The notes under the pieces are model-generated. The model searched no databases. It worked only from the letters and a program-made list of their open reading frames with translations, and was not told the origin of the DNA. Positions 1-61,416 of a stretch of DNA of 61,416 nt are shown here, one piece after another; the stretch's first letter is position 1, and every line of letters begins with the position of its first letter. Both the position numbers and the translations under genes were made by a program. The stretch comes from Pseudobutyrivibrio ruminis AD2017 (GTDB lineage: Bacteria; Bacillota; Clostridia; Lachnospirales; Lachnospiraceae): contig NZ_AUJQ01000011.1 in assembly GCF_000424305.1 (NCBI RefSeq), forward strand, positions 1-61,416. Direction: 5' to 3'.

Positions 1-18
1 TCAGAGTGTAGACAAAGT

Positions 19-50
19 GTCGCGGCTTCCGCCGCGACCTTTTCTTTTTT
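19..50 (+). terminator. Inward-facing terminator 1 of the IS left end
   Basis: GTCGCGGC (19-26) pairs with GCCGCGAC (31-38) over a TTCC loop and is followed by a T-rich run to 50. It reads toward the transposase, so it should stop transcripts entering from outside. The second IS copy conserves it (61102-61121) with a G-U pair replacing one G-C pair. Confidence 0.8.
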
Positions 51-59
51 TATAAGGAG

Positions 60-95
60 GAACTGGAGTCAGAGGACCCCAGTTCTTTCATTTTT
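60..95 (+). terminator. Inward-facing terminator 2 of the IS left end
   Basis: GAACTGGAGTC (60-70) pairs with GACCCCAGTTC (75-85) with one mismatch, followed by TTTCATTTTT. In the second copy (61142-61167) the stem is perfect. Two tandem hairpins ahead of the transposase promoter insulate it from outside transcription. Confidence 0.7.
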
Positions 96-153
96 AAACC
101 AACTTATACCTTAGAAAGCCTTGATTTTACAAGCTTTATAGCCACTTTTTTGA

Positions 154-159
154 TATAAT
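154..159 (+). promoter_or_regulatory. Probable -10 box of the transposase promoter
   Basis: TATAAT lies 28 bases before the transposase ATG, downstream of both terminator hairpins. An AAGGGG ribosome-binding site follows at about 174-179. No convincing -35 box is seen at 16-18 bp spacing, so the promoter is probably weak. The second copy also has TATAAT at the equivalent place. Confidence 0.6.
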
Positions 160-187
160 AAAACTATCAAAACAAGGGGTTAGAATA

Positions 188-1606
188 ATGATTACAGAAC
201 AAAATGAGAAGGCTAGAAAGCAGATTGAATTTGTATGTACTGATGATTTAGTTCCTCAAGATCATCTTCTAAGAATCATAGATAAAGCAATTGATTGGTC
301 TTTTATTTATGATTTAGTCAGAGATAAATATTCTCCTGATCAGGGGCGTCCAAGTATTGATCCTGTCACTCTAATCAAAATCCCATTGCTTCAATATTTA
401 TACGGAATTAAAAGCATGCGCCAGACTATAAAAGAGATTGAGGTGAATGTTGCTTTTAGATGGTTTCTTGGGCTTGAACTTTATGATAAGGTTCCTCATT
501 TTTCAACCTTCGGTAAGAACTATTCAAGAAGATTCGAAGGTACTGATTTATTTGAGCAAATCTTTCAGCACATCTTGGAAGAATGCTATCGCTTCAAACT
601 TGTTGACCCAACAGAAATTTTTGTTGATGCAACTCATGTAAAAGCAAGAGCTAATAATAAAAAGATGCAACGAAGAATCGCTCAGCAGGAAGCATTGTTT
701 TATGAAGAGATGCTAAGAAAAGAAATATCATCAGATAGAGCTGCTCATGGTAAAAAGCCATTGAAAGATAAAGATGATGATAACCACTCATCTGGTTCGT
801 CAGGAGGTAATGATAAGTTTGAAGAATACACTGATGATGTTCCATTGGATGGTAAAACAATCAAATGTAGCACTACTGATCCTGAAAGTGGTTGGTTTAG
901 AAAGGGTGAGCACAAACATGTCTTTGCTTATGGAATAGAAACTGCCTGTGATAAAAATGGGTGGATTTTAGGTTTTGATGTTAATCCTGGCAATGAGCAT
1001 GACAGCAGAACTTTCAAAGGTCTGTATGATAAGCTTCAAAATATTGGAATGGAAAAATGTGTTGTTGATGCAGGATATAAAACTCCAGCCATTGCGAAGT
1101 TATTACTCGATGATGGTGTAAAACCTGTTTTTCCATACAAAGCACCAATGACAAAAGATGGTTTCTTCAAGAAATATGAGTATGTCTATGATGAATACAA
1201 CGACTGTTATATTTGCCCTAATAACCAAATATTAAAATACAGTACTACAAACAGAGATGGTTACAAGGAATACAAAAGTTGCAGTCACATATGTGAGAAA
1301 TGTGAGTTCTTAGGACAATGTACAGCAAGTAAGAATCACGTAAAAGTTGTAAACCGTCATGTCTGGGAAGAATACATGGAAGCATGTGAAGATATAAGAC
1401 AGACCTTAGGTATGAAAGAGTTATACTCTCACAGAAAAGAAACCATAGAAAGAATCTTTGGAACAGCTAAAGAGAATCATGGTTTTAGGTATACACAGAT
1501 GTATGGTAAAGCGCGCATGACAATGAAAGTCGCGCTTACCTTTGCGTGTATGAATTTAAAGAAACTAGCAAAAATGCAACAAGAATGGGAATTGAAAATG
1601 GCCTAA
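188..1606 (+). CDS. IS1182-family DDE transposase
   Basis: The 472-residue protein would cut and join the ends of its own element. The N-terminal part (about residues 15-95) matches the conserved InsH-type/DUF772 region, including YLYGIKSMRQTIKEIEVNVA and FSTFGKNYSRRF. A hydrophilic, Asp/Ser/Gly-rich insert (about 190-220) precedes the catalytic part, where VDATHVKAR, VVDAGYKTPA and the late RKETIERIFGTAKENHGFRY supply the DDE-type acidic positions. A cluster of Cys (CSHICEKCEFLGQC) is typical of this family. The length is normal and the frame is intact, so the copy may be active. The family assignment is from recalled motifs. Confidence 0.92.
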   Translation: MITEQNEKARKQIEFVCTDDLVPQDHLLRIIDKAIDWSFIYDLVRDKYSPDQGRPSIDPVTLIKIPLLQYLYGIKSMRQTIKEIEVNVAFRWFLGLELYDKVPHFSTFGKNYSRRFEGTDLFEQIFQHILEECYRFKLVDPTEIFVDATHVKARANNKKMQRRIAQQEALFYEEMLRKEISSDRAAHGKKPLKDKDDDNHSSGSSGGNDKFEEYTDDVPLDGKTIKCSTTDPESGWFRKGEHKHVFAYGIETACDKNGWILGFDVNPGNEHDSRTFKGLYDKLQNIGMEKCVVDAGYKTPAIAKLLLDDGVKPVFPYKAPMTKDGFFKKYEYVYDEYNDCYICPNNQILKYSTTNRDGYKEYKSCSHICEKCEFLGQCTASKNHVKVVNRHVWEEYMEACEDIRQTLGMKELYSHRKETIERIFGTAKENHGFRYTQMYGKARMTMKVALTFACMNLKKLAKMQQEWELKMA

Positions 1607-1621
1607 AGAAAGGCCATTTTT
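1595..1621. terminator. Bidirectional terminator at the transposase end
   Basis: AAAATGGCC (1595-1603) and GGCCATTTT (1612-1620) form a stem with A and T runs on both sides. The left arm overlaps the last transposase codons. Confidence 0.75.
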
Positions 1622-1657
1622 AACAAAAATCCAAAAAAGAATCTTGGAAAAAGGAAA

Positions 1658-1688
1658 GGATGCTGCAAAACCGAGTTTTGCAGCATCC
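1658..1688. repeat. Subterminal hairpin at the IS right end
   Basis: A perfect 14-bp inverted repeat, GGATGCTGCAAAAC and its complement, is separated by CGA just inside the right terminal repeat. It may block transcription entering from the right or mark the end for the transposase. Confidence 0.75.
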
Positions 1689-1706
1689 TCTTTGTCTACA
1701 GTCTGG

Positions 1707-1730
1707 GGGCTCCTTAACGGAGCCCTTTTT
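1707..1730. terminator. Terminator-like hairpin touching the IS
   Basis: GGGCTCC (1707-1713) pairs with GGAGCCC (1719-1725). On the plus strand it is followed by TTTTT (1726-1730). On the minus strand, downstream of the TSCPD gene, the stem runs directly into the IS end at 1705 where a T run would be expected. Confidence 0.75.
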
Positions 1731-1735
1731 CAATC

Positions 1736-1987
1736 CTATTTATTCATTGCTTCTTCAATTCCAAGAGCAAGCTGATCTGCACAGCTGGTGCCTTTGAAAC
1801 CACAGCTATTTCCTTTAAGGATTTCTACTGTATGTGCTGCATCAGCGCCCTCTAAAAGCTTGCTGATAGCCTTTGTATTGCCGTCACAGCCACCAGTAAA
1901 TTTTACATTGTGAAGCTTGCCATCTTCGATTTCAAAATCAATCTTTCTAGCGCAAACTCCCTTTGGTGTGAAACTAAATTTTTCCAT
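1736..1987 (-). CDS. TSCPD domain-containing protein (TIGR03905-like)
   Basis: An 83-residue cytoplasmic protein that is almost entirely one TSCPD domain, named after a pattern also found at the C-terminus of B12-dependent ribonucleotide reductases. VKFTGGCDGNTKAISKLLEG and GNSCGFKGTSCADQLA carry the conserved Cys residues, which suggest metal or redox binding; a further Cys is at residue 12. The biochemical role of stand-alone members is unknown. The gene lies 14 bases downstream of the YARHG gene and is probably co-transcribed with it. The terminator hairpin beyond it meets the insertion sequence. Confidence 0.85.
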   Translation of the reverse strand: MEKFSFTPKGVCARKIDFEIEDGKLHNVKFTGGCDGNTKAISKLLEGADAAHTVEILKGNSCGFKGTSCADQLALGIEEAMNK

Positions 1988-2001
1988 ATATAACCTCTTT
2001 C

Positions 2002-2739
2002 TTACATTGGATCTAAGGAATTTAAAAGATCCAAATTCTTTACTTCTGTTTCTGAGAATATATCCTCAGTGAAATCCTTTGGAAGGATGCTTGGTGTGTA
2101 CCAAATCTGTCCCATGAAATAATTGTATATTTCTTTGTCCTTAAAGGCGTATCCATGTCTAGCATAGATTTCGTTTTTAGCCATATGAATAACTTCTGGC
2201 GCAAGTCCACTGAAATCGCTGGCCTGATAAACTTTCTTATCAGTGTTAAATAGATACTGGCAATAGCAGCTAATATCTGTGACACTTCTTGTTGTTTCCC
2301 AGTAAGAAGAAACCGCTGGCCAATATTTGTTACCATCAAGATATCCGCTTCTTTCACTGATTGCCGCATTGATTTGGTCTGCAGACCAATCTGCAACTGC
2401 TGGTGCATAAGCGCTAGGATCAACCACTGTTATAACAACATCTGAGAAATCCTCCTCAGGTTGAGCCTGCTCATCAGCTTTCTCATTTGCTGAAGGTGTT
2501 TTACTATCTTCAATGGCAACAGCCTTTTCCTCGCTCACCTTAAGGCTCTTTTCCTCCTTGTTAAGAAGGCCAAAGGTAATACAGCCTGTTAAGATACCAA
2601 CCACAAGCGCAACACCAAGCTCTATTCCCCATCTTTTAACATTAGGGCTGATGCTTATACCATTTGTTCTTTTTTTGTTTTTGAAAAGCCTGCGCATTCC
2701 ATAATGCACATCATCAATCAAATCTAAAAATTCTCCCAT
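2002..2739 (-). CDS. Membrane-anchored YARHG domain protein
   Basis: A 245-residue protein with a short cytoplasmic head rich in Lys and Arg, one transmembrane helix (about residues 37-60, VALVVGILTGCITFGLL), an acidic linker, and an outer region ending in a YARHG domain (about 170-240). The hallmark NEIYARHGYAFKD and the following YTPS motif are both present. YARHG domains occur in extracellular and wall-associated proteins of Firmicutes; their ligand is not established. It heads a two-gene unit with the TSCPD gene. Translation probably begins at the first Met, where the soluble head starts. Confidence 0.85.
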   Translation of the reverse strand: MGEFLDLIDDVHYGMRRLFKNKKRTNGISISPNVKRWGIELGVALVVGILTGCITFGLLNKEEKSLKVSEEKAVAIEDSKTPSANEKADEQAQPEEDFSDVVITVVDPSAYAPAVADWSADQINAAISERSGYLDGNKYWPAVSSYWETTRSVTDISCYCQYLFNTDKKVYQASDFSGLAPEVIHMAKNEIYARHGYAFKDKEIYNYFMGQIWYTPSILPKDFTEDIFSETEVKNLDLLNSLDPM

Positions 2740-2771
2740 TATTCATCCCTCTTAATCTTTAAACTTTATTA

Positions 2772-2801
2772 AGTATAACATAAAGTCTATAATTGTTACA
2801 A
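2772..2801 (-). promoter_or_regulatory. Possible promoter of the YARHG gene
   Basis: On the minus strand TTGTAA (2796-2801) and TATACT (2772-2777) are separated by 18 bases in the 67-base gap upstream of the YARHG gene. Judged by eye. Confidence 0.45.
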
Positions 2802-2806
2802 ATTTA

Positions 2807-3964
2807 TTACAGTGTACCCTCAATCTGTGTTCTGGTAGCGTTTATACTCCCCTGAGCCATCTGCTTGCTGCCTCCGCCTTTGGCACCAAGTAGTTCTCTT
2901 AATCCTGTAGCTATTGCTGCGCAGTCTCTGGTTTTGCTGCCTATCACAAAATTGTAGCCTTCTTCATCATCACCTGAGAAGATTGCACATAAACCGTCAT
3001 GTCTTTCTACAAGCTTGTTTACACCATCTCTCATGGTCTTTGTGTCTAAATCTTCCATAAAGATAATTACATCTGTAAGCTCTGGAACAACGCTTTCAAT
3101 TCTATCATTCAAAAGTCCAGCCTTAATATCGCTTATACGATATTTCAACTGCTTATTATCCTCAATTAATCCTTCAACCTTTTCAGGAAGCTCTTCCTCT
3201 TTACAGTTAAGCTTTTGATAAGCGCTGGCAAGGATTTTCATTCTTCTATTATAATCTGCAAGGGCTCTCATACCGCATAAAATGTACACTCTGGTGCCGC
3301 CCTTGTATTTTCCGTAGGAAACCACCTTAAGTAATCCCACCTGACCTGTTGATTTAACATGTGGGGCACAGCAGGCACAAAGGTCTACGCCTTCGATTTC
3401 TACTAATCTAACAGCCCCTTCTATTTCCTTTTTGCTGCGATAATTGATAGCGCCCAACAAATCCTGATTAGGATAATATGCCTTCACCGCCACATCCTTT
3501 GCAATGATTTCGTTGGCAGTTGTTTCGATGTAATCAACCTGTTCATCTGTAAGTTCAATATTAAGATCCAGTGTGACTGTATTATCGCTTAGATGGAAGC
3601 CAACGTTTTCAGCACCGTATGTGTTGTGAGCAATTCCTGTAAAGATGTGCTCCCCTGTATGCTGCTGCATATTGTTGAATCTGTGCTGCCAATCTATTAC
3701 ACCCTTGACCTCTTCGCCGATAAGAAATCCCGATGTGACGTAGTGATAAATCACGCCATCTGCTATCTGCACATCTATAACCTTAGCATTATCAAGAGTT
3801 CCTATGTCACTGCTTTGGCCACCCTGTTCAGGGAAAAACAGTGTTTTATCAAGCACCACCTTGTAGGCTGTTTTTTCATCTTTTGTAATTTCATCGCAGG
3901 AAATAACCCTACCTACAAACTCCTTGGCATAGGCATCCCTGTCAAATAATGCTTCTGTCTTCAT
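2807..3964 (-). CDS. Alanyl-tRNA editing protein, AlaX-L type, with DHHA1 domain
   Basis: This 385-residue protein resembles the editing half of alanyl-tRNA synthetase without the catalytic core. It should hydrolyse wrongly charged Ser- or Gly-tRNA(Ala) in the cytoplasm. The zinc-binding editing site is visible as QQHTGEHIF (HxxxH) near residue 110 and CACCAPH (CxxxH) near 200. The DHHA1-like C-terminus has FSGDDEEGYNFVIGSK and GAKGGGSKQMAQGS. The length fits the long AlaX class. It is the last gene of the operon that starts with the HAD phosphatase, 12 bases after the asparaginase. Confidence 0.9.
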   Translation of the reverse strand: MKTEALFDRDAYAKEFVGRVISCDEITKDEKTAYKVVLDKTLFFPEQGGQSSDIGTLDNAKVIDVQIADGVIYHYVTSGFLIGEEVKGVIDWQHRFNNMQQHTGEHIFTGIAHNTYGAENVGFHLSDNTVTLDLNIELTDEQVDYIETTANEIIAKDVAVKAYYPNQDLLGAINYRSKKEIEGAVRLVEIEGVDLCACCAPHVKSTGQVGLLKVVSYGKYKGGTRVYILCGMRALADYNRRMKILASAYQKLNCKEEELPEKVEGLIEDNKQLKYRISDIKAGLLNDRIESVVPELTDVIIFMEDLDTKTMRDGVNKLVERHDGLCAIFSGDDEEGYNFVIGSKTRDCAAIATGLRELLGAKGGGSKQMAQGSINATRTQIEGTL

Positions 3965-3976
3965 AATCGTTCCAAT

Positions 3977-4984
3977 CTATTTGCTTTTTCTGTAAAGCAT
4001 GTCTCTGTTTATTTCTGTGTAGAAGGTGTTCCTTAACTGCTCTCCGGTATAGCCCATTCCTTCTATCCACATAAGCTTTGTTATAGTAGCCTCCAATGTC
4101 ATGTCGTAAGCCTCTATCATGTGGAAATCATGCTTAATCTGACGGCCTACCTCGTAGACTGTCATATTGCTGCCCTCATTGGCAACCTGTGTAGTCATAA
4201 CTGCCAGCTTGTCCTGGCCTGCCCACTTATCCATCTCCTTGTAGAATGCTTCCATCAGTGTTTCTGGCATTCCACCTACACCAAAGCTTTCGATTACGAT
4301 AATATCGTACTGCTCGAAAAGGAAGCTTAGGATACATGGATTCATTCCTGGATAAAGCTTTAGCAACGTGACCTTATCCGACATGTCGAAATAGAATTTC
4401 ACATCACCTGTTATCTTTGTCTCAGGGATATATCTAAGCAACACCCCATCCTGTATTACTGCAAGATATGGGAAATTGATGCTTGAAAATGCATTGTAGC
4501 TCTTTGCCCTCTCCTTTTTAGCGCGAGTTCCACAGATTACCTTTCCATCAAATACTATGCTGACATTCTGAGAATTGTCATCTGATGCATAGATGAAGGA
4601 ATCTAAAAGATTTGTTTTGGCATCTGTAACGTCCCTGCTGATAGGCTTTTGCGAGCCGGTTACAACAATTGGCTTTTTTGAATTCTGAATCATATAGCTA
4701 AGAGCTGCTGCAGTAAATGCCAGTGTATCTGTACCATGGCACACTACAAATCCATCATAATCGTCGTAATTGTCCCTAATGCATTTGGCAATACGCACCC
4801 AAAGTTCAGGTGTCATATTAGTGCTATCAATGTTCATCAGCTGCAGAGCATGAACCTGACACACCTTTTCTACGGCTGGTATGTAGGATAAGATATCCTC
4901 TGCTGTAAGTCCTGGTGTTAGCCCTGCTTCTGTTTGTTTTGAGGCGATAGTTCCGCCTGTTGCAATCATTAAAATATTCTTCAT
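3977..4984 (-). CDS. ansA: L-asparaginase, type I-like
   Basis: A 335-residue enzyme that converts L-asparagine to aspartate and ammonia. There is no signal peptide, which points to the cytoplasmic type I class. ATGGTIAS at residues 8-15 holds the first catalytic Thr. VCHGTDTLAFTAA near 83-95 carries the second Thr-Asp pair, and VTGSQKPIS gives a further conserved active-site loop. The length is normal. The start lies 1 base after the stop of the 143-residue gene, so translation is probably coupled. The physiological substrate could be a related amide, but the motifs are textbook asparaginase. Confidence 0.92.
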   Translation of the reverse strand: MKNILMIATGGTIASKQTEAGLTPGLTAEDILSYIPAVEKVCQVHALQLMNIDSTNMTPELWVRIAKCIRDNYDDYDGFVVCHGTDTLAFTAAALSYMIQNSKKPIVVTGSQKPISRDVTDAKTNLLDSFIYASDDNSQNVSIVFDGKVICGTRAKKERAKSYNAFSSINFPYLAVIQDGVLLRYIPETKITGDVKFYFDMSDKVTLLKLYPGMNPCILSFLFEQYDIIVIESFGVGGMPETLMEAFYKEMDKWAGQDKLAVMTTQVANEGSNMTVYEVGRQIKHDFHMIEAYDMTLEATITKLMWIEGMGYTGEQLRNTFYTEINRDMLYRKSK

Positions 4985-4985
4985 C

Positions 4986-5417
4986 TTAGTTCTTTCCTAT
5001 TGGCATTCCAAAAAATTTAGCTTGGAAGCCTTCTGCTAATGTTTCATAATCTGTATATCTGATATTACTTTTGAAATGACTGTTCCATGTATCTTTCAAA
5101 ATATCGCATATACGAATTGCTTTTTCATTTTCCTCCATCTGCTGAATAGATGGAAAAACATAAAAAATCATAAAATAGTTAAGGTTCATTAAATCCCCAC
5201 CTCGAACCTTTCCAAACTTTTTGAAGGCTGCTGTAACATCCTCGCATAGCTGCTTTGCCTGCTCTTGTAATTCGCTTTCATCAGCCTCCACCAGGTCATT
5301 AAGCAATTCATATCTATTGCTTTTGAACATCTCTATATTGGCCTCATAAGCTTTCTTGTTGTTGACCTTGCTAAGTTGTCCCGCATCCTCAAATATTTTT
5401 TCTACATTATATCCCAT
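4986..5417 (-). CDS. Uncharacterised 143-residue protein
   Basis: I do not recognise a family. The protein is acidic and mostly helical by eye, with no signal peptide or membrane helix. An aromatic patch, MNLNYFMIFYVFPSIQQ (about residues 80-100), follows the hydrophilic GKVRGGD. The C-terminus TLAEGFQAKFFGMPIGKN contains a second conserved-looking aromatic cluster. It sits between the HAD phosphatase (14-base gap) and asparaginase (1-base gap), so all three are translated from one message. A link to amino-acid or tRNA metabolism is a guess from context. Confidence 0.7.
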   Translation of the reverse strand: MGYNVEKIFEDAGQLSKVNNKKAYEANIEMFKSNRYELLNDLVEADESELQEQAKQLCEDVTAAFKKFGKVRGGDLMNLNYFMIFYVFPSIQQMEENEKAIRICDILKDTWNSHFKSNIRYTDYETLAEGFQAKFFGMPIGKN

Positions 5418-5431
5418 AGTTTTCTCCCTTT

Positions 5432-6070
5432 TTACTCAATCACGTCATTAAGCTCTCTTATATCATCAACCTTTGCAACATAACCGTCTACTGATTTGCC
5501 GTAGCCGTAGGCTGCCCAGATGAAATCCACACCTGCTTTGTCACAGGCATCCTTATCTCCTTGGATGTCGCCGATGTAGACTGGATGCTTAAGCTGATTC
5601 TTTGCAACTAATCCCTTGATGTTATCGGCTTTGCCAAGGCCATTATCTCCGTAGCAGATAAAATCTGTGAAAAGATAACCTAAGCCGCTTCGCTCAAGGA
5701 AGGTTTCGATATAGCCCGACTGGCAATTGCTTACGATGTAAAGCTTTGTGCGCTTACTAAGGGCTTCGAGAGTTTCCTTCAAGCCTGGATAAGAAGTATC
5801 AACTGTACTTTCAGCTAAATCCTTCATTTCGTACTCTTCGCAAAGACGGAGTGTAGCATAACGTCTATCAGCATTTTCATCTGGTATGCAGGCATCTGCA
5901 ATATCTGTCATAGTCTTGCCGAAGAGCCCCTTTAGCTTATCCTCATCAAACTTAACATCATATCCCATATCCTTACAGGCTCTCTCCCAGCTAGGCGCAA
6001 ACACTGGGGTGTTATCCCAGATTGTGCCATCCATATCAAAAATGATTCCATCTGTATTAATCTTTTTCAT
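5432..6070 (-). CDS. HAD-superfamily phosphatase, phosphoglycolate phosphatase-like
   Basis: A 212-residue cytoplasmic HAD hydrolase. Motif I is GIIFDMDGTIWD near the N-terminus, with two Asp as nucleophile and acid/base. IVSNCQSGY is motif II, and VYIGDIQGDKDACDKAG contains the motif IV acidic pair. A helical cap lies between motifs I and II as in the PGP/Gph group. The frame is open for 39 codons further upstream, but that extension has no HAD sequence and runs into the ylmH start region. The Met at 6070 directly precedes the conserved core and has AAGG upstream, so I choose it. The substrate is unknown. Confidence 0.88.
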   Translation of the reverse strand: MKKINTDGIIFDMDGTIWDNTPVFAPSWERACKDMGYDVKFDEDKLKGLFGKTMTDIADACIPDENADRRYATLRLCEEYEMKDLAESTVDTSYPGLKETLEALSKRTKLYIVSNCQSGYIETFLERSGLGYLFTDFICYGDNGLGKADNIKGLVAKNQLKHPVYIGDIQGDKDACDKAGVDFIWAAYGYGKSVDGYVAKVDDIRELNDVIE

Positions 6071-6122
6071 GTTAAAAACCTTACTTTCTAAACTAATCGA
6101 TGATATTTTACCGCATTTTAAG

Positions 6123-6128
6123 TATAAT
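6123..6128 (+). promoter_or_regulatory. -10 box of the ylmH promoter
   Basis: TATAAT lies 31 bases before the ylmH ATG in the 88-base divergent gap shared with the HAD gene. The -35 region is not obvious. AAAGGATG near the start codon is the ribosome-binding site. Confidence 0.5.
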
Positions 6129-6158
6129 TGATACAGATTTATCAAAGGATGAAGAACT

Positions 6159-6926
6159 ATGACAGATGATGAACAGCTTTTATACAAGCGCTTAATCGAG
6201 CTTTCAAACAGAGCTTATCAAAACAACATATATTGCTTTAGTGACTTCCTCAGCCTAAGCCAGCAGGAGGTCTTGTATCAGGCTGCAAGGGATAAGGCCT
6301 TTGCACCTATAAAATATGAGCTATTCGGAGGATATGAGAACTGTGAACGCCAGATGGCTCGCTTCGGAAGTGAAGCGGATTTCGGCTATGAAGTGGATTT
6401 TCCTATCAAATGCATCAAGGTAGAGCCACTGGCAAAGAAATTTGCAAAGGAATATACTCACCGCGACTATCTGGGCAGCCTTATGAGTCTTGGAATAGAC
6501 CGAAAGAAATTCGGGGACATATTTGTAGATGGCATGGATGCCTATATGTACGTAGACGATTCCACTGCCGACTATCTTCTGGAAAACTTTGTATCTGTAG
6601 GCCGCAACGCCGTAAAATGTAGCTTCAGCGAACTACCTGATTCATACAAAAAAGCAGCCCTAAAAGAAGTCACCATACAGGTAGCTTCCCCTAGGGCTGA
6701 TGCAGTTATCGCAAAAGTATACAACCTAAGTCGCAAGGACACCATTCCTTACTTCACCGAAAAGAAGGTCTCAGTCAACGGGCACATAGTAGAAAACAAC
6801 GACAAGCTTCTTGCTGCCGGTGACACCGTCTCCGTCCGCGGCTTCGGCAAATTCAATCTTATAAGCGAAGGTGGCCTATCCAAAAAAGGCAAGCTCAACC
6901 TCAATGTAGAAGTCTTTGGGCGCTAG
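6159..6926 (+). CDS. ylmH: YlmH-family S4-domain RNA-binding protein
   Basis: A 255-residue protein with the YlmH layout: an N-terminal helical segment, a central domain containing THRDYLGSLMSLGIDRKKFGD (about 100-125, longest run split here by family recall), and a C-terminal S4 domain (about 180-245, SRKDTIPYFTEKKVSVNG). YlmH homologues bind RNA or ribosomes; B. subtilis YlmH has been linked to rescue of stalled nascent chains. In many Firmicutes it lies near divIVA and sepF, which are absent here. It is one of few plus-strand genes, and its stop lies one base from the stop of the convergent nadE gene. Confidence 0.9.
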   Translation: MTDDEQLLYKRLIELSNRAYQNNIYCFSDFLSLSQQEVLYQAARDKAFAPIKYELFGGYENCERQMARFGSEADFGYEVDFPIKCIKVEPLAKKFAKEYTHRDYLGSLMSLGIDRKKFGDIFVDGMDAYMYVDDSTADYLLENFVSVGRNAVKCSFSELPDSYKKAALKEVTIQVASPRADAVIAKVYNLSRKDTIPYFTEKKVSVNGHIVENNDKLLAAGDTVSVRGFGKFNLISEGGLSKKGKLNLNVEVFGR

Positions 6927-6927
6927 A

Positions 6928-7677
6928 CTAGCTGCGCTTGTAGGCTGGCATGAGCTGGAGCTTATGGAGGTTTGCCACGTGCTTGCGTTCGATAGATGCG
7001 ATGATGTCGGCTGGGATGCCTTCCTTGTTGCCTGAGATATATTCGTCAAGCTGCGCGTATGTAAATCCAAGCTTGTCTTCGTCAGACATTCCTGATAGAC
7101 CATCAGATGGTGTCTTGTGTACAAGGCTTTCTGGAAGACCTAGGTATTCGCCAATCTGAAGAACCTCATGTACTGTGAAGTCCTGAAGAAGTGATACATC
7201 ACCTGCTGCATCACCGTATTTTGTAGAGTAGCCTACGTAATCCTCAGATGCGTTGCATGTATTTACTACGAAGGATGTTACGCCCTGTCCCTGTGCTGCT
7301 GCATAAAGTGTAGACATACGAAGACGTGGTGCAAGATTTATCTTTAAGTCCTTTGTTACTTCGAAGGTGGTAGCCTTTTCAAATGTAGAAATGGCTGCAT
7401 TGTAATAGTCTGTGATAGGTATGATTTCGTATGTGAGTCCCAAGTGGTCAACTAAAAGCTTAGCATCGTCTAGATCGCTCATTTCGCCGTTTGGCATGAT
7501 GATAGCTCTGATACGCTCAGTACCAATTGCTTCCTTAAGAACTGCTGCAGTAACAGATGAATCCTTACCGCCAGAAATTCCTATAATAGCTCTTGAATCT
7601 GTTCCAAATTTGTTGAACCACTCTCTAGTGTATTCAATTAATTGCTTTGTCTGTTTTTCAACATTAAACTCTCTCAT
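6928..7677 (-). CDS. nadE: NAD+ synthetase
   Basis: This adenine-nucleotide alpha-hydrolase converts deamido-NAD to NAD. The PP-loop IIGISGGKDSSVTAAVL lies near residue 33, and the later STKYGDAAGDVSLLQD and HKTPSDGL motifs match the NadE active site. With about 249 residues it is the short, ammonia-dependent class without a glutaminase domain. An upstream Met at 7701 is in frame, but GAAGGA sits just before the Met at 7677, so I use the latter. It lies 39 bases downstream of the SGNH gene with no clear terminator between, so it may share that transcript. Confidence 0.93.
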   Translation of the reverse strand: MREFNVEKQTKQLIEYTREWFNKFGTDSRAIIGISGGKDSSVTAAVLKEAIGTERIRAIIMPNGEMSDLDDAKLLVDHLGLTYEIIPITDYYNAAISTFEKATTFEVTKDLKINLAPRLRMSTLYAAAQGQGVTSFVVNTCNASEDYVGYSTKYGDAAGDVSLLQDFTVHEVLQIGEYLGLPESLVHKTPSDGLSGMSDEDKLGFTYAQLDEYISGNKEGIPADIIASIERKHVANLHKLQLMPAYKRS

Positions 7678-7716
7678 TTTTAGTCCTTCTTTCTTAAACA
7701 TAAAGCATTAATGATT

Positions 7717-8781
7717 TTACAGTGCTGCAATCAAGCGCTGTGCGATAGCTTCGAATCCGGCATCATTTGGATGTCCCGCAAGGAAGGAACCTATCGTATA
7801 TACGGTTCCATCTGCCGCAGTGTACTGGTCACCCTGCTTAAGCTGATATGAAGATACACCCTGAATGTCTGAAAGACTTACGTAGGTGCAGCCCATTTCT
7901 GATGCAACCGCTTTTTTCGTTTTGATTATGCTATCATATTTCCAAAAATTATCAAGTATCACAATTCGTGCATTTGGATTGTATTGCTTGATATATCTAA
8001 TCATATCAGCAAAATCTTCCTTAAAATGCTCCTCGTGGCCCTTAACATTTTCACCTAATTCGATGACGATAGTTCCGTACTGATATTTACTAATGTATTT
8101 GTCCAAGTCATCCAGCTCGTAGTTTCTTGTAGCTGAAAATTCCCATGAACGAAGCGACATATAATCGTAGGAATTGTATCCCTTTGCGGCTACTGTCTGG
8201 TGCACATAATCCTTTTCTGGTGCTGTTGCTCCGCAGCCCCAGCCCGAGCCCCACCAATCAGCAGTAGCTGGATATAATGTAATGGAATTACCTATAAACA
8301 GAATGTCCTTTGTAGCAGATGGTACGCCTGATGCACTAGGCAATGGTATATCGATATATTCCTCGGAAACATCATCTGGCGACACATAGCCGTAATCTCC
8401 ATTTATTTTTATTTTATAATAATCTGTTTCATTGCACTGACCAACAATTGAAACACGCTGATCTAAAGAAAGCGTACCAAGGATTTCAGCTACATCGTAA
8501 GGATTCTCCCTAACTATAGCTTTGTCCTTTGCGAAATAAGTAACCTCCAAATCCTTGAAGGTGTATTCTTCTGCCTTGCCTTCCTCGGCTAGCTTTAAAG
8601 CTTCTGCCTCTTCCTCTTCTTTTTCCTTTTCACGCTCCTGCGCTTCTTTTTCAGCTTCGATTCTGGCTTCTTCAGCAAGCCTAGCTCGCTCCTGCTGATT
8701 CTGAGTATAAACTAAGCCCATAAAAGCAATTATCAATATCACAAGAGAAAACCAAAGTGTTATTACTATTTTCTTTTTCAA
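7717..8781 (-). CDS. Membrane-anchored SH3 and SGNH/GDSL hydrolase-like protein
   Basis: A 354-residue protein with one N-terminal membrane helix (about 5-25), a highly charged Glu/Lys/Ala coiled coil (about 30-70), an SH3-like region (about 85-140, NPYDVAEILGTLSLDQRVSI), and a C-terminal SGNH fold. ILFIGNSITLYP near residue 165 is block I with the catalytic Ser, and GHPNDAGFEAIAQRL near the end carries the Asp/His block. It ends the acyltransferase cassette and lies outside the membrane, so a role in moving or removing acetyl groups on wall polymers is plausible. The exact substrate is not visible. Confidence 0.8.
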   Translation of the reverse strand: MKKKIVITLWFSLVILIIAFMGLVYTQNQQERARLAEEARIEAEKEAQEREKEKEEEEAEALKLAEEGKAEEYTFKDLEVTYFAKDKAIVRENPYDVAEILGTLSLDQRVSIVGQCNETDYYKIKINGDYGYVSPDDVSEEYIDIPLPSASGVPSATKDILFIGNSITLYPATADWWGSGWGCGATAPEKDYVHQTVAAKGYNSYDYMSLRSWEFSATRNYELDDLDKYISKYQYGTIVIELGENVKGHEEHFKEDFADMIRYIKQYNPNARIVILDNFWKYDSIIKTKKAVASEMGCTYVSLSDIQGVSSYQLKQGDQYTAADGTVYTIGSFLAGHPNDAGFEAIAQRLIAAL

Positions 8782-8792
8782 AACAATAACTC

Positions 8793-10070
8793 CTATTCTG
8801 TCAATGTATTAATCACACGTTGCGCACAGCTAAATGCCTGATAATCATATCTTTCAATGGCTTCTATTACGATGATATCCGCATTTTTGATATCCTCTTT
8901 TGCATCAGACATATAATCACGATGTATGAATGAACAATGGGTAAAATCCTTTGCAAGATAAGGCATCATGCCTTCTCTGTAGCTATCACCTAAGAAGCAC
9001 AGCTTCTTGTCCACCGGCCCATCGGATGTTGTTCTGTTGATGTTAGCATGAATATCCAGTCCGTTGACGGTAATCTCTGGTTTGTAATCTACTGTGGTTT
9101 CCACATCATCAATGGTCATTTCCGATTCTGGAACCCCCATGTAAAGATAAAGATCATTTCGTTCAGCTGGCATATTTCCAGTGATGTAATAGCTTGGGTC
9201 TATGTATTCGACGCCCATTTTGTCGTACAGGGCGTTTACTCCAAACAGCGCTCCAATGTGGTTCCAGTGACTGTCGTATTTGTAGTAAACCTGATATCTG
9301 CCTGTGGCAAACAGTTCCTCACCCAAAGGATAGATAAACGGTGTGTCACAATTTTCATTAACATATTCGTACAGCTGCTGGATACGTCTCCATGAGCTTG
9401 CGATATCAACTGTTGGCATGTATTTATAATATACCGATGATTTGTTAGGGGCGATGTAAACATATACTTCTTTACCATGTGCATCGCAGACCGATTTCAG
9501 TTCCTTCAGCTTGTTCACGTAAGCCTGTTTTTCTTCCTCGGTAAGAATATTTGTACCCTGATAGCATTCGATTTCGTTTTCGCCATATAGGAACAACCAG
9601 CCATCGCGGCCTATAATAACGTCATTGTAAACATTTAATGGGAAGTACTGCTCGTATGGAGAAGGTTCTGGCGCTTCCTCTGGTGCAGGCGCTTCCTCTG
9701 CTGGTACTGTGGCTGCCAATTGTTCCTTTGTCTCATCCTCCTCTGGTGGAGTGTAGAACTTTGAACCAATAGCTGTTTCGATTATTTGATATTTAGATTC
9801 AATGGCATTGTTAAGTCCCTTATACCAAGACATCAATGTATATCTAAATGGAATCCTGTCATCGATAAAGTTTGAAATACTTTCGCCAGTGTTCAACAGA
9901 TTTGACCACTCTATCTGGGCCATCTGCCTTTTTTCTGTTTCTACGATAGACAACTTGTGGTAGGCATCCTTATTAACAATCCTCACCATTCCACCTGCTA
10001 TCCAAGGCAGCACCAGGATAGCCATGAATACCAATATGAATATTTTGTTTTTAATTCTTGTAAGATTCAT
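8793..10070 (-). CDS. DHHW/AlgJ-AlgX-like SGNH protein, membrane anchored
   Basis: A 425-residue protein with an N-terminal membrane helix (about 10-30), an acidic Pro/Glu/Ala-rich linker (about 110-145), and an extracytoplasmic SGNH-like domain. YKYDSHWNHIGALFG supplies the conserved Asp-x-His-Trp motif of AlgJ/AlgX and DHHW proteins. LCFLGDSYREGM carries the nucleophile Ser. In alginate systems such proteins transfer acetyl groups delivered by an MBOAT partner. Here the MBOAT gene is immediately upstream (14-base gap), which strongly supports a paired function on a different glycan. Confidence 0.85.
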   Translation of the reverse strand: MNLTRIKNKIFILVFMAILVLPWIAGGMVRIVNKDAYHKLSIVETEKRQMAQIEWSNLLNTGESISNFIDDRIPFRYTLMSWYKGLNNAIESKYQIIETAIGSKFYTPPEEDETKEQLAATVPAEEAPAPEEAPEPSPYEQYFPLNVYNDVIIGRDGWLFLYGENEIECYQGTNILTEEEKQAYVNKLKELKSVCDAHGKEVYVYIAPNKSSVYYKYMPTVDIASSWRRIQQLYEYVNENCDTPFIYPLGEELFATGRYQVYYKYDSHWNHIGALFGVNALYDKMGVEYIDPSYYITGNMPAERNDLYLYMGVPESEMTIDDVETTVDYKPEITVNGLDIHANINRTTSDGPVDKKLCFLGDSYREGMMPYLAKDFTHCSFIHRDYMSDAKEDIKNADIIVIEAIERYDYQAFSCAQRVINTLTE

Positions 10071-10084
10071 ATTCGTTCACCCTG

Positions 10085-11572
10085 TTAAAACTGATAATAG
10101 ATAAATGGATTATAGGTTCCGTTTACCAAAAACAGTAGACTTAAAAGTAATATAGCCAGGCAAACTATCATATTGCCCTTTACTGCCTTAACACTCATGT
10201 GAGCCTGAAGGAATCCGCCAAATAATGCACCGCAGATTATTGTTATCACACTCAAGCCAGAAAGATAAGTAAGCAGATTAAGTATTCTTATTCCTCCTAC
10301 AAACATCCTTGAAAGATACAGTCCTGCTTCCATGATGTTGTCTGCTCTGAACACCACCCAAAGGAAGTTAACTACAAGGAATGTTAACAGACGATTGAAA
10401 AATCTAATCTTATTCTTTTTAAGGATTGCACCAAGCCATGCTCTTTCCAGTATAAGAAGCAATCCGTATACAAGACCCCACACAAGGAATGTCCAGTTAG
10501 CACCATGCCAGATACCTGTCAAAAGGAAAACGATGAAGATGTTACGACAGGTTTTCTTTAGACTGCATCTGCTTCCTCCCAATGGGAAATAAACGTAATC
10601 TCTAAACCATGTAGATAAGGAGATATGCCATCTTCTCCAAAATTCCTGAATGGAATCTGCCCTATATGGATGATTAAAGTTTTCTTTGAAATCAAATCCA
10701 AACATTTTGCCAAGTCCGATGGCCATATCTGAATATCCGCTGAAATCGTAATATATCTGGAAGGTGTAGCAAATGCTTCCAAGCCATGCCACTGTCGCAT
10801 CAAGACTTCCTATGTCGCTAGCCCATATTTTATCTGCAACCTGTGCTAACGTATTTGCGATAATTACTTTTTTGCCCAGTCCAAAGCAAAATCTCTTTAT
10901 ACCAGCTGCGAATTCGTAGCTGCCTACAGACCTGTCTGTAAGCTGTGTAGATATATCCTTGTAATGAACTATTGGACCTGCGATTAGCTGTGGAAAGCAA
11001 GCTATATACAATGCGAAATTTAGAATGTTGGGCTGTAGTGACACATCATCGTTGTAAACATCGATAACATAGGACAATGCCTGGAATGTAAAAAATGAAA
11101 TTCCTACTGGTAACACAATCTCTGGAATGCCAAGTGCCCCAGTGCCTGTGCCTGTGAAAATCCCGTTCATTCTTTCGGCAAATTTTAAATTGCCTCCAAA
11201 GAATATGTTTTCAATTGTAGCTATAAACAGGTTGAAATATTTAAAAAAGAAAAGCAGCCCTAAATCTGCCACGATAGCTAAGATAAGACCTACGCGTCTT
11301 ACTCCATCCGCGTGTCGGTTATTAGAGCACAAAAATCCTGCTCCCCAGTTAATAAATATTACAAGTGAAATCAGGATAAGATATTTGGCTCCTCCAAATG
11401 CATAGAACAGCAATGAGAAGCCAAGCAATATGTAATTAGATATTATTAGTCTTTTATCAAATCCCCCGCCTATCAGCCTTGGAATGCCATAGTAGGCAAG
11501 CAGGCAGATAGGTAGGAATATTGTGCAAAATAATAGTGAGCTGAAAACCAAATTATTCTCCCTCTCCTTCAA
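10085..11572 (-). CDS. MBOAT family O-acyltransferase, AlgI/DltB-like
   Basis: A 495-residue multi-pass membrane protein with the MBOAT signature. FQIYYDFSGYSDMAIGLGKM, the arginine-rich EFWRRWHISLSTWFRDYVY, and the catalytic His in LTGIWHGANWTFLVWG are all present. Such proteins pass acyl groups across the membrane onto extracellular polymers. Its start overlaps the acyltransferase-3 gene end by 20 bases, and the AlgJ-like partner follows. The accepting glycan is unknown: peptidoglycan, teichoic acid or exopolysaccharide are all possible. Confidence 0.92.
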   Translation of the reverse strand: MKERENNLVFSSLLFCTIFLPICLLAYYGIPRLIGGGFDKRLIISNYILLGFSLLFYAFGGAKYLILISLVIFINWGAGFLCSNNRHADGVRRVGLILAIVADLGLLFFFKYFNLFIATIENIFFGGNLKFAERMNGIFTGTGTGALGIPEIVLPVGISFFTFQALSYVIDVYNDDVSLQPNILNFALYIACFPQLIAGPIVHYKDISTQLTDRSVGSYEFAAGIKRFCFGLGKKVIIANTLAQVADKIWASDIGSLDATVAWLGSICYTFQIYYDFSGYSDMAIGLGKMFGFDFKENFNHPYRADSIQEFWRRWHISLSTWFRDYVYFPLGGSRCSLKKTCRNIFIVFLLTGIWHGANWTFLVWGLVYGLLLILERAWLGAILKKNKIRFFNRLLTFLVVNFLWVVFRADNIMEAGLYLSRMFVGGIRILNLLTYLSGLSVITIICGALFGGFLQAHMSVKAVKGNMIVCLAILLLSLLFLVNGTYNPFIYYQF

Positions 11573-12656
11573 TCATCAGCTTGGTGAAAGGTTTTGTTTT
11601 ATTGAAAAATGTAACTACCTGGTCGCAAATGAGAGCTCCAACAAAGGTGGTGATAATGCAAAGCACTGCCTTTACTGGGAAGCTTAAATTTGAACAAAGT
11701 GACTGGATTAATCTGATACTGTAAAACTGGTTGAGGTAAATGAGTAAACTCATTTTGCCACACCATGCAAACACTGGCTTATCAAAAATCTTATGACATG
11801 GATTTACATTCGAGAATGTAAGAATCAATCCTGTGCACATGATAAATAATGTTACGAAGCTATATTTTGGATCAACTCCAGTAACTGCATATCTGAGTAC
11901 CAGTAGATAGCATGCCAGCTCTATCAAAGCGAGTATTCTCTTTCCTGCCACAGTAAAGCTAAGCTTGTTAAGCTGTCTTGTGATGCTGTAAGCACTACAG
12001 CCCAAAGCCATCTCGCCAAGTCCTCTTAAGAAGCATTTGTAGAAGTGCCCTGTCCAGCCATCAATTCCTGCAAGGCTGTGGAATTCGTGAGACATATATC
12101 CAAGCACGAAAAGTGCGATAAGAGGACATACGATTTTTGCAAACACATCATAGTGCTTTCTTAGGAAATACCAGAAAATAAATGTAACAACAAGCCAAAC
12201 ATCTAAATACCATGTAAGTTTATTTACCCATGAACTATCAAATCCAAAAATCTGTACAAAGAAAAGGGATGCCCATGAATCAACTGCATAAGCTATTCTT
12301 GCCTTTGCAGTATTGTGTAAGAAATATCCATTTACGATGACTGTAAGTATCAATGCAAATAGATGATATGGGAAAACATGCTTGAATTTCTTCCACATCA
12401 TGTTAGCTGTTTCTGTACCTATGTATTCTGAGCGCTGTGAACTTTTAGCGAATGCACTGGCTGCAAGCAGATAACCAGAAACAAGGAAGAAAAATTCCAC
12501 TCCGATGTATCCATGATTAAAGAAATAAACTCCCTTAATTCCAATACTGATATTTCCATTTACTGCGAATCTCTTATGTATATGGAAAAATAAAATGCCC
12601 AAGGCAAAAATAAAGCGTAATAGCTCAACTCGTCCGTTTTTTGCTTTTTTAGTCAT
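11553..12656 (-). CDS. Acyltransferase-3 family membrane protein
   Basis: A 367-residue protein with about ten hydrophobic helices and the family motif near the N-terminus: ELLRFIFALGILFFHIHKRF, then GYIGVEFFFLVSGYLLA. These proteins (OatA- and WecH-like) move acyl groups to sugars at the membrane. No C-terminal SGNH domain is fused; separate SGNH genes lie downstream. It is the second gene of the cassette, 5 bases after the PH-domain gene, whose last codons contain a usable AAGGAG. Confidence 0.88.
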   Translation of the reverse strand: MTKKAKNGRVELLRFIFALGILFFHIHKRFAVNGNISIGIKGVYFFNHGYIGVEFFFLVSGYLLAASAFAKSSQRSEYIGTETANMMWKKFKHVFPYHLFALILTVIVNGYFLHNTAKARIAYAVDSWASLFFVQIFGFDSSWVNKLTWYLDVWLVVTFIFWYFLRKHYDVFAKIVCPLIALFVLGYMSHEFHSLAGIDGWTGHFYKCFLRGLGEMALGCSAYSITRQLNKLSFTVAGKRILALIELACYLLVLRYAVTGVDPKYSFVTLFIMCTGLILTFSNVNPCHKIFDKPVFAWCGKMSLLIYLNQFYSIRLIQSLCSNLSFPVKAVLCIITTFVGALICDQVVTFFNKTKPFTKLMIEGEGE

Positions 12657-12661
12657 AGGTA

Positions 12662-13045
12662 TTAAAATTCTCCTTCATGAAGATCATCATCGTCTACATC
12701 ATTAACCATGTTCTCTCTTGTGTAGACTCTCTTTGCCTCGCGCTGCTGCTCAACCTGCACAGAAAGCATCTCCTTAACATTTGCAGAATTCTTAATATTC
12801 TTTATTTCAAATGTTCCAAGGCTCTTGTCTGATGAACTAACAATAATTGAACCCACGCCAAAAATTCTCTGGCCAAGGCTTCTTTTAAGCTTTAAATCCA
12901 AAATTCTATAGAGCCTCACCTCATCCTGAGAAAGGTTAAGCAAACCTGTCTCAACAAAAAGTCTGTCCTCGCTCATGCTATATTTAGTAAAGCTGATTGG
13001 AAGACCAAAATATCTTTTTCTATCCTGCCATAAAATATTAGCCAT
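12662..13045 (-). CDS. PH domain-containing protein (bPH_2/DUF304-like)
   Basis: A 127-residue protein whose first 95 residues resemble bacterial PH-like domains: WQDRKRYFGLPISFTKYSMS, then DRLFVETGLLNLSQDEVRLY and DLKLKRSLGQRIFGVGSI. No membrane helix is present, unlike YdbS/YdbT. A charged tail follows. It is first in the envelope acylation cassette and preceded by a strong AGGAGG. The function of such stand-alone domains is unknown; a membrane-lipid or protein contact is an inference. Confidence 0.8.
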   Translation of the reverse strand: MANILWQDRKRYFGLPISFTKYSMSEDRLFVETGLLNLSQDEVRLYRILDLKLKRSLGQRIFGVGSIIVSSSDKSLGTFEIKNIKNSANVKEMLSVQVEQQREAKRVYTRENMVNDVDDDDLHEGEF

Positions 13046-13074
13046 AGTATCCTCCTGTTTTCATAGATATAAAT

Positions 13075-13080
13075 ATTATA
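13075..13080 (-). promoter_or_regulatory. -10 box of the envelope acylation cassette
   Basis: TATAAT on the minus strand lies about 30 bases before the PH-domain gene start. No good -35 match is seen. Confidence 0.45.
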
Positions 13081-13103
13081 ACCAATTCCTAAAATAAAAG
13101 AAA

Positions 13104-13123
13104 CCAGGGATAAATCTCCCTGG
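13104..13123 (-). terminator. Terminator after the CPBP gene
   Basis: CCAGGGA and TCCCTGG form a 7-bp stem followed on the minus strand by TTTCTTTT. It lies just beyond the CPBP stop and separates the ABC operon from the acylation cassette. Confidence 0.75.
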
Positions 13124-13134
13124 CTTACGATTAA

Positions 13135-13974
13135 TTATTTAGTTTCTAGATTTCCTTCACGCTTTGCAATAGCTCGGATGACTAAGCGCACAAGGAAGAA
13201 TGATGGTATTGAAAGGATTGCAAGCACTATAGCTGTTGTAGGAAGAGTTGAGCTGGCAGCACGGCTTTGCTCTGCAACTTTTGCAAAATCCATTCCAGCT
13301 GCTTCCATTACAGCATTCATCATGAAAAGTAGGCACATATTTGTTCCATTAAATACCATGTGCATTTCAATTGATGTAAAAATGCTTCCGCTGGCTCTGT
13401 TTACATATGCAAATATGATACCAAGTACTGTTGCATAGCAGAACTGGTTCAGATTTAAATGAATTATGCCGAACATCAATCCTGAAAAAATTGCTGCTAC
13501 TGCAAATGGGAACACCTTCTTTAATCTGTTAGTAAAGAAGCCTCTACATACTATTTCCTCTGTGATTGGTGCACTAATTACTGTTGCAAGAAGTGTAAGT
13601 CCAACTGATTCTGTTGCAAACTGATCTACAGCCTGAACCATAACATTTGGAACAAAGAACTGAGATACAACATTTGCAAGCATTACCATAGGCTGTGCAA
13701 CAATTACAAGTAATATTGTAAAGAAGAATGTGCTAACCTTTATCTTCTTGAATTCAAATGCTTCTACAATGGAATCACCCTTTTTGATTGTATAAGCAAA
13801 TACTGGAATCAATAAACAGATATCAAGTATAAATACATGTAGATATGTTGGGATTACTATACCTGCGTTTTCCAATCGTCCGAATATAAACCCTAACAAT
13901 AATTCGATTGCTAATTCCGCCCAAAATAAAATCACTAGCTTGGCTGTTTCTAGTTTGTTTTCATTTGTCATCAT
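13135..13974 (-). CDS. CPBP family intramembrane metalloprotease
   Basis: A 279-residue protein with about eight membrane helices and the CPBP/Abi (CAAX protease-like) signature: ISAPITEEIVCRGFF supplies EExxxR, and FGIIHLNLNQF supplies HxxxN. Members cleave peptides in the membrane and often accompany bacteriocin export or immunity. It is the last gene of the GntR/ABC operon, 18 bases after the second permease, so a role in processing or resisting a peptide is plausible but not shown. Confidence 0.9.
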   Translation of the reverse strand: MMTNENKLETAKLVILFWAELAIELLLGFIFGRLENAGIVIPTYLHVFILDICLLIPVFAYTIKKGDSIVEAFEFKKIKVSTFFFTILLVIVAQPMVMLANVVSQFFVPNVMVQAVDQFATESVGLTLLATVISAPITEEIVCRGFFTNRLKKVFPFAVAAIFSGLMFGIIHLNLNQFCYATVLGIIFAYVNRASGSIFTSIEMHMVFNGTNMCLLFMMNAVMEAAGMDFAKVAEQSRAASSTLPTTAIVLAILSIPSFFLVRLVIRAIAKREGNLETK

Positions 13975-13992
13975 TATTTTTCCCTTTCCCTA

Positions 13993-14667
13993 TTACATAC
14001 TAACATTTACTGGTATCTTTCTAAAAGTAATCCAGTTAACTACTAAGCCTGCTACTGCAAAGGCTATCATTCCAATCCAAACTGGAAGCTGATTATAAAA
14101 CGGATTTATAACCATATCTACAAGAAGTGCTGTAGCATCTGATGCACCTGTGACCTCTCCAATTAATCGTGGGCCACCGATTATTATTAGTAAGAAGCAT
14201 ATATAATAAATCCAATATACTACCTTTCCATATCTAAGCATTCCATTTCCTGCGGTAGCCTCAATCCACATGATAAGGCCAAATACAATTATTGCTATTT
14301 TAAAAACAGTGATTGTTGCCACTGATGCTGATATCAAGCTCACAATGATTGCAAAAACGGCTATCTCTAAAAAATCAGCTATTCTACTGTAACCAAAAAG
14401 TACTTTTCTAGTCATTCCAAAGCAAAGACCACGTGGAACCTCGTCTGCCTGCAAAAAGACTTTTATAAAAACATTTATTATTACATAGCCATAGGCTAAA
14501 ATCCCTGCGATTAAATCTCCATAAGGTGTATCATCTTCCATTCCTGTGGATCTGAATACGAATTCAAGTACAACACCAATTAGAATTGCAAGAGCAAGTA
14601 GGAATAAATTCCATATTTCTCCTGTCTTTTTAAGTTGGCATATTGCTTTAATATTATTTCTACTCAT
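13993..14667 (-). CDS. ABC transporter membrane subunit, second
   Basis: A 224-residue hydrophobic protein with about six predicted helices and short loops. It has no clear family motif that I can name, but its place directly after another permease and an ABC ATPase marks it as a membrane subunit. A charged N-terminal tail (NNIKAICQLKKTGEIWN) precedes helix 1. The 11-base gap to the upstream permease suggests a common message. Confidence 0.7.
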   Translation of the reverse strand: MSRNNIKAICQLKKTGEIWNLFLLALAILIGVVLEFVFRSTGMEDDTPYGDLIAGILAYGYVIINVFIKVFLQADEVPRGLCFGMTRKVLFGYSRIADFLEIAVFAIIVSLISASVATITVFKIAIIVFGLIMWIEATAGNGMLRYGKVVYWIYYICFLLIIIGGPRLIGEVTGASDATALLVDMVINPFYNQLPVWIGMIAFAVAGLVVNWITFRKIPVNVSM

Positions 14668-14678
14668 AGATTTTCCCC

Positions 14679-15344
14679 TTATTTAACCATGCTCTTTTGG
14701 TTCAATTTGTATGCCCATAGCTCTGCCAATGCGAATATTGCAATTGCACCTACGATTAACAGTGGAAATGTAAAACCAGAAAGCTCAGTAACATACTCTT
14801 TCATCCAAAAGCCACCTATAGCCAAGGATGCACCAAAAACTCCACCAATTATCGCTATTATCATTATTATTACTTTTCCGTACTTGCTTACCTTATGACC
14901 AACTATCAGTCCTATAGGTCCTAATGCGATAGCTATAATGCATGAAATTAAAATGAGTATTATGTATTTATACTGCTGGAAGATTACTGCAACAAGTGAT
15001 AATGCTATAAAATTTCCAAATACGAATGTGAACTGCTTTATCAACTCGCCTACAAAAATATCTTTTCTTCTGGCTCCCATGGATAATGCCATGCTGTCAT
15101 ACCAGTTAGGTCCATAAAATGAATACATCATGTTCATCATAATGATGAAAATGCTACCAACACTCATAAACATGTTAAGTACATATTCTACAAGGGATTT
15201 CTCATCTGAACCGATAATCAACCATTCGATAATTAGCAGGCACTCCAGACCAAGTACAAGCCCCAAAGTCTTTAAGCCTTCCTTGAAGAAGTACTTTGCA
15301 GAACGTTTTGCGAGACTACTCATACTAAGCCTCCTTTCTGCCAT
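14679..15344 (-). CDS. ABC transporter membrane subunit, first
   Basis: A 221-residue protein with a basic N-terminus, about six hydrophobic helices, and a loop with YGPNWYDSMALSMGARRKDI that resembles the ABC-2 type loop contacting the ATPase. Its start overlaps the ATPase gene end by 20 bases. The substrate is unknown; YtrA-controlled ABC systems often respond to cell-wall antibiotics or antimicrobial peptides. Confidence 0.75.
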   Translation of the reverse strand: MAERRLSMSSLAKRSAKYFFKEGLKTLGLVLGLECLLIIEWLIIGSDEKSLVEYVLNMFMSVGSIFIIMMNMMYSFYGPNWYDSMALSMGARRKDIFVGELIKQFTFVFGNFIALSLVAVIFQQYKYIILILISCIIAIALGPIGLIVGHKVSKYGKVIIMIIAIIGGVFGASLAIGGFWMKEYVTELSGFTFPLLIVGAIAIFALAELWAYKLNQKSMVK

Positions 15345-16203
15345 CTACACACATGGCATAGAAAAGATTCTGCAGTGGTACAGGCTCAACCTGTACATCA
15401 CCATTGAAACCATCTACAGGCTCATCAGCAAGAACAGTTACCACCTTGTTTCTTCCGATAGATTCAGGATGATATGTCTTGAAATCCTTTACCGCTGCAT
15501 CTACATTAGTTTCTTCTCCGCTTACACGATATGCTCTGGCAAGAAGATCCTCAGTGTTTTCCTCGATTATAATCTGACCATCATCAATGATGATAACCTT
15601 TTCAAATAATGATGCTGCCTCTTCGATAATGTGTGTGCTGATTACAAAGGTTCTGCCTGTAGCTGCATACTCGTCAATAACAAGCTTGTAGAACTGCTCT
15701 CTGGCAACTACGTCAAGCCCTGCAACTGGCTCATCCAAAATAGTGATATCAGCTTTGCTGGCCATAGCTACGATGATGGTTACTGCTGAAAGCATACCCT
15801 TTGAAAGCTTGTTGATACGCTTCTTAGGATTAATTCCAAAAAGCTCTATCAATTCCTTAGCATATTCTTCATCCCAGTTAGCATAAAATGCCTTAGCTGT
15901 TGCAAGATAATCCTTTACCTTAATTGTGTTAGGGCCAAACATTGTTACCTGAGAAATCTCTCTTGAATAACAGATGTGTGAAAGTGCCTTTTCATTTTCC
16001 CAAACTGGCTCACCGTCCAGTGTAATAGTTCCTTCTGTAGCTGGATTTTGAGCTGTAAGAATAGAAAGAAGTGTTGTTTTACCTGCGCCATTTCTTCCAA
16101 TCAATCCATAAATCTTTCCAGTCTCAATTTCCACGTCTACATTCTTTAGAACTGTATCTTTACCATATTTTTTTACGATATTTTTTCCTAATAATGTGCT
16201 CAT
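15325..16203 (-). CDS. ABC transporter ATP-binding protein
   Basis: A 292-residue ATPase with GRNGAGKTTLLS (Walker A), NKLSKGMLSAVTI (signature), ADITILDEPVAGLD (Walker B) and VISTHIIEEA (switch His). A C-terminal extension of about 80 residues follows the core, as in BcrA/YtrB-type ATPases. It energises the two membrane proteins encoded downstream. It follows the GntR gene by 25 bases and is therefore probably under that repressor. Confidence 0.92.
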   Translation of the reverse strand: MSTLLGKNIVKKYGKDTVLKNVDVEIETGKIYGLIGRNGAGKTTLLSILTAQNPATEGTITLDGEPVWENEKALSHICYSREISQVTMFGPNTIKVKDYLATAKAFYANWDEEYAKELIELFGINPKKRINKLSKGMLSAVTIIVAMASKADITILDEPVAGLDVVAREQFYKLVIDEYAATGRTFVISTHIIEEAASLFEKVIIIDDGQIIIEENTEDLLARAYRVSGEETNVDAAVKDFKTYHPESIGRNKVVTVLADEPVDGFNGDVQVEPVPLQNLFYAMCVDGRKEA

Positions 16204-16228
16204 ATATCCTCCTCGCCGCCTCAGAAGG

Positions 16229-16594
16229 CTAATCTGTTGTTTCGTCTATCAATCTCTTAAGATCAGACTTACTAAGTCCTATTAACTCTGCCTCACTGAT
16301 TATCTTTTTTAAATATGTCTCCTTGAATTTTTTCTTTCGAGACTCCATTACCTTTTCTTTTGCTCCTGCCTGTACAAACATTCCTATACCTCTCTTTTTG
16401 TATAAAATGCCTTCATCTACCAAAATATTTATTCCCTTTGCAGCCGTTGCAGGATTAATCTTATAAAACTTTGATAGCTCTGTAGTGCTAGGCACTTGCT
16501 CTTCCTCATTAATAATATCCCTTAAAATTTCGTCCTCTATCATCTCACTTATTTGCAGATAGATTGATTTATCTTCCCCTAAGTTATCTAACAC
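16229..16594 (-). CDS. GntR-family regulator, YtrA-like, GTG start
   Basis: A 121-residue repressor with an N-terminal winged helix: SIYLQISEMIEDEILRDII, then EQVPSTTELSKFYKINPATA and KGINILVDEGILYKKRGIGM. There is no large ligand domain, only about 40 helical residues, as in the YtrA subfamily. The frame is open further upstream, but AAAGGAGGT stands directly before a GTG at 16594 and the upstream part would cover the operator, so GTG is the start. It controls the ABC/CPBP operon and probably itself through the palindrome at 16617-16642. Confidence 0.88.
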   Translation of the reverse strand: MLDNLGEDKSIYLQISEMIEDEILRDIINEEEQVPSTTELSKFYKINPATAAKGINILVDEGILYKKRGIGMFVQAGAKEKVMESRKKKFKETYLKKIISEAELIGLSKSDLKRLIDETTD

Positions 16595-16616
16595 GAGCTC
16601 ACCTCCTTTGGTTGAG

Positions 16617-16642
16617 TGGTTAATTACTTGTGTAATTAACCA
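16617..16642. promoter_or_regulatory. GntR/YtrA operator palindrome
   Basis: TGGTTAATTAC and GTAATTAACCA form perfect 11-bp arms around TTGT. The site overlaps the -10 box and the presumed transcription start, as expected for simple repression of the operon by its first product. Confidence 0.82.
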
Positions 16643-16667
16643 TAGCACCTATTATATACGTTGTCAA
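16639..16667 (-). promoter_or_regulatory. Promoter of the GntR/ABC operon
   Basis: On the minus strand TTGACA (16662-16667) is 17 bases from TATGGT (16639-16644). The -10 box is shared with the operator palindrome. Confidence 0.72.
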
Positions 16668-16683
16668 TACCTTTCTTTTATAT

Positions 16684-17421
16684 TTATATTACATTTTCAA
16701 TTTCGCCGTCACTATTAATCCTAAGATTCAAATCGGCCTTCTTTGAGCCATGCAGCACTTCTATCGCGTTTCGCATATCGGATTTTTCTACAAATTCCTT
16801 GGCCTGCTCCAACGGGGTATTTTTTGCCTTTCGCTCTATAAGCCGACTACGTAACATATTTTCATCTGCTGATATAAAGATGGTGTAATCTGCATAAGCA
16901 GACAAGTCACGCCATCCCTCCTCATCTAACAACAGATAATTTCCCTCGAGCAGAACAATATCCGATGTTACCTGCAGGGCATTCTCTACGGGATTATGCA
17001 AATTTCTATCGTATGTAGGCCAGCCACAGATAGCGCCGCTAGCTACCAGACTGATTCTATCTTCAAGCGCCCTCAAATCAAATGTGATAGGTGCGCCCTT
17101 TATTTCTACCATCTTTATGGTCTTGCCATCTCGCACTGTTTCGTGGCTGAGTAGATAGTCCTGGTAATGATGAAATCCATCCATGCCGATGGTTTGGATT
17201 TCCTTGACCCCATCTGTGGTTTTAGATAAATGCTCCAAGAAATCTAACAAGGTGCTTTTACCTGCCCCCGGTGGTGCTGCTAACATGACTAAAATTCTGC
17301 GGCCCTTTTCCTGCTGCATTTTTGTTAATCGATGCAAGAGTGGGATAAAGATTTTTTCAATATTTTCTTCACTGTAATGTGCCTTTATATCATAGCCATT
17401 AATACATGCGCTGTACTCCAT
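16684..17421 (-). CDS. P-loop nucleoside/nucleotide kinase family protein
   Basis: A 245-residue protein of the uridine-kinase/pantothenate-kinase-like group. LAAPPGAGKSTLLDFL is the P-loop near residue 50, TIGMDGFHHYQDYLL is the following acidic and aromatic motif, and VLLEGNYLLLDEEGW is the Walker-B-like segment. ERKAKNTPLEQA resembles the lid region. An in-frame Met lies at 17445, but AAGGAG precedes the Met at 17421, which also avoids overlap with the upstream gene. The substrate (sugar, nucleoside or vitamin) cannot be read from the sequence. It ends the MoxR operon. Confidence 0.82.
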   Translation of the reverse strand: MEYSACINGYDIKAHYSEENIEKIFIPLLHRLTKMQQEKGRRILVMLAAPPGAGKSTLLDFLEHLSKTTDGVKEIQTIGMDGFHHYQDYLLSHETVRDGKTIKMVEIKGAPITFDLRALEDRISLVASGAICGWPTYDRNLHNPVENALQVTSDIVLLEGNYLLLDEEGWRDLSAYADYTIFISADENMLRSRLIERKAKNTPLEQAKEFVEKSDMRNAIEVLHGSKKADLNLRINSDGEIENVI

Positions 17422-17431
17422 TACTCTCTCC

Positions 17432-19567
17432 TTAGTCATTTCCATAAACTATCTTATAGTATAAATCAAAGAGCTTTTTAATTTCATCTCTTTCTTCCTC
17501 AGGAGCCAGATTTAGATAATCTGACAGTAACCCTCTGTCCCTAAACTCATCCCCTGATTCCTTGATTAGTCTAGCCTTTGTTGTTGCTACATCTATCTTT
17601 ATCTTCTTTTCTGGGGATGCCAGTTTATAAATGATTCGCCTTAGCAGGATTGCTCCCACCCAAATAATCAGGATAAGCAAGGCGATACTAAGCAGCACAA
17701 TTCCAATTATTTTTAACAGCTGCACCCCATCGTTTTGATAGTCAACCTTAGCTTCGTCGGACTCTGGAATATCGGGAAGCTTTGATATTTCATTCAGTTT
17801 TTCTGTATCAGATTTTTCACCTGCTGCCTCGCCTCTATGCCAGTTGTAATCGGCTGCCGTAGTGTATGCGCTGGTAGGTTCAAATGGGAGCCAGCCTACA
17901 TTTTGGATATATGCCTCTGGCCAGACGTGGGCACAGTTGGCTTCCACCACATATTTTTCCTGAACTTCAAATGGGAAGCTATATCTATAGCCGTTCATGG
18001 CCCTTGCTGGTATTCCTGCTGCCCTAAGTAGCATCACCATGGATGATGTGTAGTGTACGCAGTATCCAGATTCAGTTTCAAACAGGAATCTATCTGCAAT
18101 ATCAGCCATGCCCGCAGGGGTACTCATGTCGGAATCCGGATTGTGTCCCCCCACCGCTTTGGTGCTGTAAGTATACTGACGAAGATACTGTTCTATCAGT
18201 CTGGCCTTGTCGTAATCATTATCAGCACCTGCTGAAATTTTTAATGCCAAATCCTTCATCCTGTCAGTGATACCATCTGTATCACCATAGCTTTTATACA
18301 TATCAGACTGATGAACATAATTGTTATATTCAATCTGCGTCATCACATCTGGCAAATCCTGATTATAAAGAGTCAAATAATAATCGGTTGCCTCCTGATA
18401 TGTCATAGGATTTCTGTCAACAAGCCCACCAGCTGGATTTTCAAAAAGTCCTACCAACGCTGGGCTGCCGTAATCTATATCCAAATACTTTGCCTTGATT
18501 TTGTAGCCTTTACGATGTCTGTTATTACATCGTCCTTCTTCTATAACGCCTTCTTCATTAGTAAGCACCAATGCTCCTTCAGGGGCAATTTCGTCAGCTG
18601 TATCAAGATAAACATATTCAACCTCCAGCTTGGAAATCTGAGAGAAGGTGGCTGCTTCCGCCCTTGTAATTCCATTATCCTTCAGAAACTGAAGCCAATC
18701 TACTAAGGCTTTTCCATCAACACCTTTTCCACCGGCCAGATAAAGCACTCGTCTCATCTTCATATTTTTGCCAGTTTCTGAATCCGTATATACGAAGTAA
18801 GGCCGTTCCACAGTTTCCAAAACAAGCTGTAGCTTATCTGAATTTGATATTCGTTTTCCTGTCACCTTGAAAGAGCCGTAGCCTGTGGTATATTCCTTGT
18901 CCCCAATTGTGGAACATAGATAATATGCCGTAGCATCTGCTGCATTTCCTAATACCCCTTCTATTTTGGACCAGTCAATGGGAGTTCGATTCATAGGGAT
19001 AAACAGCAAAAAACATCCCATCAAAAGGAAGTAATGAAATGGAAATTCCCCTTCCTTTCTTCCCCATATAATCTTTTGAATCGTAGAAAAGGTAAGCACT
19101 GCAAGGGCCACAAATAACAGCTTGTCTAATAGCCTATCGCCCCAAAACGCACTCCAATTTATTCGCAGGAAAAATGCAACGCCATCAAGAATAAGGCTTC
19201 CAAACAATATCACCTTATCTCTACCTGGCATGTAATCAAAAATGATTCTTACAATCACTGCCAGGATTACAGCCATGGCGATATTGCCCCATTTACCATT
19301 AACCTTTAAAAGGAAAAACATTAACACTGCTGGAATCAGCGAGAACAGTGGAATAGCTTTATTTTCCACAATGCCATGAAATATGAACTCTAAAACTGCG
19401 TATAAGAAAAAAGATAAAATGAACGCAAAAACAAAGCTACTTCTATTAATGTCGTAGCCTTCCCCCTTTGCAATCAAAAAAATCTCCAGACAAATGGTGA
19501 TTAACGCAAATACGAACAAATGAAGTTTTTTCTCAACCGCAAATAATGCAGCTGCTTTCTCCCTCAT
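17432..19567 (-). CDS. Transglutaminase-like membrane protein (TgpA-like)
   Basis: About 711 residues: roughly six membrane helices in the first 200, then a long extracytoplasmic part with a transglutaminase core. ESGYCVHYTSSMVMLLRAAG holds the Cys, NCAHVWPEAYI the His and VGWLPFEPTSAY the third position. A further membrane helix (near LLKIIGIVLLSIALLILII) and a cytoplasmic C-terminal tail follow. An upstream open frame reaches 19681 but overlaps the DUF58 gene by 149 bases, so the Met at 19567, directly before the hydrophobic part, is preferred although its ribosome-binding site is weak. MoxR, DUF58 and this protein form a standard trio. Confidence 0.85.
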   Translation of the reverse strand: MREKAAALFAVEKKLHLFVFALITICLEIFLIAKGEGYDINRSSFVFAFILSFFLYAVLEFIFHGIVENKAIPLFSLIPAVLMFFLLKVNGKWGNIAMAVILAVIVRIIFDYMPGRDKVILFGSLILDGVAFFLRINWSAFWGDRLLDKLLFVALAVLTFSTIQKIIWGRKEGEFPFHYFLLMGCFLLFIPMNRTPIDWSKIEGVLGNAADATAYYLCSTIGDKEYTTGYGSFKVTGKRISNSDKLQLVLETVERPYFVYTDSETGKNMKMRRVLYLAGGKGVDGKALVDWLQFLKDNGITRAEAATFSQISKLEVEYVYLDTADEIAPEGALVLTNEEGVIEEGRCNNRHRKGYKIKAKYLDIDYGSPALVGLFENPAGGLVDRNPMTYQEATDYYLTLYNQDLPDVMTQIEYNNYVHQSDMYKSYGDTDGITDRMKDLALKISAGADNDYDKARLIEQYLRQYTYSTKAVGGHNPDSDMSTPAGMADIADRFLFETESGYCVHYTSSMVMLLRAAGIPARAMNGYRYSFPFEVQEKYVVEANCAHVWPEAYIQNVGWLPFEPTSAYTTAADYNWHRGEAAGEKSDTEKLNEISKLPDIPESDEAKVDYQNDGVQLLKIIGIVLLSIALLILIIWVGAILLRRIIYKLASPEKKIKIDVATTKARLIKESGDEFRDRGLLSDYLNLAPEEERDEIKKLFDLYYKIVYGND

Positions 19568-20603
19568 CAGGATTTTCTCTGATGATAATCCAGGTATCGC
19601 CTTCATTGACCTTTGACCTCCGCTCTGTCGCCAGCCTTCTGATTTCATTAACGGCTTTAGATGAGCCATAGAAAATACCATCCGCTACTATACTGTAAAA
19701 CTCCATAAAGCTTTCCTTAGAATCCACGGTAGTTTCCTTAACATCCCCTGATGGATATATCAGTCGAACTGGAACTGATTGTTCGCCGAAATGCCAGGCT
19801 GCCGATACAACAAATTCTAAGAAAATATCTCTCTTCTTCAGATAGTCCAAATCCTCCCTGTTTTCAGGTGGATTAGCCGCCTCCATAAGAATGGTGACTG
19901 TTCTTTTTTCCATCTTATCCGGTGTCCTTACCATCAGATTTCCCTGTTTTGCGGACACCTTCCAGTTTATTGTATTTAAGCTATCCCCTTTAATATATGG
20001 TCTGATGTCACTGCCCGGTATATCCTCGAAAAGCCTGTTACTTTTTAATCCTGTATTATTGATAAGGTTTTCTATATCTAACACCTTTGTTGCAACATCG
20101 GTTATCTGTGGTCTTACAATTGCCCTGAAGTTATACTGAACATCCAATTCCACTGTATATAGGAAAAATGGGTCCGTCAGCGAAATCTTGTCTATTCCTA
20201 TGTTGTAGGCACCTGCATATTTACAGGTGATTCCAGACATTAGCTCCTGCTTTTGATGACTGTCCAGCGAAAGCTTATGACCATTTTCTATGGCGTATAG
20301 ATTACATCTATCATCCAAAGTAAAAATGCCCATTTGATGAACAGGAAATAATCCCACGTTTTCAAACAGCACTCTATATCTGTGCTCCTCTCCCTTGGTG
20401 AGCTTGTAAACCTCTATCTCCTGGAATATATTTAGAAATCTGTAATTTAGTAGGGTGTATAAAATAGAAACTGGAATCACAAGCAGCATTCCATAGAGCC
20501 ATACAAAAGAAGCTGGCCCTCCATAATAGCTGGCAAAAATGACGCTAAGCACCAGCCCGATCAGATATGCAATTACTCCCCTTTTATGAATTTGAACATT
20601 CAT
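19533..20603 (-). CDS. DUF58 domain-containing protein
   Basis: A 356-residue protein with two N-terminal membrane helices and the DUF58 core: FEDIPGSDIRPYIKGDSLNT, then INWKVSAKQGNLMVRT. The C-terminal half resembles a von Willebrand A-like fold. DUF58 proteins are encoded with MoxR ATPases and transglutaminases and are thought to act in assembly of envelope complexes. Its start overlaps the MoxR gene by 20 bases, and its end overlaps the transglutaminase start by 35 bases, showing tight coupling. Confidence 0.9.
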   Translation of the reverse strand: MNVQIHKRGVIAYLIGLVLSVIFASYYGGPASFVWLYGMLLVIPVSILYTLLNYRFLNIFQEIEVYKLTKGEEHRYRVLFENVGLFPVHQMGIFTLDDRCNLYAIENGHKLSLDSHQKQELMSGITCKYAGAYNIGIDKISLTDPFFLYTVELDVQYNFRAIVRPQITDVATKVLDIENLINNTGLKSNRLFEDIPGSDIRPYIKGDSLNTINWKVSAKQGNLMVRTPDKMEKRTVTILMEAANPPENREDLDYLKKRDIFLEFVVSAAWHFGEQSVPVRLIYPSGDVKETTVDSKESFMEFYSIVADGIFYGSSKAVNEIRRLATERRSKVNEGDTWIIIRENPDEGESSCIICG

Positions 20604-21522
20604 TACATCTCACCTGTTCAAGAATCTTCCTTACCAGATACTCCTTAGTAGTACGACTAAGTCTTGCCTCGCTTGTAAGAATAATTCTGTGAGTCAATGT
20701 AAGTGTTGCAGCATTTGCTACGTCCTCAGGAATGCAGTAATCTCTGTCCGCCATGTATGCCAAAGCCTGAGCGCATCTAAGCATAGATAAAAGCGCTCTT
20801 GGTGAGGCACCGCAGGCTATCTCAGGATTATTCCTGGTGGCCTCTACTATTTCTACTGCATAGCATCTTAAGTTTTCTTTTATGGTTACAGCCTTAACCA
20901 TTCTTCGCATTTCATTTATATCATCCGCCGTCAAAACAGGTGTTGTTTCCTGATGTAGCTGTCCTTCCAAAAATCTTTTTACCATATCCTCAGAGGCATC
21001 CTGATTAGGATAACCTACGCTAAGCTTAATCATAAAACGATCAAGCTGTGCCTCAGGAAGTGGATAGGTTCCAGCCATCTCCACTGGGTTTTGGGTACCT
21101 ATTACCATAAAAGGCGATGGTACAGGAATATCATTTCCATCTATTGTAACCTGTTGCTCCTCCATTACCTGAAGCAGTGCAGATTGTGTTTTTGGGGAAG
21201 TACGATTGAGTTCATCAACAAGAACTATATTGCTGACAACGGGACCTGGCATCACCTGAAAGCTTTGGTCCTTAGAATTGAAAATAGAAACACCGGTAAT
21301 ATCCGATGGCATGGTATCTGGCGTACACTGAATACGGGCAAATGACAAGGCTACAGAATCTGCCAGCGCCTTGGCAAGTGAAGTCTTACCAACCCCTGGA
21401 ACATCCTCCAATAGTACATGGCCTTCTGCCAAAAAAGCAGCTATCAGCTTATCAATTACATCTGACTTTCCAACAATACGCTGCTCTATTGCAGCCTTCA
21501 GCCTTGCAACCTTCTCGTTCAT
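20584..21522 (-). CDS. MoxR family AAA+ ATPase
   Basis: A 312-residue chaperone-like ATPase. EGHVLLEDVPGVGKTSLAKA is Walker A, NIVLVDELNRTSPKTQSALL is Walker B with the sensor region, and VIGTQNPVEMAGTYPLPEAQ is the typical MoxR segment with LDRFMIKL after it. GASPRALLSMLRCAQ is sensor 2. A good GGGGGA site precedes the ATG. It opens the operon with DUF58, transglutaminase and kinase genes. Confidence 0.94.
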   Translation of the reverse strand: MNEKVARLKAAIEQRIVGKSDVIDKLIAAFLAEGHVLLEDVPGVGKTSLAKALADSVALSFARIQCTPDTMPSDITGVSIFNSKDQSFQVMPGPVVSNIVLVDELNRTSPKTQSALLQVMEEQQVTIDGNDIPVPSPFMVIGTQNPVEMAGTYPLPEAQLDRFMIKLSVGYPNQDASEDMVKRFLEGQLHQETTPVLTADDINEMRRMVKAVTIKENLRCYAVEIVEATRNNPEIACGASPRALLSMLRCAQALAYMADRDYCIPEDVANAATLTLTHRIILTSEARLSRTTKEYLVRKILEQVRCNECSNS

Positions 21523-21623
21523 AATATCCCCCCATAATATGAATTATCACCTAAACCCTATGTTTTTATCATACTCATTTACGAGAAAGTGTTCAATATC
21601 TTTTGTTCAGTTTCCATCAAATG

Positions 21624-21662
21624 AAAAAACCGCTATCATGGTTTCCCATAATAGCGGTTTTT
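21624..21662. terminator. Bidirectional terminator after the phosphohexomutase gene
   Basis: AAAAAACCGCTAT and ATAGCGGTTTTT form the stem with inner pairing around TTTC. It lies between the mutase stop and the MoxR start. Confidence 0.85.
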
Positions 21663-21669
21663 GTCATTT

Positions 21670-23361
21670 TTATTTAAATAGTGGCTTAAGTGCTTCTGCA
21701 AGCTTATCCTTCATAGCCTGTGCCTCAGCAAGATCCTTACCCTTTGTTGTGAAGTAAGTCTTAATCTTTGGCTCTGTACCTGAAGGACGAACAACAACTG
21801 TGCATCCATTCTCAAGACCATAGATAAGAACGTTTGCTGAAGGAAGTCCTGTCTCAGCTGTGTTCTTGTAATCTGTAACCTTTGTTACAGCGATGCCTGC
21901 GATATCCTTTGGTGGGTTCTCGCGAAGCTGGCTCATGATGCCTGCCATTGTATCCATACCTGAAAGGCCTGGGAATTCGAATGAATCTACCTTGTTAAGG
22001 TAACGGCCGTACTCAGCGTAAATCTCCTCAAGACGCTGCTTGATAGAGCTTCCGATGCTGCGGTAGTAAGCAGCCATCTCGCAGATAAGCATTGAACCGA
22101 TAACCGCATCCTTATCACGTACGTAAGGACCAGCAAGATATCCGTAAGACTCCTCGAAACCGAAGATGAATCTATCTACTTCTCCATCAGCCTCAAGACC
22201 AGCAATCTGATCACCAATCCACTTAAAGCCTGTAAGAACTGAACGAAGCTCTACGCCGTAGTGCTCTGCAACTGCATCTGCAAGTGGTGTAGAAACGATT
22301 GACTTAACTGCTACAGGGTTCTTTGGCATTGTGCCCTTTTCGATACGTCCTGCTGCAATGTAATCAAGAAGAAGTACACCAACCTCGTTACCAGAAACAA
22401 GCTCATAGCTTCCGTCTGGACACTTCATAGCGATACCAACACGGTCTGCATCTGGGTCAGTAGCAAGCATTAAATCTGCGCCCTCCTTCTTAGCAAGCTC
22501 AAGGCCAAGCTCAAGTGCCTCGAAGATTTCTGGGTTTGGATAGCTACATGTTGTAAAGTATCCGTTTGGATATTCCTGCTCAGGAACGATTGTGATATCT
22601 GTAATACCAATATCGTTAAGAACACGTGTAACTGGAACTAAACCAGAACCGTTAAGTGGGCTGTAAACAAGCTTAAGACCAGCTGTCTTGCAAAGACCTG
22701 GACGAACCTGACGCTCTTCGATTGCTGCGTAGAATGCGTTCTTGCAATCATCACCAACGAACTTGATAAGTCCCTTCTCAACACCCTCAGCAAAAGACAT
22801 AACTTTTGCACCTGTGAGGACATCTGTCTTCTGAATCTCAGCATATACGATAGCTGCTGCATCATCTGTCATCTGGCATCCGTCTGGACCGTAAGCCTTG
22901 TATCCATTATATTTAGCAGGGTTGTGTGAAGCTGTAACCATGATACCTGCATTACAATTATAGTATCTAGTAGCAAATGAAAGTGCTGGAACTGGCATAA
23001 GTGCATCATAAATACGAACATTGATACCGTTAGCTGCAAGAACACCAGCAGCTGCCTTAGCAAAAACATCGCTCTTGATACGGCTATCGTAGCTGATAGC
23101 AACTGTCTGGTTGCCGCCCTGTGTCTTAACCCAGTTTGCAAGTCCCTGTGTAGCCTGACGTACTACATATACGTTCATTCTGTTAGTACCTGCACCGAGG
23201 ACACCACGAAGACCAGCAGTACCAAAAGCAAGTGCTACTGCAAATCTGTCCTTAATCTCGTCATCGTTACCCTCAATCTTTGCAAGCTCAGGCTTTAAAT
23301 CTGGATCATCTAAATCCGCTGCTAACCAGCGCTTATAATCATCATTGTACATAATATTCAT
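21670..23361 (-). CDS. Phosphoglucomutase/phosphomannomutase
   Basis: A 563-residue alpha-D-phosphohexomutase interconverting glucose-1- and glucose-6-phosphate or the mannose equivalents. MVTASHNPAKYNGYKAYGPD near residue 140 carries the phosphoserine, LMLATDPDADRVGIAMK the metal-binding loop, FGFEESYGYLAG the sugar-binding loop, and VVRPSGTEPKIKTYFTTKG the phosphate-binding loop near the C-terminus. The size matches the long PgcA group. It starts with a strong AAGGAGATG. The 52-bp repeat array lies upstream, between it and folC. Confidence 0.95.
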   Translation of the reverse strand: MNIMYNDDYKRWLAADLDDPDLKPELAKIEGNDDEIKDRFAVALAFGTAGLRGVLGAGTNRMNVYVVRQATQGLANWVKTQGGNQTVAISYDSRIKSDVFAKAAAGVLAANGINVRIYDALMPVPALSFATRYYNCNAGIMVTASHNPAKYNGYKAYGPDGCQMTDDAAAIVYAEIQKTDVLTGAKVMSFAEGVEKGLIKFVGDDCKNAFYAAIEERQVRPGLCKTAGLKLVYSPLNGSGLVPVTRVLNDIGITDITIVPEQEYPNGYFTTCSYPNPEIFEALELGLELAKKEGADLMLATDPDADRVGIAMKCPDGSYELVSGNEVGVLLLDYIAAGRIEKGTMPKNPVAVKSIVSTPLADAVAEHYGVELRSVLTGFKWIGDQIAGLEADGEVDRFIFGFEESYGYLAGPYVRDKDAVIGSMLICEMAAYYRSIGSSIKQRLEEIYAEYGRYLNKVDSFEFPGLSGMDTMAGIMSQLRENPPKDIAGIAVTKVTDYKNTAETGLPSANVLIYGLENGCTVVVRPSGTEPKIKTYFTTKGKDLAEAQAMKDKLAEALKPLFK

Positions 23362-23373
23362 CTCCTTGTTTTC

Positions 23374-23400
23374 AACTTAAAACTCTTTTAATTTTAAGTT
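23374..23400. repeat. Hairpin in the mutase leader
   Basis: AACTTAAAA and TTTTAAGTT form 9-bp arms about 13 bases upstream of the mutase gene. It lies in the presumed 5' untranslated region, close to the ribosome-binding site. No function is clear. Confidence 0.5.
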
Positions 23401-23476
23401 TTCTGGTTAGGCATGTCAACCTAAGTAATGTTAATTATTTTTTTATATCTAATTGGGGCGGGCACAGCGCCTGAAT

Positions 23477-23775
23477 TTACCACTGTAAATCAGATTCTTG
23501 CAAATACAGTGGTAATTTCTGAGTATCTTTACCACTGTAAAACAGATTCTTCTATATTCAGTGGTAATTTCTAAGAATCTTTACCACTGTAAATCGGCTT
23601 CTTCCATATTCAGTGGTAATTTCTTGGAATCTTTACCACTGTAAAATAGATTCTTCTATATTCAGTGGTAATTTCTTGGAATCTTTACCACTGTAAATCG
23701 GCTTCTTCCATATTCAGTGGTAATTTCTTAGTATCTTTACCACTGTAAAACAGATTCTTCTATTTTCAGTGGTAA
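23477..23775. repeat. Six-unit 52-bp palindromic tandem array (array A)
   Basis: TTACCACTG starts at exactly 23477, 23529, 23581, 23633, 23685 and 23737. In each unit it is matched by CAGTGGTAA 21 bases later, giving a 39-base hairpin and a 13-base linker. Units 2, 4 and 6 carry CAGATTCTTC in the loop while 3 and 5 carry CGGCTTCTTC, so the array looks built from 104-bp dimers. The linker AAGAATCT can pair with loop AGATTCTT, giving a second, interleaved fold. The array fills the gap between folC and the mutase gene. No open frame or known RNA is recognised. Confidence 0.95.
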
Positions 23776-23778
23776 AGC

Positions 23779-25074
23779 CTAGGCTTTTGATTCATTACTT
23801 ATTTGAGATATTAGATATAGTGAACCTGCAATACACACTACATCTGCTTTTTCCTTGATGCAATCAAGTGTTATATCAGCACCGAGTACGACTGCATCCA
23901 CGCCTCTTGCGCTTATCATCTCTGCCAGCTTCTCTGGTGGCATGGTACGAGGATTTGGGACGGCTACAGTATAGCACTTATCTGCAATAGGAAGCAGTGT
24001 GTCTAGGATGATGTCCACTTCCTTATCCGCAAGGATGCCAAGTACAAATGTAATCTTCTTGTCTGGGAAGTATTCTTCTAAAGACTGACGAAGAACTGTT
24101 GCGCCTTGTCTGTTATGGCCTCCGTCTATGATTACCGGTGGATTATCGGAAAGCAGTGTAAACCTTCCAAACCACTTCGTATTTGCGATACCTTCTACTA
24201 TAGCTTCTTCACTAATTGGATAACCTAGGGCGAACAGCGTTCTTGCTGCTGCAATAGCTAAAGCTGCATTGTCAACCTGATAGGTACCGAGCATAGTAGT
24301 GAAATACTCTTTACCATCTGCCGTCATAAACCTCTGTCCATGAATATCCCTAGTGATTACCTTAGATGATTGGACGAATTCTATAGGAACATCTTCAAAT
24401 GACCTACAGACTTTCCTTAAAACCTGTTCAACCTCTGGCTCCTGCACAGCACTTACTACTGTAGTTCCAGACTTTATTATACCGGCTTTCTCAGTAGCAA
24501 TCTCCGTAAGTGTGTTTCCAAGAATAGTCATGTGGTCGTAGCTGATAGAAGTGATAACCGATACAAGTGGTGCAGGGATTACATTAGTAGTGTCCATCCT
24601 GCCACCCATGCTCACTTCTAGCAGCACCAGCTCACAGTCCATCTTAATAAAATAAATGAAGGCCATTACCGTCAGGAATTCATATTCGCTAACAAAAATT
24701 CCTTCATCTGACAACTCATCATAAGAAGGCTTAACCTGAGAAAACACCTCTGCAAAATCTTCATCAGAAATATCAATGCCGTTCACCCTAAACATTTCGT
24801 TATAGCGATATAAAAATGGTGAAGTAAAGGCACCCGTAACAACGGATGCCTCATTTAAAATATTAGCCAAATATGTAGTGGTGGAACCCTTGCCATTGGT
24901 TCCTGCTATATGAACATATTTAAGTTTATCCTGAGGCCTGTTAAGCTTTTCTAGAAGTGCCAGCTCCGCATCCAGCGAAAACATATTCTTTCCACTGCTG
25001 CCATCCTTTGGCGGCATGAAATGTGGCATACTCTTGAAAAAATTCACTGCCTCATCATAGCTATATTTCATCAT
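23779..25074 (-). CDS. folC: Dihydrofolate synthase/folylpolyglutamate synthase
   Basis: A 431-residue Mur-ligase-like enzyme that adds glutamate to dihydropteroate or folates. YVHIAGTNGKGSTTTYLANI is the P-loop, SVITSISYDHMTILGNTLTE the conserved catalytic stretch, and VIIDGGHNRQGATVLRQSLE the C-terminal domain motif. Its start overlaps the folT stop by 4 bases, so transport and intracellular trapping of folate are translated together and fall under the THF riboswitch upstream. Confidence 0.94.
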   Translation of the reverse strand: MMKYSYDEAVNFFKSMPHFMPPKDGSSGKNMFSLDAELALLEKLNRPQDKLKYVHIAGTNGKGSTTTYLANILNEASVVTGAFTSPFLYRYNEMFRVNGIDISDEDFAEVFSQVKPSYDELSDEGIFVSEYEFLTVMAFIYFIKMDCELVLLEVSMGGRMDTTNVIPAPLVSVITSISYDHMTILGNTLTEIATEKAGIIKSGTTVVSAVQEPEVEQVLRKVCRSFEDVPIEFVQSSKVITRDIHGQRFMTADGKEYFTTMLGTYQVDNAALAIAAARTLFALGYPISEEAIVEGIANTKWFGRFTLLSDNPPVIIDGGHNRQGATVLRQSLEEYFPDKKITFVLGILADKEVDIILDTLLPIADKCYTVAVPNPRTMPPEKLAEMISARGVDAVVLGADITLDCIKEKADVVCIAGSLYLISQISNESKA

Positions 25075-25589
25075 ACTGCTAATCTCTTTATTCCTACCTT
25101 TTCAAGTGAATTAAGAACTGCATACATAAGCACGGTGTACACAGGAATCATGATAAGTTCCTTAGGAAGACGTGTAACGATTGCTGCAAGATAGCCGTTC
25201 TTTAGATAAAGAAGGCTGAGCCAGTAGCTGTTCATGACTACGCCTACAATAAAGGTGTGTACTACCTGGGCTGCAAAAATTCTAGGCAATGTACACTTCT
25301 TACCGTGAAGCATTAATCCAAAAATGATTCCACTTACTATTCCACTGATAGTAAAGCCTGGGAAAAATGGGCCTGTAGGCTTAACCAAATATCCTCCGAT
25401 ATCTGTGATGGCGCCTACTACACCTGCAACGCCTGGTCCAAACAGCATACCTGCTAATGCGATTGGCAGGGAACCAAATCTGATTTCAATCAGCTGATTG
25501 ATTGGTAGCTTAAAGAAGCCCAGCACAATGCCGATGGCTGTAAGCATAGCTGCAAGTGTAAGTGTTCTTGTGTTCATAAGTTTTTTCAT
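25071..25589 (-). CDS. folT: ECF transporter S component, folate-specific (FolT-like)
   Basis: A 172-residue integral membrane substrate-binding subunit with about six helices. The N-terminal TLTLAAMLTAIGIVLGFF and EIRFGSLPIALAGMLFGPG resemble the ECF S-component fold, and GAITDIGGYLVKPTGPFFPG is typical of the folate group. It needs the shared EcfA1/A2/T module, which is not encoded in this window. Assignment to folate rests on the THF riboswitch and on translational coupling with folC as well as on the motifs. Confidence 0.9.
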   Translation of the reverse strand: MKKLMNTRTLTLAAMLTAIGIVLGFFKLPINQLIEIRFGSLPIALAGMLFGPGVAGVVGAITDIGGYLVKPTGPFFPGFTISGIVSGIIFGLMLHGKKCTLPRIFAAQVVHTFIVGVVMNSYWLSLLYLKNGYLAAIVTRLPKELIMIPVYTVLMYAVLNSLEKVGIKRLAV

Positions 25590-25594
25590 AAAAA

Positions 25595-25638
25595 ATACAC
25601 CTCCTTTGCAGTTTCCTTTTCCTACAATGAAGGTGTAT
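25595..25638 (-). promoter_or_regulatory. Shine-Dalgarno sequestering hairpin of folT
   Basis: On the minus strand ATACACC (25632-25638) can pair with GGTGTAT (25595-25601), which overlaps the end of the AAAGGAGGTG ribosome-binding site. ACCTT at 25630-25634 (minus strand) can instead pair with AAGGT at 25646-25650, so two exclusive folds exist, as expected for the expression platform of a translational riboswitch. Confidence 0.65.
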
Positions 25639-25658
25639 ATAGCTTACCTTACTATGTA

Positions 25659-25753
25659 GCAGCGGGATGCGAATTTAAAACCGCGGTAACATCCTTCGTC
25701 CATCTGCCAACTCCCTGTGCAAACGGCACTTAACGCTTTAAATTCTACTCTGC
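25659..25753 (-). ncRNA. THF riboswitch upstream of folT-folC
   Basis: On the minus strand the aptamer runs from GCAGAGTAGAATTT through GCGTTAAGTGCC to CGCGGTTT and CCCGCTGC. The closing GCAG/CTGC helix, the GAGTAGA start, the invariant GCGTTAAGTG and the GGATG...ACGAA elements match the tetrahydrofolate riboswitch as I recall it. It stands between a promoter and the folate transporter gene. When tetrahydrofolate is plentiful it should lower translation of folT and folC. Confidence 0.92.
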
Positions 25754-25780
25754 ATTTGTCTTGTTTTTTGTTTCGCCTAC

Positions 25781-25809
25781 AGTATAAGATTAGCCACCAT
25801 ATAATGCAA
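25781..25809 (-). promoter_or_regulatory. Promoter of folT-folC
   Basis: On the minus strand TTGCAT (25804-25809) and TATACT (25781-25786) are 17 bases apart. The start would fall just upstream of the riboswitch. Confidence 0.72.
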
Positions 25810-25852
25810 TAGCTAAAAACAATTTTTGCTATAAAATAAATTTATCCCTCTG

Positions 25853-25891
25853 AAAAAGACCTATTTGGCATTTATCACCAAATAGGTCTTT
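25853..25891. terminator. Terminator after the giant surface-protein gene
   Basis: AAAAAGACCTATTTGG and CCAAATAGGTCTTT form a long stem just beyond the stop, with A and T runs on both sides. It closes the sugar locus. Confidence 0.85.
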
Positions 25892-25896
25892 CTATA

Positions 25897-28800
25897 TTAC
25901 TTATTGCCCTTTTTCAATGCTTTTGTAAAAACTACATATCCGCCACTTACAAGAATTAGTGCCAGTGCAATGAGTATTAATATCAGAATTGCATTACTAT
26001 CTTTTTTCTCGCCTGTAGTAGGTGTTTCTTCATCAGATATGATTTCTTCTGATTGCTCATTATTCTTTTCTAATGTGTTCTCAGCTGAATCTTCCAATGT
26101 AGAATCTTCACTATTTTCTAATTTCTCATCTACACTGCTTTCAGCTTCGGACTTTTGCTTAGAGCTATTAGCTGCCTTTACCTTATCAGTTGTTTTAGCA
26201 ACTTTATTGTTTCCAGCAGTAGGTGCCTTAGGACTATCAATTCCTGTGATGTCCTTTGCTGGGCTTACAACTTTGTTTACTACATGACTAACTGCTGCGG
26301 TACCTGTGCTTCCACCTTGCGATGGCTTGAAAGGATTAACTGGATTAATGATAGGCTCCTTTGTTTTGGCTTCTTTTATCTTGCCCTTTGTCAATTCATC
26401 TGTAAGCTTAACATATCCGCAGAAGCCGCCTGCCATGTCAATAAAGCTTACTCCATCCACTGCTGCAAATACAGGATTTGGATTGTAGCTGTAGTTTGAA
26501 TCATATCCAGTATTATTGATATCCTTTACTAATCTAGCTTTCTTGTCTAATGATTTTTCAGTGAAATCATATTCACAAAGCTTTTCTGGAAGCGCCTCAG
26601 CCTTTGCCACTTTAATCTTGATATCATCAGATGATGAAAGTTCTCCATCTGAGACTGTAAGTGTAAGTACATAGTTACCAACTTGATTAAAGCTTACATC
26701 AGTGATTGCCTGATTATCCTTGTCGATAGCTACTGCCGCATTATCTGGCTTGCTCTTTACTGTCCACTTGTATTCTAATGAAGAATTAGGATATCCATCG
26801 TCAATAGCTGATGCTCTTAGTCTTGTAGTTGCAACAGCTCCTAAAAGTAAGTTTGTTCCTGTAGCTTCTTCTAATTCTGTCAGCTTTTCCTCTGGCACTA
26901 CTTCATCTGTTGTAACTTTCAGGTTAGAATCCTCTGCTGTGACAGATTCAACTTCATCTGTGTTTTCCTCTGTTGTTTCAGCATCTTTTTCAGTAGCTTC
27001 TTCGATATCAGAGTCTTTCTCTTCTTTCTTTTCTTCTGACTCCACATCCTTTTCTAGCAATTCTTCCACATCTTCCTTTTCTAGCTCTTCAAGCTCTTCT
27101 TCCACTGGCTCACCACCAAGGACAGCCCATTCAATTACACCAACGCCTGAATTATTTGCTTCCTTTTTATTTAACTGAATTCTCAATCCATCAGTCATAA
27201 CAGGCTTGAAGGATGTAACATTATATTTATCAGCTTCTAGACCATAGCCTGATGCATCCTTTACTTCTTTCCAATCATCACCGTCCTTGTAACTAATGGT
27301 GTAATTCTTAGGGAATTGAATTCCCACTACTTCCTCAGAATCATTATCCTTCCAGAAGTAAATAGCCGATTTGCTAATGCTTATCTTTTTATCCCAGGTG
27401 TATGTAATGGTCTCGTATTCTGATGTGTTACCCCATGAGCCATAAGCACCAGTTGCTGGCTTTTCCATTGATGCAGATGATGACACTCCATCATTAACTG
27501 CACCTAATGTTTCCCAGCTAGAAACATAGCTTGTGGAAACTGAAGCATCTAAAGCCAAATTTATATCCATATCAAGCGCGGCAATGGCATCGTTAAGTCT
27601 GTCGGCCATCTCATCTAATTCTTTTTGAGACACACCCATCTTTGCAACCAATTCCTTAGCCTCTGCCAAAACAGATTTCATATCAGAATATCCTGATTTA
27701 ACAAAGAATGGATCAACCTTTTCAGCTCTTGAAATAGCACTATTTAATCCAGACTTATCAACAGCGCCTTCCTTAAATCCATATACTTTCCACTCAATTA
27801 CGCCACAGGCTAATGTCTTAGGATTAAGAGTCATTCTAAGTGCTGTTGTTTGAATAGGTTTGATAGTTGTAGTGTTGTATTTATCAAGTTCTGTTCCAAG
27901 ACCTTCTACTATATCGCATTCCTTCCACTGTCCGCCTTCAAGATACTCCAGCTTTACAGCTGCAGGTGAGAAGTTTCCTCCATTATCTTTGAAATAGTAT
28001 GCATCCTGGCCGGTAATAATAACCTCATCATCCCAGGTGTACATTACCCATGCTGGTGCGCCCTGAGCGCCTCCTAACCAGTTGTGCCATACTCCATGGG
28101 ATGTATCATTTGAAGCTGATGGGTCATAACCATCATTTAAACCAGCTACACCACCTAAATCCTGTGGAGTGTTTACGATAGCGCTAGGTGTTGCGTAAGC
28201 TGCAAGATTTACCTCTTTTCCATCAACTACAACAACATTAGCTTTGGCCTTAACAGTAGATTTATCTACTGAACCTTCTACAATAAACACGCCCTTAGCA
28301 CCATAAGATTCTGCAGATACTTCATCCCATTTCACTTCCACATTTCTATATACGCCATCTGAATACAGGGCGCTAACTTCTTTCGGAAGTTTAGGTGCTT
28401 CGTTTATCTTAGTTACAACTGCTGCATCCTTTATAGATACAATTTCTCTATCTGCCAAATCTCCAAAAAGCTTTGAAACCTCTTCTTCATTAAATGCTTT
28501 TGAATACATACTAAAGCCTTTAATTTTTCCATTTAAGAAGCTAATAGATTCCTCGTGAGAGCGTCCCAGATAGTTTCTTTGAGCCTCTCCTAAATCTGAA
28601 AATACAAAGCCTGAATCTAATGTAGCAATCTTATCTCCATCAAGGTAAGCAGCAATATTTCCATTATCATTTGTTAATACTAATTTCTTATCATATTCTG
28701 GTGCTATCGCATATACGGTATCCACTGTTTTCAGCTTCTTTGATTTCATGTCAGTAGCAGCGATGCTTAACTGATTATTTCCCTTGAAGCTTACATATAA

Positions 28801-31800
28801 GTAGTTTTCATCTAAATCGCCAAATTCGATAAGTCTTGTTCCATTCTCCTGATTTGCAGAAAGATTGAAGTCAATGACTATTGTAGCCTCATCTATTCCA
28901 TCTACTTCTGGAAGATATGTTTCAATATCATTGCCTGCATCTACAATTGGAGCTGTGTTTTTTGCAGCTGCTCCAATCTTAAATTCAACTTCTGATGTAT
29001 CTTTCTTTCCAAGAGGAACTGACACTGTCACAGTCTGATTCTTAGCTGCCTTAAATGTTCCATGAGCTTTACCATCAACCAGGATTGTGTAGCTGCCATC
29101 TGCAAGTCCTGTTAAATCAATGCTTGTATTATGCGCTGTTTTTTCAAGATTTGTTACAGTAAGCTTTACATCACTGCAATCCTTAGCAATTATCGCATTT
29201 ACGTATCTGTCCCTATCTAGCTCTACATAGCAACCATCATCGATTAGGTTTAATCTGGTGTTCAATCCATCAAGTGGTTTTATAGAATAACTATCTCCAT
29301 TATCAACCACATTACAGCCGTATCCAAATAAACCAAACACTGGATCTGTAGCAACATCTGCAGATAAAATCTGAAGTGCTCCAAAGAGACCCAAATCTGC
29401 TTCACCAGCCATCTGTCTCCAGCCGTTGTGAATCTTTCCACCTCCAGTTCCCTGTCCACCTAGATTTCCCATTTCACTTTGATAAGTCCAGGCAACTGTC
29501 CCTATATTCTCAGGGTCAGCATCTATCTGACCTGAATTGATGCATGTGAGGTTTGCCAGCTTTGCTGCGTAATTAACCCTCTCTGCTTCAGCCGATTCAA
29601 TAGAATTTAATCCATTATTTTCAAGTCGCAAATAATCATCCATGCAATATCCTGCAAGTGCTGCTGTATACTGGAAGTTCCACCAGCTTTCGCCACAGAT
29701 AGTGGTAGGATTAGCGTAGTGATACCACACTGGCTGAAGTCCTCTACATGCCCTTGTTTTCAAATCAATCTTTTGCATCATGCTTAGGGCATTAGCTTCA
29801 TCACTTCCAAGATTTAGCTTAGCAAGAGTATATACAGCTTCCTCACCAGTATTGTCATAAGAATACTCTGAGCCATAAGGATACTTGGTGCTAGAGAAAT
29901 TCTTATACTTTCTTGCCATAATATCTTCAATCTCAGCAGCCTCATCGGTATATCCTTCTGCCTTTAAAGAGGCGATAATGTCAGGTGTAGTAAGCTCTCC
30001 CATTACACCTGTTGACCAGTTATAATACACCCCGTCTGTATAAAGAGCCTTCATTATGTTATATGCTCTAAGTAGATAGGTATCCTTATCTTCAATGTAC
30101 TCTACAATGTCAGGATATTTGCTGGCAATCTTGTACATTGAATAGTAGGTGTTGTAGATGTGAGGATATGCATAGCCTCTGTATGTAGGTGTATCATTTG
30201 GTTCCTTCATTTGGAAATCGTGGATAAGATAATCCTCCTGATGCTCCTGCATAAGTCCATGCCATATTGCTGTATCCAGGTATTCATCAATAGCAGTAAT
30301 TTCCCTTTCTACTGGGATGTAAACATTCTTTTCAGCAATATATTCACCGTGGGTTAATCCCCAATCATCGCCCCAGCCCCAATATCCATTGAAAACACCG
30401 CGCTTTGATTTGGTATCCATCATCCAATCGTCAAATACCTTATCATAAAGCTCGCCTTCAGCATCCCACTGGGTCTTATCTACCATAAACTGTGAATGAG
30501 TATTCAATGCATTGCTGACATCATCCATAATGTAGAATTGCAGCTCAGTTTCCTTTGTTCCATTATCATAGGAAACAACTACATCGTTTTGTCCTAAATC
30601 ATCAAAGGCTATATCGTATATATGATATTGTTCGCCGTCTATAAGTTTTGTGGATTCGTATTTTGCATAAGTACCAGCTTCGCTTTTTTCGCATGGAAGA
30701 TTATTGCTGACACTATTCTTATTGTCCTCAAATAGATTCAACTCATGAGGACATTTGATACTTACCTTCAAATCCTTAGCATCATACTTTGTATGAAGAT
30801 ACATTTTTGCTGGCATGTTTTTAGCAAAGGTCATACCTGGAACTACCACAGCATCTACAAGTCCCTCGTCATACAAGGTAGACTTCATATCATCTTCATT
30901 ATCAACAGGACTAAAATCAAAGGAATATTTCTTTGACTCGCCCTTCTTTAGCTTTAATGATGTGTTATCAAGATAACCACGATTAGTTTTTTTGATAACA
31001 TCTGAATGGATGTAGAAAACATTCAGGCCACTTGCCCATCCATCCTGATCCTGACACCAGGATTTTTCATTGGCGCTTCTTTCCTCCGTACGCCAATGGT
31101 CCTGATATTCAAAACTGGCATCAGTGGCATCATCCGGAGTAAAAAGTACAAACTGGCCTTGTCCACTTGGTCTGGTTGCATAGATATAAGATGAATTTTT
31201 TCCCACAAAGCTGTGGTCTACAACTCTTGTCTCGTAGATTTCATCTCCACCTGACCAATACTCATTAAACGTAATAGGAAGTCCTAAATCCCCTACGGTA
31301 AGGACATCTTCACTTTTATTTTCTATTTCGATGTCCCACTTTATCCTGTCATTAACAAGAGTATAGGTTTCCTTAACCTGATAGCCTTTTATTCCTTTAG
31401 CTTCAGTTGCATTCCCGCCGTATGTAACTATTACCTTGTTATCTTTAAGTTCGATGGTTCTATCCGAGTCAGACTGGCTTGTGTATCCTTCCCTATATTC
31501 ACCATCAGAAAATTTAGTTGCAAGCATCAGCTCACCCATCCATTGGTGGGTGCTGCTAGCCCCCTGAGACGGAGCATTTTCTTCGTTCATCACATAGTTT
31601 GTAGGATATTTATCTCCCACTATATACAGCTTTCTAATCTGGCCGTATTTTCCTATGTTTACAGAGAAATAATCATTGGATAATGTATAGCTTCCATCTG
31701 CTTCCTCTGTCGTCTTTGTTTGACTTGTTGCCTTATCTTCCTTAGCCAACACATCAATTGTCCCCATACTACCTGGCAAAGTTGTAAATGCTGTAATTGT

Positions 31801-31848
31801 AGCCAGTGCAAGCGACAGAACCTTCTTCTTCATTCTCGTGTTTGACAT
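25897..31848 (-). CDS. Giant wall-anchored glycan-active protein (DUF5695-like, carbohydrate-binding modules)
   Basis: A 1983-residue extracellular protein. A signal peptide (about 1-37) is followed by a region of about 900 residues resembling DUF5695, an alpha/alpha-barrel-like module seen in polysaccharide loci. Then come a LamG/concanavalin-like region (about 990-1130), an Ig-like group 4 domain (about 1150-1210), two discoidin-like modules around a helical FIVAR-like linker (about 1220-1540), an acidic Glu/Lys tract, and a PKD/Ig-like domain. Near the C-terminus TPTTGE fits an xPxTG sortase signal with Thr in place of Leu, followed by a membrane helix and KALKKGNK. It follows the GH127 gene, so it probably binds or degrades the same glycan. 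Catalysis is unproven. Confidence 0.75.
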   Translation of the reverse strand: MSNTRMKKKVLSLALATITAFTTLPGSMGTIDVLAKEDKATSQTKTTEEADGSYTLSNDYFSVNIGKYGQIRKLYIVGDKYPTNYVMNEENAPSQGASSTHQWMGELMLATKFSDGEYREGYTSQSDSDRTIELKDNKVIVTYGGNATEAKGIKGYQVKETYTLVNDRIKWDIEIENKSEDVLTVGDLGLPITFNEYWSGGDEIYETRVVDHSFVGKNSSYIYATRPSGQGQFVLFTPDDATDASFEYQDHWRTEERSANEKSWCQDQDGWASGLNVFYIHSDVIKKTNRGYLDNTSLKLKKGESKKYSFDFSPVDNEDDMKSTLYDEGLVDAVVVPGMTFAKNMPAKMYLHTKYDAKDLKVSIKCPHELNLFEDNKNSVSNNLPCEKSEAGTYAKYESTKLIDGEQYHIYDIAFDDLGQNDVVVSYDNGTKETELQFYIMDDVSNALNTHSQFMVDKTQWDAEGELYDKVFDDWMMDTKSKRGVFNGYWGWGDDWGLTHGEYIAEKNVYIPVEREITAIDEYLDTAIWHGLMQEHQEDYLIHDFQMKEPNDTPTYRGYAYPHIYNTYYSMYKIASKYPDIVEYIEDKDTYLLRAYNIMKALYTDGVYYNWSTGVMGELTTPDIIASLKAEGYTDEAAEIEDIMARKYKNFSSTKYPYGSEYSYDNTGEEAVYTLAKLNLGSDEANALSMMQKIDLKTRACRGLQPVWYHYANPTTICGESWWNFQYTAALAGYCMDDYLRLENNGLNSIESAEAERVNYAAKLANLTCINSGQIDADPENIGTVAWTYQSEMGNLGGQGTGGGKIHNGWRQMAGEADLGLFGALQILSADVATDPVFGLFGYGCNVVDNGDSYSIKPLDGLNTRLNLIDDGCYVELDRDRYVNAIIAKDCSDVKLTVTNLEKTAHNTSIDLTGLADGSYTILVDGKAHGTFKAAKNQTVTVSVPLGKKDTSEVEFKIGAAAKNTAPIVDAGNDIETYLPEVDGIDEATIVIDFNLSANQENGTRLIEFGDLDENYLYVSFKGNNQLSIAATDMKSKKLKTVDTVYAIAPEYDKKLVLTNDNGNIAAYLDGDKIATLDSGFVFSDLGEAQRNYLGRSHEESISFLNGKIKGFSMYSKAFNEEEVSKLFGDLADREIVSIKDAAVVTKINEAPKLPKEVSALYSDGVYRNVEVKWDEVSAESYGAKGVFIVEGSVDKSTVKAKANVVVVDGKEVNLAAYATPSAIVNTPQDLGGVAGLNDGYDPSASNDTSHGVWHNWLGGAQGAPAWVMYTWDDEVIITGQDAYYFKDNGGNFSPAAVKLEYLEGGQWKECDIVEGLGTELDKYNTTTIKPIQTTALRMTLNPKTLACGVIEWKVYGFKEGAVDKSGLNSAISRAEKVDPFFVKSGYSDMKSVLAEAKELVAKMGVSQKELDEMADRLNDAIAALDMDINLALDASVSTSYVSSWETLGAVNDGVSSSASMEKPATGAYGSWGNTSEYETITYTWDKKISISKSAIYFWKDNDSEEVVGIQFPKNYTISYKDGDDWKEVKDASGYGLEADKYNVTSFKPVMTDGLRIQLNKKEANNSGVGVIEWAVLGGEPVEEELEELEKEDVEELLEKDVESEEKKEEKDSDIEEATEKDAETTEENTDEVESVTAEDSNLKVTTDEVVPEEKLTELEEATGTNLLLGAVATTRLRASAIDDGYPNSSLEYKWTVKSKPDNAAVAIDKDNQAITDVSFNQVGNYVLTLTVSDGELSSSDDIKIKVAKAEALPEKLCEYDFTEKSLDKKARLVKDINNTGYDSNYSYNPNPVFAAVDGVSFIDMAGGFCGYVKLTDELTKGKIKEAKTKEPIINPVNPFKPSQGGSTGTAAVSHVVNKVVSPAKDITGIDSPKAPTAGNNKVAKTTDKVKAANSSKQKSEAESSVDEKLENSEDSTLEDSAENTLEKNNEQSEEIISDEETPTTGEKKDSNAILILILIALALILVSGGYVVFTKALKKGNK

Positions 31849-31878
31849 TTGTCCCCCTTAATTCTCCTTTCTACTACA

Positions 31879-33831
31879 TTAAAACTTCTCCTTCATCCAA
31901 ACTAACATTTCTTCGTTTTTCTTTCTGTTTCCCCAATAACAATAAGGAACCGCAGTCAGTCTCACCTCCTCAAATTTATTTTCAAGCTCACCATATAATG
32001 TACTAGAATCCCAGCCTTCTTCCTTTAGGCGATAACCATCAAAGCTGATTCTAGTGGTGCCTCCTAAAATGCTATTATCAAACTCTTCCTCAAATTTAGT
32101 TTTTGAAGATACAAAGGTGCATGCCAGGTTTTCCCCATTATCAATTTCCTCTAGACAATACACTAATGGTCCTTTCATGATTGCAAGCTTTCCAACATCT
32201 GCTCTTACCTTTGGATTAGAGCGGATGAATCTTGCTTTCATATCAAATTCAAAATTTATATCCATGCTCGTGCCAGATAAGGTCACATTGATATAACCTT
32301 TGTCCTGTTTCATATCAAGTCCTGCCCCACTAACGCAGATTTTTGGATTCTTTGCATAATAAGGAATTCTAAGTGCAAGGGTTCCTACCATTTGTTCATC
32401 TGACTCTACATGAACTGATACTTTGCCATTCCAAGGTATTTCACTTTTGATATCCAGTCTGACTTTCTTGCCTGAAACTTCAGCCTTTATCTTAGATGAA
32501 ACATACATATTCAAATAAATCTTATCGTCAGATGTGTATGCTATATACTGTCCCAAGGATGCAAGTGTTCTTGCTATGTTAGGTGGGCAGCAGGCCACGC
32601 CAAACCATTTCTGTCTCTCGCTTTTTACATGAAGTCTTGAAGTGTGGTCCATACATGCAGCTGGCCAAACTTCCAAAGGATTTACATAGAAAAAGCCTTT
32701 TCCATCCATAGCAATTCCCGACAATACTGTGTTATATAATGCTCTTTCTACCTCATCAAAATATGTGGCTTCCCCTGTGATTTCACCCATTCTTTTTCCA
32801 AACATAGCCAATCCGATGGATGCGCAACTCTCAGAATAATTACAATCATTCGGCAGATCATAATCGGTTGTAAATCTTTCCAACCAACCTGATGAGCCTA
32901 TGCTGCCTGTTACATACATTCTTCTGTGAACCATATCATCCCAAAGCACCTTGCAGGCATCTAACAGTTCCTTATCATCTGTTTCTACAGCTACATCTGC
33001 CATAGCACTATACAAATAAGCTGCTCTAACAGCATGTCCCTCTGCAGTTTTTTGCTGTCTTACTGGAAGATGGGACTGACTGTAGCTAGGATCATAATTT
33101 ATAAATTCTGGAAAGATTCTCTCAAAATCAGGTTGCTTTTCTTCATTAAGAAAATAATTATCTCCTACACCTCTGATATCAATAAAATGCTTTGCCAAAT
33201 CAAGATACTTTTTAACACCTGTAGTTCTGTATAGCTTTACCAGTCCTACCTCCACCTCTGGATGTCCAGGGTATCCGTGGCATTTGCCCTCTTCCTTACC
33301 AAAAACATCACATAACAAATCCGCCAAGCGGCATACTACGTCTATAATTTTTCTTTTGCCTGTAGCTTCATAATAAGCAACTGCGGCTTCCATAAAATGT
33401 CCTGCAGTGTATAATTCATGGCCTTCACATAGATTCTTCCATTTTTTATCAGGTGCATTGATGATGAAATATGTATCAAGATATCCATCAGGCTGCTGCG
33501 CCTTTTCGATTAAATCTATAGCTTCGTCTGCCATAGCTTCCAGCTTTTCATCACAGCCATAGGCTGCCAGATAAAATCCAACAGCCTCTAACCATTTTGC
33601 AAGGTCCGTATCTTGGAAAACTGCTCCCTCAAATTTTCCATTTGATAAACCTGCCGCTATCTTAAAATTTTCAATGCAATGACTGGTTTCAACATCCTCT
33701 AACCTGTCATTTAAAACATCCCACTGATATGGAATGATTACTTTTCCTACTAAATCTCTGTACTTATTCCAAAACTCATCAGTGATTTTTATGTCACTGA
33801 TTGGAATTGATGAATTTGCATTATATTTCAT
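31879..33831 (-). CDS. GH127 beta-L-arabinofuranosidase-like hydrolase
   Basis: A 650-residue protein of the DUF1680/HypBA1 family, which removes beta-L-arabinofuranose with a zinc-bound cysteine nucleophile. The zinc site is visible as NYSESCASIG (Glu-x-Cys) and GVACCPPNIARTLAS (Cys-Cys). An (alpha/alpha)6-barrel N-terminus starts with ITDEFWNKYRDLVGKVIIPY and a beta-rich C-terminus follows. No signal peptide is present, so it acts in the cytoplasm on imported sugars. It follows the ABC permeases by 9 bases. Some relatives cleave other sugars, so exact specificity is an inference. Confidence 0.9.
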   Translation of the reverse strand: MKYNANSSIPISDIKITDEFWNKYRDLVGKVIIPYQWDVLNDRLEDVETSHCIENFKIAAGLSNGKFEGAVFQDTDLAKWLEAVGFYLAAYGCDEKLEAMADEAIDLIEKAQQPDGYLDTYFIINAPDKKWKNLCEGHELYTAGHFMEAAVAYYEATGKRKIIDVVCRLADLLCDVFGKEEGKCHGYPGHPEVEVGLVKLYRTTGVKKYLDLAKHFIDIRGVGDNYFLNEEKQPDFERIFPEFINYDPSYSQSHLPVRQQKTAEGHAVRAAYLYSAMADVAVETDDKELLDACKVLWDDMVHRRMYVTGSIGSSGWLERFTTDYDLPNDCNYSESCASIGLAMFGKRMGEITGEATYFDEVERALYNTVLSGIAMDGKGFFYVNPLEVWPAACMDHTSRLHVKSERQKWFGVACCPPNIARTLASLGQYIAYTSDDKIYLNMYVSSKIKAEVSGKKVRLDIKSEIPWNGKVSVHVESDEQMVGTLALRIPYYAKNPKICVSGAGLDMKQDKGYINVTLSGTSMDINFEFDMKARFIRSNPKVRADVGKLAIMKGPLVYCLEEIDNGENLACTFVSSKTKFEEEFDNSILGGTTRISFDGYRLKEEGWDSSTLYGELENKFEEVRLTAVPYCYWGNRKKNEEMLVWMKEKF

Positions 33832-33840
33832 TTGTTCCCC

Positions 33841-34674
33841 CTATGCTTTTACTGCTCCGTTTGTAAGTCCACTAACAATATACTTCTGCATAAATATGAA
33901 TATCAATACTATTGGGAAGATTGCCACAAGACCAAATGCCATTGTTGCATTCCAAAGTGTCTGATATTGCTGAACATAATTATAAATGTTTGATGTGATT
34001 GGTCTCATATTTGGATCAGTCATAAATGTGATTCCATAAATCAAATCGCCCCATGCATAAACAAATGAGAACACCGCTGCTACAATCACACCTGGCTTTG
34101 CAATCGGCAACATTATTTTAAAAAATGATGTTACCGGATTGCAGCCATCTATTGCCGCTGCCTCGTCTAGCTCCTTTGGTATAGAAAGGAAATAAGTACG
34201 AAGAATGATGATTGAGAAGGGAATTCCCAAAGTCGCATCTGCAAGGATTGGCGCTAAGTAATTATTTAATAATCCCACTTTTGAAAACATAATGTAAAGT
34301 GGTGTCAAAATAAGTGTAGATGGCAACATTTGCATCATTAAAAAAAACAGTATCAGCAGCTTTTTGGCATTAAATCTAAATCTTGCTAGTCCGTATGCTG
34401 CTGGTATAGATAATACTGTTGATATTACCATTGAAGAAAACGCTATTAAAAAGCTATTCTTAAAGCCCTTCATTGTTGCTGATGATTCAGAAAACTGGCT
34501 TTGGAAAGCTTCTAGTGTAAGTTTTTTAGGCCACATTGGTGTTGGAACCTGGAAGATTTCCACCTGAGTTTTAAGCGCTGTAACAATCATCCAATATAGA
34601 GGAAACATAAGAATAACGAATATCACCACTCCAATGATAAAGCTTATGGTGTTTTCTTTTCTTTCTCTTTTCAT
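33841..34674 (-). CDS. Carbohydrate ABC transporter permease, MalG-like
   Basis: A 277-residue protein with six membrane helices and the CUT1 inner-membrane loop EAAAIDGCNPVTSFFKIMLP (EAA motif) that touches the ATPase. The N-terminus FPLYWMIVTALKTQVEIFQ and the final KYIVSGLTNGAVKA are characteristic. It works with the permease encoded one base upstream and the solute-binding lipoprotein. No ATPase gene lies in the locus, so a shared MsmX-type ATPase is needed. Confidence 0.94.
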   Translation of the reverse strand: MKRERKENTISFIIGVVIFVILMFPLYWMIVTALKTQVEIFQVPTPMWPKKLTLEAFQSQFSESSATMKGFKNSFLIAFSSMVISTVLSIPAAYGLARFRFNAKKLLILFFLMMQMLPSTLILTPLYIMFSKVGLLNNYLAPILADATLGIPFSIIILRTYFLSIPKELDEAAAIDGCNPVTSFFKIMLPIAKPGVIVAAVFSFVYAWGDLIYGITFMTDPNMRPITSNIYNYVQQYQTLWNATMAFGLVAIFPIVLIFIFMQKYIVSGLTNGAVKA

Positions 34675-34675
34675 C

Positions 34676-35590
34676 CTACATTACCTCCTCTTCTGCATTT
34701 ATTAGCTTGATGTAGAACATTCCTACTACAAATAGAATTAAAAATAGAATGTTTGCAGAAGCTGCGCCCTTACTGAATTCAAACTGTTCAAATGACAGCT
34801 TGTAAGCGTATGTTGAAGCCAATTCTGTTGCATTGATTGGTCCACCCTTAGTCATAACCCAAACTAAGTCAAATACTTTAAAGGTATATACGAAGCCAAG
34901 TGTTAAAACAGACATAATTGCTGGTTTAATCACTGGAATTGTTATCTTAAACAAAGTCTGAAGCTTATTGGCCCCATCGATTTTTGCACTTTCATAAATA
35001 TCTGCTGGTACAGTTGTTAGACCTGTAAGCAGTAACATCATATTAAAAGGAATTCCAATCCAAATATTCGCAACTACAATAGCCACCATAGCAGTTGGGC
35101 CATTCAATAGCCAATCAACTGGTGTTTTAATAATATGCAATTGCATTAATAGCTGGTTTGCTATACCACCTGAGCTTGCAAAAATAAACTTAAATAAAAG
35201 ACCTGCTACAGTAACTGGAAGCAACCAGGATATCATTGTTGCACCTCTGAAAAATGCTGATGCTGGGAACTTCTTACTAAATAATAATGCAAGTATAAAT
35301 CCAATAATAAACTGGAAAAAGATTGAAGCTACAGTAAATATTAAAGTATTCAAAATAGCACGGCTCATTACAGAATTAGCGTCTGTAAATAACTCTACAT
35401 AATTTGAAAGACCTATAAATTCCTGTGCCTCTGGTCTTGAAAAATTAAAGACATTAACATTCTTTAAACTAAGAATGATATTTGAAATTGTGGGATATCC
35501 AACAAAGATAAGCATATAGATTACTGCTGGAAGAGAAAACAAAAATCCCATTTTCCCTGGTCCATTCAACTTCTTTTTTCTAGAAATCAT
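34676..35590 (-). CDS. Carbohydrate ABC transporter permease, MalF-like
   Basis: A 304-residue permease with about six helices. The EAA loop appears as ESAKIDGANKLQTLFKITIP. The start MGFLFSLPAVIYMLIFVGYP and the end SFEQFEFSKGAASANILFLI are typical of the CUT1 group. It is separated from the binding-protein gene by 66 bases that contain a strong GC-rich hairpin, and from the second permease by a single base. Confidence 0.94.
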   Translation of the reverse strand: MISRKKKLNGPGKMGFLFSLPAVIYMLIFVGYPTISNIILSLKNVNVFNFSRPEAQEFIGLSNYVELFTDANSVMSRAILNTLIFTVASIFFQFIIGFILALLFSKKFPASAFFRGATMISWLLPVTVAGLLFKFIFASSGGIANQLLMQLHIIKTPVDWLLNGPTAMVAIVVANIWIGIPFNMMLLLTGLTTVPADIYESAKIDGANKLQTLFKITIPVIKPAIMSVLTLGFVYTFKVFDLVWVMTKGGPINATELASTYAYKLSFEQFEFSKGAASANILFLILFVVGMFYIKLINAEEEVM

Positions 35591-35621
35591 AACATCCCTC
35601 CAAAATAACTATTTCTAAAAA

Positions 35622-35645
35622 TGGCGGGGAATTACTTCCCCGCCA
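35622..35645 (-). terminator. Intra-operon hairpin between binding protein and permeases
   Basis: TGGCGGGGAA and TTCCCCGCCA form a 10-bp GC-rich stem just after the binding-protein stop, followed on the minus strand by TTTTTAG. It probably ends part of the transcripts and protects the upstream message, giving more binding protein than permease. Confidence 0.82.
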
Positions 35646-35656
35646 AATGTTAATTC

Positions 35657-36928
35657 TTACTTAACGGCATCAACTGCTGCCTGTGTATCCTTTGCAGCCT
35701 GATCTGGCGACTTAGCAAGTGTAAGTACTTCCTGGAAACCAGTCTGAATTGCATTTGAATATGAAGGCCAAATTGGTGAAGGTCCTCTTGGAATAGAAGT
35801 TTCAAGCTGTGTAATGAACTCTGCCTGAATAGGATCATCTGTCCAATAGCTATCCTTAGCTGCCTCTGTCTTAGGTGGGAATGAACCATACTGCTTCATT
35901 GCATCTACCATAACATCTGTCTGATTGTAGTACTCAAGGAATGCCTTTGCTCCGTCCATATTATCCTTCTTAACAGCGCCCATGTTTTCACCACCAAGGA
36001 TAGATGTAGCCTGGCCGCTTGAAGCATCCTTCTTAGGAAGAACAGTTACACCATAGTTCATATCAGGAGCATCTGCTTCGATACCTGGAATCTGCCATGG
36101 ACCATTCTGCATCATAGCAATGTTGCCAGCCTTCCAGTTGTTGCAAACATCTGTCTGTGCCCAGTTTACACACTCCTTAGACCATGAACCATCGTTAATC
36201 ATATCCTGCATAAGCTGATATGCATCCTTGCCACCTTCAATATCTGTGTATGAACCACCAGCTGTGTATAACCACTGTAGGCACTGGAATGTACCCTCGT
36301 CTGTTCCTATTGCTGCATTACCAAATCCTGTAACACCATAGTCTGTAAGCTTCTTAGCCATCTCATGGAATTCGTCCCATGTAGTGTTCTCATCTGGATA
36401 AGGAACTCCTGCATCATCAAGAATATCCTTGTTGTAGAAAAGAGCTGTACAGTTTGTTGCAAATGGAAGACCATAATGCTTGCCGTCCATCATTGTAGAA
36501 TTCATTGGTCCTTCCAGATACTCTGACCAATCAATATCAGCATCTGAAATGTCACCAAACAAATCCATTGCTATAAATGATGCCATATCGCATCCATCAA
36601 GAATAACTACGTCTGGAAGCTCCCCTGATGCAATACCAAGTGTTAACTGCTTCTCATAATCAGCAAATGGTACATAGGTATGACTTGCTACGTATTCATC
36701 CTGTGATGAGTTAAATCCATTAATCAGGGATTCCATCATTTTCTTCTGAGCATCTGTCTCAAAGTAATCCCAAATAACTACCTCTTGCTTGTCCCCTGTC
36801 TGAGCTGTCTGTGTTCCTTCCCCTGAACCAGTTGCTTCTGTTCCACTTCCTGAACTGCCGCAGCCTACCATAAGTGACGCTGCCATTGCACCTGCTAATG
36901 CCATTGATACGGCTTTCTTAAATCTCAT
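35657..36928 (-). CDS. Sugar-binding lipoprotein of the ABC importer
   Basis: A 423-residue extracellular solute-binding protein. The lipobox LMVGCGSSGSG places the lipidated Cys at about residue 23, then an acidic and Ser/Thr-rich linker leads to the family 1 fold (VVIWDYFETDAQKKMMESLI, MMQNGPWQIPGIEA). It captures oligosaccharide for the downstream permeases. It is a clear paralogue of the lipoprotein encoded next upstream. Its ribosome-binding site GGGAGG lies inside the 3' arm of a long leader hairpin at 36931-37007. Confidence 0.93.
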   Translation of the reverse strand: MRFKKAVSMALAGAMAASLMVGCGSSGSGTEATGSGEGTQTAQTGDKQEVVIWDYFETDAQKKMMESLINGFNSSQDEYVASHTYVPFADYEKQLTLGIASGELPDVVILDGCDMASFIAMDLFGDISDADIDWSEYLEGPMNSTMMDGKHYGLPFATNCTALFYNKDILDDAGVPYPDENTTWDEFHEMAKKLTDYGVTGFGNAAIGTDEGTFQCLQWLYTAGGSYTDIEGGKDAYQLMQDMINDGSWSKECVNWAQTDVCNNWKAGNIAMMQNGPWQIPGIEADAPDMNYGVTVLPKKDASSGQATSILGGENMGAVKKDNMDGAKAFLEYYNQTDVMVDAMKQYGSFPPKTEAAKDSYWTDDPIQAEFITQLETSIPRGPSPIWPSYSNAIQTGFQEVLTLAKSPDQAAKDTQAAVDAVK

Positions 36929-36930
36929 AA

Positions 36931-37007
36931 AAAACCTCCCTTCGAATACTTACCCCCGAGATACTTTGTATCTCCTTTGTTTATATAAGTATTCTAAGAG
37001 AGGTTTT
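36931..37007 (-). promoter_or_regulatory. Long leader hairpin covering the ribosome-binding site of the lipoprotein gene
   Basis: The outer arms (36931-36952 and 36986-37007) are 22 bases each and pair with few mismatches: AAAACCTC at one foot, GAGGTTTT at the other, TAAGTATTC inside. An inner hairpin GAGATAC-TTT-GTATCTC (36958-36974) sits in the loop. On the minus strand the GGGAGG lies in the 3' arm and is followed by six T and the ATG. It can act as a terminator or as a lid on translation, if transcription starts upstream of the 5' arm. Confidence 0.7.
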
Positions 37008-37060
37008 GATTTTAAAAAATTCTAATAAATTAAAAAAGGTGGAAAAAATTCATCCAAATT

Positions 37061-38263
37061 TTAGTTCAAGGTTTTACCTGCTGCTTCATCTGGTGTTAAT
37101 TCTCCTGTCACTACATCTGCAAAGCTCTTAGGTAATTGCTTTGATATTCTAGAATATCCCTCTATTCCTGTACGAGGGATTGCATAAGTCATTTGCTGAC
37201 TAATAATTTCCAGCTTAGGATTATCCACTATTATCTCATTTGCAGATTTTATTCTGGATGGAAGTAGATTTGCATCGCTGCAGAATCTTTCCGTTCCGCC
37301 CTTTTCCATGCAATATTTTATAAACTCAATGGATCCTTCTACATTTTTACCTTTGATTATTCCTAAGTTTTCTCCGCCTAGTATTACTGCATTTCTTTTA
37401 TTCATAGGCATAGGTGAAAGGCCATAGCTAATTCCTGCTTCATCTAGCATCGGAAAAACCCATGGTCCATTTTCCATCATAGCTATATCCCCTTCTATAA
37501 ATCTTCTTGCAATATCTGTTTGGCTGTAGTTAAGACAATCCGCCGGCATACAGCCATCTTTTATAAGTCCTGCTAAATAATCATAGGATTCACTGAGTGC
37601 TTCCCTGGTAAGCTGTGTATCAGAATCAGAGGCAGCCATCACCCATGACAATAACTGAAATGAGCCTTGCTCAGAATCCATGGCACTCATCAAAAATCCA
37701 TAGGTACCATCCTTTGATAATAGCTTTGCTGTTTCACTAAGCTCATCCCAGGTTTTAGGTGGTGTAACCCCTGCCTCTTTTAACAAATCACTTCGATATA
37801 TCAAACAAACATTGTTGCTGTTAAACGGAACTCCGTAGTATTTATCATTGTATTTGATAGTATCTACAGATGCCTCATAATAATCTGTATCTAGATTAAG
37901 GGTACTGGCATACTCAGATATGTCTTCAAACATATCCAGCTGAATGAATTTTTTCATATCAGGATTATCAATAATTACCACATCAGGAAGCTCTTGTTCT
38001 GTATATGCCCTGGAGATTTTCTTGTCAAATTCTGTCATTGGAACATACTCCCATGACACCTGATATTTATCCTGGCTTTTGTTAAAGCTGGCTGTTAACT
38101 TATCCAGCCCATTAGCCTGTGCTTCTGTTTCATAGTAAGACCATATCAACAATTGTTCTTTTTCATCAGGTGTGTTTTCCACATCAGAAGTACTTCTTCC
38201 ACAGGCTGTATTTGTAATTGCAATGCACATAGCCAGTGTTATTAGTTTCAGACCTTTTTTCAT
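37061..38263 (-). CDS. Second sugar-binding lipoprotein, probable co-sensor
   Basis: A 400-residue solute-binding protein with signal peptide and lipobox (ITNTACGRST, Cys about residue 21). LLIWSYYETEAQANGLDKL, ELPDVVIIDNPDMKKF and MMENGPWVFPMLDEAG align closely by eye with the importer lipoprotein encoded downstream. It overlaps the response-regulator gene by 4 bases and therefore belongs with the two-component genes rather than with the permeases. In such YesMN loci an extra binding protein can present sugar to the kinase; that role is inferred here. Confidence 0.88.
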   Translation of the reverse strand: MKKGLKLITLAMCIAITNTACGRSTSDVENTPDEKEQLLIWSYYETEAQANGLDKLTASFNKSQDKYQVSWEYVPMTEFDKKISRAYTEQELPDVVIIDNPDMKKFIQLDMFEDISEYASTLNLDTDYYEASVDTIKYNDKYYGVPFNSNNVCLIYRSDLLKEAGVTPPKTWDELSETAKLLSKDGTYGFLMSAMDSEQGSFQLLSWVMAASDSDTQLTREALSESYDYLAGLIKDGCMPADCLNYSQTDIARRFIEGDIAMMENGPWVFPMLDEAGISYGLSPMPMNKRNAVILGGENLGIIKGKNVEGSIEFIKYCMEKGGTERFCSDANLLPSRIKSANEIIVDNPKLEIISQQMTYAIPRTGIEGYSRISKQLPKSFADVVTGELTPDEAAGKTLN

Positions 38264-39756
38264 CTTTCTCTAAACTCCTTAGGTGAGACGCCTTCTATAT
38301 CCTTAAATACTCTATTAAAGTATTTGGTATCTGTAAAACCTACCTGTTCTGCAATCTCGTATATCTTCAGATTGCTACCTGTAAGCAACCGCTTAGCATG
38401 GCTGACACGAAACTCATTAACAAATGCAGAAAAATTTTTGTTCATTTCCCTATGAAAAAGCGTACTCAAATATTCTGGGGTTATAGACAAATAATCTGCT
38501 ACCTCTTCCTGGGAAATCTTGTTAGCATAGTTCTCTCTGATGTAGGCTATTGCCTTTAGTATAGTATAATTGTGAATATCATCACGGGTAGCTTCACCAG
38601 CAAACACTACTGCTGCCGCCTCGTCCAAGCATTCCTTTATTTCAGATAACAGCTTTGCCCTTGATATCTTTTCTACTGTATCTAATTCCCTAAGCTGCCT
38701 GCCTTTATCAGGCCATATTTTAATGGCAAGCTGCGAAATAAACCCTGCAAAGCTTTGATATGCACTTCTTACAGAATATGGATCGTAGGCTTTTCCTATG
38801 AATCCCTTGGCAAAGCCATCACTCCATTTTTGCCAGCCTTCCTCATCATTATTCACAAGTATTTTTTCTATTTCTTTTTCTGTATCTTTACTATATTTGT
38901 AATCCGTATATACGATATCCGTGTTACCCTCTATTACAATTCTGGTATCTAACATTTCCCCATACAAAAATTTCTTATCTGATTTAAGAGCAATATCTTT
39001 TAAGTCCTTCAAACCAGACAAGCTTGCCATATACCATACCGAATCCTTTAGGCAATCAACAACATCTATTCTGCGGTCAAGCATGGCTACTATTTCCTCG
39101 TCAGATGAATACTTACCGGTAGACTTATCATAAAGCATGAACAAATCCTTATTATCTTCAGATACATACAAGCCCTTATATTCCTTAAACTTTTCCATAA
39201 CGGTAGTCTTGTCAAAGCATCCGCTTGTGCTATATCCTCTTAAAAAGCATAATTCATATCCTTTTGATAATTCAAAAATCCGCTCAGCCTTACCTATGTT
39301 TTCATCATTGTTTTCAAGGGCTCCAGAAACTATTGCTCTAATGTAAGATGCAGGATCAGCGTCTATTCTAGTGGCCTCTGCACTAATCTTGGCAGAGATG
39401 GATTTTAGCACCCCGTCTACCGCATCCACGGTAATCGGCTTAAGCAAATAATCATCAGCTCCGCAGGTGATAGCACGCTTGGCATAATCAAACTCGGCAT
39501 AGCCTGTAAGTATTACGCTATGGCATTTTATCTGGCGATTTTTTATTTCTTCTAACATCTGTAGTCCATCCATCTCTGGCATTTTAATATCAGTGAATAC
39601 CAAATCAGGATGAAGGCTTTCTATGGTTTCCAATCCCTCTCTACCGTTTTTCGCCTTGGCAATTACTTCATGTTCTTCATAGCTGGATAAAAGCCTTGAT
39701 AGACCATTTCTTATTTTTATTTCATCTTCCACAATAACAATATTCATACTACTCAC
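38260..39756 (-). CDS. Response regulator, YesN-like, with AraC DNA-binding domain
   Basis: A 498-residue regulator. The receiver domain (about 1-120) has NIVIVEDEIKIRNGLSRLL, the phosphoacceptor Asp in PDLVFTDIKMPEMDGLQML, and Lys in DYLLKPITVDAVD. A long middle segment of unknown fold follows. Two AraC-type helix-turn-helix motifs occupy about 395-498 (QEEVADYLSITPEYLSTLF and IYEIAEQVGFTDTKYFNRVF). It should activate the sugar locus when phosphorylated by the kinase encoded just upstream; the genes overlap by 8 bases. Confidence 0.93.
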   Translation of the reverse strand: MSSMNIVIVEDEIKIRNGLSRLLSSYEEHEVIAKAKNGREGLETIESLHPDLVFTDIKMPEMDGLQMLEEIKNRQIKCHSVILTGYAEFDYAKRAITCGADDYLLKPITVDAVDGVLKSISAKISAEATRIDADPASYIRAIVSGALENNDENIGKAERIFELSKGYELCFLRGYSTSGCFDKTTVMEKFKEYKGLYVSEDNKDLFMLYDKSTGKYSSDEEIVAMLDRRIDVVDCLKDSVWYMASLSGLKDLKDIALKSDKKFLYGEMLDTRIVIEGNTDIVYTDYKYSKDTEKEIEKILVNNDEEGWQKWSDGFAKGFIGKAYDPYSVRSAYQSFAGFISQLAIKIWPDKGRQLRELDTVEKISRAKLLSEIKECLDEAAAVVFAGEATRDDIHNYTILKAIAYIRENYANKISQEEVADYLSITPEYLSTLFHREMNKNFSAFVNEFRVSHAKRLLTGSNLKIYEIAEQVGFTDTKYFNRVFKDIEGVSPKEFRER

Positions 39757-41548
39757 ACTCGCTCATTGGTATATAAAGAGTTATTTCGGTTCCTATTTTT
39801 TCAACACTATTTATATTCCAGTGAGCCATTCCTCCATAATACATTACAAGCCTAGAAAAAGCGTTTCTAAGACCTAACCCTACCTTTTCCATATCATCAT
39901 CGCTCATTACCGCTTCCCTATCGTTCATCTTATTTAGCAGCTCTTCACCAAATCCATTACCGTTATCAGCAATACTAATCTGTAAAAAATTATTATCCTC
40001 TGACACATCCATGTTTATTGAAAGTATGCCCCCCTCTTCTATCCCTTCAAATCCATGGATAATTGCATTTTCAACAAATGGCTGAATTAAAAGCTTATGT
40101 ATATACAGTCGTTTTAACTCTGGCTGAATATTTATTTCATATCTGAAGGCGCCCTCATATCTTATCTGCTGTAAATCCAGATATCTTTTTAAGAAATCAC
40201 ATTCAGCTTCAATAGGCGTTTTTTCCTCTACTTTACTAACCGAATGCCTTAATATAAGTCCAAGATTGCTTAACGCTTTGCTTATATCATTTTCGCCATG
40301 TTCTATTGCCATCCAATTAATGGTATCAAGAGTGTTATACAAGAAATGGGGATTAATCTGAGCCTCCAAAGCCTTTAGTTCTGCATGACGTTGTCTATCC
40401 TTTGCAGATGATATTTGCTGCAATAATTCCTTCACTCTAGCTGTCATTATGTTAAAGTTCTTGGATATTGTTCCAAACTCATCATTGCTGTTTATTGATA
40501 TACGCTTATCCAAATCACCCGATTGAACTGTCTGCATTCCCTCTACTATTGTATTTACAGATTTATTGAAGGTTCTTGTGGTGTAAATAATAATCACTGC
40601 TACTGCTGTTATGATGATAGCGCTTATTAACACTGTTATTATTTGAATCCTTCTGACATCCTTCAACATCTCATCTGTATCATAGGCATTTACGAAAGTC
40701 CATCCAGTAGATTCATCCTTGTATTCATTGATTCCAATATTATGGCTACTCTGCAAATATCCACTTTCTCGTACAAAGGCTTCTAAGTTTTCCCCAGTGC
40801 TCATTGCTACATAAGCTTCACTAGGATATGAGATTACCTTGCCATTGTCGTCCAAGATGAAGTTGATACCTGTCTTACTTTCTTCCGATGAATTGCAAAT
40901 ACTGTTAAGCATCTTTTCATCAATCGTCATTATGACTGTTGCTATGCTACCCTTTTCCAACTGATCAAAGTTATATAGTCGTTTTGATATATGAAAATAG
41001 TATTTTTTCACTCCATTCTCATCAAACTTCATACTAGGAGTAATGACCATCCCAGATTTGCTTTCCGCATCCAGGTATGGTGGCGCTATTCTCATATCTT
41101 TAAAACGATTCCATATATTATACATAGATGAATCTGTAGCAAAATCGTATGTTACCGACTCCCCATTCTTACACACCAGGCTGATAGAACGCACTCCTTC
41201 TACCACACTTGTGTATCTATGAAGCAACTCTCTAATATCGCTTTTTGCCGCCGCCCGTCTTGTAGGGGTACCGTTCATCAGAATCATTACCTGGTCGATA
41301 ACATTCTCATCCACATATATTTGATACATTAAATTGGTATAGTTCTCTAAGCTGAGATTTGTTCTCTCTGAAATCTGGATTAAATCACTTTGGATGATTT
41401 CATCCACTTGAGAAGTCATAGTTTTCCTGACACTAGTAAAATGAAATACCTGTAAAAGAATAATAGGTATTATAGAAATTAATAAAAATATAATAATAAG
41501 CTTTTTGCCTATTTTAAGATCATTGTATCTTCTAATAATGCTATGCAT
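39749..41548 (-). CDS. Sensor histidine kinase, YesM-like
   Basis: About 599 residues. Two membrane helices flank a large extracellular sensor domain (about 40-295), then a HAMP linker, the His-kinase motif HAELKALEAQINPHFLYNTL with the phospho-His, and an HATPase domain ending in DNGNGFGEELLNKM and GLGLRNAFSRL. An in-frame Met exists at 41581, but that stretch overlaps the phosphoketolase terminator and has no ribosome-binding site, so I use the Met at 41548. It probably senses the sugar, alone or with the lipoprotein encoded after the regulator. Confidence 0.9.
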   Translation of the reverse strand: MHSIIRRYNDLKIGKKLIIIFLLISIIPIILLQVFHFTSVRKTMTSQVDEIIQSDLIQISERTNLSLENYTNLMYQIYVDENVIDQVMILMNGTPTRRAAAKSDIRELLHRYTSVVEGVRSISLVCKNGESVTYDFATDSSMYNIWNRFKDMRIAPPYLDAESKSGMVITPSMKFDENGVKKYYFHISKRLYNFDQLEKGSIATVIMTIDEKMLNSICNSSEESKTGINFILDDNGKVISYPSEAYVAMSTGENLEAFVRESGYLQSSHNIGINEYKDESTGWTFVNAYDTDEMLKDVRRIQIITVLISAIIITAVAVIIIYTTRTFNKSVNTIVEGMQTVQSGDLDKRISINSNDEFGTISKNFNIMTARVKELLQQISSAKDRQRHAELKALEAQINPHFLYNTLDTINWMAIEHGENDISKALSNLGLILRHSVSKVEEKTPIEAECDFLKRYLDLQQIRYEGAFRYEINIQPELKRLYIHKLLIQPFVENAIIHGFEGIEEGGILSINMDVSEDNNFLQISIADNGNGFGEELLNKMNDREAVMSDDDMEKVGLGLRNAFSRLVMYYGGMAHWNINSVEKIGTEITLYIPMSECE

Positions 41549-41583
41549 AACATTCACCCACCCAATACAATCATCATACAAAA

Positions 41584-41616
41584 AATAAGCTCATTGCACA
41601 ACAGGCAATGAGCTTA
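41584..41616. terminator. Terminator after phosphoketolase
   Basis: ATAAGCTCATTGC (41584-41596) and GCAATGAGCTTAT (41604-41616) form a perfect 13-bp stem followed on the minus strand by a T run. It separates the phosphoketolase gene from the sensor-kinase operon. Confidence 0.88.
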
Positions 41617-41635
41617 TATTATTATTGGAATTTAA

Positions 41636-44002
41636 TTAGTTAAGTCCTGTCCACTTCCACTCAGCGATTTCAGGCATATCAACACCTACATCATGGATGT
41701 AAGTCTTGTGCTCAACAAGCTTATCCTTCATCTTCTGCTTGAGGAATGCGCCCTTGTTACCAATCTGTGGCATGTTGTTAAGCATAGCAATAACAAGGTT
41801 GAAACGGTCAATCTTATTCTGAACTCTCATATCGAATGGAGTTGTGATTGTACCTTCCTCATGGTAACCATATACATGAATGTTACGGTTTGTTCTTGTA
41901 TATGTAAGCTCATGGATAAGTGTTGGATATCCATGGAATGCGAAGATGATTGGCTTATCCTTTGTAAAGATTGAATCATATTCAACATCTGTAAGACCAT
42001 GTGGGTGCTTGTTGCTTGGCTCCATCTTCATAAGGTCAACTACGTTTACGAAACGAACCTTAACCTCTGGCATCTCCTTGTGGAGGATGTCAACAGCTGC
42101 AAGAGCCTCAAGTGTAGGTGTGTCACCACAGCAAGCAAGTACGATGTCTGGCTCTTCTCCTGTATCTGTTGAAGCCCAATCCCAGATACCAATACCCTGT
42201 GTGCAGTGCTTAACAGCCTGCTCCATTGTAAGCCACTGTGGTCTTGGGTGCTTTGATGCAACGATTGCATTTACATAATTCTTGCTCTTTAAGCAGTGAT
42301 CCATTGTAGAGAGCAAGCAGTTAGCATCTGGTGGAAGATAAAGTCTTACCACGTCTGCCTTCTTGTTAGCGATGTGATCAAGGAAACCTGGATCCTGGTG
42401 TGTAAATCCGTTGTGATCCTGCTGCCATACATTTGATGTAAGAAGAAGGTTAAGTGATGCAATTGGACGTCTCCATGGAAGGCTGTTGCAAACCTTAAGC
42501 CACTTAGCATGCTGAGCTGCCATTGAATCGATGATTCTGATGAAAGCTTCGTAGCTTGCGAAGAAGCCGTGACGACCTGTAAGAAGGTAACCTTCTAACC
42601 AGCCTTCACACATGTGCTCTGAAAGCATTGAATCCATTACACGACCATCCTTTGCAAGGAACTGATCTGTGCCTTCTTCGATTGGTGAGTTCCAATCTCT
42701 ATTTGTAACCTCGAATACCTTGTTAAGACGGTTAGACATTGTCTCGTCTGGTCCAAAGATACGGAAGTTTCTCTGATCCTCGTTAAGCTTGAATACGTCA
42801 CGGATGTATCCACCAAGCTCAATCATATCCTGCTTTTCAACAGCGCCTGGAGCTGGAACATCTACTGCGTAATCGCGGAAATCTGGAAGTCTAAGGTCGT
42901 GAAGAAGCTTACCACCGTTTGCATGTGGGTTAGCACCCATACGTCTGTCTCCCTTTGGAGCAAGCTCCTCAAGCTCAGGAATAAGACGACCATTCTCATC
43001 GAAGAGCTCCTCTGGATGATAGCTCTTTAACCACTTCTCAAGGATTTCCATGTGCTCTGGCTTGTCCATCATAACTGGAACCTGGTGAGCTGCAAATGAG
43101 CCTTCAATCTTGTTTCCGTCTACTACCTTAGGGCCTGTCCATCCCTTTGGTGTACGAAGAACGATCATTGGCCATACTGGTCTTGTAGCATCGCCTGTCT
43201 CTCTAGCGTGCTTCTGGATAGCCTTAATCTTATCCATACACTCATCAAGAGTCTCTGCCATCTTCTTGTGCATAACCTTAGGGTCATCACCCTCTACGAA
43301 GTGTGGCTCCCAGCCCATACCTGTGAAGAAGTTTACAAGCTCTTCGTGTGACATACGAGCAAGGATTGTAGGGTTAGAAATCTTGAATCCGTTAAGGTGA
43401 AGGATTGGAAGAACCGCACCATCTGTAATAGGATTTAAGAATTTGTTTGACTGCCATGATGTAGCAAGTGGGCCTGTCTCAGCCTCGCCATCACCAACAA
43501 CGCAAGCTGCAATGAGCTCTGGGTTATCGAATACTGCACCAAATGAGTGAGCGATAGAATATCCAAGCTCACCACCCTCATGGATTGAACCAGGGTTTTC
43601 TGGAGCAACGTGGCTTGAGATACCGCCTGGGAATGAGAACTGCTTGCAAAGCTTCTGCATACCGTCGATATCACGGCTTACGTTTGGATATACCTCACTG
43701 TAAGAGCCTTCAAGATATGTATTAGCCACGAAGAAGTTTCCGCCGTGACCTGGACCAGAAATAAGGATCATATCCTGGTCATATTTATTAATTACACGAT
43801 TGAGGTGTACATAGATAAAGTTCTGTCCTGGTACTGTTCCCCAATGTCCTACGATTTTCTTCTTAACCTGCTCTCTTGTGAGTGGCTCACGAAGGAGTGG
43901 ATTGTCAAGAAGATACAACTGTGCTGCTGCGAGATAGTTAGTTGCACGCCAGTAAGCGTCCATTTTCTCTAAGTACTCGTCAGTAATCTGTGTGTGATTC
44001 AT
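41636..44002 (-). CDS. xfp: Xylulose-5-phosphate/fructose-6-phosphate phosphoketolase
   Basis: A 788-residue thiamine-diphosphate enzyme that splits xylulose 5-phosphate or fructose 6-phosphate into acetyl phosphate and an aldose phosphate. [55 protein letters not shown] (ThDP-binding) and [20 protein letters not shown]-type motifs are present, with normal length. It offers a direct pentose route from the neighbouring arabinose locus to acetate. It has its own promoter, covered by a 27-bp palindrome, and its own terminator. Confidence 0.96.
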
Positions 44003-44049
44003 TTTACATCTCCTTTAAATACTTTAGAATTTCCTAAAAGACAATTGAC

Positions 44050-44055
44050 ATTATA
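44050..44055 (-). promoter_or_regulatory. -10 box of the phosphoketolase promoter
   Basis: TATAAT on the minus strand, about 50 bases upstream of the start codon. The -35 position at 17-18 bp spacing falls inside the palindrome at 44060-44086 and is non-consensus (TGTACA or GTACAA). Confidence 0.6.
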
Positions 44056-44059
44056 CAAC

Positions 44060-44086
44060 AATAGGATGTACATTGTACATCCTATT
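44060..44086. promoter_or_regulatory. 27-bp palindrome at the phosphoketolase promoter, probable operator
   Basis: AATAGGATGTACA and TGTACATCCTATT are perfect 13-bp arms around one T. The palindrome spans the -35 region, so a dimeric regulator bound here would control xfp. There is no T run after it, which argues against a terminator for mtnN. The regulator is not obvious in this window. Confidence 0.75.
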
Positions 44087-44205
44087 TTGATAATTTGTTA
44101 AATTTTTATCTAACTGTGTTATATTATCTATTTTTTTGTGTATTTTGTAGAGTGTATTCTTTACCTAATAAGGGTCAAATTTTGCGATTTGATGTCAGAT
44201 TGTTA

Positions 44206-44892
44206 TTATTTTAACTTTGCAATGACATCTAAAACAATGCTAATTGACTGCTCTGCGGCCTTACCAGCAAAGGTATTGTAGTCCATTGCACTACCATCTG
44301 CATCGGAAATAGAGCGGATAAGTGTAAATGGAACATTATTGACATAACATGTGTGAGCGATACTTCCGCCCTCCATATCAGCAGCAATTGCATCGAATTT
44401 CATGCGGATATTCTGACGCTGCTTATCAGTGTCTACAAACAAATCACCTGATGCAATTACACCTGTCTGATGATAGATTCCCTTTGCATCAAGAACCTCA
44501 CAAACTGCCTTTTTAAGCTTCTCATCAGCTGGAAAATTAACAATGTTAATTCCTGAAACAAGACCTGCTGGGTCTCCAAGAGCTGTTGTGTTCATATCGT
44601 GCTGAACTGCAGAATCTGCAACAGCTACATCAAGAACCTTAAGGTCCTTTACAAGTGAACCGGCCACGCCAATGTTAATCACATGGTCTACTCCAAAATG
44701 TAAAATCATAATCTCTGTGCAGATTGCAGCGAAGACCTTGCCGATTCCTGAAACGGCTGCTACTACCTCTACGCCATTGATTTCGCCTGAAATGAAATCA
44801 ACGCCGCTGATGGTCTCGAATCTTGGCTTCTCAATCGAAGGCTTCAGATTCTCAATCTCTATCTGCATTGCACCAATAATACCTAACTTCAT
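44206..44892 (-). CDS. mtnN: 5'-methylthioadenosine/S-adenosylhomocysteine nucleosidase
   Basis: A 228-residue enzyme that cleaves adenine from S-adenosylhomocysteine and methylthioadenosine. MKLGIIGAMQIEIENLK, VVAAVSGIGKVFAAICTEIM, HVINIGVAGSL, and the catalytic Asp in LIRSISDADGSAMDYNTF are all present. AGGAGG precedes the ATG. It lies downstream of luxS, which uses its product, but the two genes are separated by 289 bases occupied by nested inverted-repeat elements. Confidence 0.95.
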   Translation of the reverse strand: MKLGIIGAMQIEIENLKPSIEKPRFETISGVDFISGEINGVEVVAAVSGIGKVFAAICTEIMILHFGVDHVINIGVAGSLVKDLKVLDVAVADSAVQHDMNTTALGDPAGLVSGINIVNFPADEKLKKAVCEVLDAKGIYHQTGVIASGDLFVDTDKQRQNIRMKFDAIAADMEGGSIAHTCYVNNVPFTLIRSISDADGSAMDYNTFAGKAAEQSISIVLDVIAKLK

Positions 44893-44916
44893 TTTCTACC
44901 TCCTAGTTTATGGCTC

Positions 44917-45149
44917 GCCTGTTACGGTCTCTAAGTTTTTCTCTCGCCTGTTACGGTAACAAAGAAATATATTTCCCCGTCGACGGGATGTCTCCTTGAG
45001 AAACATAATAGTTTGTTACCTACAGGCTATTTTTACTCTTATGAATTACGGTTACAAAAAATTATATTCGATCTCGACGGGATGTCTCCTTGGGAAACAT
45101 ATTTTTTTGTTACCTACAGGCTACTTTTAGACTCTTGAGACCTACAGGC
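44917..45149. repeat. Nested inverted-repeat elements between luxS and mtnN
   Basis: Three left-end/right-end pairs share a GCCTGTTACGGT / ACCTACAGGC type terminus. The outer pair is 44917-44931 with 45137-45149. Inside it lie element 1 (44946-44963 with 45012-45027, GGTAACAAA/TTTGTTACC) and element 2 (45045-45061 with 45103-45121, one end degenerate). Both inner elements hold the same core CGACGGGATGTCTCCTTG (44981 and 45075, 94 bases apart). No open frame is present. This looks like a small mobile palindromic element that has inserted into or duplicated within itself. Confidence 0.85.
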
Positions 45150-45181
45150 TATTTTTACTCTTACTAGTTACAACGAGCTTT

Positions 45182-45643
45182 TTACGATGGATATGTGAAT
45201 TCCATGTTTGTCCATGAGTTGAGGACGTCTAAGTAACGCTGGCACTCCTTTTTGGCGAGGGCAATGTCCAGGTTCTCGTAGTGACCGCATTCGATGTCGC
45301 TTTTTCCGAAGACGTCGCCTTCGTGGTCTACTGTCTGTTTAAATACTTTTTTAACAACCTCGAATGTTTTCTTTGAATCAACGCCCTTTACAACAAGATA
45401 GAATCCTGTCTGGCATCCCATTGGTCCAAAGTAGATAACGTGGTCTGCGATTTCTGAATTGCGGATATATGTTGCAATCATGTGCTCAACTGAGTGCATT
45501 GTTGCATTATCCATGTAATCACCTGCGTTTGGCTTGCGAGTACGCAAATCGTAAGTGATGATATCTCCATCATCCACACGTGAGATGTAGAATCCCGGTG
45601 TAAGGATGTTGTGATTGATTGTAAAGCTCTTAATTCTTTCCAT
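45182..45643 (-). CDS. luxS: S-ribosylhomocysteine lyase
   Basis: A 153-residue metalloenzyme that splits S-ribosylhomocysteine into homocysteine and DPD, the precursor of AI-2. The zinc ligands appear as HSVEHMIATYIRNS (HxxEH) near residue 50 and the later Cys in DIECGHYENLD. GPMGCQTGFYLVVKG is the conserved GCRTGFYL-like segment. The length is normal. It sits 18 bases after the DJ-1 gene and upstream of mtnN, with the repeat elements in between. Confidence 0.95.
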   Translation of the reverse strand: MERIKSFTINHNILTPGFYISRVDDGDIITYDLRTRKPNAGDYMDNATMHSVEHMIATYIRNSEIADHVIYFGPMGCQTGFYLVVKGVDSKKTFEVVKKVFKQTVDHEGDVFGKSDIECGHYENLDIALAKKECQRYLDVLNSWTNMEFTYPS

Positions 45644-45661
45644 TTATTCCTATAATCCTTC

Positions 45662-46213
45662 CTATACGTTATAAACTATTCCCTTGGCAAGCTTGTCTGC
45701 TACATCTGCGCCCTTGAAGGTCTTTACGATTTCAAGTGCAAATGGGATAGCTGTTCCCATGCCACGGCTTGTGATGATGTGGCCATCGTGACAAACTGGG
45801 TCTGTAGAAAAATCTGCATCTAGCAAATCCTTCTCCATACCAGGATAGCAGGTGGCCTTCTTTCCTTTAAGGATACCAGCCTTACCAAAAACAGTTGGTG
45901 CTGCACAGATGGCTGCAAGTCCCTTTTTAGATGTATTAAAGCCATGAACCTGATCCATGAGAGGCTCGCATAATTCAAGATTAAGTGTACCTGGCATTCC
46001 TCCTGGAAGCACAAGCATATCTGCACTTTCAAAATCAGTGTTTTCAATCAGCTTATCGCAGTATGTTGCGATACCGTGGGCACCTGGCACCTTTTTGTTG
46101 CCTGTGATAGAAACCATTTCTATTTCAATATCAGCACGTCTAAGAATATCAACAACTGTAAGCGCTTCGATTTCCTCGTGGCCCTCTGCCATAAAAATCA
46201 GTACCTTGCTCAT
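45662..46213 (-). CDS. DJ-1/PfpI family protein
   Basis: A 183-residue class I glutamine-amidotransferase-like protein of the DJ-1/YajL group. VLIFMAEGHEEIEALTVVDI carries the conserved Glu, LVLPGGMPGTLNLE the following loop, and GLAAICAAPTVFGKAGIL the nucleophile Cys with ICAAP. Members act in stress protection or as deglycase/protease-like proteins; the activity here is not known. It is probably the first gene of the luxS unit. Confidence 0.9.
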   Translation of the reverse strand: MSKVLIFMAEGHEEIEALTVVDILRRADIEIEMVSITGNKKVPGAHGIATYCDKLIENTDFESADMLVLPGGMPGTLNLELCEPLMDQVHGFNTSKKGLAAICAAPTVFGKAGILKGKKATCYPGMEKDLLDADFSTDPVCHDGHIITSRGMGTAIPFALEIVKTFKGADVADKLAKGIVYNV

Positions 46214-46274
46214 TAGTCTACCTCCCTAATTATTATTAAACGTGATTATATTTTACTATTATTTACACAAAAGA

Positions 46275-46300
46275 AAAAGAGTGACATTTGCCACTCTTTT
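46275..46300 (-). terminator. Terminator after the chemoreceptor gene
   Basis: AAAAGAGTG and CACTCTTTT form a 9-bp stem with a T run on the minus strand just beyond the stop. Confidence 0.8.
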
Positions 46301-46308
46301 CCTGAATT

Positions 46309-48360
46309 TTAATCCACGTTGAACTGATTAATGGCTAGCTTCAAATCATTTGCATTGTTCTTTGTTTCCTTAGCAAGCTTTTCTATGTTCCCTGAAACAT
46401 CATTTGTTTCTGTATTCTTACCAAGGATGTTTGAAACACCGTCTGTATTTTCAAGAGATGCATCAGTAACTGCTGTTATCTGACGTGCGATTTCATCGAT
46501 TGATGTTGATAGAGACTTCATTACATCTCCGATTTCTCCAACCGCCTCCTTGATTGTTTGAATTCCTTCATCATAATGTTGACTCTGCGCTGAGAATATT
46601 TCAAAGCTTGCCATTACATCATTCTTAATAAAGTCGATAAGCTTTGTAACCTCGTCACGAACATTTGCAACAGATTGGTTGCTGGCTGCAACTATCTCTG
46701 TAATGTTCATCGCTGTATTCTTAGACTGGTCTGCCAGCTGACCGATTTCGCCTGCAACTACCGCAAATCCTCGTCCTGCCTCGCCTGCACGAGCCGCCTC
46801 AATAGAAGCATTCAGTGAAAGCAGGTTGGTCTGAGATGTGATAGACATGATGTCTTCAGCCAATACATTAATCTGCTCAACCGCATCAAGACTTTCTAGA
46901 GCTTCCTGCATGTGTGCCATAGTCTCCTGCAAAGTTGCCATATTTGTACTGATTTCATCATTAATCTTTTCGTTAATTTCAGCTGCAGATTTTATTATCT
47001 TCTCTGAATCTTCCTGACCAATCTCCACCTTATCAGATACAACATCCATGAGAGATACGATATTTTCAATTTCAGCATGGATGTTTTCAATAGCATCGTT
47101 AGTTTCATTAATCTTAACTGCAAGATTATCAGCTATGCCCTTGTTATCTGATGTAATCTCTGTCAAAAGCTTTGATGCATCATCCAGATTGCCGGAGTTT
47201 TCATCCAAAAGGTTACTGTATTCTCTAAATACACCTACCGCGCCCTTCAGATTGAAGATAACGCTCTTAGTATCCTTAGCCAGCTTTCCTATTTCATCCG
47301 CTCGTTTTTCAAATTGTTCAATCTCTTTATTATCTCCCAAATCAAGGGCTGCTACACGCGTTAAGGCTTCCTGAATCTTTGTGATTGGCTTAATCATGTG
47401 ACCAATAATAAATACAAGAAGGATACCGATCAATATAACAATAATTGTTCCTAAAAGATGCATCTGTCTGGATGCGCTATGTGCCTGAGCATAAAGCTGG
47501 TCTATATCTGCGCCAACAAACAACAGCCAGTCATTAGCTGACATGTATTTATAAAATCCATACATCTCTTTACCGGTTCCAGCCTGCTTGTATGCTATAA
47601 TTCCTTCCTCAGCTGTGTCCCCAGCATTGATTTTTTCAAGGACCTGCTGCACTGCTACGTTTGTTGATTCATTAGTGATTTCATCTGGATTGTTGGAATA
47701 ATAAACTACCGGGTTTCGCACGCCAGTCAAAACAACATCCTGATTAGGAGTAATATGAACACCATTATCAAGAAGCTCATAGAATTCTGTCTTATCAATT
47801 TCTACTGAACAATATCCTGCCGGCTGACCATTTGCCTTATATGATGAACGTGCAAAAATAAGACTAATCTCATCAGTAGCAGGAGACACTGCAGTTACGC
47901 TATTGTATACATTTGTGCCTTCAGCATTATAGTATAGTCCCTGAATCATCTTTATCAGATCAGCATCATTTTGGAAACCTACCATATCTGGACGTGTATG
48001 AGTTAATACTTTTCCATCATATTCAACATAGAACAAACTCTTGCTGTTAGGAATTGCATTCATGAATTGCATTGTATGATTCTGCGCTGCCGCCTGTACT
48101 TCCTCATCAAAAGGATTCTCTATAATAGCAGCCATTTCAGATGATGTCATATATCCATCCAGATATGCATACTCTTTTTGTGTATAGGCATCCAGTCTTG
48201 CAGATATCTGTTCTACTACACCCTCCAGCTCTGTTTCTGCTTCATTTTCCATAATATTCAGCATATTATTGGATGCCAGAATTGTCTGTGTTAAAAATCC
48301 TATCGTAGTAGCTAAAACAATATAGACTGTAATTCTGATAGATAGCTTCTTGAATCTCAT
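46309..48360 (-). CDS. Methyl-accepting chemotaxis protein with Cache-like sensor
   Basis: A 683-residue receptor. A first membrane helix near the N-terminus is followed by an extracellular double-Cache-like sensor (about 35-290), a second helix (about 300-322, MHLLGTIIVILIGILLVFII), a HAMP domain (about 323-375) and a long signalling coiled coil. The conserved tip is TNLLSLNASIEAARAGEAGR, then GFAVVAGEIGQLADQSKNTA. An in-frame Met lies 13 codons upstream, but TGGAGGGGAAC precedes the Met at 48360. It suggests motility; the ligand is unknown. Confidence 0.93.
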   Translation of the reverse strand: MRFKKLSIRITVYIVLATTIGFLTQTILASNNMLNIMENEAETELEGVVEQISARLDAYTQKEYAYLDGYMTSSEMAAIIENPFDEEVQAAAQNHTMQFMNAIPNSKSLFYVEYDGKVLTHTRPDMVGFQNDADLIKMIQGLYYNAEGTNVYNSVTAVSPATDEISLIFARSSYKANGQPAGYCSVEIDKTEFYELLDNGVHITPNQDVVLTGVRNPVVYYSNNPDEITNESTNVAVQQVLEKINAGDTAEEGIIAYKQAGTGKEMYGFYKYMSANDWLLFVGADIDQLYAQAHSASRQMHLLGTIIVILIGILLVFIIGHMIKPITKIQEALTRVAALDLGDNKEIEQFEKRADEIGKLAKDTKSVIFNLKGAVGVFREYSNLLDENSGNLDDASKLLTEITSDNKGIADNLAVKINETNDAIENIHAEIENIVSLMDVVSDKVEIGQEDSEKIIKSAAEINEKINDEISTNMATLQETMAHMQEALESLDAVEQINVLAEDIMSITSQTNLLSLNASIEAARAGEAGRGFAVVAGEIGQLADQSKNTAMNITEIVAASNQSVANVRDEVTKLIDFIKNDVMASFEIFSAQSQHYDEGIQTIKEAVGEIGDVMKSLSTSIDEIARQITAVTDASLENTDGVSNILGKNTETNDVSGNIEKLAKETKNNANDLKLAINQFNVD

Positions 48361-48386
48361 GTTCCCCTCCATTACATTATTTTCGC

Positions 48387-48420
48387 AAAAAGGGACCATA
48401 TAACATATGATCCCTTTTTT
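48387..48420. terminator. Terminator after the 119-residue gene
   Basis: AAAAAGGGA and TCCCTTTTT with inner CATAT/ATATG pairing form a stem between the small gene and the chemoreceptor start, with T runs in both directions. Confidence 0.75.
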
Positions 48421-48429
48421 ATTAAATAT

Positions 48430-48789
48430 TTATGCGTAGGCATCAAAGCGTGAGCCTGATGTGTTGTATGTGCTGCCCCTTCCATTTACTCCATAGGATG
48501 TGTTTCCCGAAAGGAATTTAGTGGCTATGTCATTGAAGTCACTAGATACCTGAATGTTGCGCTTTTGCCTTTGATATGGATCTACAGTTGTAAAATCCCT
48601 ATCAATCTCCTGCACTGTGACATTAGGATATTGTACAGGTGATGTGCCTGTAACAGACGCACCATTTTTTACTGATTCATTAGTATACACATCTGAAAAA
48701 TCAGCATCATTGTCAATGGCATAGTTCATAGGTTGAACGCTACTAATTGGACTATATGAACTTAATCCGCCAATAGGTGCAATAGCCAT
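48430..48789 (-). CDS. Uncharacterised 119-residue protein
   Basis: I do not recognise it. The sequence starts MAIAPIGGLSSYSPISSVQP and is rich in Ser, Asn, Asp, Tyr and Gly, with no membrane helix or clear signal peptide. The tail GNTSYGVNGRGSTYNTSGSR is low in complexity. The frame is open 22 codons further upstream, but TGGAGG before the Met at 48789 fixes the start. The gene has its own leader hairpin and terminator and lies just upstream of the chemoreceptor gene. Its composition recalls flagellar or secreted accessory proteins, a weak hint only. Confidence 0.7.
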   Translation of the reverse strand: MAIAPIGGLSSYSPISSVQPMNYAIDNDADFSDVYTNESVKNGASVTGTSPVQYPNVTVQEIDRDFTTVDPYQRQKRNIQVSSDFNDIATKFLSGNTSYGVNGRGSTYNTSGSRFDAYA

Positions 48790-48796
48790 AAAAAAA

Positions 48797-48846
48797 CCTC
48801 CAAAAGTAACTACCACAATGATAGCACCTTTGGAGGGTTGAAAACC
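48797..48846 (-). promoter_or_regulatory. Leader hairpin holding the ribosome-binding site of the 119-residue gene
   Basis: CCTCCAAA and TTTGGAGG (48839-48846 and 48797-48804) can close a roughly 50-base hairpin with partial inner pairing. On the minus strand the 3' arm contains the TGGAGG ribosome-binding site and is followed by six T and the ATG. This is the same arrangement as at 36931-37007. It may act as an attenuator or lid. Confidence 0.6.
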
Positions 48847-48894
48847 GAAATACACAAACTTTAGATATTAAATTCTTGATTTTTTCACATTATA

Positions 48895-48988
48895 CCCCTC
48901 ATCAGTCAGCTACGCTGACAGCTTGTCTCGCCTTCCGGCTCGGTCGTTGCTAAACAGGCTCCACTGGAGCCTAGCAACCCCCAGGGGG
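48895..48988. repeat. Interspersed palindromic (REP-like) element
   Basis: The stretch begins CCCCTCATCAGTCAGC and ends CAGGGGGAAGCC, a pattern I recall as widespread between genes of Clostridia. It contains GTCAGC/GCTGAC, an AGGCTCC/GGAGCCT stem nested in GTTGCTA/AGCAAC, and CCCCC-A-GGGGG. It lies directly beyond the sufB stop and is more GC-rich than its surroundings. It may end the transcript. Confidence 0.65.
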
Positions 48989-48996
48989 AAGCCTTT

Positions 48997-49920
48997 TTAT
49001 CTTAAGAAGCCGGCTACGATCTGCTCCTCAGCCTCTTCTTCTGTAAGGCCAAGTGACATGAGCTTGATGAGCTGGTCGCCGGCGATTTTGCCGATGGCTG
49101 CCTCGTGGATGAGGGCTGCATCTACGTTCTTTGCATCAAGACGTGGGATAGCTACTACGTGTGCGTTACCCATGATGATGGCATCACATGCTGCATGACC
49201 GCTGCAGGCTGTGTTTCCTTCGATTGCTACTTCAAAAATCTGCTCTGAATCATCCTTTGCAACAGAACGAGAAACTACATCTGTGCTGGCATCCTTTCCA
49301 TTAAGGAGTACCTTGTAATCTGATGTGGCCTTCTGGCTGCCGTGAGTCATAAGTGCCTCGTGGATAAGAAGTGTTGCTCCTTCAGCAAGCTCAGCATAGT
49401 TAGTACGAACTGTAGAATCTACACCCTTAATCTGCACCATTTCCATCTCAACATGGCTGCCCTCTTCCTGATATACGTTTGTTACAGGATTAAGGATACG
49501 AGCGCCCTTTCCGTCGCCTTCACCATAGTGCTTCTCAACATATTTAACCTTGGCATTCTTGCCAACGTGGAAGGTGTGGATACCATCATGCTGAGAATCC
49601 TGGTCACCACAATTGGAAATACCACAGCCAGCTACGATAGTAACATCTGCATCCTCTCCAACATAAAAATCATTGTAAACCATATCCTTAAGACCGCTCT
49701 GTGTAAGAACTACAGGGATATGAACGCTTTCGCCCTTTGTGCCTGGTTTGATGATGATATCGATACCTGGCTTATCTTCCTTTGTAACGATATCGATGTT
49801 GGCAGTAGTGTTACGTGCTGCGCTGGAACCGTTGGCACGAATATTATATGCACCCTGAGGTATGCCATCTAAATCAGCAACCTCGTGTAAAATGTTCTTT
49901 TGAATTGCATCAAGAGCCAT
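48997..49920 (-). CDS. sufB: SufB/SufD-family Fe-S cluster scaffold, short form
   Basis: A 307-residue protein with the beta-helical SufB/SufD core and the C-terminal signature: HEAAIGKIAGDQLIKLMSLG, then LTEEEAEEQIVAGFLR. A Cys-containing segment, ACSGHAACDAIIMG, lies shortly before. It is shorter than usual SufB (about 470 residues). It overlaps sufC by one base in a TAATG junction. No SufS, SufU or second SufB/D is nearby, which fits the reduced two-gene SufBC/SMS type found in anaerobes. It should assemble Fe-S clusters in the cytoplasm. Confidence 0.9.
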   Translation of the reverse strand: MALDAIQKNILHEVADLDGIPQGAYNIRANGSSAARNTTANIDIVTKEDKPGIDIIIKPGTKGESVHIPVVLTQSGLKDMVYNDFYVGEDADVTIVAGCGISNCGDQDSQHDGIHTFHVGKNAKVKYVEKHYGEGDGKGARILNPVTNVYQEEGSHVEMEMVQIKGVDSTVRTNYAELAEGATLLIHEALMTHGSQKATSDYKVLLNGKDASTDVVSRSVAKDDSEQIFEVAIEGNTACSGHAACDAIIMGNAHVVAIPRLDAKNVDAALIHEAAIGKIAGDQLIKLMSLGLTEEEAEEQIVAGFLR

Positions 49921-50660
49921 TACTGGTCACCTCCTAACTTTTCGCAGGCTGCTCCAACAGCTGCTGATGTGCCAAGAAGCTCTGGGAGAATTTCATCCTT
50001 AGGTCCCTGCTTCTTAACCTTGCCGTTTTCAATAACTACGATTTCATCTGCGATATTTAGGATGCGCTCCTGGTGTGAGATAACGATGATAGTTCCATTG
50101 ATATCCTTGCGCATGTTCTCAAATACCTTAATAAGATTCTGGAAGCTCCAAAGATCGATTCCAGCCTCTGGCTCATCAAAAATAGAAAGCTTTGTGCCAC
50201 GTGCAAGTACTGTGGCGATTTCGATACGCTTAAGCTCACCACCTGAAAGTGAACCGTTAACCTCACGCTCTACATAATCCTTAGCGCAAAGTCCTACCTT
50301 CGAAAGGTACTCACAAGCTACTGCAACAGAAATGTGCTCACCTGCTGCAAGACGAAGTAAATCGATTACTCTGATTCCCTTGAAGTGAACTGGTGCCTGG
50401 AAAGCAAAGCTGATTCCCATTTTTGCACGCTCAGTGATATTTTTATCTGAGATATCCACACCATCAAGGATAATCTGTCCGCTTGTCAACTGATTGACTC
50501 CCATTATAAGCTTAGCAAGTGTGGACTTACCGCCACCGTTAGGACCGGTGATGACGATAAACTTACCATCTTCTACTGTAAGGTCAAGACCATCAATGAT
50601 TTCTTTAACGGAATCATTTTCATCATCAACCTTGTATGTAAGATTTTTGATTTCTAACAT
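49920..50660 (-). CDS. sufC: SufC-family Fe-S assembly ATPase
   Basis: A 246-residue soluble ABC ATPase: TGPNGGGKSTLAKLIMG (Walker A), GSLSGGELKRIEIATVL (signature), LSIFDEPEAGIDLWSF (Walker B) and VISHQERIL (switch His). DEPEAGID is the SufC-type variant. Its partner is the SufB-like protein encoded immediately downstream. A structured leader (50691-50717) and a TATAAT box precede it. Confidence 0.93.
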   Translation of the reverse strand: MLEIKNLTYKVDDENDSVKEIIDGLDLTVEDGKFIVITGPNGGGKSTLAKLIMGVNQLTSGQIILDGVDISDKNITERAKMGISFAFQAPVHFKGIRVIDLLRLAAGEHISVAVACEYLSKVGLCAKDYVEREVNGSLSGGELKRIEIATVLARGTKLSIFDEPEAGIDLWSFQNLIKVFENMRKDINGTIIVISHQERILNIADEIVVIENGKVKKQGPKDEILPELLGTSAAVGAACEKLGGDQ

Positions 50661-50690
50661 ATCTATACTCCTGTTCTATGTGCTACACTC

Positions 50691-50717
50691 CCTAACCCCA
50701 TGCCAGTGGCAGTTAGG
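50691..50717 (-). promoter_or_regulatory. Leader hairpin of the suf operon
   Basis: CCTAAC and GTTAGG enclose TGCC-AGT-GGCA with a four-base bulge, upstream of the sufC ribosome-binding site and downstream of a TATAAT box. It may be a regulatory leader or only local structure. Confidence 0.4.
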
Positions 50718-50748
50718 AACGACTAATTTTATCAACTAATTCAGCCCT

Positions 50749-50754
50749 ATTATA
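50749..50754 (-). promoter_or_regulatory. -10 box of the suf operon
   Basis: TATAAT on the minus strand, about 90 bases upstream of sufC. No strong -35 box is seen. Confidence 0.45.
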
Positions 50755-50797
50755 TTAACATGGATTTGTAAAAATGGTAGCCTATTTTTGCAAAGAA

Positions 50798-50830
50798 AAG
50801 GGCTACTGAGAAAACTTCTCAGTAGCCCTT
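50798..50830. terminator. Terminator after the XRE-TPR regulator gene
   Basis: AAGGGCTACTGAGAA and TTCTCAGTAGCCCTT form a perfect 15-bp stem. A T-rich run follows on the minus strand. Confidence 0.88.
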
Positions 50831-50834
50831 AGTC

Positions 50835-50866
50835 AAATCTTATTTGACGCGCGTCAAATAAGATTT
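50835..50866. repeat. Perfect 32-bp palindrome across the regulator stop codon
   Basis: AAATCTTATTTGACGC and GCGTCAAATAAGATTT abut with no spacer. On the minus strand the left part encodes the last residues (Asn-Leu-Ile-stop) of the XRE-TPR regulator, so one arm is coding. The terminator follows four bases later. It could be a DNA site for a dimer or a protective 3' hairpin. Confidence 0.85.
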
Positions 50867-51963
50867 TCCATATACTCCTGCACTCGCTTTATAGCTTGCA
50901 GTTCTTTTTTGGTGAAGCCCAGGTCATCCTGGTTATATGTTTCTTCTAATATTTGTTTAATTACCAAGAGCGTATCACCCTCTTTTTCATCAAATGTAAT
51001 AGGTATATCTTTCTTAGGCCCATAAACAAATTTAATATTTGTATATGCATCATACACTGGGCTTACATCAAAGGCCTTCGCATGCTCGATGGCTAACGCT
51101 ATTTCCGACATCATTTTCTCATGATTTCCAATAAGTTCGTAACACATAGCTTTGATTGTTTTTATCATGGCTATATATCTTGTCAGATAAGATATCTTTC
51201 CAGGAATCATGAGCCCCACTGCCGTACTATCCAGCCATTCGTTTAATTCTATCAAGTCATCATACTTTTTACTTGATAGAAAGAAATCAACCATGTGACC
51301 AGCTACATTCCTCGTATCAAACATGCTTAAATGCAGCTTTTTTGTATAACAATCTAATGCTTCATCCTTATTGCCCTGTTTCCAGTATATTTCTCCCAGT
51401 AAATCATTAAATATTCCATCTACATTTATTCGCTTTATAATTTCTATCTGCTTTTCTTTGTCCTTCTCAACAAGTGCACGCTGCTTAAGGATTTCCATCT
51501 CATCAATTTTGTTTTCTGGAGAATCAGCTAATATTCGCAATGCTCTATCTAAAAATTCTATAGCTCGATTTCTATAACCTTCATTTTCCTGCTCCTGATA
51601 CCAGCTTATGTAATATACACTGCCAGCTCTCTTCAAAATCTTTACATCATTAGGATATCTCACTACAGCTTTATCGAGATGCTCCCTTGCCTCGTCAAGC
51701 CTATGTTCCCTGTATAACTCAAATGATTCCTCGATAATATCATCCACTCTCTTTGATACCATGGAATACCCAACCAGCGCATCCATAGAAAGATTAAAGA
51801 AATCGGCTAAATCCATCATTGTGTTTATATCAGGGACACAGTTGCCGTTTTCCCATTTTGACACTGTGCCCACTGTTACGCCCATGGCCTCAGCCAGCTG
51901 CTCTTGGGTAAGAAGCATCCGCTTCCTGTTTGCTCTGATGTTCTCTGATAGATTGTTCTGCAT
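50854..51963 (-). CDS. XRE-family regulator with TPR-like sensor region
   Basis: A 369-residue protein. The N-terminal helix-turn-helix (about 5-60) reads LSENIRANRKRMLLTQEQLA then GVTVGTVSKWENGNCVPDI. The remaining 300 residues are helical, with TPR-like spacing (YREHRLDEAREHLDKAVVRY, IYWKQGNKDEALDCYTKKL). Such fusions often sense peptides or metabolites. AAGGAGAAG precedes the ATG. The gene starts 74 bases inside the end of the MFS transporter gene, so the pair is co-expressed and the regulator probably controls the exporter. Confidence 0.87.
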   Translation of the reverse strand: MQNNLSENIRANRKRMLLTQEQLAEAMGVTVGTVSKWENGNCVPDINTMMDLADFFNLSMDALVGYSMVSKRVDDIIEESFELYREHRLDEAREHLDKAVVRYPNDVKILKRAGSVYYISWYQEQENEGYRNRAIEFLDRALRILADSPENKIDEMEILKQRALVEKDKEKQIEIIKRINVDGIFNDLLGEIYWKQGNKDEALDCYTKKLHLSMFDTRNVAGHMVDFFLSSKKYDDLIELNEWLDSTAVGLMIPGKISYLTRYIAMIKTIKAMCYELIGNHEKMMSEIALAIEHAKAFDVSPVYDAYTNIKFVYGPKKDIPITFDEKEGDTLLVIKQILEETYNQDDLGFTKKELQAIKRVQEYMENLI

Positions 51964-53227
51964 CTATATTCTTCTCCTTAATGTTGCTTATCTTTTTCAC
52001 AAAATAGATTCCACCAAAAATAATGATTCCAAGCACTCCTGTGAATAAAAGTATAGTGTCACAATTTAGCCTAACTGTAGCTAGTGTTACAAAAAATGTT
52101 CCAACTGGTAGTGAAGCTGTTCCTACTGCATTAAAAGCGCTGCTACATCTAGCCATATAGTCCGTATCTATCTTCTTTACCAATTCCACATTTAACATAC
52201 CAGCGATGATAGACATTGTTAGTCCGATTATAAACATGCTACCCGTTGCCAACACAATCGAAAGACTCATACTGTCTTTTACTAACGCTCCTCTTGAAAG
52301 CAAAAGACAAGCCACCCCCTCAATTGCTCCAAGACAACCAACAGCTTTATCAAATGAAATCTTCGATATAACCTTTGGCAAAACCAGTGATGCAATGATT
52401 GCACCAACCCACTGCCCCGCCATAACAATACTCAAAAAATCAGCATCCTTCATATATACACTAGATACAAGTGGTGTTAATAAAGAATTGAGTGGTGAAA
52501 GCACAAAGTTTAACAATACTGCCATAAGGCAGAAATAAATGATAGTGCCATTACCCTTCATATACTTAAAACCATCTTTGAGCTTGGTCATATAATCCTG
52601 TTCGCTGATGCTTGCACTCTGAACCTTACATTTGCTGTAATCAATAAATAGGATAATGAATGCTCCAATAAAAAATGTAGCCACATCAATAAGCATTGCA
52701 ACGCCCACTCCAAAAGCTGCAATAATAATTCCAGCCAATGACATTCCAACAAGATTAACCACCTGAGCAATTGTCATCTTCATACTCTGCATAACAGTAT
52801 AATAGTCGCCCTGAACAATCTCTGGCACAAAGGCACCTGCTGCAGGTTCATTGAGGGATTCAATGGTAGTGATAAGTAGTGTGAATCCAGCCATGATAAA
52901 AGGATTAACCAAATGCAGATAATACAAAACTACAAATCCTGCTATCACCATACCGCGAAGCAAATCCGTATATACGATAATCTTTTTCTTGTTCTTTCCC
53001 TCTACCCATGCTCCAGCCAGTGGAAGCACAACTATTCCTGGTAGCTGATTAAGTCCGAATATGATCGCTGACCAAGTTGCGCTACCTGTCAACTGATACA
53101 CCAGCCAGGTAAATGCAATGGCATCTATTGAATCTCCAAATCTGTTAATAAGATTTGAGAATAATAGCTTCCTGCAATTAGCTATCTTTAATATATCTTT
53201 GTATCCTACTATTTTTGTCTCTCCCAT
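51890..53227 (-). CDS. MFS transporter, drug-exporter type (DHA3-like)
   Basis: A 445-residue protein with about twelve membrane helices. The early SNLINRFGDSIDAIAFTWLV and AGAWVEGKNKKKIIVYTDLL are the MFS loop motifs. FVPEIVQGDYYTVMQSMKMT resembles the macrolide-efflux (Mef-like) group. The last about 25 residues are hydrophilic and overlap the XRE regulator start in another frame; they may be an acquired tail. The substrate is unknown. Confidence 0.88.
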   Translation of the reverse strand: MGETKIVGYKDILKIANCRKLLFSNLINRFGDSIDAIAFTWLVYQLTGSATWSAIIFGLNQLPGIVVLPLAGAWVEGKNKKKIIVYTDLLRGMVIAGFVVLYYLHLVNPFIMAGFTLLITTIESLNEPAAGAFVPEIVQGDYYTVMQSMKMTIAQVVNLVGMSLAGIIIAAFGVGVAMLIDVATFFIGAFIILFIDYSKCKVQSASISEQDYMTKLKDGFKYMKGNGTIIYFCLMAVLLNFVLSPLNSLLTPLVSSVYMKDADFLSIVMAGQWVGAIIASLVLPKVISKISFDKAVGCLGAIEGVACLLLSRGALVKDSMSLSIVLATGSMFIIGLTMSIIAGMLNVELVKKIDTDYMARCSSAFNAVGTASLPVGTFFVTLATVRLNCDTILLFTGVLGIIIFGGIYFVKKISNIKEKNIDAEQSIREHQSKQEADASYPRAAG

Positions 53228-53275
53228 AATCTAAGCCTCCCGAGTTTATGTATGAATAGCAATTTTGTTACTCAG

Positions 53276-53281
53276 ATTATA
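53276..53281 (-). promoter_or_regulatory. -10 box of the MFS-XRE operon
   Basis: TATAAT on the minus strand, about 50 bases before the MFS start. The -35 region is not recognisable. The repeat array lies further upstream. Confidence 0.4.
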
Positions 53282-53393
53282 AGATTTGGTTAGAGATATT
53301 TTAACATATTAGCTTTCTAGTTTGTATAAAATTTATTTTCTCGTTAGGAAAATTACTAAAACACTGTGTTTCGTTATTATTTTTTTAATACAT

Positions 53394-53689
53394 TACTATC
53401 TACCATTAATTATTCTGCCTAGATAGTAGCATTTTCTAGTCAGTCTACTACCTGCAAGCCATTTTTCATGACAGATAGTAGACATTCACATATTAGCTAC
53501 TACCTATATAATATTTTCGCCCACAGATAGTAGTGGCTCTAACAAAAACTACTACCCTAAGACTATTTTATTCCTACAGATAGTAACATCATTTCGAGCG
53601 ACTACTATCTATGGCTATATTTCAACTGCAGGTAGTAATGTCCTTCCATATGACTACTATCTATAGCTATTTTTTCCCCATAGATAGTA
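53394..53689. repeat. Six-unit palindromic tandem array (array B)
   Basis: TACTAYC begins at 53394, 53446, 53498, 53550, 53603 and 53655, a period of 52 bases with one of 53. Each is answered by a GATAGTA- or GGTAGTA-type arm ending 35 bases from the unit start, so the hairpin is 35 bases and the linker 17-18. Loops are T-rich; linkers differ between units. It fills the 538-base gap between the MFS gene and the AgcS terminator. The sequence is unrelated to array A, yet number and period are the same. No open frame is present. Confidence 0.92.
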
Positions 53690-53717
53690 ATATCCTAGAA
53701 CAATTATATTATATTTC

Positions 53718-53747
53718 AAAAAACTCCCAGCACGAGCTGGGAGTTTT
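53718..53747 (-). terminator. Terminator after the AgcS symporter gene
   Basis: AAACTCCCAGC and GCTGGGAGTTT form the stem around ACGA, followed by a T run on the minus strand. The stem matches that of the terminator at 55247-55270. Confidence 0.88.
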
Positions 53748-53765
53748 AGTATATACATATTGAAT

Positions 53766-55175
53766 TTATTTCCAGAAGCTTATCTCATCTTCCTTTAGTC
53801 CTACGTGACTTCCAATAAATACAGGGTTCTTGCCTTCCTTCTTTTGCTTTTCGTAGTCTTTTAAGGTCTTGTTGACTACTCCGTACAAAAGAGCGCAGCA
53901 TGGGAGGTTGATGATTGTCATAAGTCCCATGGTAATATCTGCGGCAGCCCAGGCTGTGTCCATGGAAATGATTGCTCCAAAGAAAATGACTGCTACGCAG
54001 CATAATCTGAATATTACCATGAATCTGGCGCTTGGGTTCTTCTTACCGTTGAGATAAATCAAAGCATTATCTACATAATAAAGGTTTCCAAGTAATGTAG
54101 TGAATGCAAAAAGAATCATTGCAACAGTGATAAATGCTGGGCCAAAATGACCAAACACTGTAGATATAGACTTCTGCACATAAAGGATTCCACTTACTTC
54201 TGCAGATGGTGCAACACCAGAGCTCAGACACATAAGTCCTGTTGCAGTACAAAGTAAGATTGTATCAATGTAAACGGATACTGTCTGTACTAATCCCTGC
54301 TTTACAGGATGAGTAACATTTGCTGATGCCGAAGCATTTGGAGCTGAACCTACACCTGCTTCATTTGAATACAATCCTCTTTTGATTCCGTAGATTAGGC
54401 ACGAACCTGCAACTCCACCGAAGATTGATTTAAAATCAAATGCATTCTTAAAGATTACTGCAAACATCGCTGGCACATTAGTGATGTTTACAAGAATAAC
54501 TATTATAGCAACTACCACATAGGCGGTTCCCATAAATGGGACTAGCACTTCTGTCAGCTTAATAATTCTTTTTCCACCGCTTAAGATGCAAAATCCTACA
54601 AGAGCCGCAATTATTACTCCTACAATGATTGGTGTAAGCTTTGGATCATAAAAACTATACGCCGCAAATGACGACTGCAAATTATATGAGCAAAGTAAAT
54701 TAAATCCAAATGCATAAGTAGAAATCAAAAAGATGCAAAACAACACCGATAACCATGGTGCATGAAGCGCCTTCTCTATATAGTAAGCAGGACCACCATA
54801 ACAGCTGCCATCATCTTCCTTCTGTTTATATATCTGCGCTAGTGTACTTTCTACAAAAGCACTGGCTGCGCCGATGATACACATAATCCACATCCAAAAC
54901 ATGGCACCTGGGCCACCGATGCAAATAGCAGTAGATACACCTACGATATTTCCTGTTCCAACTCGCGATGCTGTAGACACCATCAGCGCCTGAAAGGATG
55001 ATACATGAGCCTTGTCCTCTGGCTTTTCCATTACAAGCCTGCAGGCTTCTCTAAAAAGTCTAATCTGAACAAATCTGGTTCTAAATGTGAAATATAATCC
55101 TGCAACACCCATAACAATAATAAGGATTGGATAATACATCACATCATCAATCTTTGTAAGTAAATCTAATAACAT
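53766..55175 (-). CDS. Alanine or glycine:cation symporter, AgcS family
   Basis: About 469 residues with ten to eleven membrane helices. SSFQALMVSTASRVGTGNIV and IYGIKRGLYSNEAGVGSAPN then ASASANVTHPVKQGLVQ are diagnostic of the family, which imports small neutral amino acids with Na+ or H+. A Met four codons upstream is in frame, but GGAG directly precedes the Met at 55175, so I choose it. It is monocistronic, with a terminator at each side. Confidence 0.93.
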   Translation of the reverse strand: MLLDLLTKIDDVMYYPILIIVMGVAGLYFTFRTRFVQIRLFREACRLVMEKPEDKAHVSSFQALMVSTASRVGTGNIVGVSTAICIGGPGAMFWMWIMCIIGAASAFVESTLAQIYKQKEDDGSCYGGPAYYIEKALHAPWLSVLFCIFLISTYAFGFNLLCSYNLQSSFAAYSFYDPKLTPIIVGVIIAALVGFCILSGGKRIIKLTEVLVPFMGTAYVVVAIIVILVNITNVPAMFAVIFKNAFDFKSIFGGVAGSCLIYGIKRGLYSNEAGVGSAPNASASANVTHPVKQGLVQTVSVYIDTILLCTATGLMCLSSGVAPSAEVSGILYVQKSISTVFGHFGPAFITVAMILFAFTTLLGNLYYVDNALIYLNGKKNPSARFMVIFRLCCVAVIFFGAIISMDTAWAAADITMGLMTIINLPCCALLYGVVNKTLKDYEKQKKEGKNPVFIGSHVGLKEDEISFWK

Positions 55176-55246
55176 AAATAACTCCATTCTAAAAACATTC
55201 TGAGCTATTATATATGGATTTTACGATTTACGCAAATTTACCCCAA

Positions 55247-55270
55247 AACTCCCAGCCGAAGCTGGGAGTT
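55247..55270 (-). terminator. Terminator after alpha-galactosidase
   Basis: AACTCCCAGC and GCTGGGAGTT form a perfect 10-bp stem closed by TTCG on the minus strand, a very stable tetraloop, then TTTT. The gap to the gene end holds nothing else recognisable. Confidence 0.82.
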
Positions 55271-55338
55271 ATCATATTACTTGATATTTATATTTTGCTT
55301 TTATAAGTACCCCTGAAAGTGCTAAATGTTTTATGTTC

Positions 55339-57540
55339 TTACGCTTCTAACACATAGATTCGCGAAGAATGATCTCCATCACTTTCAAACCAGAATTTAT
55401 TCTTCTCGCTCATAGATATTCCAGCTTCCATTAAATAGTCACCGTACATCTTAGCAACGCCGTTGATTGTGTACTGGTAATCAGGATTAAGGCCTGCAAG
55501 CTTCACCTTTTCGATACCCATGTTAGGCACATTTTCCTTCTTGTACGTGGTAAGAATTGCCTTTTTCTTATCATCAGAAACAACCATCCAAGCTGCAATA
55601 TTATGGTCAAATGGAGACTGCAATCTGTAGATTGTGCCATACTGGAAAAGCTCACGGTTCTCCTTCATAAACTCAATCTGCTTCTTTACCTCTTCAAAAT
55701 CTTCATCACTGATTTCATTTAAATCTAATTCGTAGCCAAAGGTTCCAAAGTAAGCGATGTTGGCTCTGTCATTAATCTTCATGCTTCTGCCTGTCTGAAG
55801 ATTTGGAGAAGCTGATACGTGAGAGCCCATTGATGCGATCGGATAACCGAAGCTAGTGCCATACTGAATCTTTACACGCTCGTAGCCATCTGTATCATCT
55901 GATGTCCAAGCCTGAGGTGCATAGTAAAGCATTCCTGCGTCAAATCTAGCTCCACCGCTGGCACATGATTCAAACAGGATGTCAGGGAATGCTTCCTTTA
56001 ATCTTTCGTAAAGGCTGTATACCCCTAAGATATATTTGTGATAAATTGTTCCCTGCTCCTTAGCATCATGATTTTGACTAAAGCATTCTGTGATAGAGCG
56101 GTTCATATCCCATTTGATATAATCGATACTTGCTGTAGATATCACCTTGTAAAGCTGCTCGTAAAGATTGTCAACAACCTCTGGCTTTGAATAATCAAGC
56201 ACCATCTGGTGACGGCCTAAGGTTCTCTTTCTATTTGGAGCAGCCAGTACCCAATCAGGATGTGCTCTGTACATATCGGAATCCTCGTTTGTCATTTCTG
56301 GCTCAATCCAAAGGCCAAACTTAAGACCCATGTCATTAATCTTCTTAGACAATCCTGTGATTCCCTCTGGAAGCTTGTCAGTATTTACTACCCAGTCTCC
56401 AAGTCCTGCATGGTCGTCATTTCTTGCTCCAAACCAACCATCATCAAGAACAAAAAGCTCTACTCCAGCCTCCTTGCCCTTCTTTGCAATCTTAAGGATT
56501 TTCTCTTCTGTGAAATCCATCTCTGTTGCTTCCCAGTTGTTTAGAAGGATTGGTCTTGGCTTGTTTTTATAGCAGCTTCTAACCAGGTTGTTGTTCATCA
56601 GCTTGTGAAGATTCTGGCTTAAATCATTTAATCCATCCTGAGTGTAGGTGATGATAACCTCTGGTGTATCAAAGTACTCCTGTGGAGCCAATGGCCAGCT
56701 AAACCACTTTGGGTTTATGCCCATGTTGAATCTAAGCTTTCCGAAGGTATCTGCCTGAGTCATGACAGTGAAATTGCCGCTATACACAAGGCTGAAGCCC
56801 ATAGCCTCGCCCTTAAATTCATCGGTATTCTTGCGCTTCATTATTACAAATGGATTGTAGTTTGCACTTGAATGACCTCGCATGCTTTCTACTGATGCGA
56901 TGCCATGGGATACGTCGCGTGTGATAGGTGTTCTTTCTCTACCCCAGGCTCCTTCAAAATGCATAAGCTCATAATTGATATCAGGAATATCAAGATTGCA
57001 GCTTAAGGCTTTTTCTATCTTAAATTCTTCTACTCCTACATTTTTGATTCTGGTATGACGGCAGACTACAGGGTAATCTTTCCAAATGGTGTAATACAAT
57101 GTAGCTTCTATTCCAGCCACTTCATCCCTGCAGATGATTTCAAGAGTCTTTGCTTCATCATCAGTATTTGTATATGTAGCAGGAAGTCCTGGTATAGTCT
57201 CCTTGCTATCGTAAATACGATATCCGCTAAAGATTAGATTTGTTACTCTAGAGCCATTAGCCTGAAGAATCTCGTAAGCAGGATCTCTAAAATCTCCATT
57301 ACCGAAAGCTGGATATTCTAAAAGAGCCAGCTCCTTAGTGTAGTTTTCCTCTTCCTTAACGTTACAGCACAAAGGACGTAATCCTGCAGACTGGTAGTCA
57401 AGCACCACCTGGTTTTCATTTATTCTTTTTCCGAAGTACAGCTGGCCGATTTCGTCGTCTAGGCATATTCCAATTACGTAGCTAATCTTTGAATTAAAAA
57501 GATGAAATTGTTTTTCCTTCTCATTAAACTTTATATCCAT
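55339..57540 (-). CDS. Alpha-galactosidase, GH36
   Basis: A 733-residue cytoplasmic enzyme that removes alpha-galactosyl residues from raffinose-type sugars or galactomannan oligomers. The beta-sandwich N-terminus is followed by the barrel with LFVLDDGWFGARNDDHAGLG, the nucleophile Asp in IDYIKWDMNRSITE, and the acid/base Asp in FESCASGGARFDAGMLYYAP. The length matches GH36 subgroup I. No transporter lies beside it. Its promoter region is shared with the divergent AraC-type regulator, which probably activates it in response to sugar. Confidence 0.95.
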   Translation of the reverse strand: MDIKFNEKEKQFHLFNSKISYVIGICLDDEIGQLYFGKRINENQVVLDYQSAGLRPLCCNVKEEENYTKELALLEYPAFGNGDFRDPAYEILQANGSRVTNLIFSGYRIYDSKETIPGLPATYTNTDDEAKTLEIICRDEVAGIEATLYYTIWKDYPVVCRHTRIKNVGVEEFKIEKALSCNLDIPDINYELMHFEGAWGRERTPITRDVSHGIASVESMRGHSSANYNPFVIMKRKNTDEFKGEAMGFSLVYSGNFTVMTQADTFGKLRFNMGINPKWFSWPLAPQEYFDTPEVIITYTQDGLNDLSQNLHKLMNNNLVRSCYKNKPRPILLNNWEATEMDFTEEKILKIAKKGKEAGVELFVLDDGWFGARNDDHAGLGDWVVNTDKLPEGITGLSKKINDMGLKFGLWIEPEMTNEDSDMYRAHPDWVLAAPNRKRTLGRHQMVLDYSKPEVVDNLYEQLYKVISTASIDYIKWDMNRSITECFSQNHDAKEQGTIYHKYILGVYSLYERLKEAFPDILFESCASGGARFDAGMLYYAPQAWTSDDTDGYERVKIQYGTSFGYPIASMGSHVSASPNLQTGRSMKINDRANIAYFGTFGYELDLNEISDEDFEEVKKQIEFMKENRELFQYGTIYRLQSPFDHNIAAWMVVSDDKKKAILTTYKKENVPNMGIEKVKLAGLNPDYQYTINGVAKMYGDYLMEAGISMSEKNKFWFESDGDHSSRIYVLEA

Positions 57541-57575
57541 TTTGTCTCCTCGCTTCTTTCATTTTTGCTATAATC

Positions 57576-57581
57576 ATTATA
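57576..57581 (-). promoter_or_regulatory. -10 box of the alpha-galactosidase promoter
   Basis: TATAAT on the minus strand, 35 bases before the gene. The -35 region is poor and overlaps an inverted repeat, as expected for an activator-dependent promoter. Confidence 0.55.
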
Positions 57582-57583
57582 TT

Positions 57584-57608
57584 GACATCGCTATTTTATG
57601 TTGATGTC
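57584..57608. promoter_or_regulatory. Inverted repeat in the divergent promoter, possible AraC site
   Basis: GACATC and GATGTC are 13 bases apart and cover the -35 area of the alpha-galactosidase promoter. The related GTCAC/GTGAC repeat lies 16 bases further. Confidence 0.5.
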
Positions 57609-57624
57609 GTAATTTTATATTTTC

Positions 57625-57641
57625 ATGTCACTTTGTGACAT
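57625..57641. promoter_or_regulatory. Inverted repeat before the AraC-type gene, possible operator
   Basis: ATGTCAC and GTGACAT are perfect 7-bp arms around TTT, 14 bases ahead of the regulator ATG and next to its ribosome-binding site. Binding here could block the regulator's own expression. Confidence 0.6.
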
Positions 57642-57655
57642 TGTAGGAGAATGTT

Positions 57656-58489
57656 ATGAATGTAAATGGGGTAGATAAGGTAAAGTTCGTTGATATGACC
57701 AGTTCAAATGATTTCTATTTGTTTGAAGTAGGCTGGTATAAATGCGAACCATCCTACAGCTATGGTCCGATTATTAGAACTAGAACGATTTTCCACTATG
57801 TAATATCTGGAAAAGGGTATCTTATATTAGATGGAAAAAGATATGATATTCATGCTAACCAGGGATTTCTGATTCCTGCCAAATCTATGGCTTTCTATGA
57901 AGCAGATAAGGATGACCCTTGGTCATATGCTTGGATTCATGTGGACGGTCCTAGAAGCACCGAGCTTTTTGCCAGCGCAGGTATTACCGCAGAAAATCCT
58001 GTATTTACCCCAGATGGGGATGCCAGTGAGATTGAAGTATTCATTTCTGATATTTATGATAACTCTGACAAGGAATGTTACTGCTACAGTAAGGTTTATG
58101 AATTCTTCAATTGCTTAAATACCAAATCTGTTAATAAACAACCAGAAATAGAGATTGACCCAAGACTTAATTATGTTAAAAGTGCAATTAGATATATTCA
58201 GCTGAAATATTCAGAGCCTATTAATGTAGAAGATATTGCAAGGGCCTGTGGGCTGAACCGCAGTTACCTTACGCGCGTTTTCAAGCACGCCACGGGGTAC
58301 ACCCCGCAGCTATATCTTGCCACCTACAGAATAAAAAAAGCCTCGGAATTGTTATGTAACACATCAGAATCCATCAATAATATTGCTATTATGGTTGGAT
58401 ACTGCGATGCATTTACATTTTCCAAGGCCTTTAAAAGATATAAAGATATGTCACCAAGTGAATATAGAAAGCAGCATGGTTCTGTTTAG
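57656..58489 (+). CDS. AraC-family transcriptional regulator of alpha-galactosidase
   Basis: A 277-residue regulator with an N-terminal cupin-like sugar-binding domain (about 15-150, HYVISGKGYLILDGKRYDIH and IPAKSMAFYEADKDDPWSYA) and a C-terminal pair of helix-turn-helix motifs (about 180-275): NVEDIARACGLNRSYLTRVF and SINNIAIMVGYCDAFTFSKA. This layout is that of MsmR/RafR-like activators. It is divergent from the GH36 gene with 115 bases between them, so its target is almost certainly that gene and itself. TAGGAG precedes the ATG. Confidence 0.93.
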   Translation: MNVNGVDKVKFVDMTSSNDFYLFEVGWYKCEPSYSYGPIIRTRTIFHYVISGKGYLILDGKRYDIHANQGFLIPAKSMAFYEADKDDPWSYAWIHVDGPRSTELFASAGITAENPVFTPDGDASEIEVFISDIYDNSDKECYCYSKVYEFFNCLNTKSVNKQPEIEIDPRLNYVKSAIRYIQLKYSEPINVEDIARACGLNRSYLTRVFKHATGYTPQLYLATYRIKKASELLCNTSESINNIAIMVGYCDAFTFSKAFKRYKDMSPSEYRKQHGSV

Positions 58490-58497
58490 TAATTAAC

Positions 58498-58599
58498 AAA
58501 AAACCTCTAGTTACACTAACAAGCATTATGAATTCTACGCTTCGCATGGAAAGCTACGCTTAAGAATTATAATAGCTTGTTAGCTACTAGAGGTTTTAC
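58498..58599. terminator. Large bidirectional hairpin between convergent genes
   Basis: AAAACCTCTAGT (58500-58511) pairs with ACTAGAGGTTTT (58586-58597), then CTAACAAGC with GCTTGTTAG, then GAATTCT with AGAATT. The stem is about 45 bases per arm with short bulges. It ends both the AraC-type gene and the amino acid permease gene. The size is unusual for a terminator and resembles a small inverted-repeat element. Confidence 0.78.
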
Positions 58600-58609
58600 T
58601 ATAATCTCA

Positions 58610-58623
58610 CGATATTAATATCG
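58610..58623. repeat. 14-bp palindrome next to the permease stop
   Basis: CGATATTAATATCG is self-complementary and directly follows the permease stop on the minus strand. Confidence 0.6.
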
Positions 58624-58624
58624 T

Positions 58625-60043
58625 TTACTTACCTGCCTGCTCTCTCTTAGCAATCATAGGTAAGATTACGCCAAGTGCTGCAAGTACGATTGGTGTAAGG
58701 ATGTTAAGGAATGTGTTGAACATATCGCCCTCTACATACATACCAAGTAAGCAGCTAGCTGCTGTTACGAAGAAGCACCAGCAACCTGCGAAGATTGCTA
58801 CAGCCTGATTCTTAACGAACTTGTACTCAGGATTGAACTTCTCACCAGCCTTACGAAGCATGATGTATGCGAAGAATACCCAAAGGTAACGAAGTGGCAT
58901 ACATACTGAGTTAAGCTTTGTAAGCTGCTTAAGAACTACTGCTGCACCAGGAACGAATGACTGGATAAGGATGATTGCACCTGAAAGAACTGCTACCATC
59001 TTGATACCATTTACATAAGCGCCTGCATCGTTCTTCTTAAGAAGCTTAGAAGGGATGAACTCTCTAGCATCCTCGTTGTCAAGAAGCATACGAAGTGGTG
59101 CATCGATTGAAATAACAAGTGTTGAAAGCTGTCCAATTGCATTGCAAAGTGCATAGATAATCATTATAGCGTTACCAACATGATAGTACTCACCAAGTTT
59201 CTGGAAAGCCCAGTAAGAACCGTTTGAGTTGTATGCATCGAAGTTAGCATTAACATCAGCTGGGTCAAACATCATACCCATAGCGATTGTACCAAGGATA
59301 GCACATACCATAACCATAACAGCAAGTGTGATCATTGCCTTGGGGAAGCCCTTTGATGGGTTCTCTACCTTGTTAACGTATGGAGAAATCTTCTCACATC
59401 CACCTACTGCGAATACAAGGATAGAAAGTGATGTAAAGTACTTAACATTGAATGATGGAATAAGTGTCTGTCTTGTAAATTCCATTGAAACATAATCTGC
59501 ATGTGGGTTGATTGCAGGTGCTGCAAACATCATAAGGATGTAAAGAATAGACATTACAAACATAGATGTACCAGCGATAGTTGCAAGCTTCTTAAGTGGG
59601 TTAAGACCACGTGAAGCAACATAGCAGAATACAAGTAAAATAGCGAATGTTACAAGCTGAACCGCAAGTGTTGGGAAGCTATCGTATGTTTCACCATTTC
59701 TGAAAACTGCCCAGCTAAGAGCCTTTAAGCCACCTGAAGACTTAGAAGCAATGTAAGTGATATGGCAAGCCCAGTATGTCCATCCGGCATAGTAAGCTGC
59801 CTTTGCTCCTGTAGTTCCGAAAATCCATGAGCTGACACCGCCACCTGATGTCTTGAATGCAGAACCTAACTCACCTACCATAAGTGCATATGGTACGAAG
59901 TAAAGAGCAAACATGAGAATCCAGCTGAAAATACTCTGGATACCATTGAAGTAAATAAATCCATTTAATACATTTCCGAATCCCCATACTGTCGAAAATG
60001 CCATAAATGCAAGTGTGGACCATTTGATACGTTTAGAATCCAT
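58625..60043 (-). CDS. Amino acid permease, APC superfamily
   Basis: A 472-residue protein with about twelve membrane helices. TLAFMAFSTVWGFGNVLNGF and GELGSAFKTSGGGVSSWIFG are the typical helix 1-2 substrate-binding segments of APC transporters. FAVGGCEKISPYVNKVENPS resembles the helix 6-7 region. It is closest, from memory, to the glutamate:GABA antiporter-like group, but the substrate cannot be read. It has its own promoter and a structured leader. Confidence 0.88.
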   Translation of the reverse strand: MDSKRIKWSTLAFMAFSTVWGFGNVLNGFIYFNGIQSIFSWILMFALYFVPYALMVGELGSAFKTSGGGVSSWIFGTTGAKAAYYAGWTYWACHITYIASKSSGGLKALSWAVFRNGETYDSFPTLAVQLVTFAILLVFCYVASRGLNPLKKLATIAGTSMFVMSILYILMMFAAPAINPHADYVSMEFTRQTLIPSFNVKYFTSLSILVFAVGGCEKISPYVNKVENPSKGFPKAMITLAVMVMVCAILGTIAMGMMFDPADVNANFDAYNSNGSYWAFQKLGEYYHVGNAIMIIYALCNAIGQLSTLVISIDAPLRMLLDNEDAREFIPSKLLKKNDAGAYVNGIKMVAVLSGAIILIQSFVPGAAVVLKQLTKLNSVCMPLRYLWVFFAYIMLRKAGEKFNPEYKFVKNQAVAIFAGCWCFFVTAASCLLGMYVEGDMFNTFLNILTPIVLAALGVILPMIAKREQAGK

Positions 60044-60083
60044 TTAATTATCCTCCCTCTATTTATCGTATCAGTCTCTTTTT

Positions 60084-60136
60084 TGTAGGCATAACCTACA
60101 GGACTTTAGCACTGTAAACTTTTACACCGTACAGTG
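60084..60136 (-). promoter_or_regulatory. Two-hairpin leader of the amino acid permease gene
   Basis: Two inverted repeats lie between the -10 box and the gene: CACTGTA/TACAGTG (60110-60116 with 60130-60136) and TGTAGG/CCTACA (60084-60089 with 60095-60100), the latter followed on the minus strand by six A. This does not match a riboswitch that I know. Confidence 0.45.
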
Positions 60137-60145
60137 ACGAAGGCT

Positions 60146-60151
60146 ATTATA
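60146..60151 (-). promoter_or_regulatory. -10 box of the amino acid permease promoter
   Basis: TATAAT on the minus strand, about 100 bases before the gene. The -35 region is weak (TTTAAC at 17 bases). The rest of the 259-base gap to the PHP gene is AT-rich with no other structure seen. Confidence 0.5.
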
Positions 60152-60272
60152 CTACATTTTCTTCAAAAGTTAAATCGAAAATAAAATATTCTGAACATTA
60201 AATATTTTTTCTGTCTGTTGTCTTTTTTTATCCACTTTTCTCTGAGCAAATGCAAACTTTTCATTATTGTGC

Positions 60273-60278
60273 TATTAT
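60273..60278 (+). promoter_or_regulatory. Possible -10 box of the PHP phosphatase gene
   Basis: TATTAT lies 25 bases before the ATG, with TGCAAA 16 bases upstream as a weak -35 candidate. Confidence 0.35.
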
Positions 60279-60302
60279 TTAGGATATTTGGAGGATTTCA
60301 TA

Positions 60303-61073
60303 ATGTTAGCTAATTACCATTCACACACAGTTAGGTGTAATCACGCCAGCGGTACAGAACGTGAGTATATTGAAGCTGCTATCGCCGCAGGCTTCAAAAT
60401 CTACGGTGTTTCAGACCATGTACCTCAGCCATATCCTGATGAATACGAATCCCATATCCGTATGAAAATGTCTGAAGTGGAAAATTATACCCAGACTTTA
60501 CAAAAGTTAAAGGAAGAATATAAAAATGACATTCAGATTTTGATTGGATATGAAGTGGAATATACACACAAATATTTTGACAAGCTTCTTAAGCATCTGC
60601 GCCAGTTCCCTGTGGACTACATCATTCAGGGACAGCATTTTGCACCAGATGAAATCACAGGATTCTATTCTGGAGCCATGACAGAGGATGAGCAAAACCT
60701 TATAGACTACGCAGCCCTTACTATCGAAGGAATGCAGACCGGACACTTTTCATATTTGGCACATCCTGATTTGATTAATTACGTTGGTGACGATAATGTA
60801 TTCCAAATGCACATGCGTCCAGTAATTCAAACTGCCATCGATATGAACATTCCACTGGAAGTAAATATGTTAGGCTTTGCCACAGGCCGAAACTATCCTT
60901 GCGACAGATTCTTTAGCTTGGCTTCCCAGATGGGGGCCAAATTCGTAATCGGCTGTGACGCCCACGCTCCAAGAGATGTAATGCAGCCTGAAAGCCTACC
61001 TGGATTTGTAGACTTCCTCAAGAGAAACAATATTGAATATGGCGATAACGTAATAGAGCTAAGACCTGTATAG
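60303..61073 (+). CDS. PHP-domain histidinol-phosphatase-like protein
   Basis: A 256-residue cytoplasmic metal-dependent phosphatase of the HisJ/HisK type. NYHSHTVRCNHASG at the N-terminus supplies the first metal ligands, VSDHVPQPYPDEY the next, IGYEVEYTHKYFD and HFSYLAHPDLINY further His and Glu, and FVIGCDAHAPRDV the last Asp-x-His. An in-frame Met lies 12 codons upstream, but TTGGAGG directly precedes the Met at 60303. No other his genes are near, so the real substrate may differ. Its last codons form part of the terminator stem. Confidence 0.88.
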   Translation: MLANYHSHTVRCNHASGTEREYIEAAIAAGFKIYGVSDHVPQPYPDEYESHIRMKMSEVENYTQTLQKLKEEYKNDIQILIGYEVEYTHKYFDKLLKHLRQFPVDYIIQGQHFAPDEITGFYSGAMTEDEQNLIDYAALTIEGMQTGHFSYLAHPDLINYVGDDNVFQMHMRPVIQTAIDMNIPLEVNMLGFATGRNYPCDRFFSLASQMGAKFVIGCDAHAPRDVMQPESLPGFVDFLKRNNIEYGDNVIELRPV

Positions 61074-61084
61074 GCCTTAGCTCT
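61055..61084 (+). terminator. Terminator stem of the PHP gene, cut off by the IS
   Basis: AGAGCTAAG (61055-61063) and CTTAGCTCT (61076-61084) form the stem with inner CC/GG pairing; the stop codon lies inside the loop side. The IS begins at 61085, where the T run should be. The first hairpin of the IS (61102-61121) is followed by TTTTCTTTTT and can replace it. Confidence 0.78.
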
Positions 61085-61416
61085 CAGAGTGTAGACAAAG
61101 TGTCGCGGCTTTCGTCGCGACCTTTTCTTTTTAATAAGGAGGAACTGGAGTCAGCGGACTCCAGTTCTTTCATTTTTAGGCTAACTAAAAGCTGAGAAAT
61201 CCTTGATTTTCCAAGCTTTCTCACCTCTTTTTTGGTATAATAAATGTATCAAAACAAGGGGTTAGAATAATGATTACAGAACAAAATGAGAAGGCTAGAA
61301 AGCAGATTGAATTTGTATGTACTGATGACTTGGTTCCCCAGGATCATCTTCTAAGAATCATAGATAAAGCCATTGATTGGTCTTTTATTTATGATTTAGT
61401 CAGAGATAAATATTCT
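61085..61416 (+). mobile_element. Second IS1182-like copy, cut by the window edge
   Basis: CAGAGTGTAGACAAAG at 61085-61100 is identical to the left end at 2-17. The two insulating hairpins (61102-61121, 61142-61167) and the transposase start are conserved. Several base differences (for example in both hairpins and at silent codon positions) show that it is a separate, older copy. Orientation is the same as that of copy 1. Confidence 0.92.
61270..61416 (+). CDS. IS1182-family transposase, N-terminal part only (window edge)
   Basis: The first 49 codons match the transposase at 188-1606. The differences seen are synonymous, as in the codons for the Asp-Asp-Leu-Val-Pro-Gln stretch, so the protein has been kept under selection or the copies are fairly recent. 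The ribosome-binding site is identical. The rest lies outside the window. Confidence 0.9.
   Translation, partial: MITEQNEKARKQIEFVCTDDLVPQDHLLRIIDKAIDWSFIYDLVRDKYS

Follow-up and report, generated by a model that had tools for sequence, protein, structure and literature searches.

Helically phased arrays of inverted half-sites in Pseudobutyrivibrio ruminis and their association with a family of PD-(D/E)XK-like nuclease genes

Two arrays of inverted half-sites lie in intergenic regions

The window, by which we mean the whole 61,416-nucleotide stretch of the Pseudobutyrivibrio ruminis AD2017 genome that was analyzed, contains two arrays, A and B (Table 1), that a preliminary description had presented as intergenic rows of six hairpins, unrelated in sequence and alike in geometry. 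Both arrays are real, have twelve half-sites each and differ in half-site sequence, and their setting had been correctly described: array A lies between the 3' end of a folC-like gene and a phosphoglucomutase-like gene, and array B between the 3' end of an Na/Ala symporter gene and an MFS transporter gene. In array A, all twelve half-sites (TTACCACTG) were found without a mismatch at positions 23477 to 23767, alternating between plus and minus orientation; the same-orientation step is 52 bp in every case, and TRF assigned a period of 52 with 5.8 copies. The step in array B is 52–53 bp. With up to two mismatches allowed, array B gave eleven in-register matches to CTACTATCTG and one off-register match at 53487, while its twelfth half-site (the left arm of the fourth pair, at about 53549) is too degenerate for this cut-off. 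As the repeats alternate in orientation, neither array has the direct repeats with unique spacers of a CRISPR.

Table 1. Arrays and flanking genes in the window
Feature	Position	Strand	Description
Phosphoglucomutase-like gene	21670–23361	-	Opposite flank of array A
Array A	23477–23775		Twelve inverted half-sites TTACCACTG, i.e., six palindromes; dispersed copy
folC-like gene (Mur ligase domains)	23779–25074	-	Stop (23779) 2 bp from array A; flanking gene only
MFS transporter gene	51890–53227	-	Opposite flank of array B; flanking gene only
Array B	53393–53690		Twelve inverted half-sites YTACTAYCTR, i.e., six palindromes, one arm degenerate; dispersed copy
Na/Ala symporter gene	53766–55187	-	3' end faces array B; flanking gene only

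By eye, a promoter-like sequence (TTGACA-17-TAAAAT) is visible between array A and the phosphoglucomutase-like gene, and the same sequence is present at the array-less sites of two related genomes (G023 and G010); a terminator-like hairpin is visible between the symporter gene and array B.

A sequence-agnostic array finder detected no array in the dinucleotide-shuffled window (one shuffle). Applied to an 861,416-base sample of the same genome (G000), it detected 14 arrays, against none after one shuffle per piece. The hit at C1:16779, included in the 14, is a stretch of coding sequence rich in His.

Arrays are concentrated upstream of a family of predicted nuclease genes

Arrays of this kind are associated with genes for a predicted nuclease of about 265 amino acids, which consists of a variable N-terminal domain and a PD-(D/E)XK-like C-terminal domain. 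Nine paralogues are encoded in the P. ruminis genome, and relatives were found in 82 of 250 sampled genomes of the Lachnospiraceae, a family prominent in the gut and the rumen. Of 117 nuclease genes, 65 have a strict array in the preceding 1 kb, compared with 11 of 857 fixed genome windows (Fisher, 7e-57); downstream of the nuclease, an array is present at 8 of 119 loci. Most of the upstream arrays (44 of 65) are located no more than 100 bp from the nuclease start codon, and one of these 44 overlaps the predicted start. The remaining 52 of the 117 loci have no strict upstream array; among them are four of the nine P. ruminis paralogues (L141, L142, L144 and L147), with weaker arrays at L141 and L144. 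The nuclease is the only gene common to these loci: in a set of 60, any other flanking ORF cluster was present at 7 loci at most.

No nuclease gene lies beside array A. The array A motif is, however, common to arrays upstream of one nuclease clade (the A clade), represented in P. ruminis by the putative cognate gene C7:168173-168985 (minus strand; L145/L348) and in relatives by L154, L161, L173, L193 and L199. It differs by one base from the motif of the resident nuclease (similarity 0.68) and has a similarity of 0.84–0.87 to those of the relatives. The motif of array B is that of the array upstream of another resident nuclease, its putative cognate (C1:75111-75899, plus strand; L111; similarity 0.94), and at least 11 arrays in the genome carry it. 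More generally, we tested 14 orphan arrays of P. ruminis, of which 13 match a motif beside a resident nuclease at a similarity of at least 0.68, one of the 13 (C4:129.1k) having been scored against a hand-seeded motif; the array family C4:136.3k matches no nuclease motif.

Distribution of arrays and nuclease genes among related genomes

Array presence and size differ between species by whole units: 4 or 6 palindromes were found at the A site, and 0, 1, 6 or 11 at the B site. Arrays beside nuclease genes contain 6 to 29 half-sites. The number six, true of the present copies A and B only, is therefore not a fixed feature. The folC site has no array in G023 and G010, both of which encode an A-clade nuclease and have A-motif sites elsewhere. 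We rejected a transposon-like insertion with target duplication at this site, since filled and empty sites compared by eye revealed neither a clean boundary nor a duplication. To the eye, the G023 site looks closer to a deletion.

Among 29 genomes, the exact A palindrome and an A-clade nuclease occur together in 12, the motif alone in one, the nuclease alone in two and neither in 14 (p 2e-5, uncorrected for kinship); in G007, A-motif matches are present and an A-clade nuclease match at E<=1e-70 is absent. A comEC search of 29 genomes revealed that the B nuclease locus is kept in 13, that G024 has a solo array and that 12 have neither, while remnants were detected in G019 and G001 and G015 provided no downstream sequence. 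Recent jumping of the B nuclease, which we had considered, was rejected on this evidence of a retained locus. The nuclease loci appear to be old and vertically kept, which does not favor high mobility.

Array motifs covary with the nuclease N-terminus

Motifs differ between nuclease paralogues and track the N-terminal domain more closely than they do the C-terminal one. When the nuclease domains of two proteins are at least 0.7 identical, the motif is common to all 25 pairs whose N-terminal identity is at least 0.6, but to only 5 of 54 pairs in which it is below 0.5. The Mantel correlation with the motif is 0.44 for the N-terminal domain and 0.34 for the nuclease domain (0 of 2000 permutations for both), whereas the corresponding rank correlations, calculated from all pairs, lie close to zero (0.04 and 0.07). 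Along the protein, the windowed correlation is highest at residues 33–56, not at the array-proximal end, and rises again to 0.41 towards the C-terminus. Furthermore, 26 pairs with N-termini less than 50% identical still share a motif, mostly within the A and B clades. As these comparisons indicate, the motif changes with the proposed recognition domain, as would be the case for a sequence-specific DNA-binding protein and its cognate array. The preliminary suggestion of one mechanism with sequence-specific families is in line with this pairing of motifs and nuclease paralogues.

Half-site spacing is quantized in whole helical turns

Each array is a row of 9–10 bp half-sites of alternating orientation, in which the distances between half-sites of the same orientation cluster at whole helical turns, mostly five. 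The 787 spacings from 73 arrays peak at 52–53, 62–63, 72–75, 83–86, 94 and 104–106 bp, fitting n x 10.5 for n = 5 to 10. The modal spacings of 41 motif groups, delimited at a similarity cut-off of 0.75 so that some are variants of one core, are in phase at 10.5 bp (R 0.86). Outside 50–55 bp the phasing still gives an R of 0.63, a value reached in 0 of 20,000 uniform draws. The view that a period of about five helical turns is meaningful is thereby upheld. A broad spread of periods and copy numbers had been named as the sign of a chance match between A and B; the copy numbers are indeed broad, which speaks against a fixed six, whereas the periods are quantized, which speaks for the period. Such a layout in whole turns of the DNA helix suggests rows of DNA-bound proteins and not hairpins of RNA.

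The predicted nuclease and its relatives

In an alignment of 34 members, RSKSE, YE, PDF and EH are invariant in the nuclease domain. E206-H207 stands where ExK is usual, and the invariant K158 or the nearly invariant K223 might substitute for the usual lysine. The C-terminal domain has the modeled alpha-beta core and the conserved acidic residues (E, PD and E) by which membership of the PD-(D/E)XK superfamily is judged. The structure model is that of a homologous domain rather than of an array-associated protein (pLDDT 86, pTM 0.81); its top Foldseek matches are Bax1, a restriction-endonuclease-like protein and R2 retrotransposon proteins (best E 2.4e-3, TMq about 0.47). Pfam and NCBIfam searches for the identity of the nuclease gave no match near the cut-off.

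The nuclease domain is shared by the PADLOC PDC-S68 candidate defense proteins (E to 3e-28) and by helicase-like ORFs of viral contigs, which we take to be RecD-like; homology to the domain of this group was supported by hhalign (99.9, E 7.5e-35). A phage origin was considered and rejected, since alignment A1 matched nine viral contigs over the nuclease-domain part only and a second query matched none. When one query protein was compared with 72,556 plasmid and 50,697 phage records, no place covered 80% of the query, and with no plasmid record at this coverage a plasmid origin was likewise rejected.

Discussion

From sequence comparison, we have shown that arrays immediately precede over half of the predicted nuclease genes tested, that their motifs differ between paralogue clades and that gene-less copies, A and B among them, occur elsewhere in the same genome. 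We consider it probable that A and B represent, as dispersed (orphan) copies, two of many repeat families, each belonging to one nuclease paralogue, and that they act as phased platforms of double-stranded DNA. The variable N-terminal domain would recognize the half-sites in their double-stranded form, and many nuclease molecules could in this way be aligned along a single face of the helix. The gene-side array would serve as operator and anchor of its nuclease gene, and orphan arrays as additional platforms, with recombination or break repair accounting for their spread and changes in size; the simplest view of their spread would be selfish DNA carried by the nuclease loci.

A bolder idea, which we offer as conjecture and hold to be possible rather than probable, is a DNA-addressed nuclease reservoir, in which numerous distinct paralogues, each with a swappable N-terminal code of its own for 9–10 bp half-sites, would be held in check as ordered nucleoprotein rows on phased arrays while the dispersed platforms multiply. 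If true, this would be a new class of chromosomal protein–DNA system, neither transposon, restriction system nor RNA-guided. The arrays belong to a large and, it seems, as yet undescribed collection of DNA-repeat families in bacteria of the gut and rumen, mostly paired with their own nuclease gene; we found no description of such an array–nuclease system in the mainly open-access literature that was searched. Two arrays of the same geometry become a testable system, which offers about 40 naturally occurring motif groups together with modular nuclease and recognition parts. They also provide a case in which genome sequence alone reveals helical phasing, and a new possible origin for intergenic palindromes.

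Binding to the arrays might instead have a defense or addiction purpose, with a potentially harmful nuclease parked on the arrays and released upon damage to, or loss of, host DNA or the arrays. The domain shared with PDC-S68 and the viral helicase-like ORFs, the invariant catalytic-type residues of the 34 aligned members and the number of half-sites per array, which usually exceeds the needs of an operator, are consistent with such a purpose. We nevertheless judge it unlikely, as the homology is confined to the nuclease domain and the folC-site array is missing in G023 and G010 despite their A-clade nuclease, though these genomes do have other A-motif sites.

It is improbable that a different DNA-binding protein, a nucleoid protein or repressor, owns the arrays and that the nuclease is linked to them by position only. 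The array adjoins the N-terminus, so joint recombination could produce part of the motif association, and the 52 nuclease genes without a strict array would fit this explanation; but the motif changes with the nuclease clade, the point of highest correlation lies within the N-terminal domain, any other gene is found beside the arrays at 7 of 60 loci at most, and motif and nuclease co-occur across genomes. Of the binding roles first proposed for A and B, binding sites as such remain the candidate function, whereas a single generic nucleoid platform does not agree with a motif that follows the nuclease paralogue.

We regard as very improbable that the arrays are transcribed as structured RNAs or multi-terminator elements, forming rows of RNA hairpins, or that they form DNA cruciforms. 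The stems do look perfect, and the arrays are intergenic and often close to the nuclease start codon. Moreover, the top PDB profile match of the nuclease, albeit insignificant (E 0.07), is Endonuclease I, presumably that of T7, a junction nuclease, and a Holliday-junction-resolvase PHROG gave weak matches to 7 of 34 members. However, in 64 arrays the arms of one palindrome differ at 7.77 or 7.97 of 19 positions, compared with 7.84 for non-adjacent opposite arms (p 0.38 and 0.15). Complementarity within a "hairpin" is therefore no higher than between opposite arms drawn at random from one array, and folding is not conserved; in the absence of arm covariation, the supposed hairpins are better described as inverted half-sites. 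RNA would not be expected to show whole-turn spacing, and Rfam at the gathering score gave no match at A or B, the only match being a THF riboswitch at 25658-25754.

Neutral tandem repeats, generated by slippage or duplication and sharing a 52-bp period by chance or inheritance, are hardly credible. Arrays differ in size by whole units and some are internally homogenized; with their flanks, half-sites of the same orientation differ on average at 5.8 of 19 positions (2.8 in array A) and those of opposite orientation at 7.8, so unit duplication does shape the arrays. Yet whole-turn spacings recur in the 41 motif groups, the steps stay exact where loops do not (in G005:C11, six palindromes with mostly unlike loops keep 52-bp steps) and the link to nuclease genes is strong.

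Least credible of all are REP/BIME-type repeats mobilized by a Y1 (RAYT) transposase, which also are alternating, intergenic, dispersed palindromes tied to a cognate gene and, as REPtrons (PMC3733652), follow the same general logic as the nuclease-linked arrays: the P. ruminis genome has no Y1_Tnp (PF01797) match, which refutes a resident RAYT (5 of 14 control genomes were positive), the partner gene encodes a PD-(D/E)XK-like nuclease and foldable hairpins are not conserved.

Comparison with known systems

The arrays described here resemble REP, REPIN and BIME elements with their RAYT (Y1 HUH) genes in having short alternating palindromes, intergenic positions and a DNA-acting enzyme gene beside some copies. 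They differ in their type of partner enzyme, in their long, helically phased rows with several motifs per genome, and in lacking both a Y1 transposase match in the genome and selection for foldable hairpins. PDC-S68 proteins and the viral helicase-nucleases have a homologous C-terminal nuclease domain, but the PDC-S68 models (1202–1273 positions) and four viral ORFs (1053–1129 amino acids) share that domain only and lack the N-terminal domain of the array nucleases. Homing endonuclease genes likewise place a nuclease beside sequences that it possibly recognizes and could spread by break repair; in contrast to these, many sites are kept beside the array nuclease gene, rather than one site being destroyed by insertion, and the loci appear to be old and vertically kept. 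Finally, phased operator or centromere rows of protein-binding sites, such as ParB-parS and integrase arm sites, are similar in layout, whereas in the arrays analyzed here the proposed partner is a nuclease, the orientation alternates about every 2.5 turns and the copies are scattered in the chromosome.

Alternating arrays recur in the genome

Both arrays that the preliminary description had claimed for the window, two intergenic rows of inverted half-sites here called A and B (Table), proved to be real. With a sequence-agnostic finder (9-mers, at most one mismatch, alternating orientation), we detected 14 arrays in 861,416 bases of the same genome (the window plus 800 kb of stretches), as against none after these pieces had each been dinucleotide-shuffled once; the alternating pattern is therefore real and recurrent. 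One of the 14, a coding repeat, is a false positive. One of the 12 half-sites of array B is too degenerate at a cut-off of two mismatches. The closest folC relatives place the organism in Pseudobutyrivibrio.

Features of the window (bare positions) and of other contigs (C) of the genome
Feature	Position	Strand	Description
Array A	23477-23775		12 half-sites TTACCACTG, 0 mismatches, alternating orientation; same-orientation step exactly 52
Array B	53393-53690		12 half-sites YTACTAYCTR; step 52-53
Intergenic repeat	44951-45129		Two copies, 94-95 bp; inner inverted repeat GGTAACAAA...TTTGTTACC; common CGACGGGATGTCTCCTTG core
172-aa ORF	25071-25589	-	Precedes folC
THF riboswitch	25658-25754	-	RF01831, 84 bits; between the 172-aa and 1983-aa ORFs
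1983-aa ORF	25897-31848	-	
Coding repeat	C1:16779-16955		His/Glu-rich
Array	C1:43669-43942		Four palindromes
Array	C1:282071-282344		Four palindromes
Nuclease-family ORF	C1:75111-75899		263-residue homologous part; B-type array on each side
Orphan array	C4:136330-136567		GCGCGTATAA; ~63-bp step
A-clade nuclease	C7:168173-168985		

As a query against its own genome, array B retrieved many further arrays with the same motif, and array A matched only itself strongly. Two arrays on contig C1 (at 43.7k and 282k) are 96% identical across 274 bp and share their flanks; judged by their sequence, they are recent copies within one genome. One of them overlaps the N-terminal end of an ORF that, by eye, resembles an acetyltransferase. 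The intergenic repeat of the window, at 94.5 bp or nine helical turns, might be a relative of the arrays or something else.

Arrays lie upstream of a nuclease family

The arrays are linked to a family of putative nucleases with a variable N-terminal domain and a PD-(D/E)XK-like C-terminal domain. This genome has nine members of the family, and 28 of 29 Pseudobutyrivibrio genomes contain matches to it. The array-ORF-array layout on contig C1 is also found in the related genomes G010 and G023, and loci L166, L211 and L194 likewise have an array on either side of the gene. We sampled 120 nuclease loci: 30 from a genus search, 60 further genus hits picked for genome coverage rather than by array, and 30 from a bacterial-family search (L201 duplicates L141). 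Among the 117 with at least 300 bp of upstream sequence, 65 have a strict array within 1 kb upstream, compared with 8 of 119 downstream stretches and 11 of 857 fixed windows (1 kb each) from the genome sample, the latter a slight underestimate because fixed windows split some arrays (that at C2:190.9k was missed); two of the 11 positive windows themselves adjoin a nuclease gene. The median distance between the last half-site and the predicted start is 59 bp (100 bp or less in 44 of the 65 arrays). Apart from the nuclease, any one gene cluster is found in at most 7 of 60 nuclease loci.

Motifs differ between nuclease clades

Arrays beside different paralogues carry different motifs: at a similarity cut-off of 0.75, the 65 arrays fall into 41 groups, some of which are variants of one core and three of which are A-type. 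The A motif is that of one clade, with a member in this genome (Table) and relatives in G023, G003, G002, G022, G010 and others; the B motif is that of the clade adjoining what we take to be comEC. Of 14 orphan arrays tested in this genome (those without a nuclease gene beside them; nine B-type, most from the B query, and six motif families in all), 13 match the array motif beside a resident nuclease at a similarity of at least 0.68; five of the six families have a resident partner. Array A is the weakest of these matches (0.68, one base different). For the array at C4:129.1k, the resident motif (locus L141) was hand-seeded with that very word; against the independently found relatives L132, L198 and L182, similarity is 0.87-0.95. 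The orphan array with the ~63-bp step matches none of the nuclease motifs seen here, its partner having been either lost or present but not recognised. Of 29 genomes compared, 12 have both the exact A palindrome and an A-clade nuclease (E<=1e-70), 1 has the motif alone, 2 have the nuclease alone and 14 have neither; these counts are uncorrected for kinship and include nuclease-side arrays.

Motif similarity rises with identity in the N-terminal 140 residues. Where nuclease domains are at least 70% identical, all 25 pairs whose N-termini are at least 60% identical share the motif, against only 5 of 54 pairs whose N-termini are less than 50% identical; in L130 and L140, nuclease domains are 87% and N-termini 36% identical, and the motifs are unrelated. 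Correlation with the motif peaks at residues 33-56 (0.48), being 0.31-0.38 at the extreme N-terminus, 0.20-0.27 mid-protein and up to 0.41 again towards the C-terminus; Mantel values are 0.44 for the N-terminal domain and 0.34 for the whole nuclease domain. Rank correlations are near zero across all 1891 pairs, probably because most of these are unrelated, and 26 pairs have a motif in common despite N-termini less than 50% identical. Sequence comparison thus points to the N-terminal domain as the likelier site of a recognition segment; linkage between array and N-terminus may also contribute to the association.

The nuclease protein

The 34 aligned members share invariant RSKSE, YE, PDF, EH and G209, among others, and have no match near cut-off in Pfam or NCBIfam. 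PADLOC PDC-S68 models and large viral-contig ORFs end in a domain homologous to the C-terminal one (hhalign 99.9 against eight of the ORFs); in the four IMG/VR contigs read (L231, L236, L238 and L239, of L231-L239) it ends helicase-like ORFs of 1053-1129 aa. A predicted model of the homologous domain, rather than of the array-associated protein itself (pLDDT 86, pTM 0.81), is nearest among solved structures to Bax1, a restriction-endonuclease-like protein and R2 retrotransposon proteins, a modest likeness (E 2.4e-3). For the N-terminal domain there is no clear relative; weak matches to an integrase PHROG came from 3 of the 34 members (shown for L195, residues 19-132). Of 250 genomes sampled from the bacterial family, 82 have relatives (E<=1e-15), over nearly the whole profile in most of the matches listed, and in a phylum sample 12 of 398 genomes match, five of the same family across the full profile and seven others across the nuclease domain.

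Half-sites keep helical phase and show no conserved hairpin pairing

If stems mattered, arms within a palindrome should pair better than arms across palindromes of the same array. In 64 arrays (56 nuclease-side, 8 orphan), neighbouring arms of the two kinds differed on average at 7.77 and 7.97 of 19 positions, and non-neighbouring arms at 7.84 (p 0.38 and 0.15), and the preliminary reading of the palindromes as hairpins is not upheld. The palindromes arise because alternating half-sites all fit a single consensus; sites in the same orientation resemble each other more closely (5.83), a sign that units have been duplicated.

Of 89 annotated arrays, 73 passed both an alternation and a length filter, and their 787 same-orientation spacings cluster at 52-53, 62-63, 72-75, 83-86, 94 and 104-106 bp, that is, five to ten turns at 10.5 bp, with a few at 40-43 and 68-71 bp. 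With one modal spacing per motif group, the resultant is 0.86 at 10.5 bp; with 50-55 bp excluded, 51 group-spacing values give 0.63, higher than any of 20,000 uniform draws (best period 10.8, 0.66). Medians of single arrays outside 49-56 bp (26 arrays) give a less sharp result (R ~0.5, flat between 10.5 and 12), in part because a median pools different spacings. Within the L130 array, linkers of 20-21, 31 and 62 accompany a constant palindrome, jumping by at least one turn, and an array on contig C11 of G005 keeps steps of exactly 52 across six palindromes with mostly unlike loops.

Arrays vary in presence and size

Among the 25 genus genomes that carry a close folC orthologue, an A-type array follows folC in six: six palindromes in this genome (G000), G013 and G026, four in G005, an array cut by a contig end in G024, and one in G007 farther from folC, beyond another, unrelated array. 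L049, a named genome with the G007 layout, has four A-type palindromes; in its 1.1-kb folC-pgm space, the A-motif family adjoins a second array family, AAAAGGTATAACC, whose step is 74-75 bp (seven turns). In six others (G023, G010, G003, G002, G016, G006), pgm lies 60-91 bp from folC with no array, and 13 showed neither pgm nor an array in the stretch downstream of folC. The B site holds six palindromes in this genome, eleven in G010 (by eye; 19 half-sites called), one in G005 that looks like a fusion of first and last, and none in G023; in five more genomes the symporter is present, no MFS gene was seen beside it and no array was called. The B nuclease follows comEC in 13 of 29 genomes, with an array called in 11; the comEC site has a solo array in G024, such as recombination between two flanking arrays could leave, and remnants in G019 and G001. 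Other members of the family have kept different housekeeping genes as neighbours (secA and guaA were identified by eye). Nuclease loci look old, in contrast to the arrays, which vary in presence and size.

Interpretation and comparison with known systems

The sequence evidence supports a view of the arrays as double-stranded DNA platforms for cognate nucleases, each of which would bind the half-sites of its array. The plainest reading of their purpose, given dispersed, resizable arrays, is selfish spread via break repair; the boldest is a parked defence or addiction nuclease. REP/RAYT systems differ in two of their defining features, a Y1 transposase and a conserved foldable hairpin, neither of which was found when tested for in these arrays and this genome, but they are somewhat alike in joining an enzyme to cognate palindromes.
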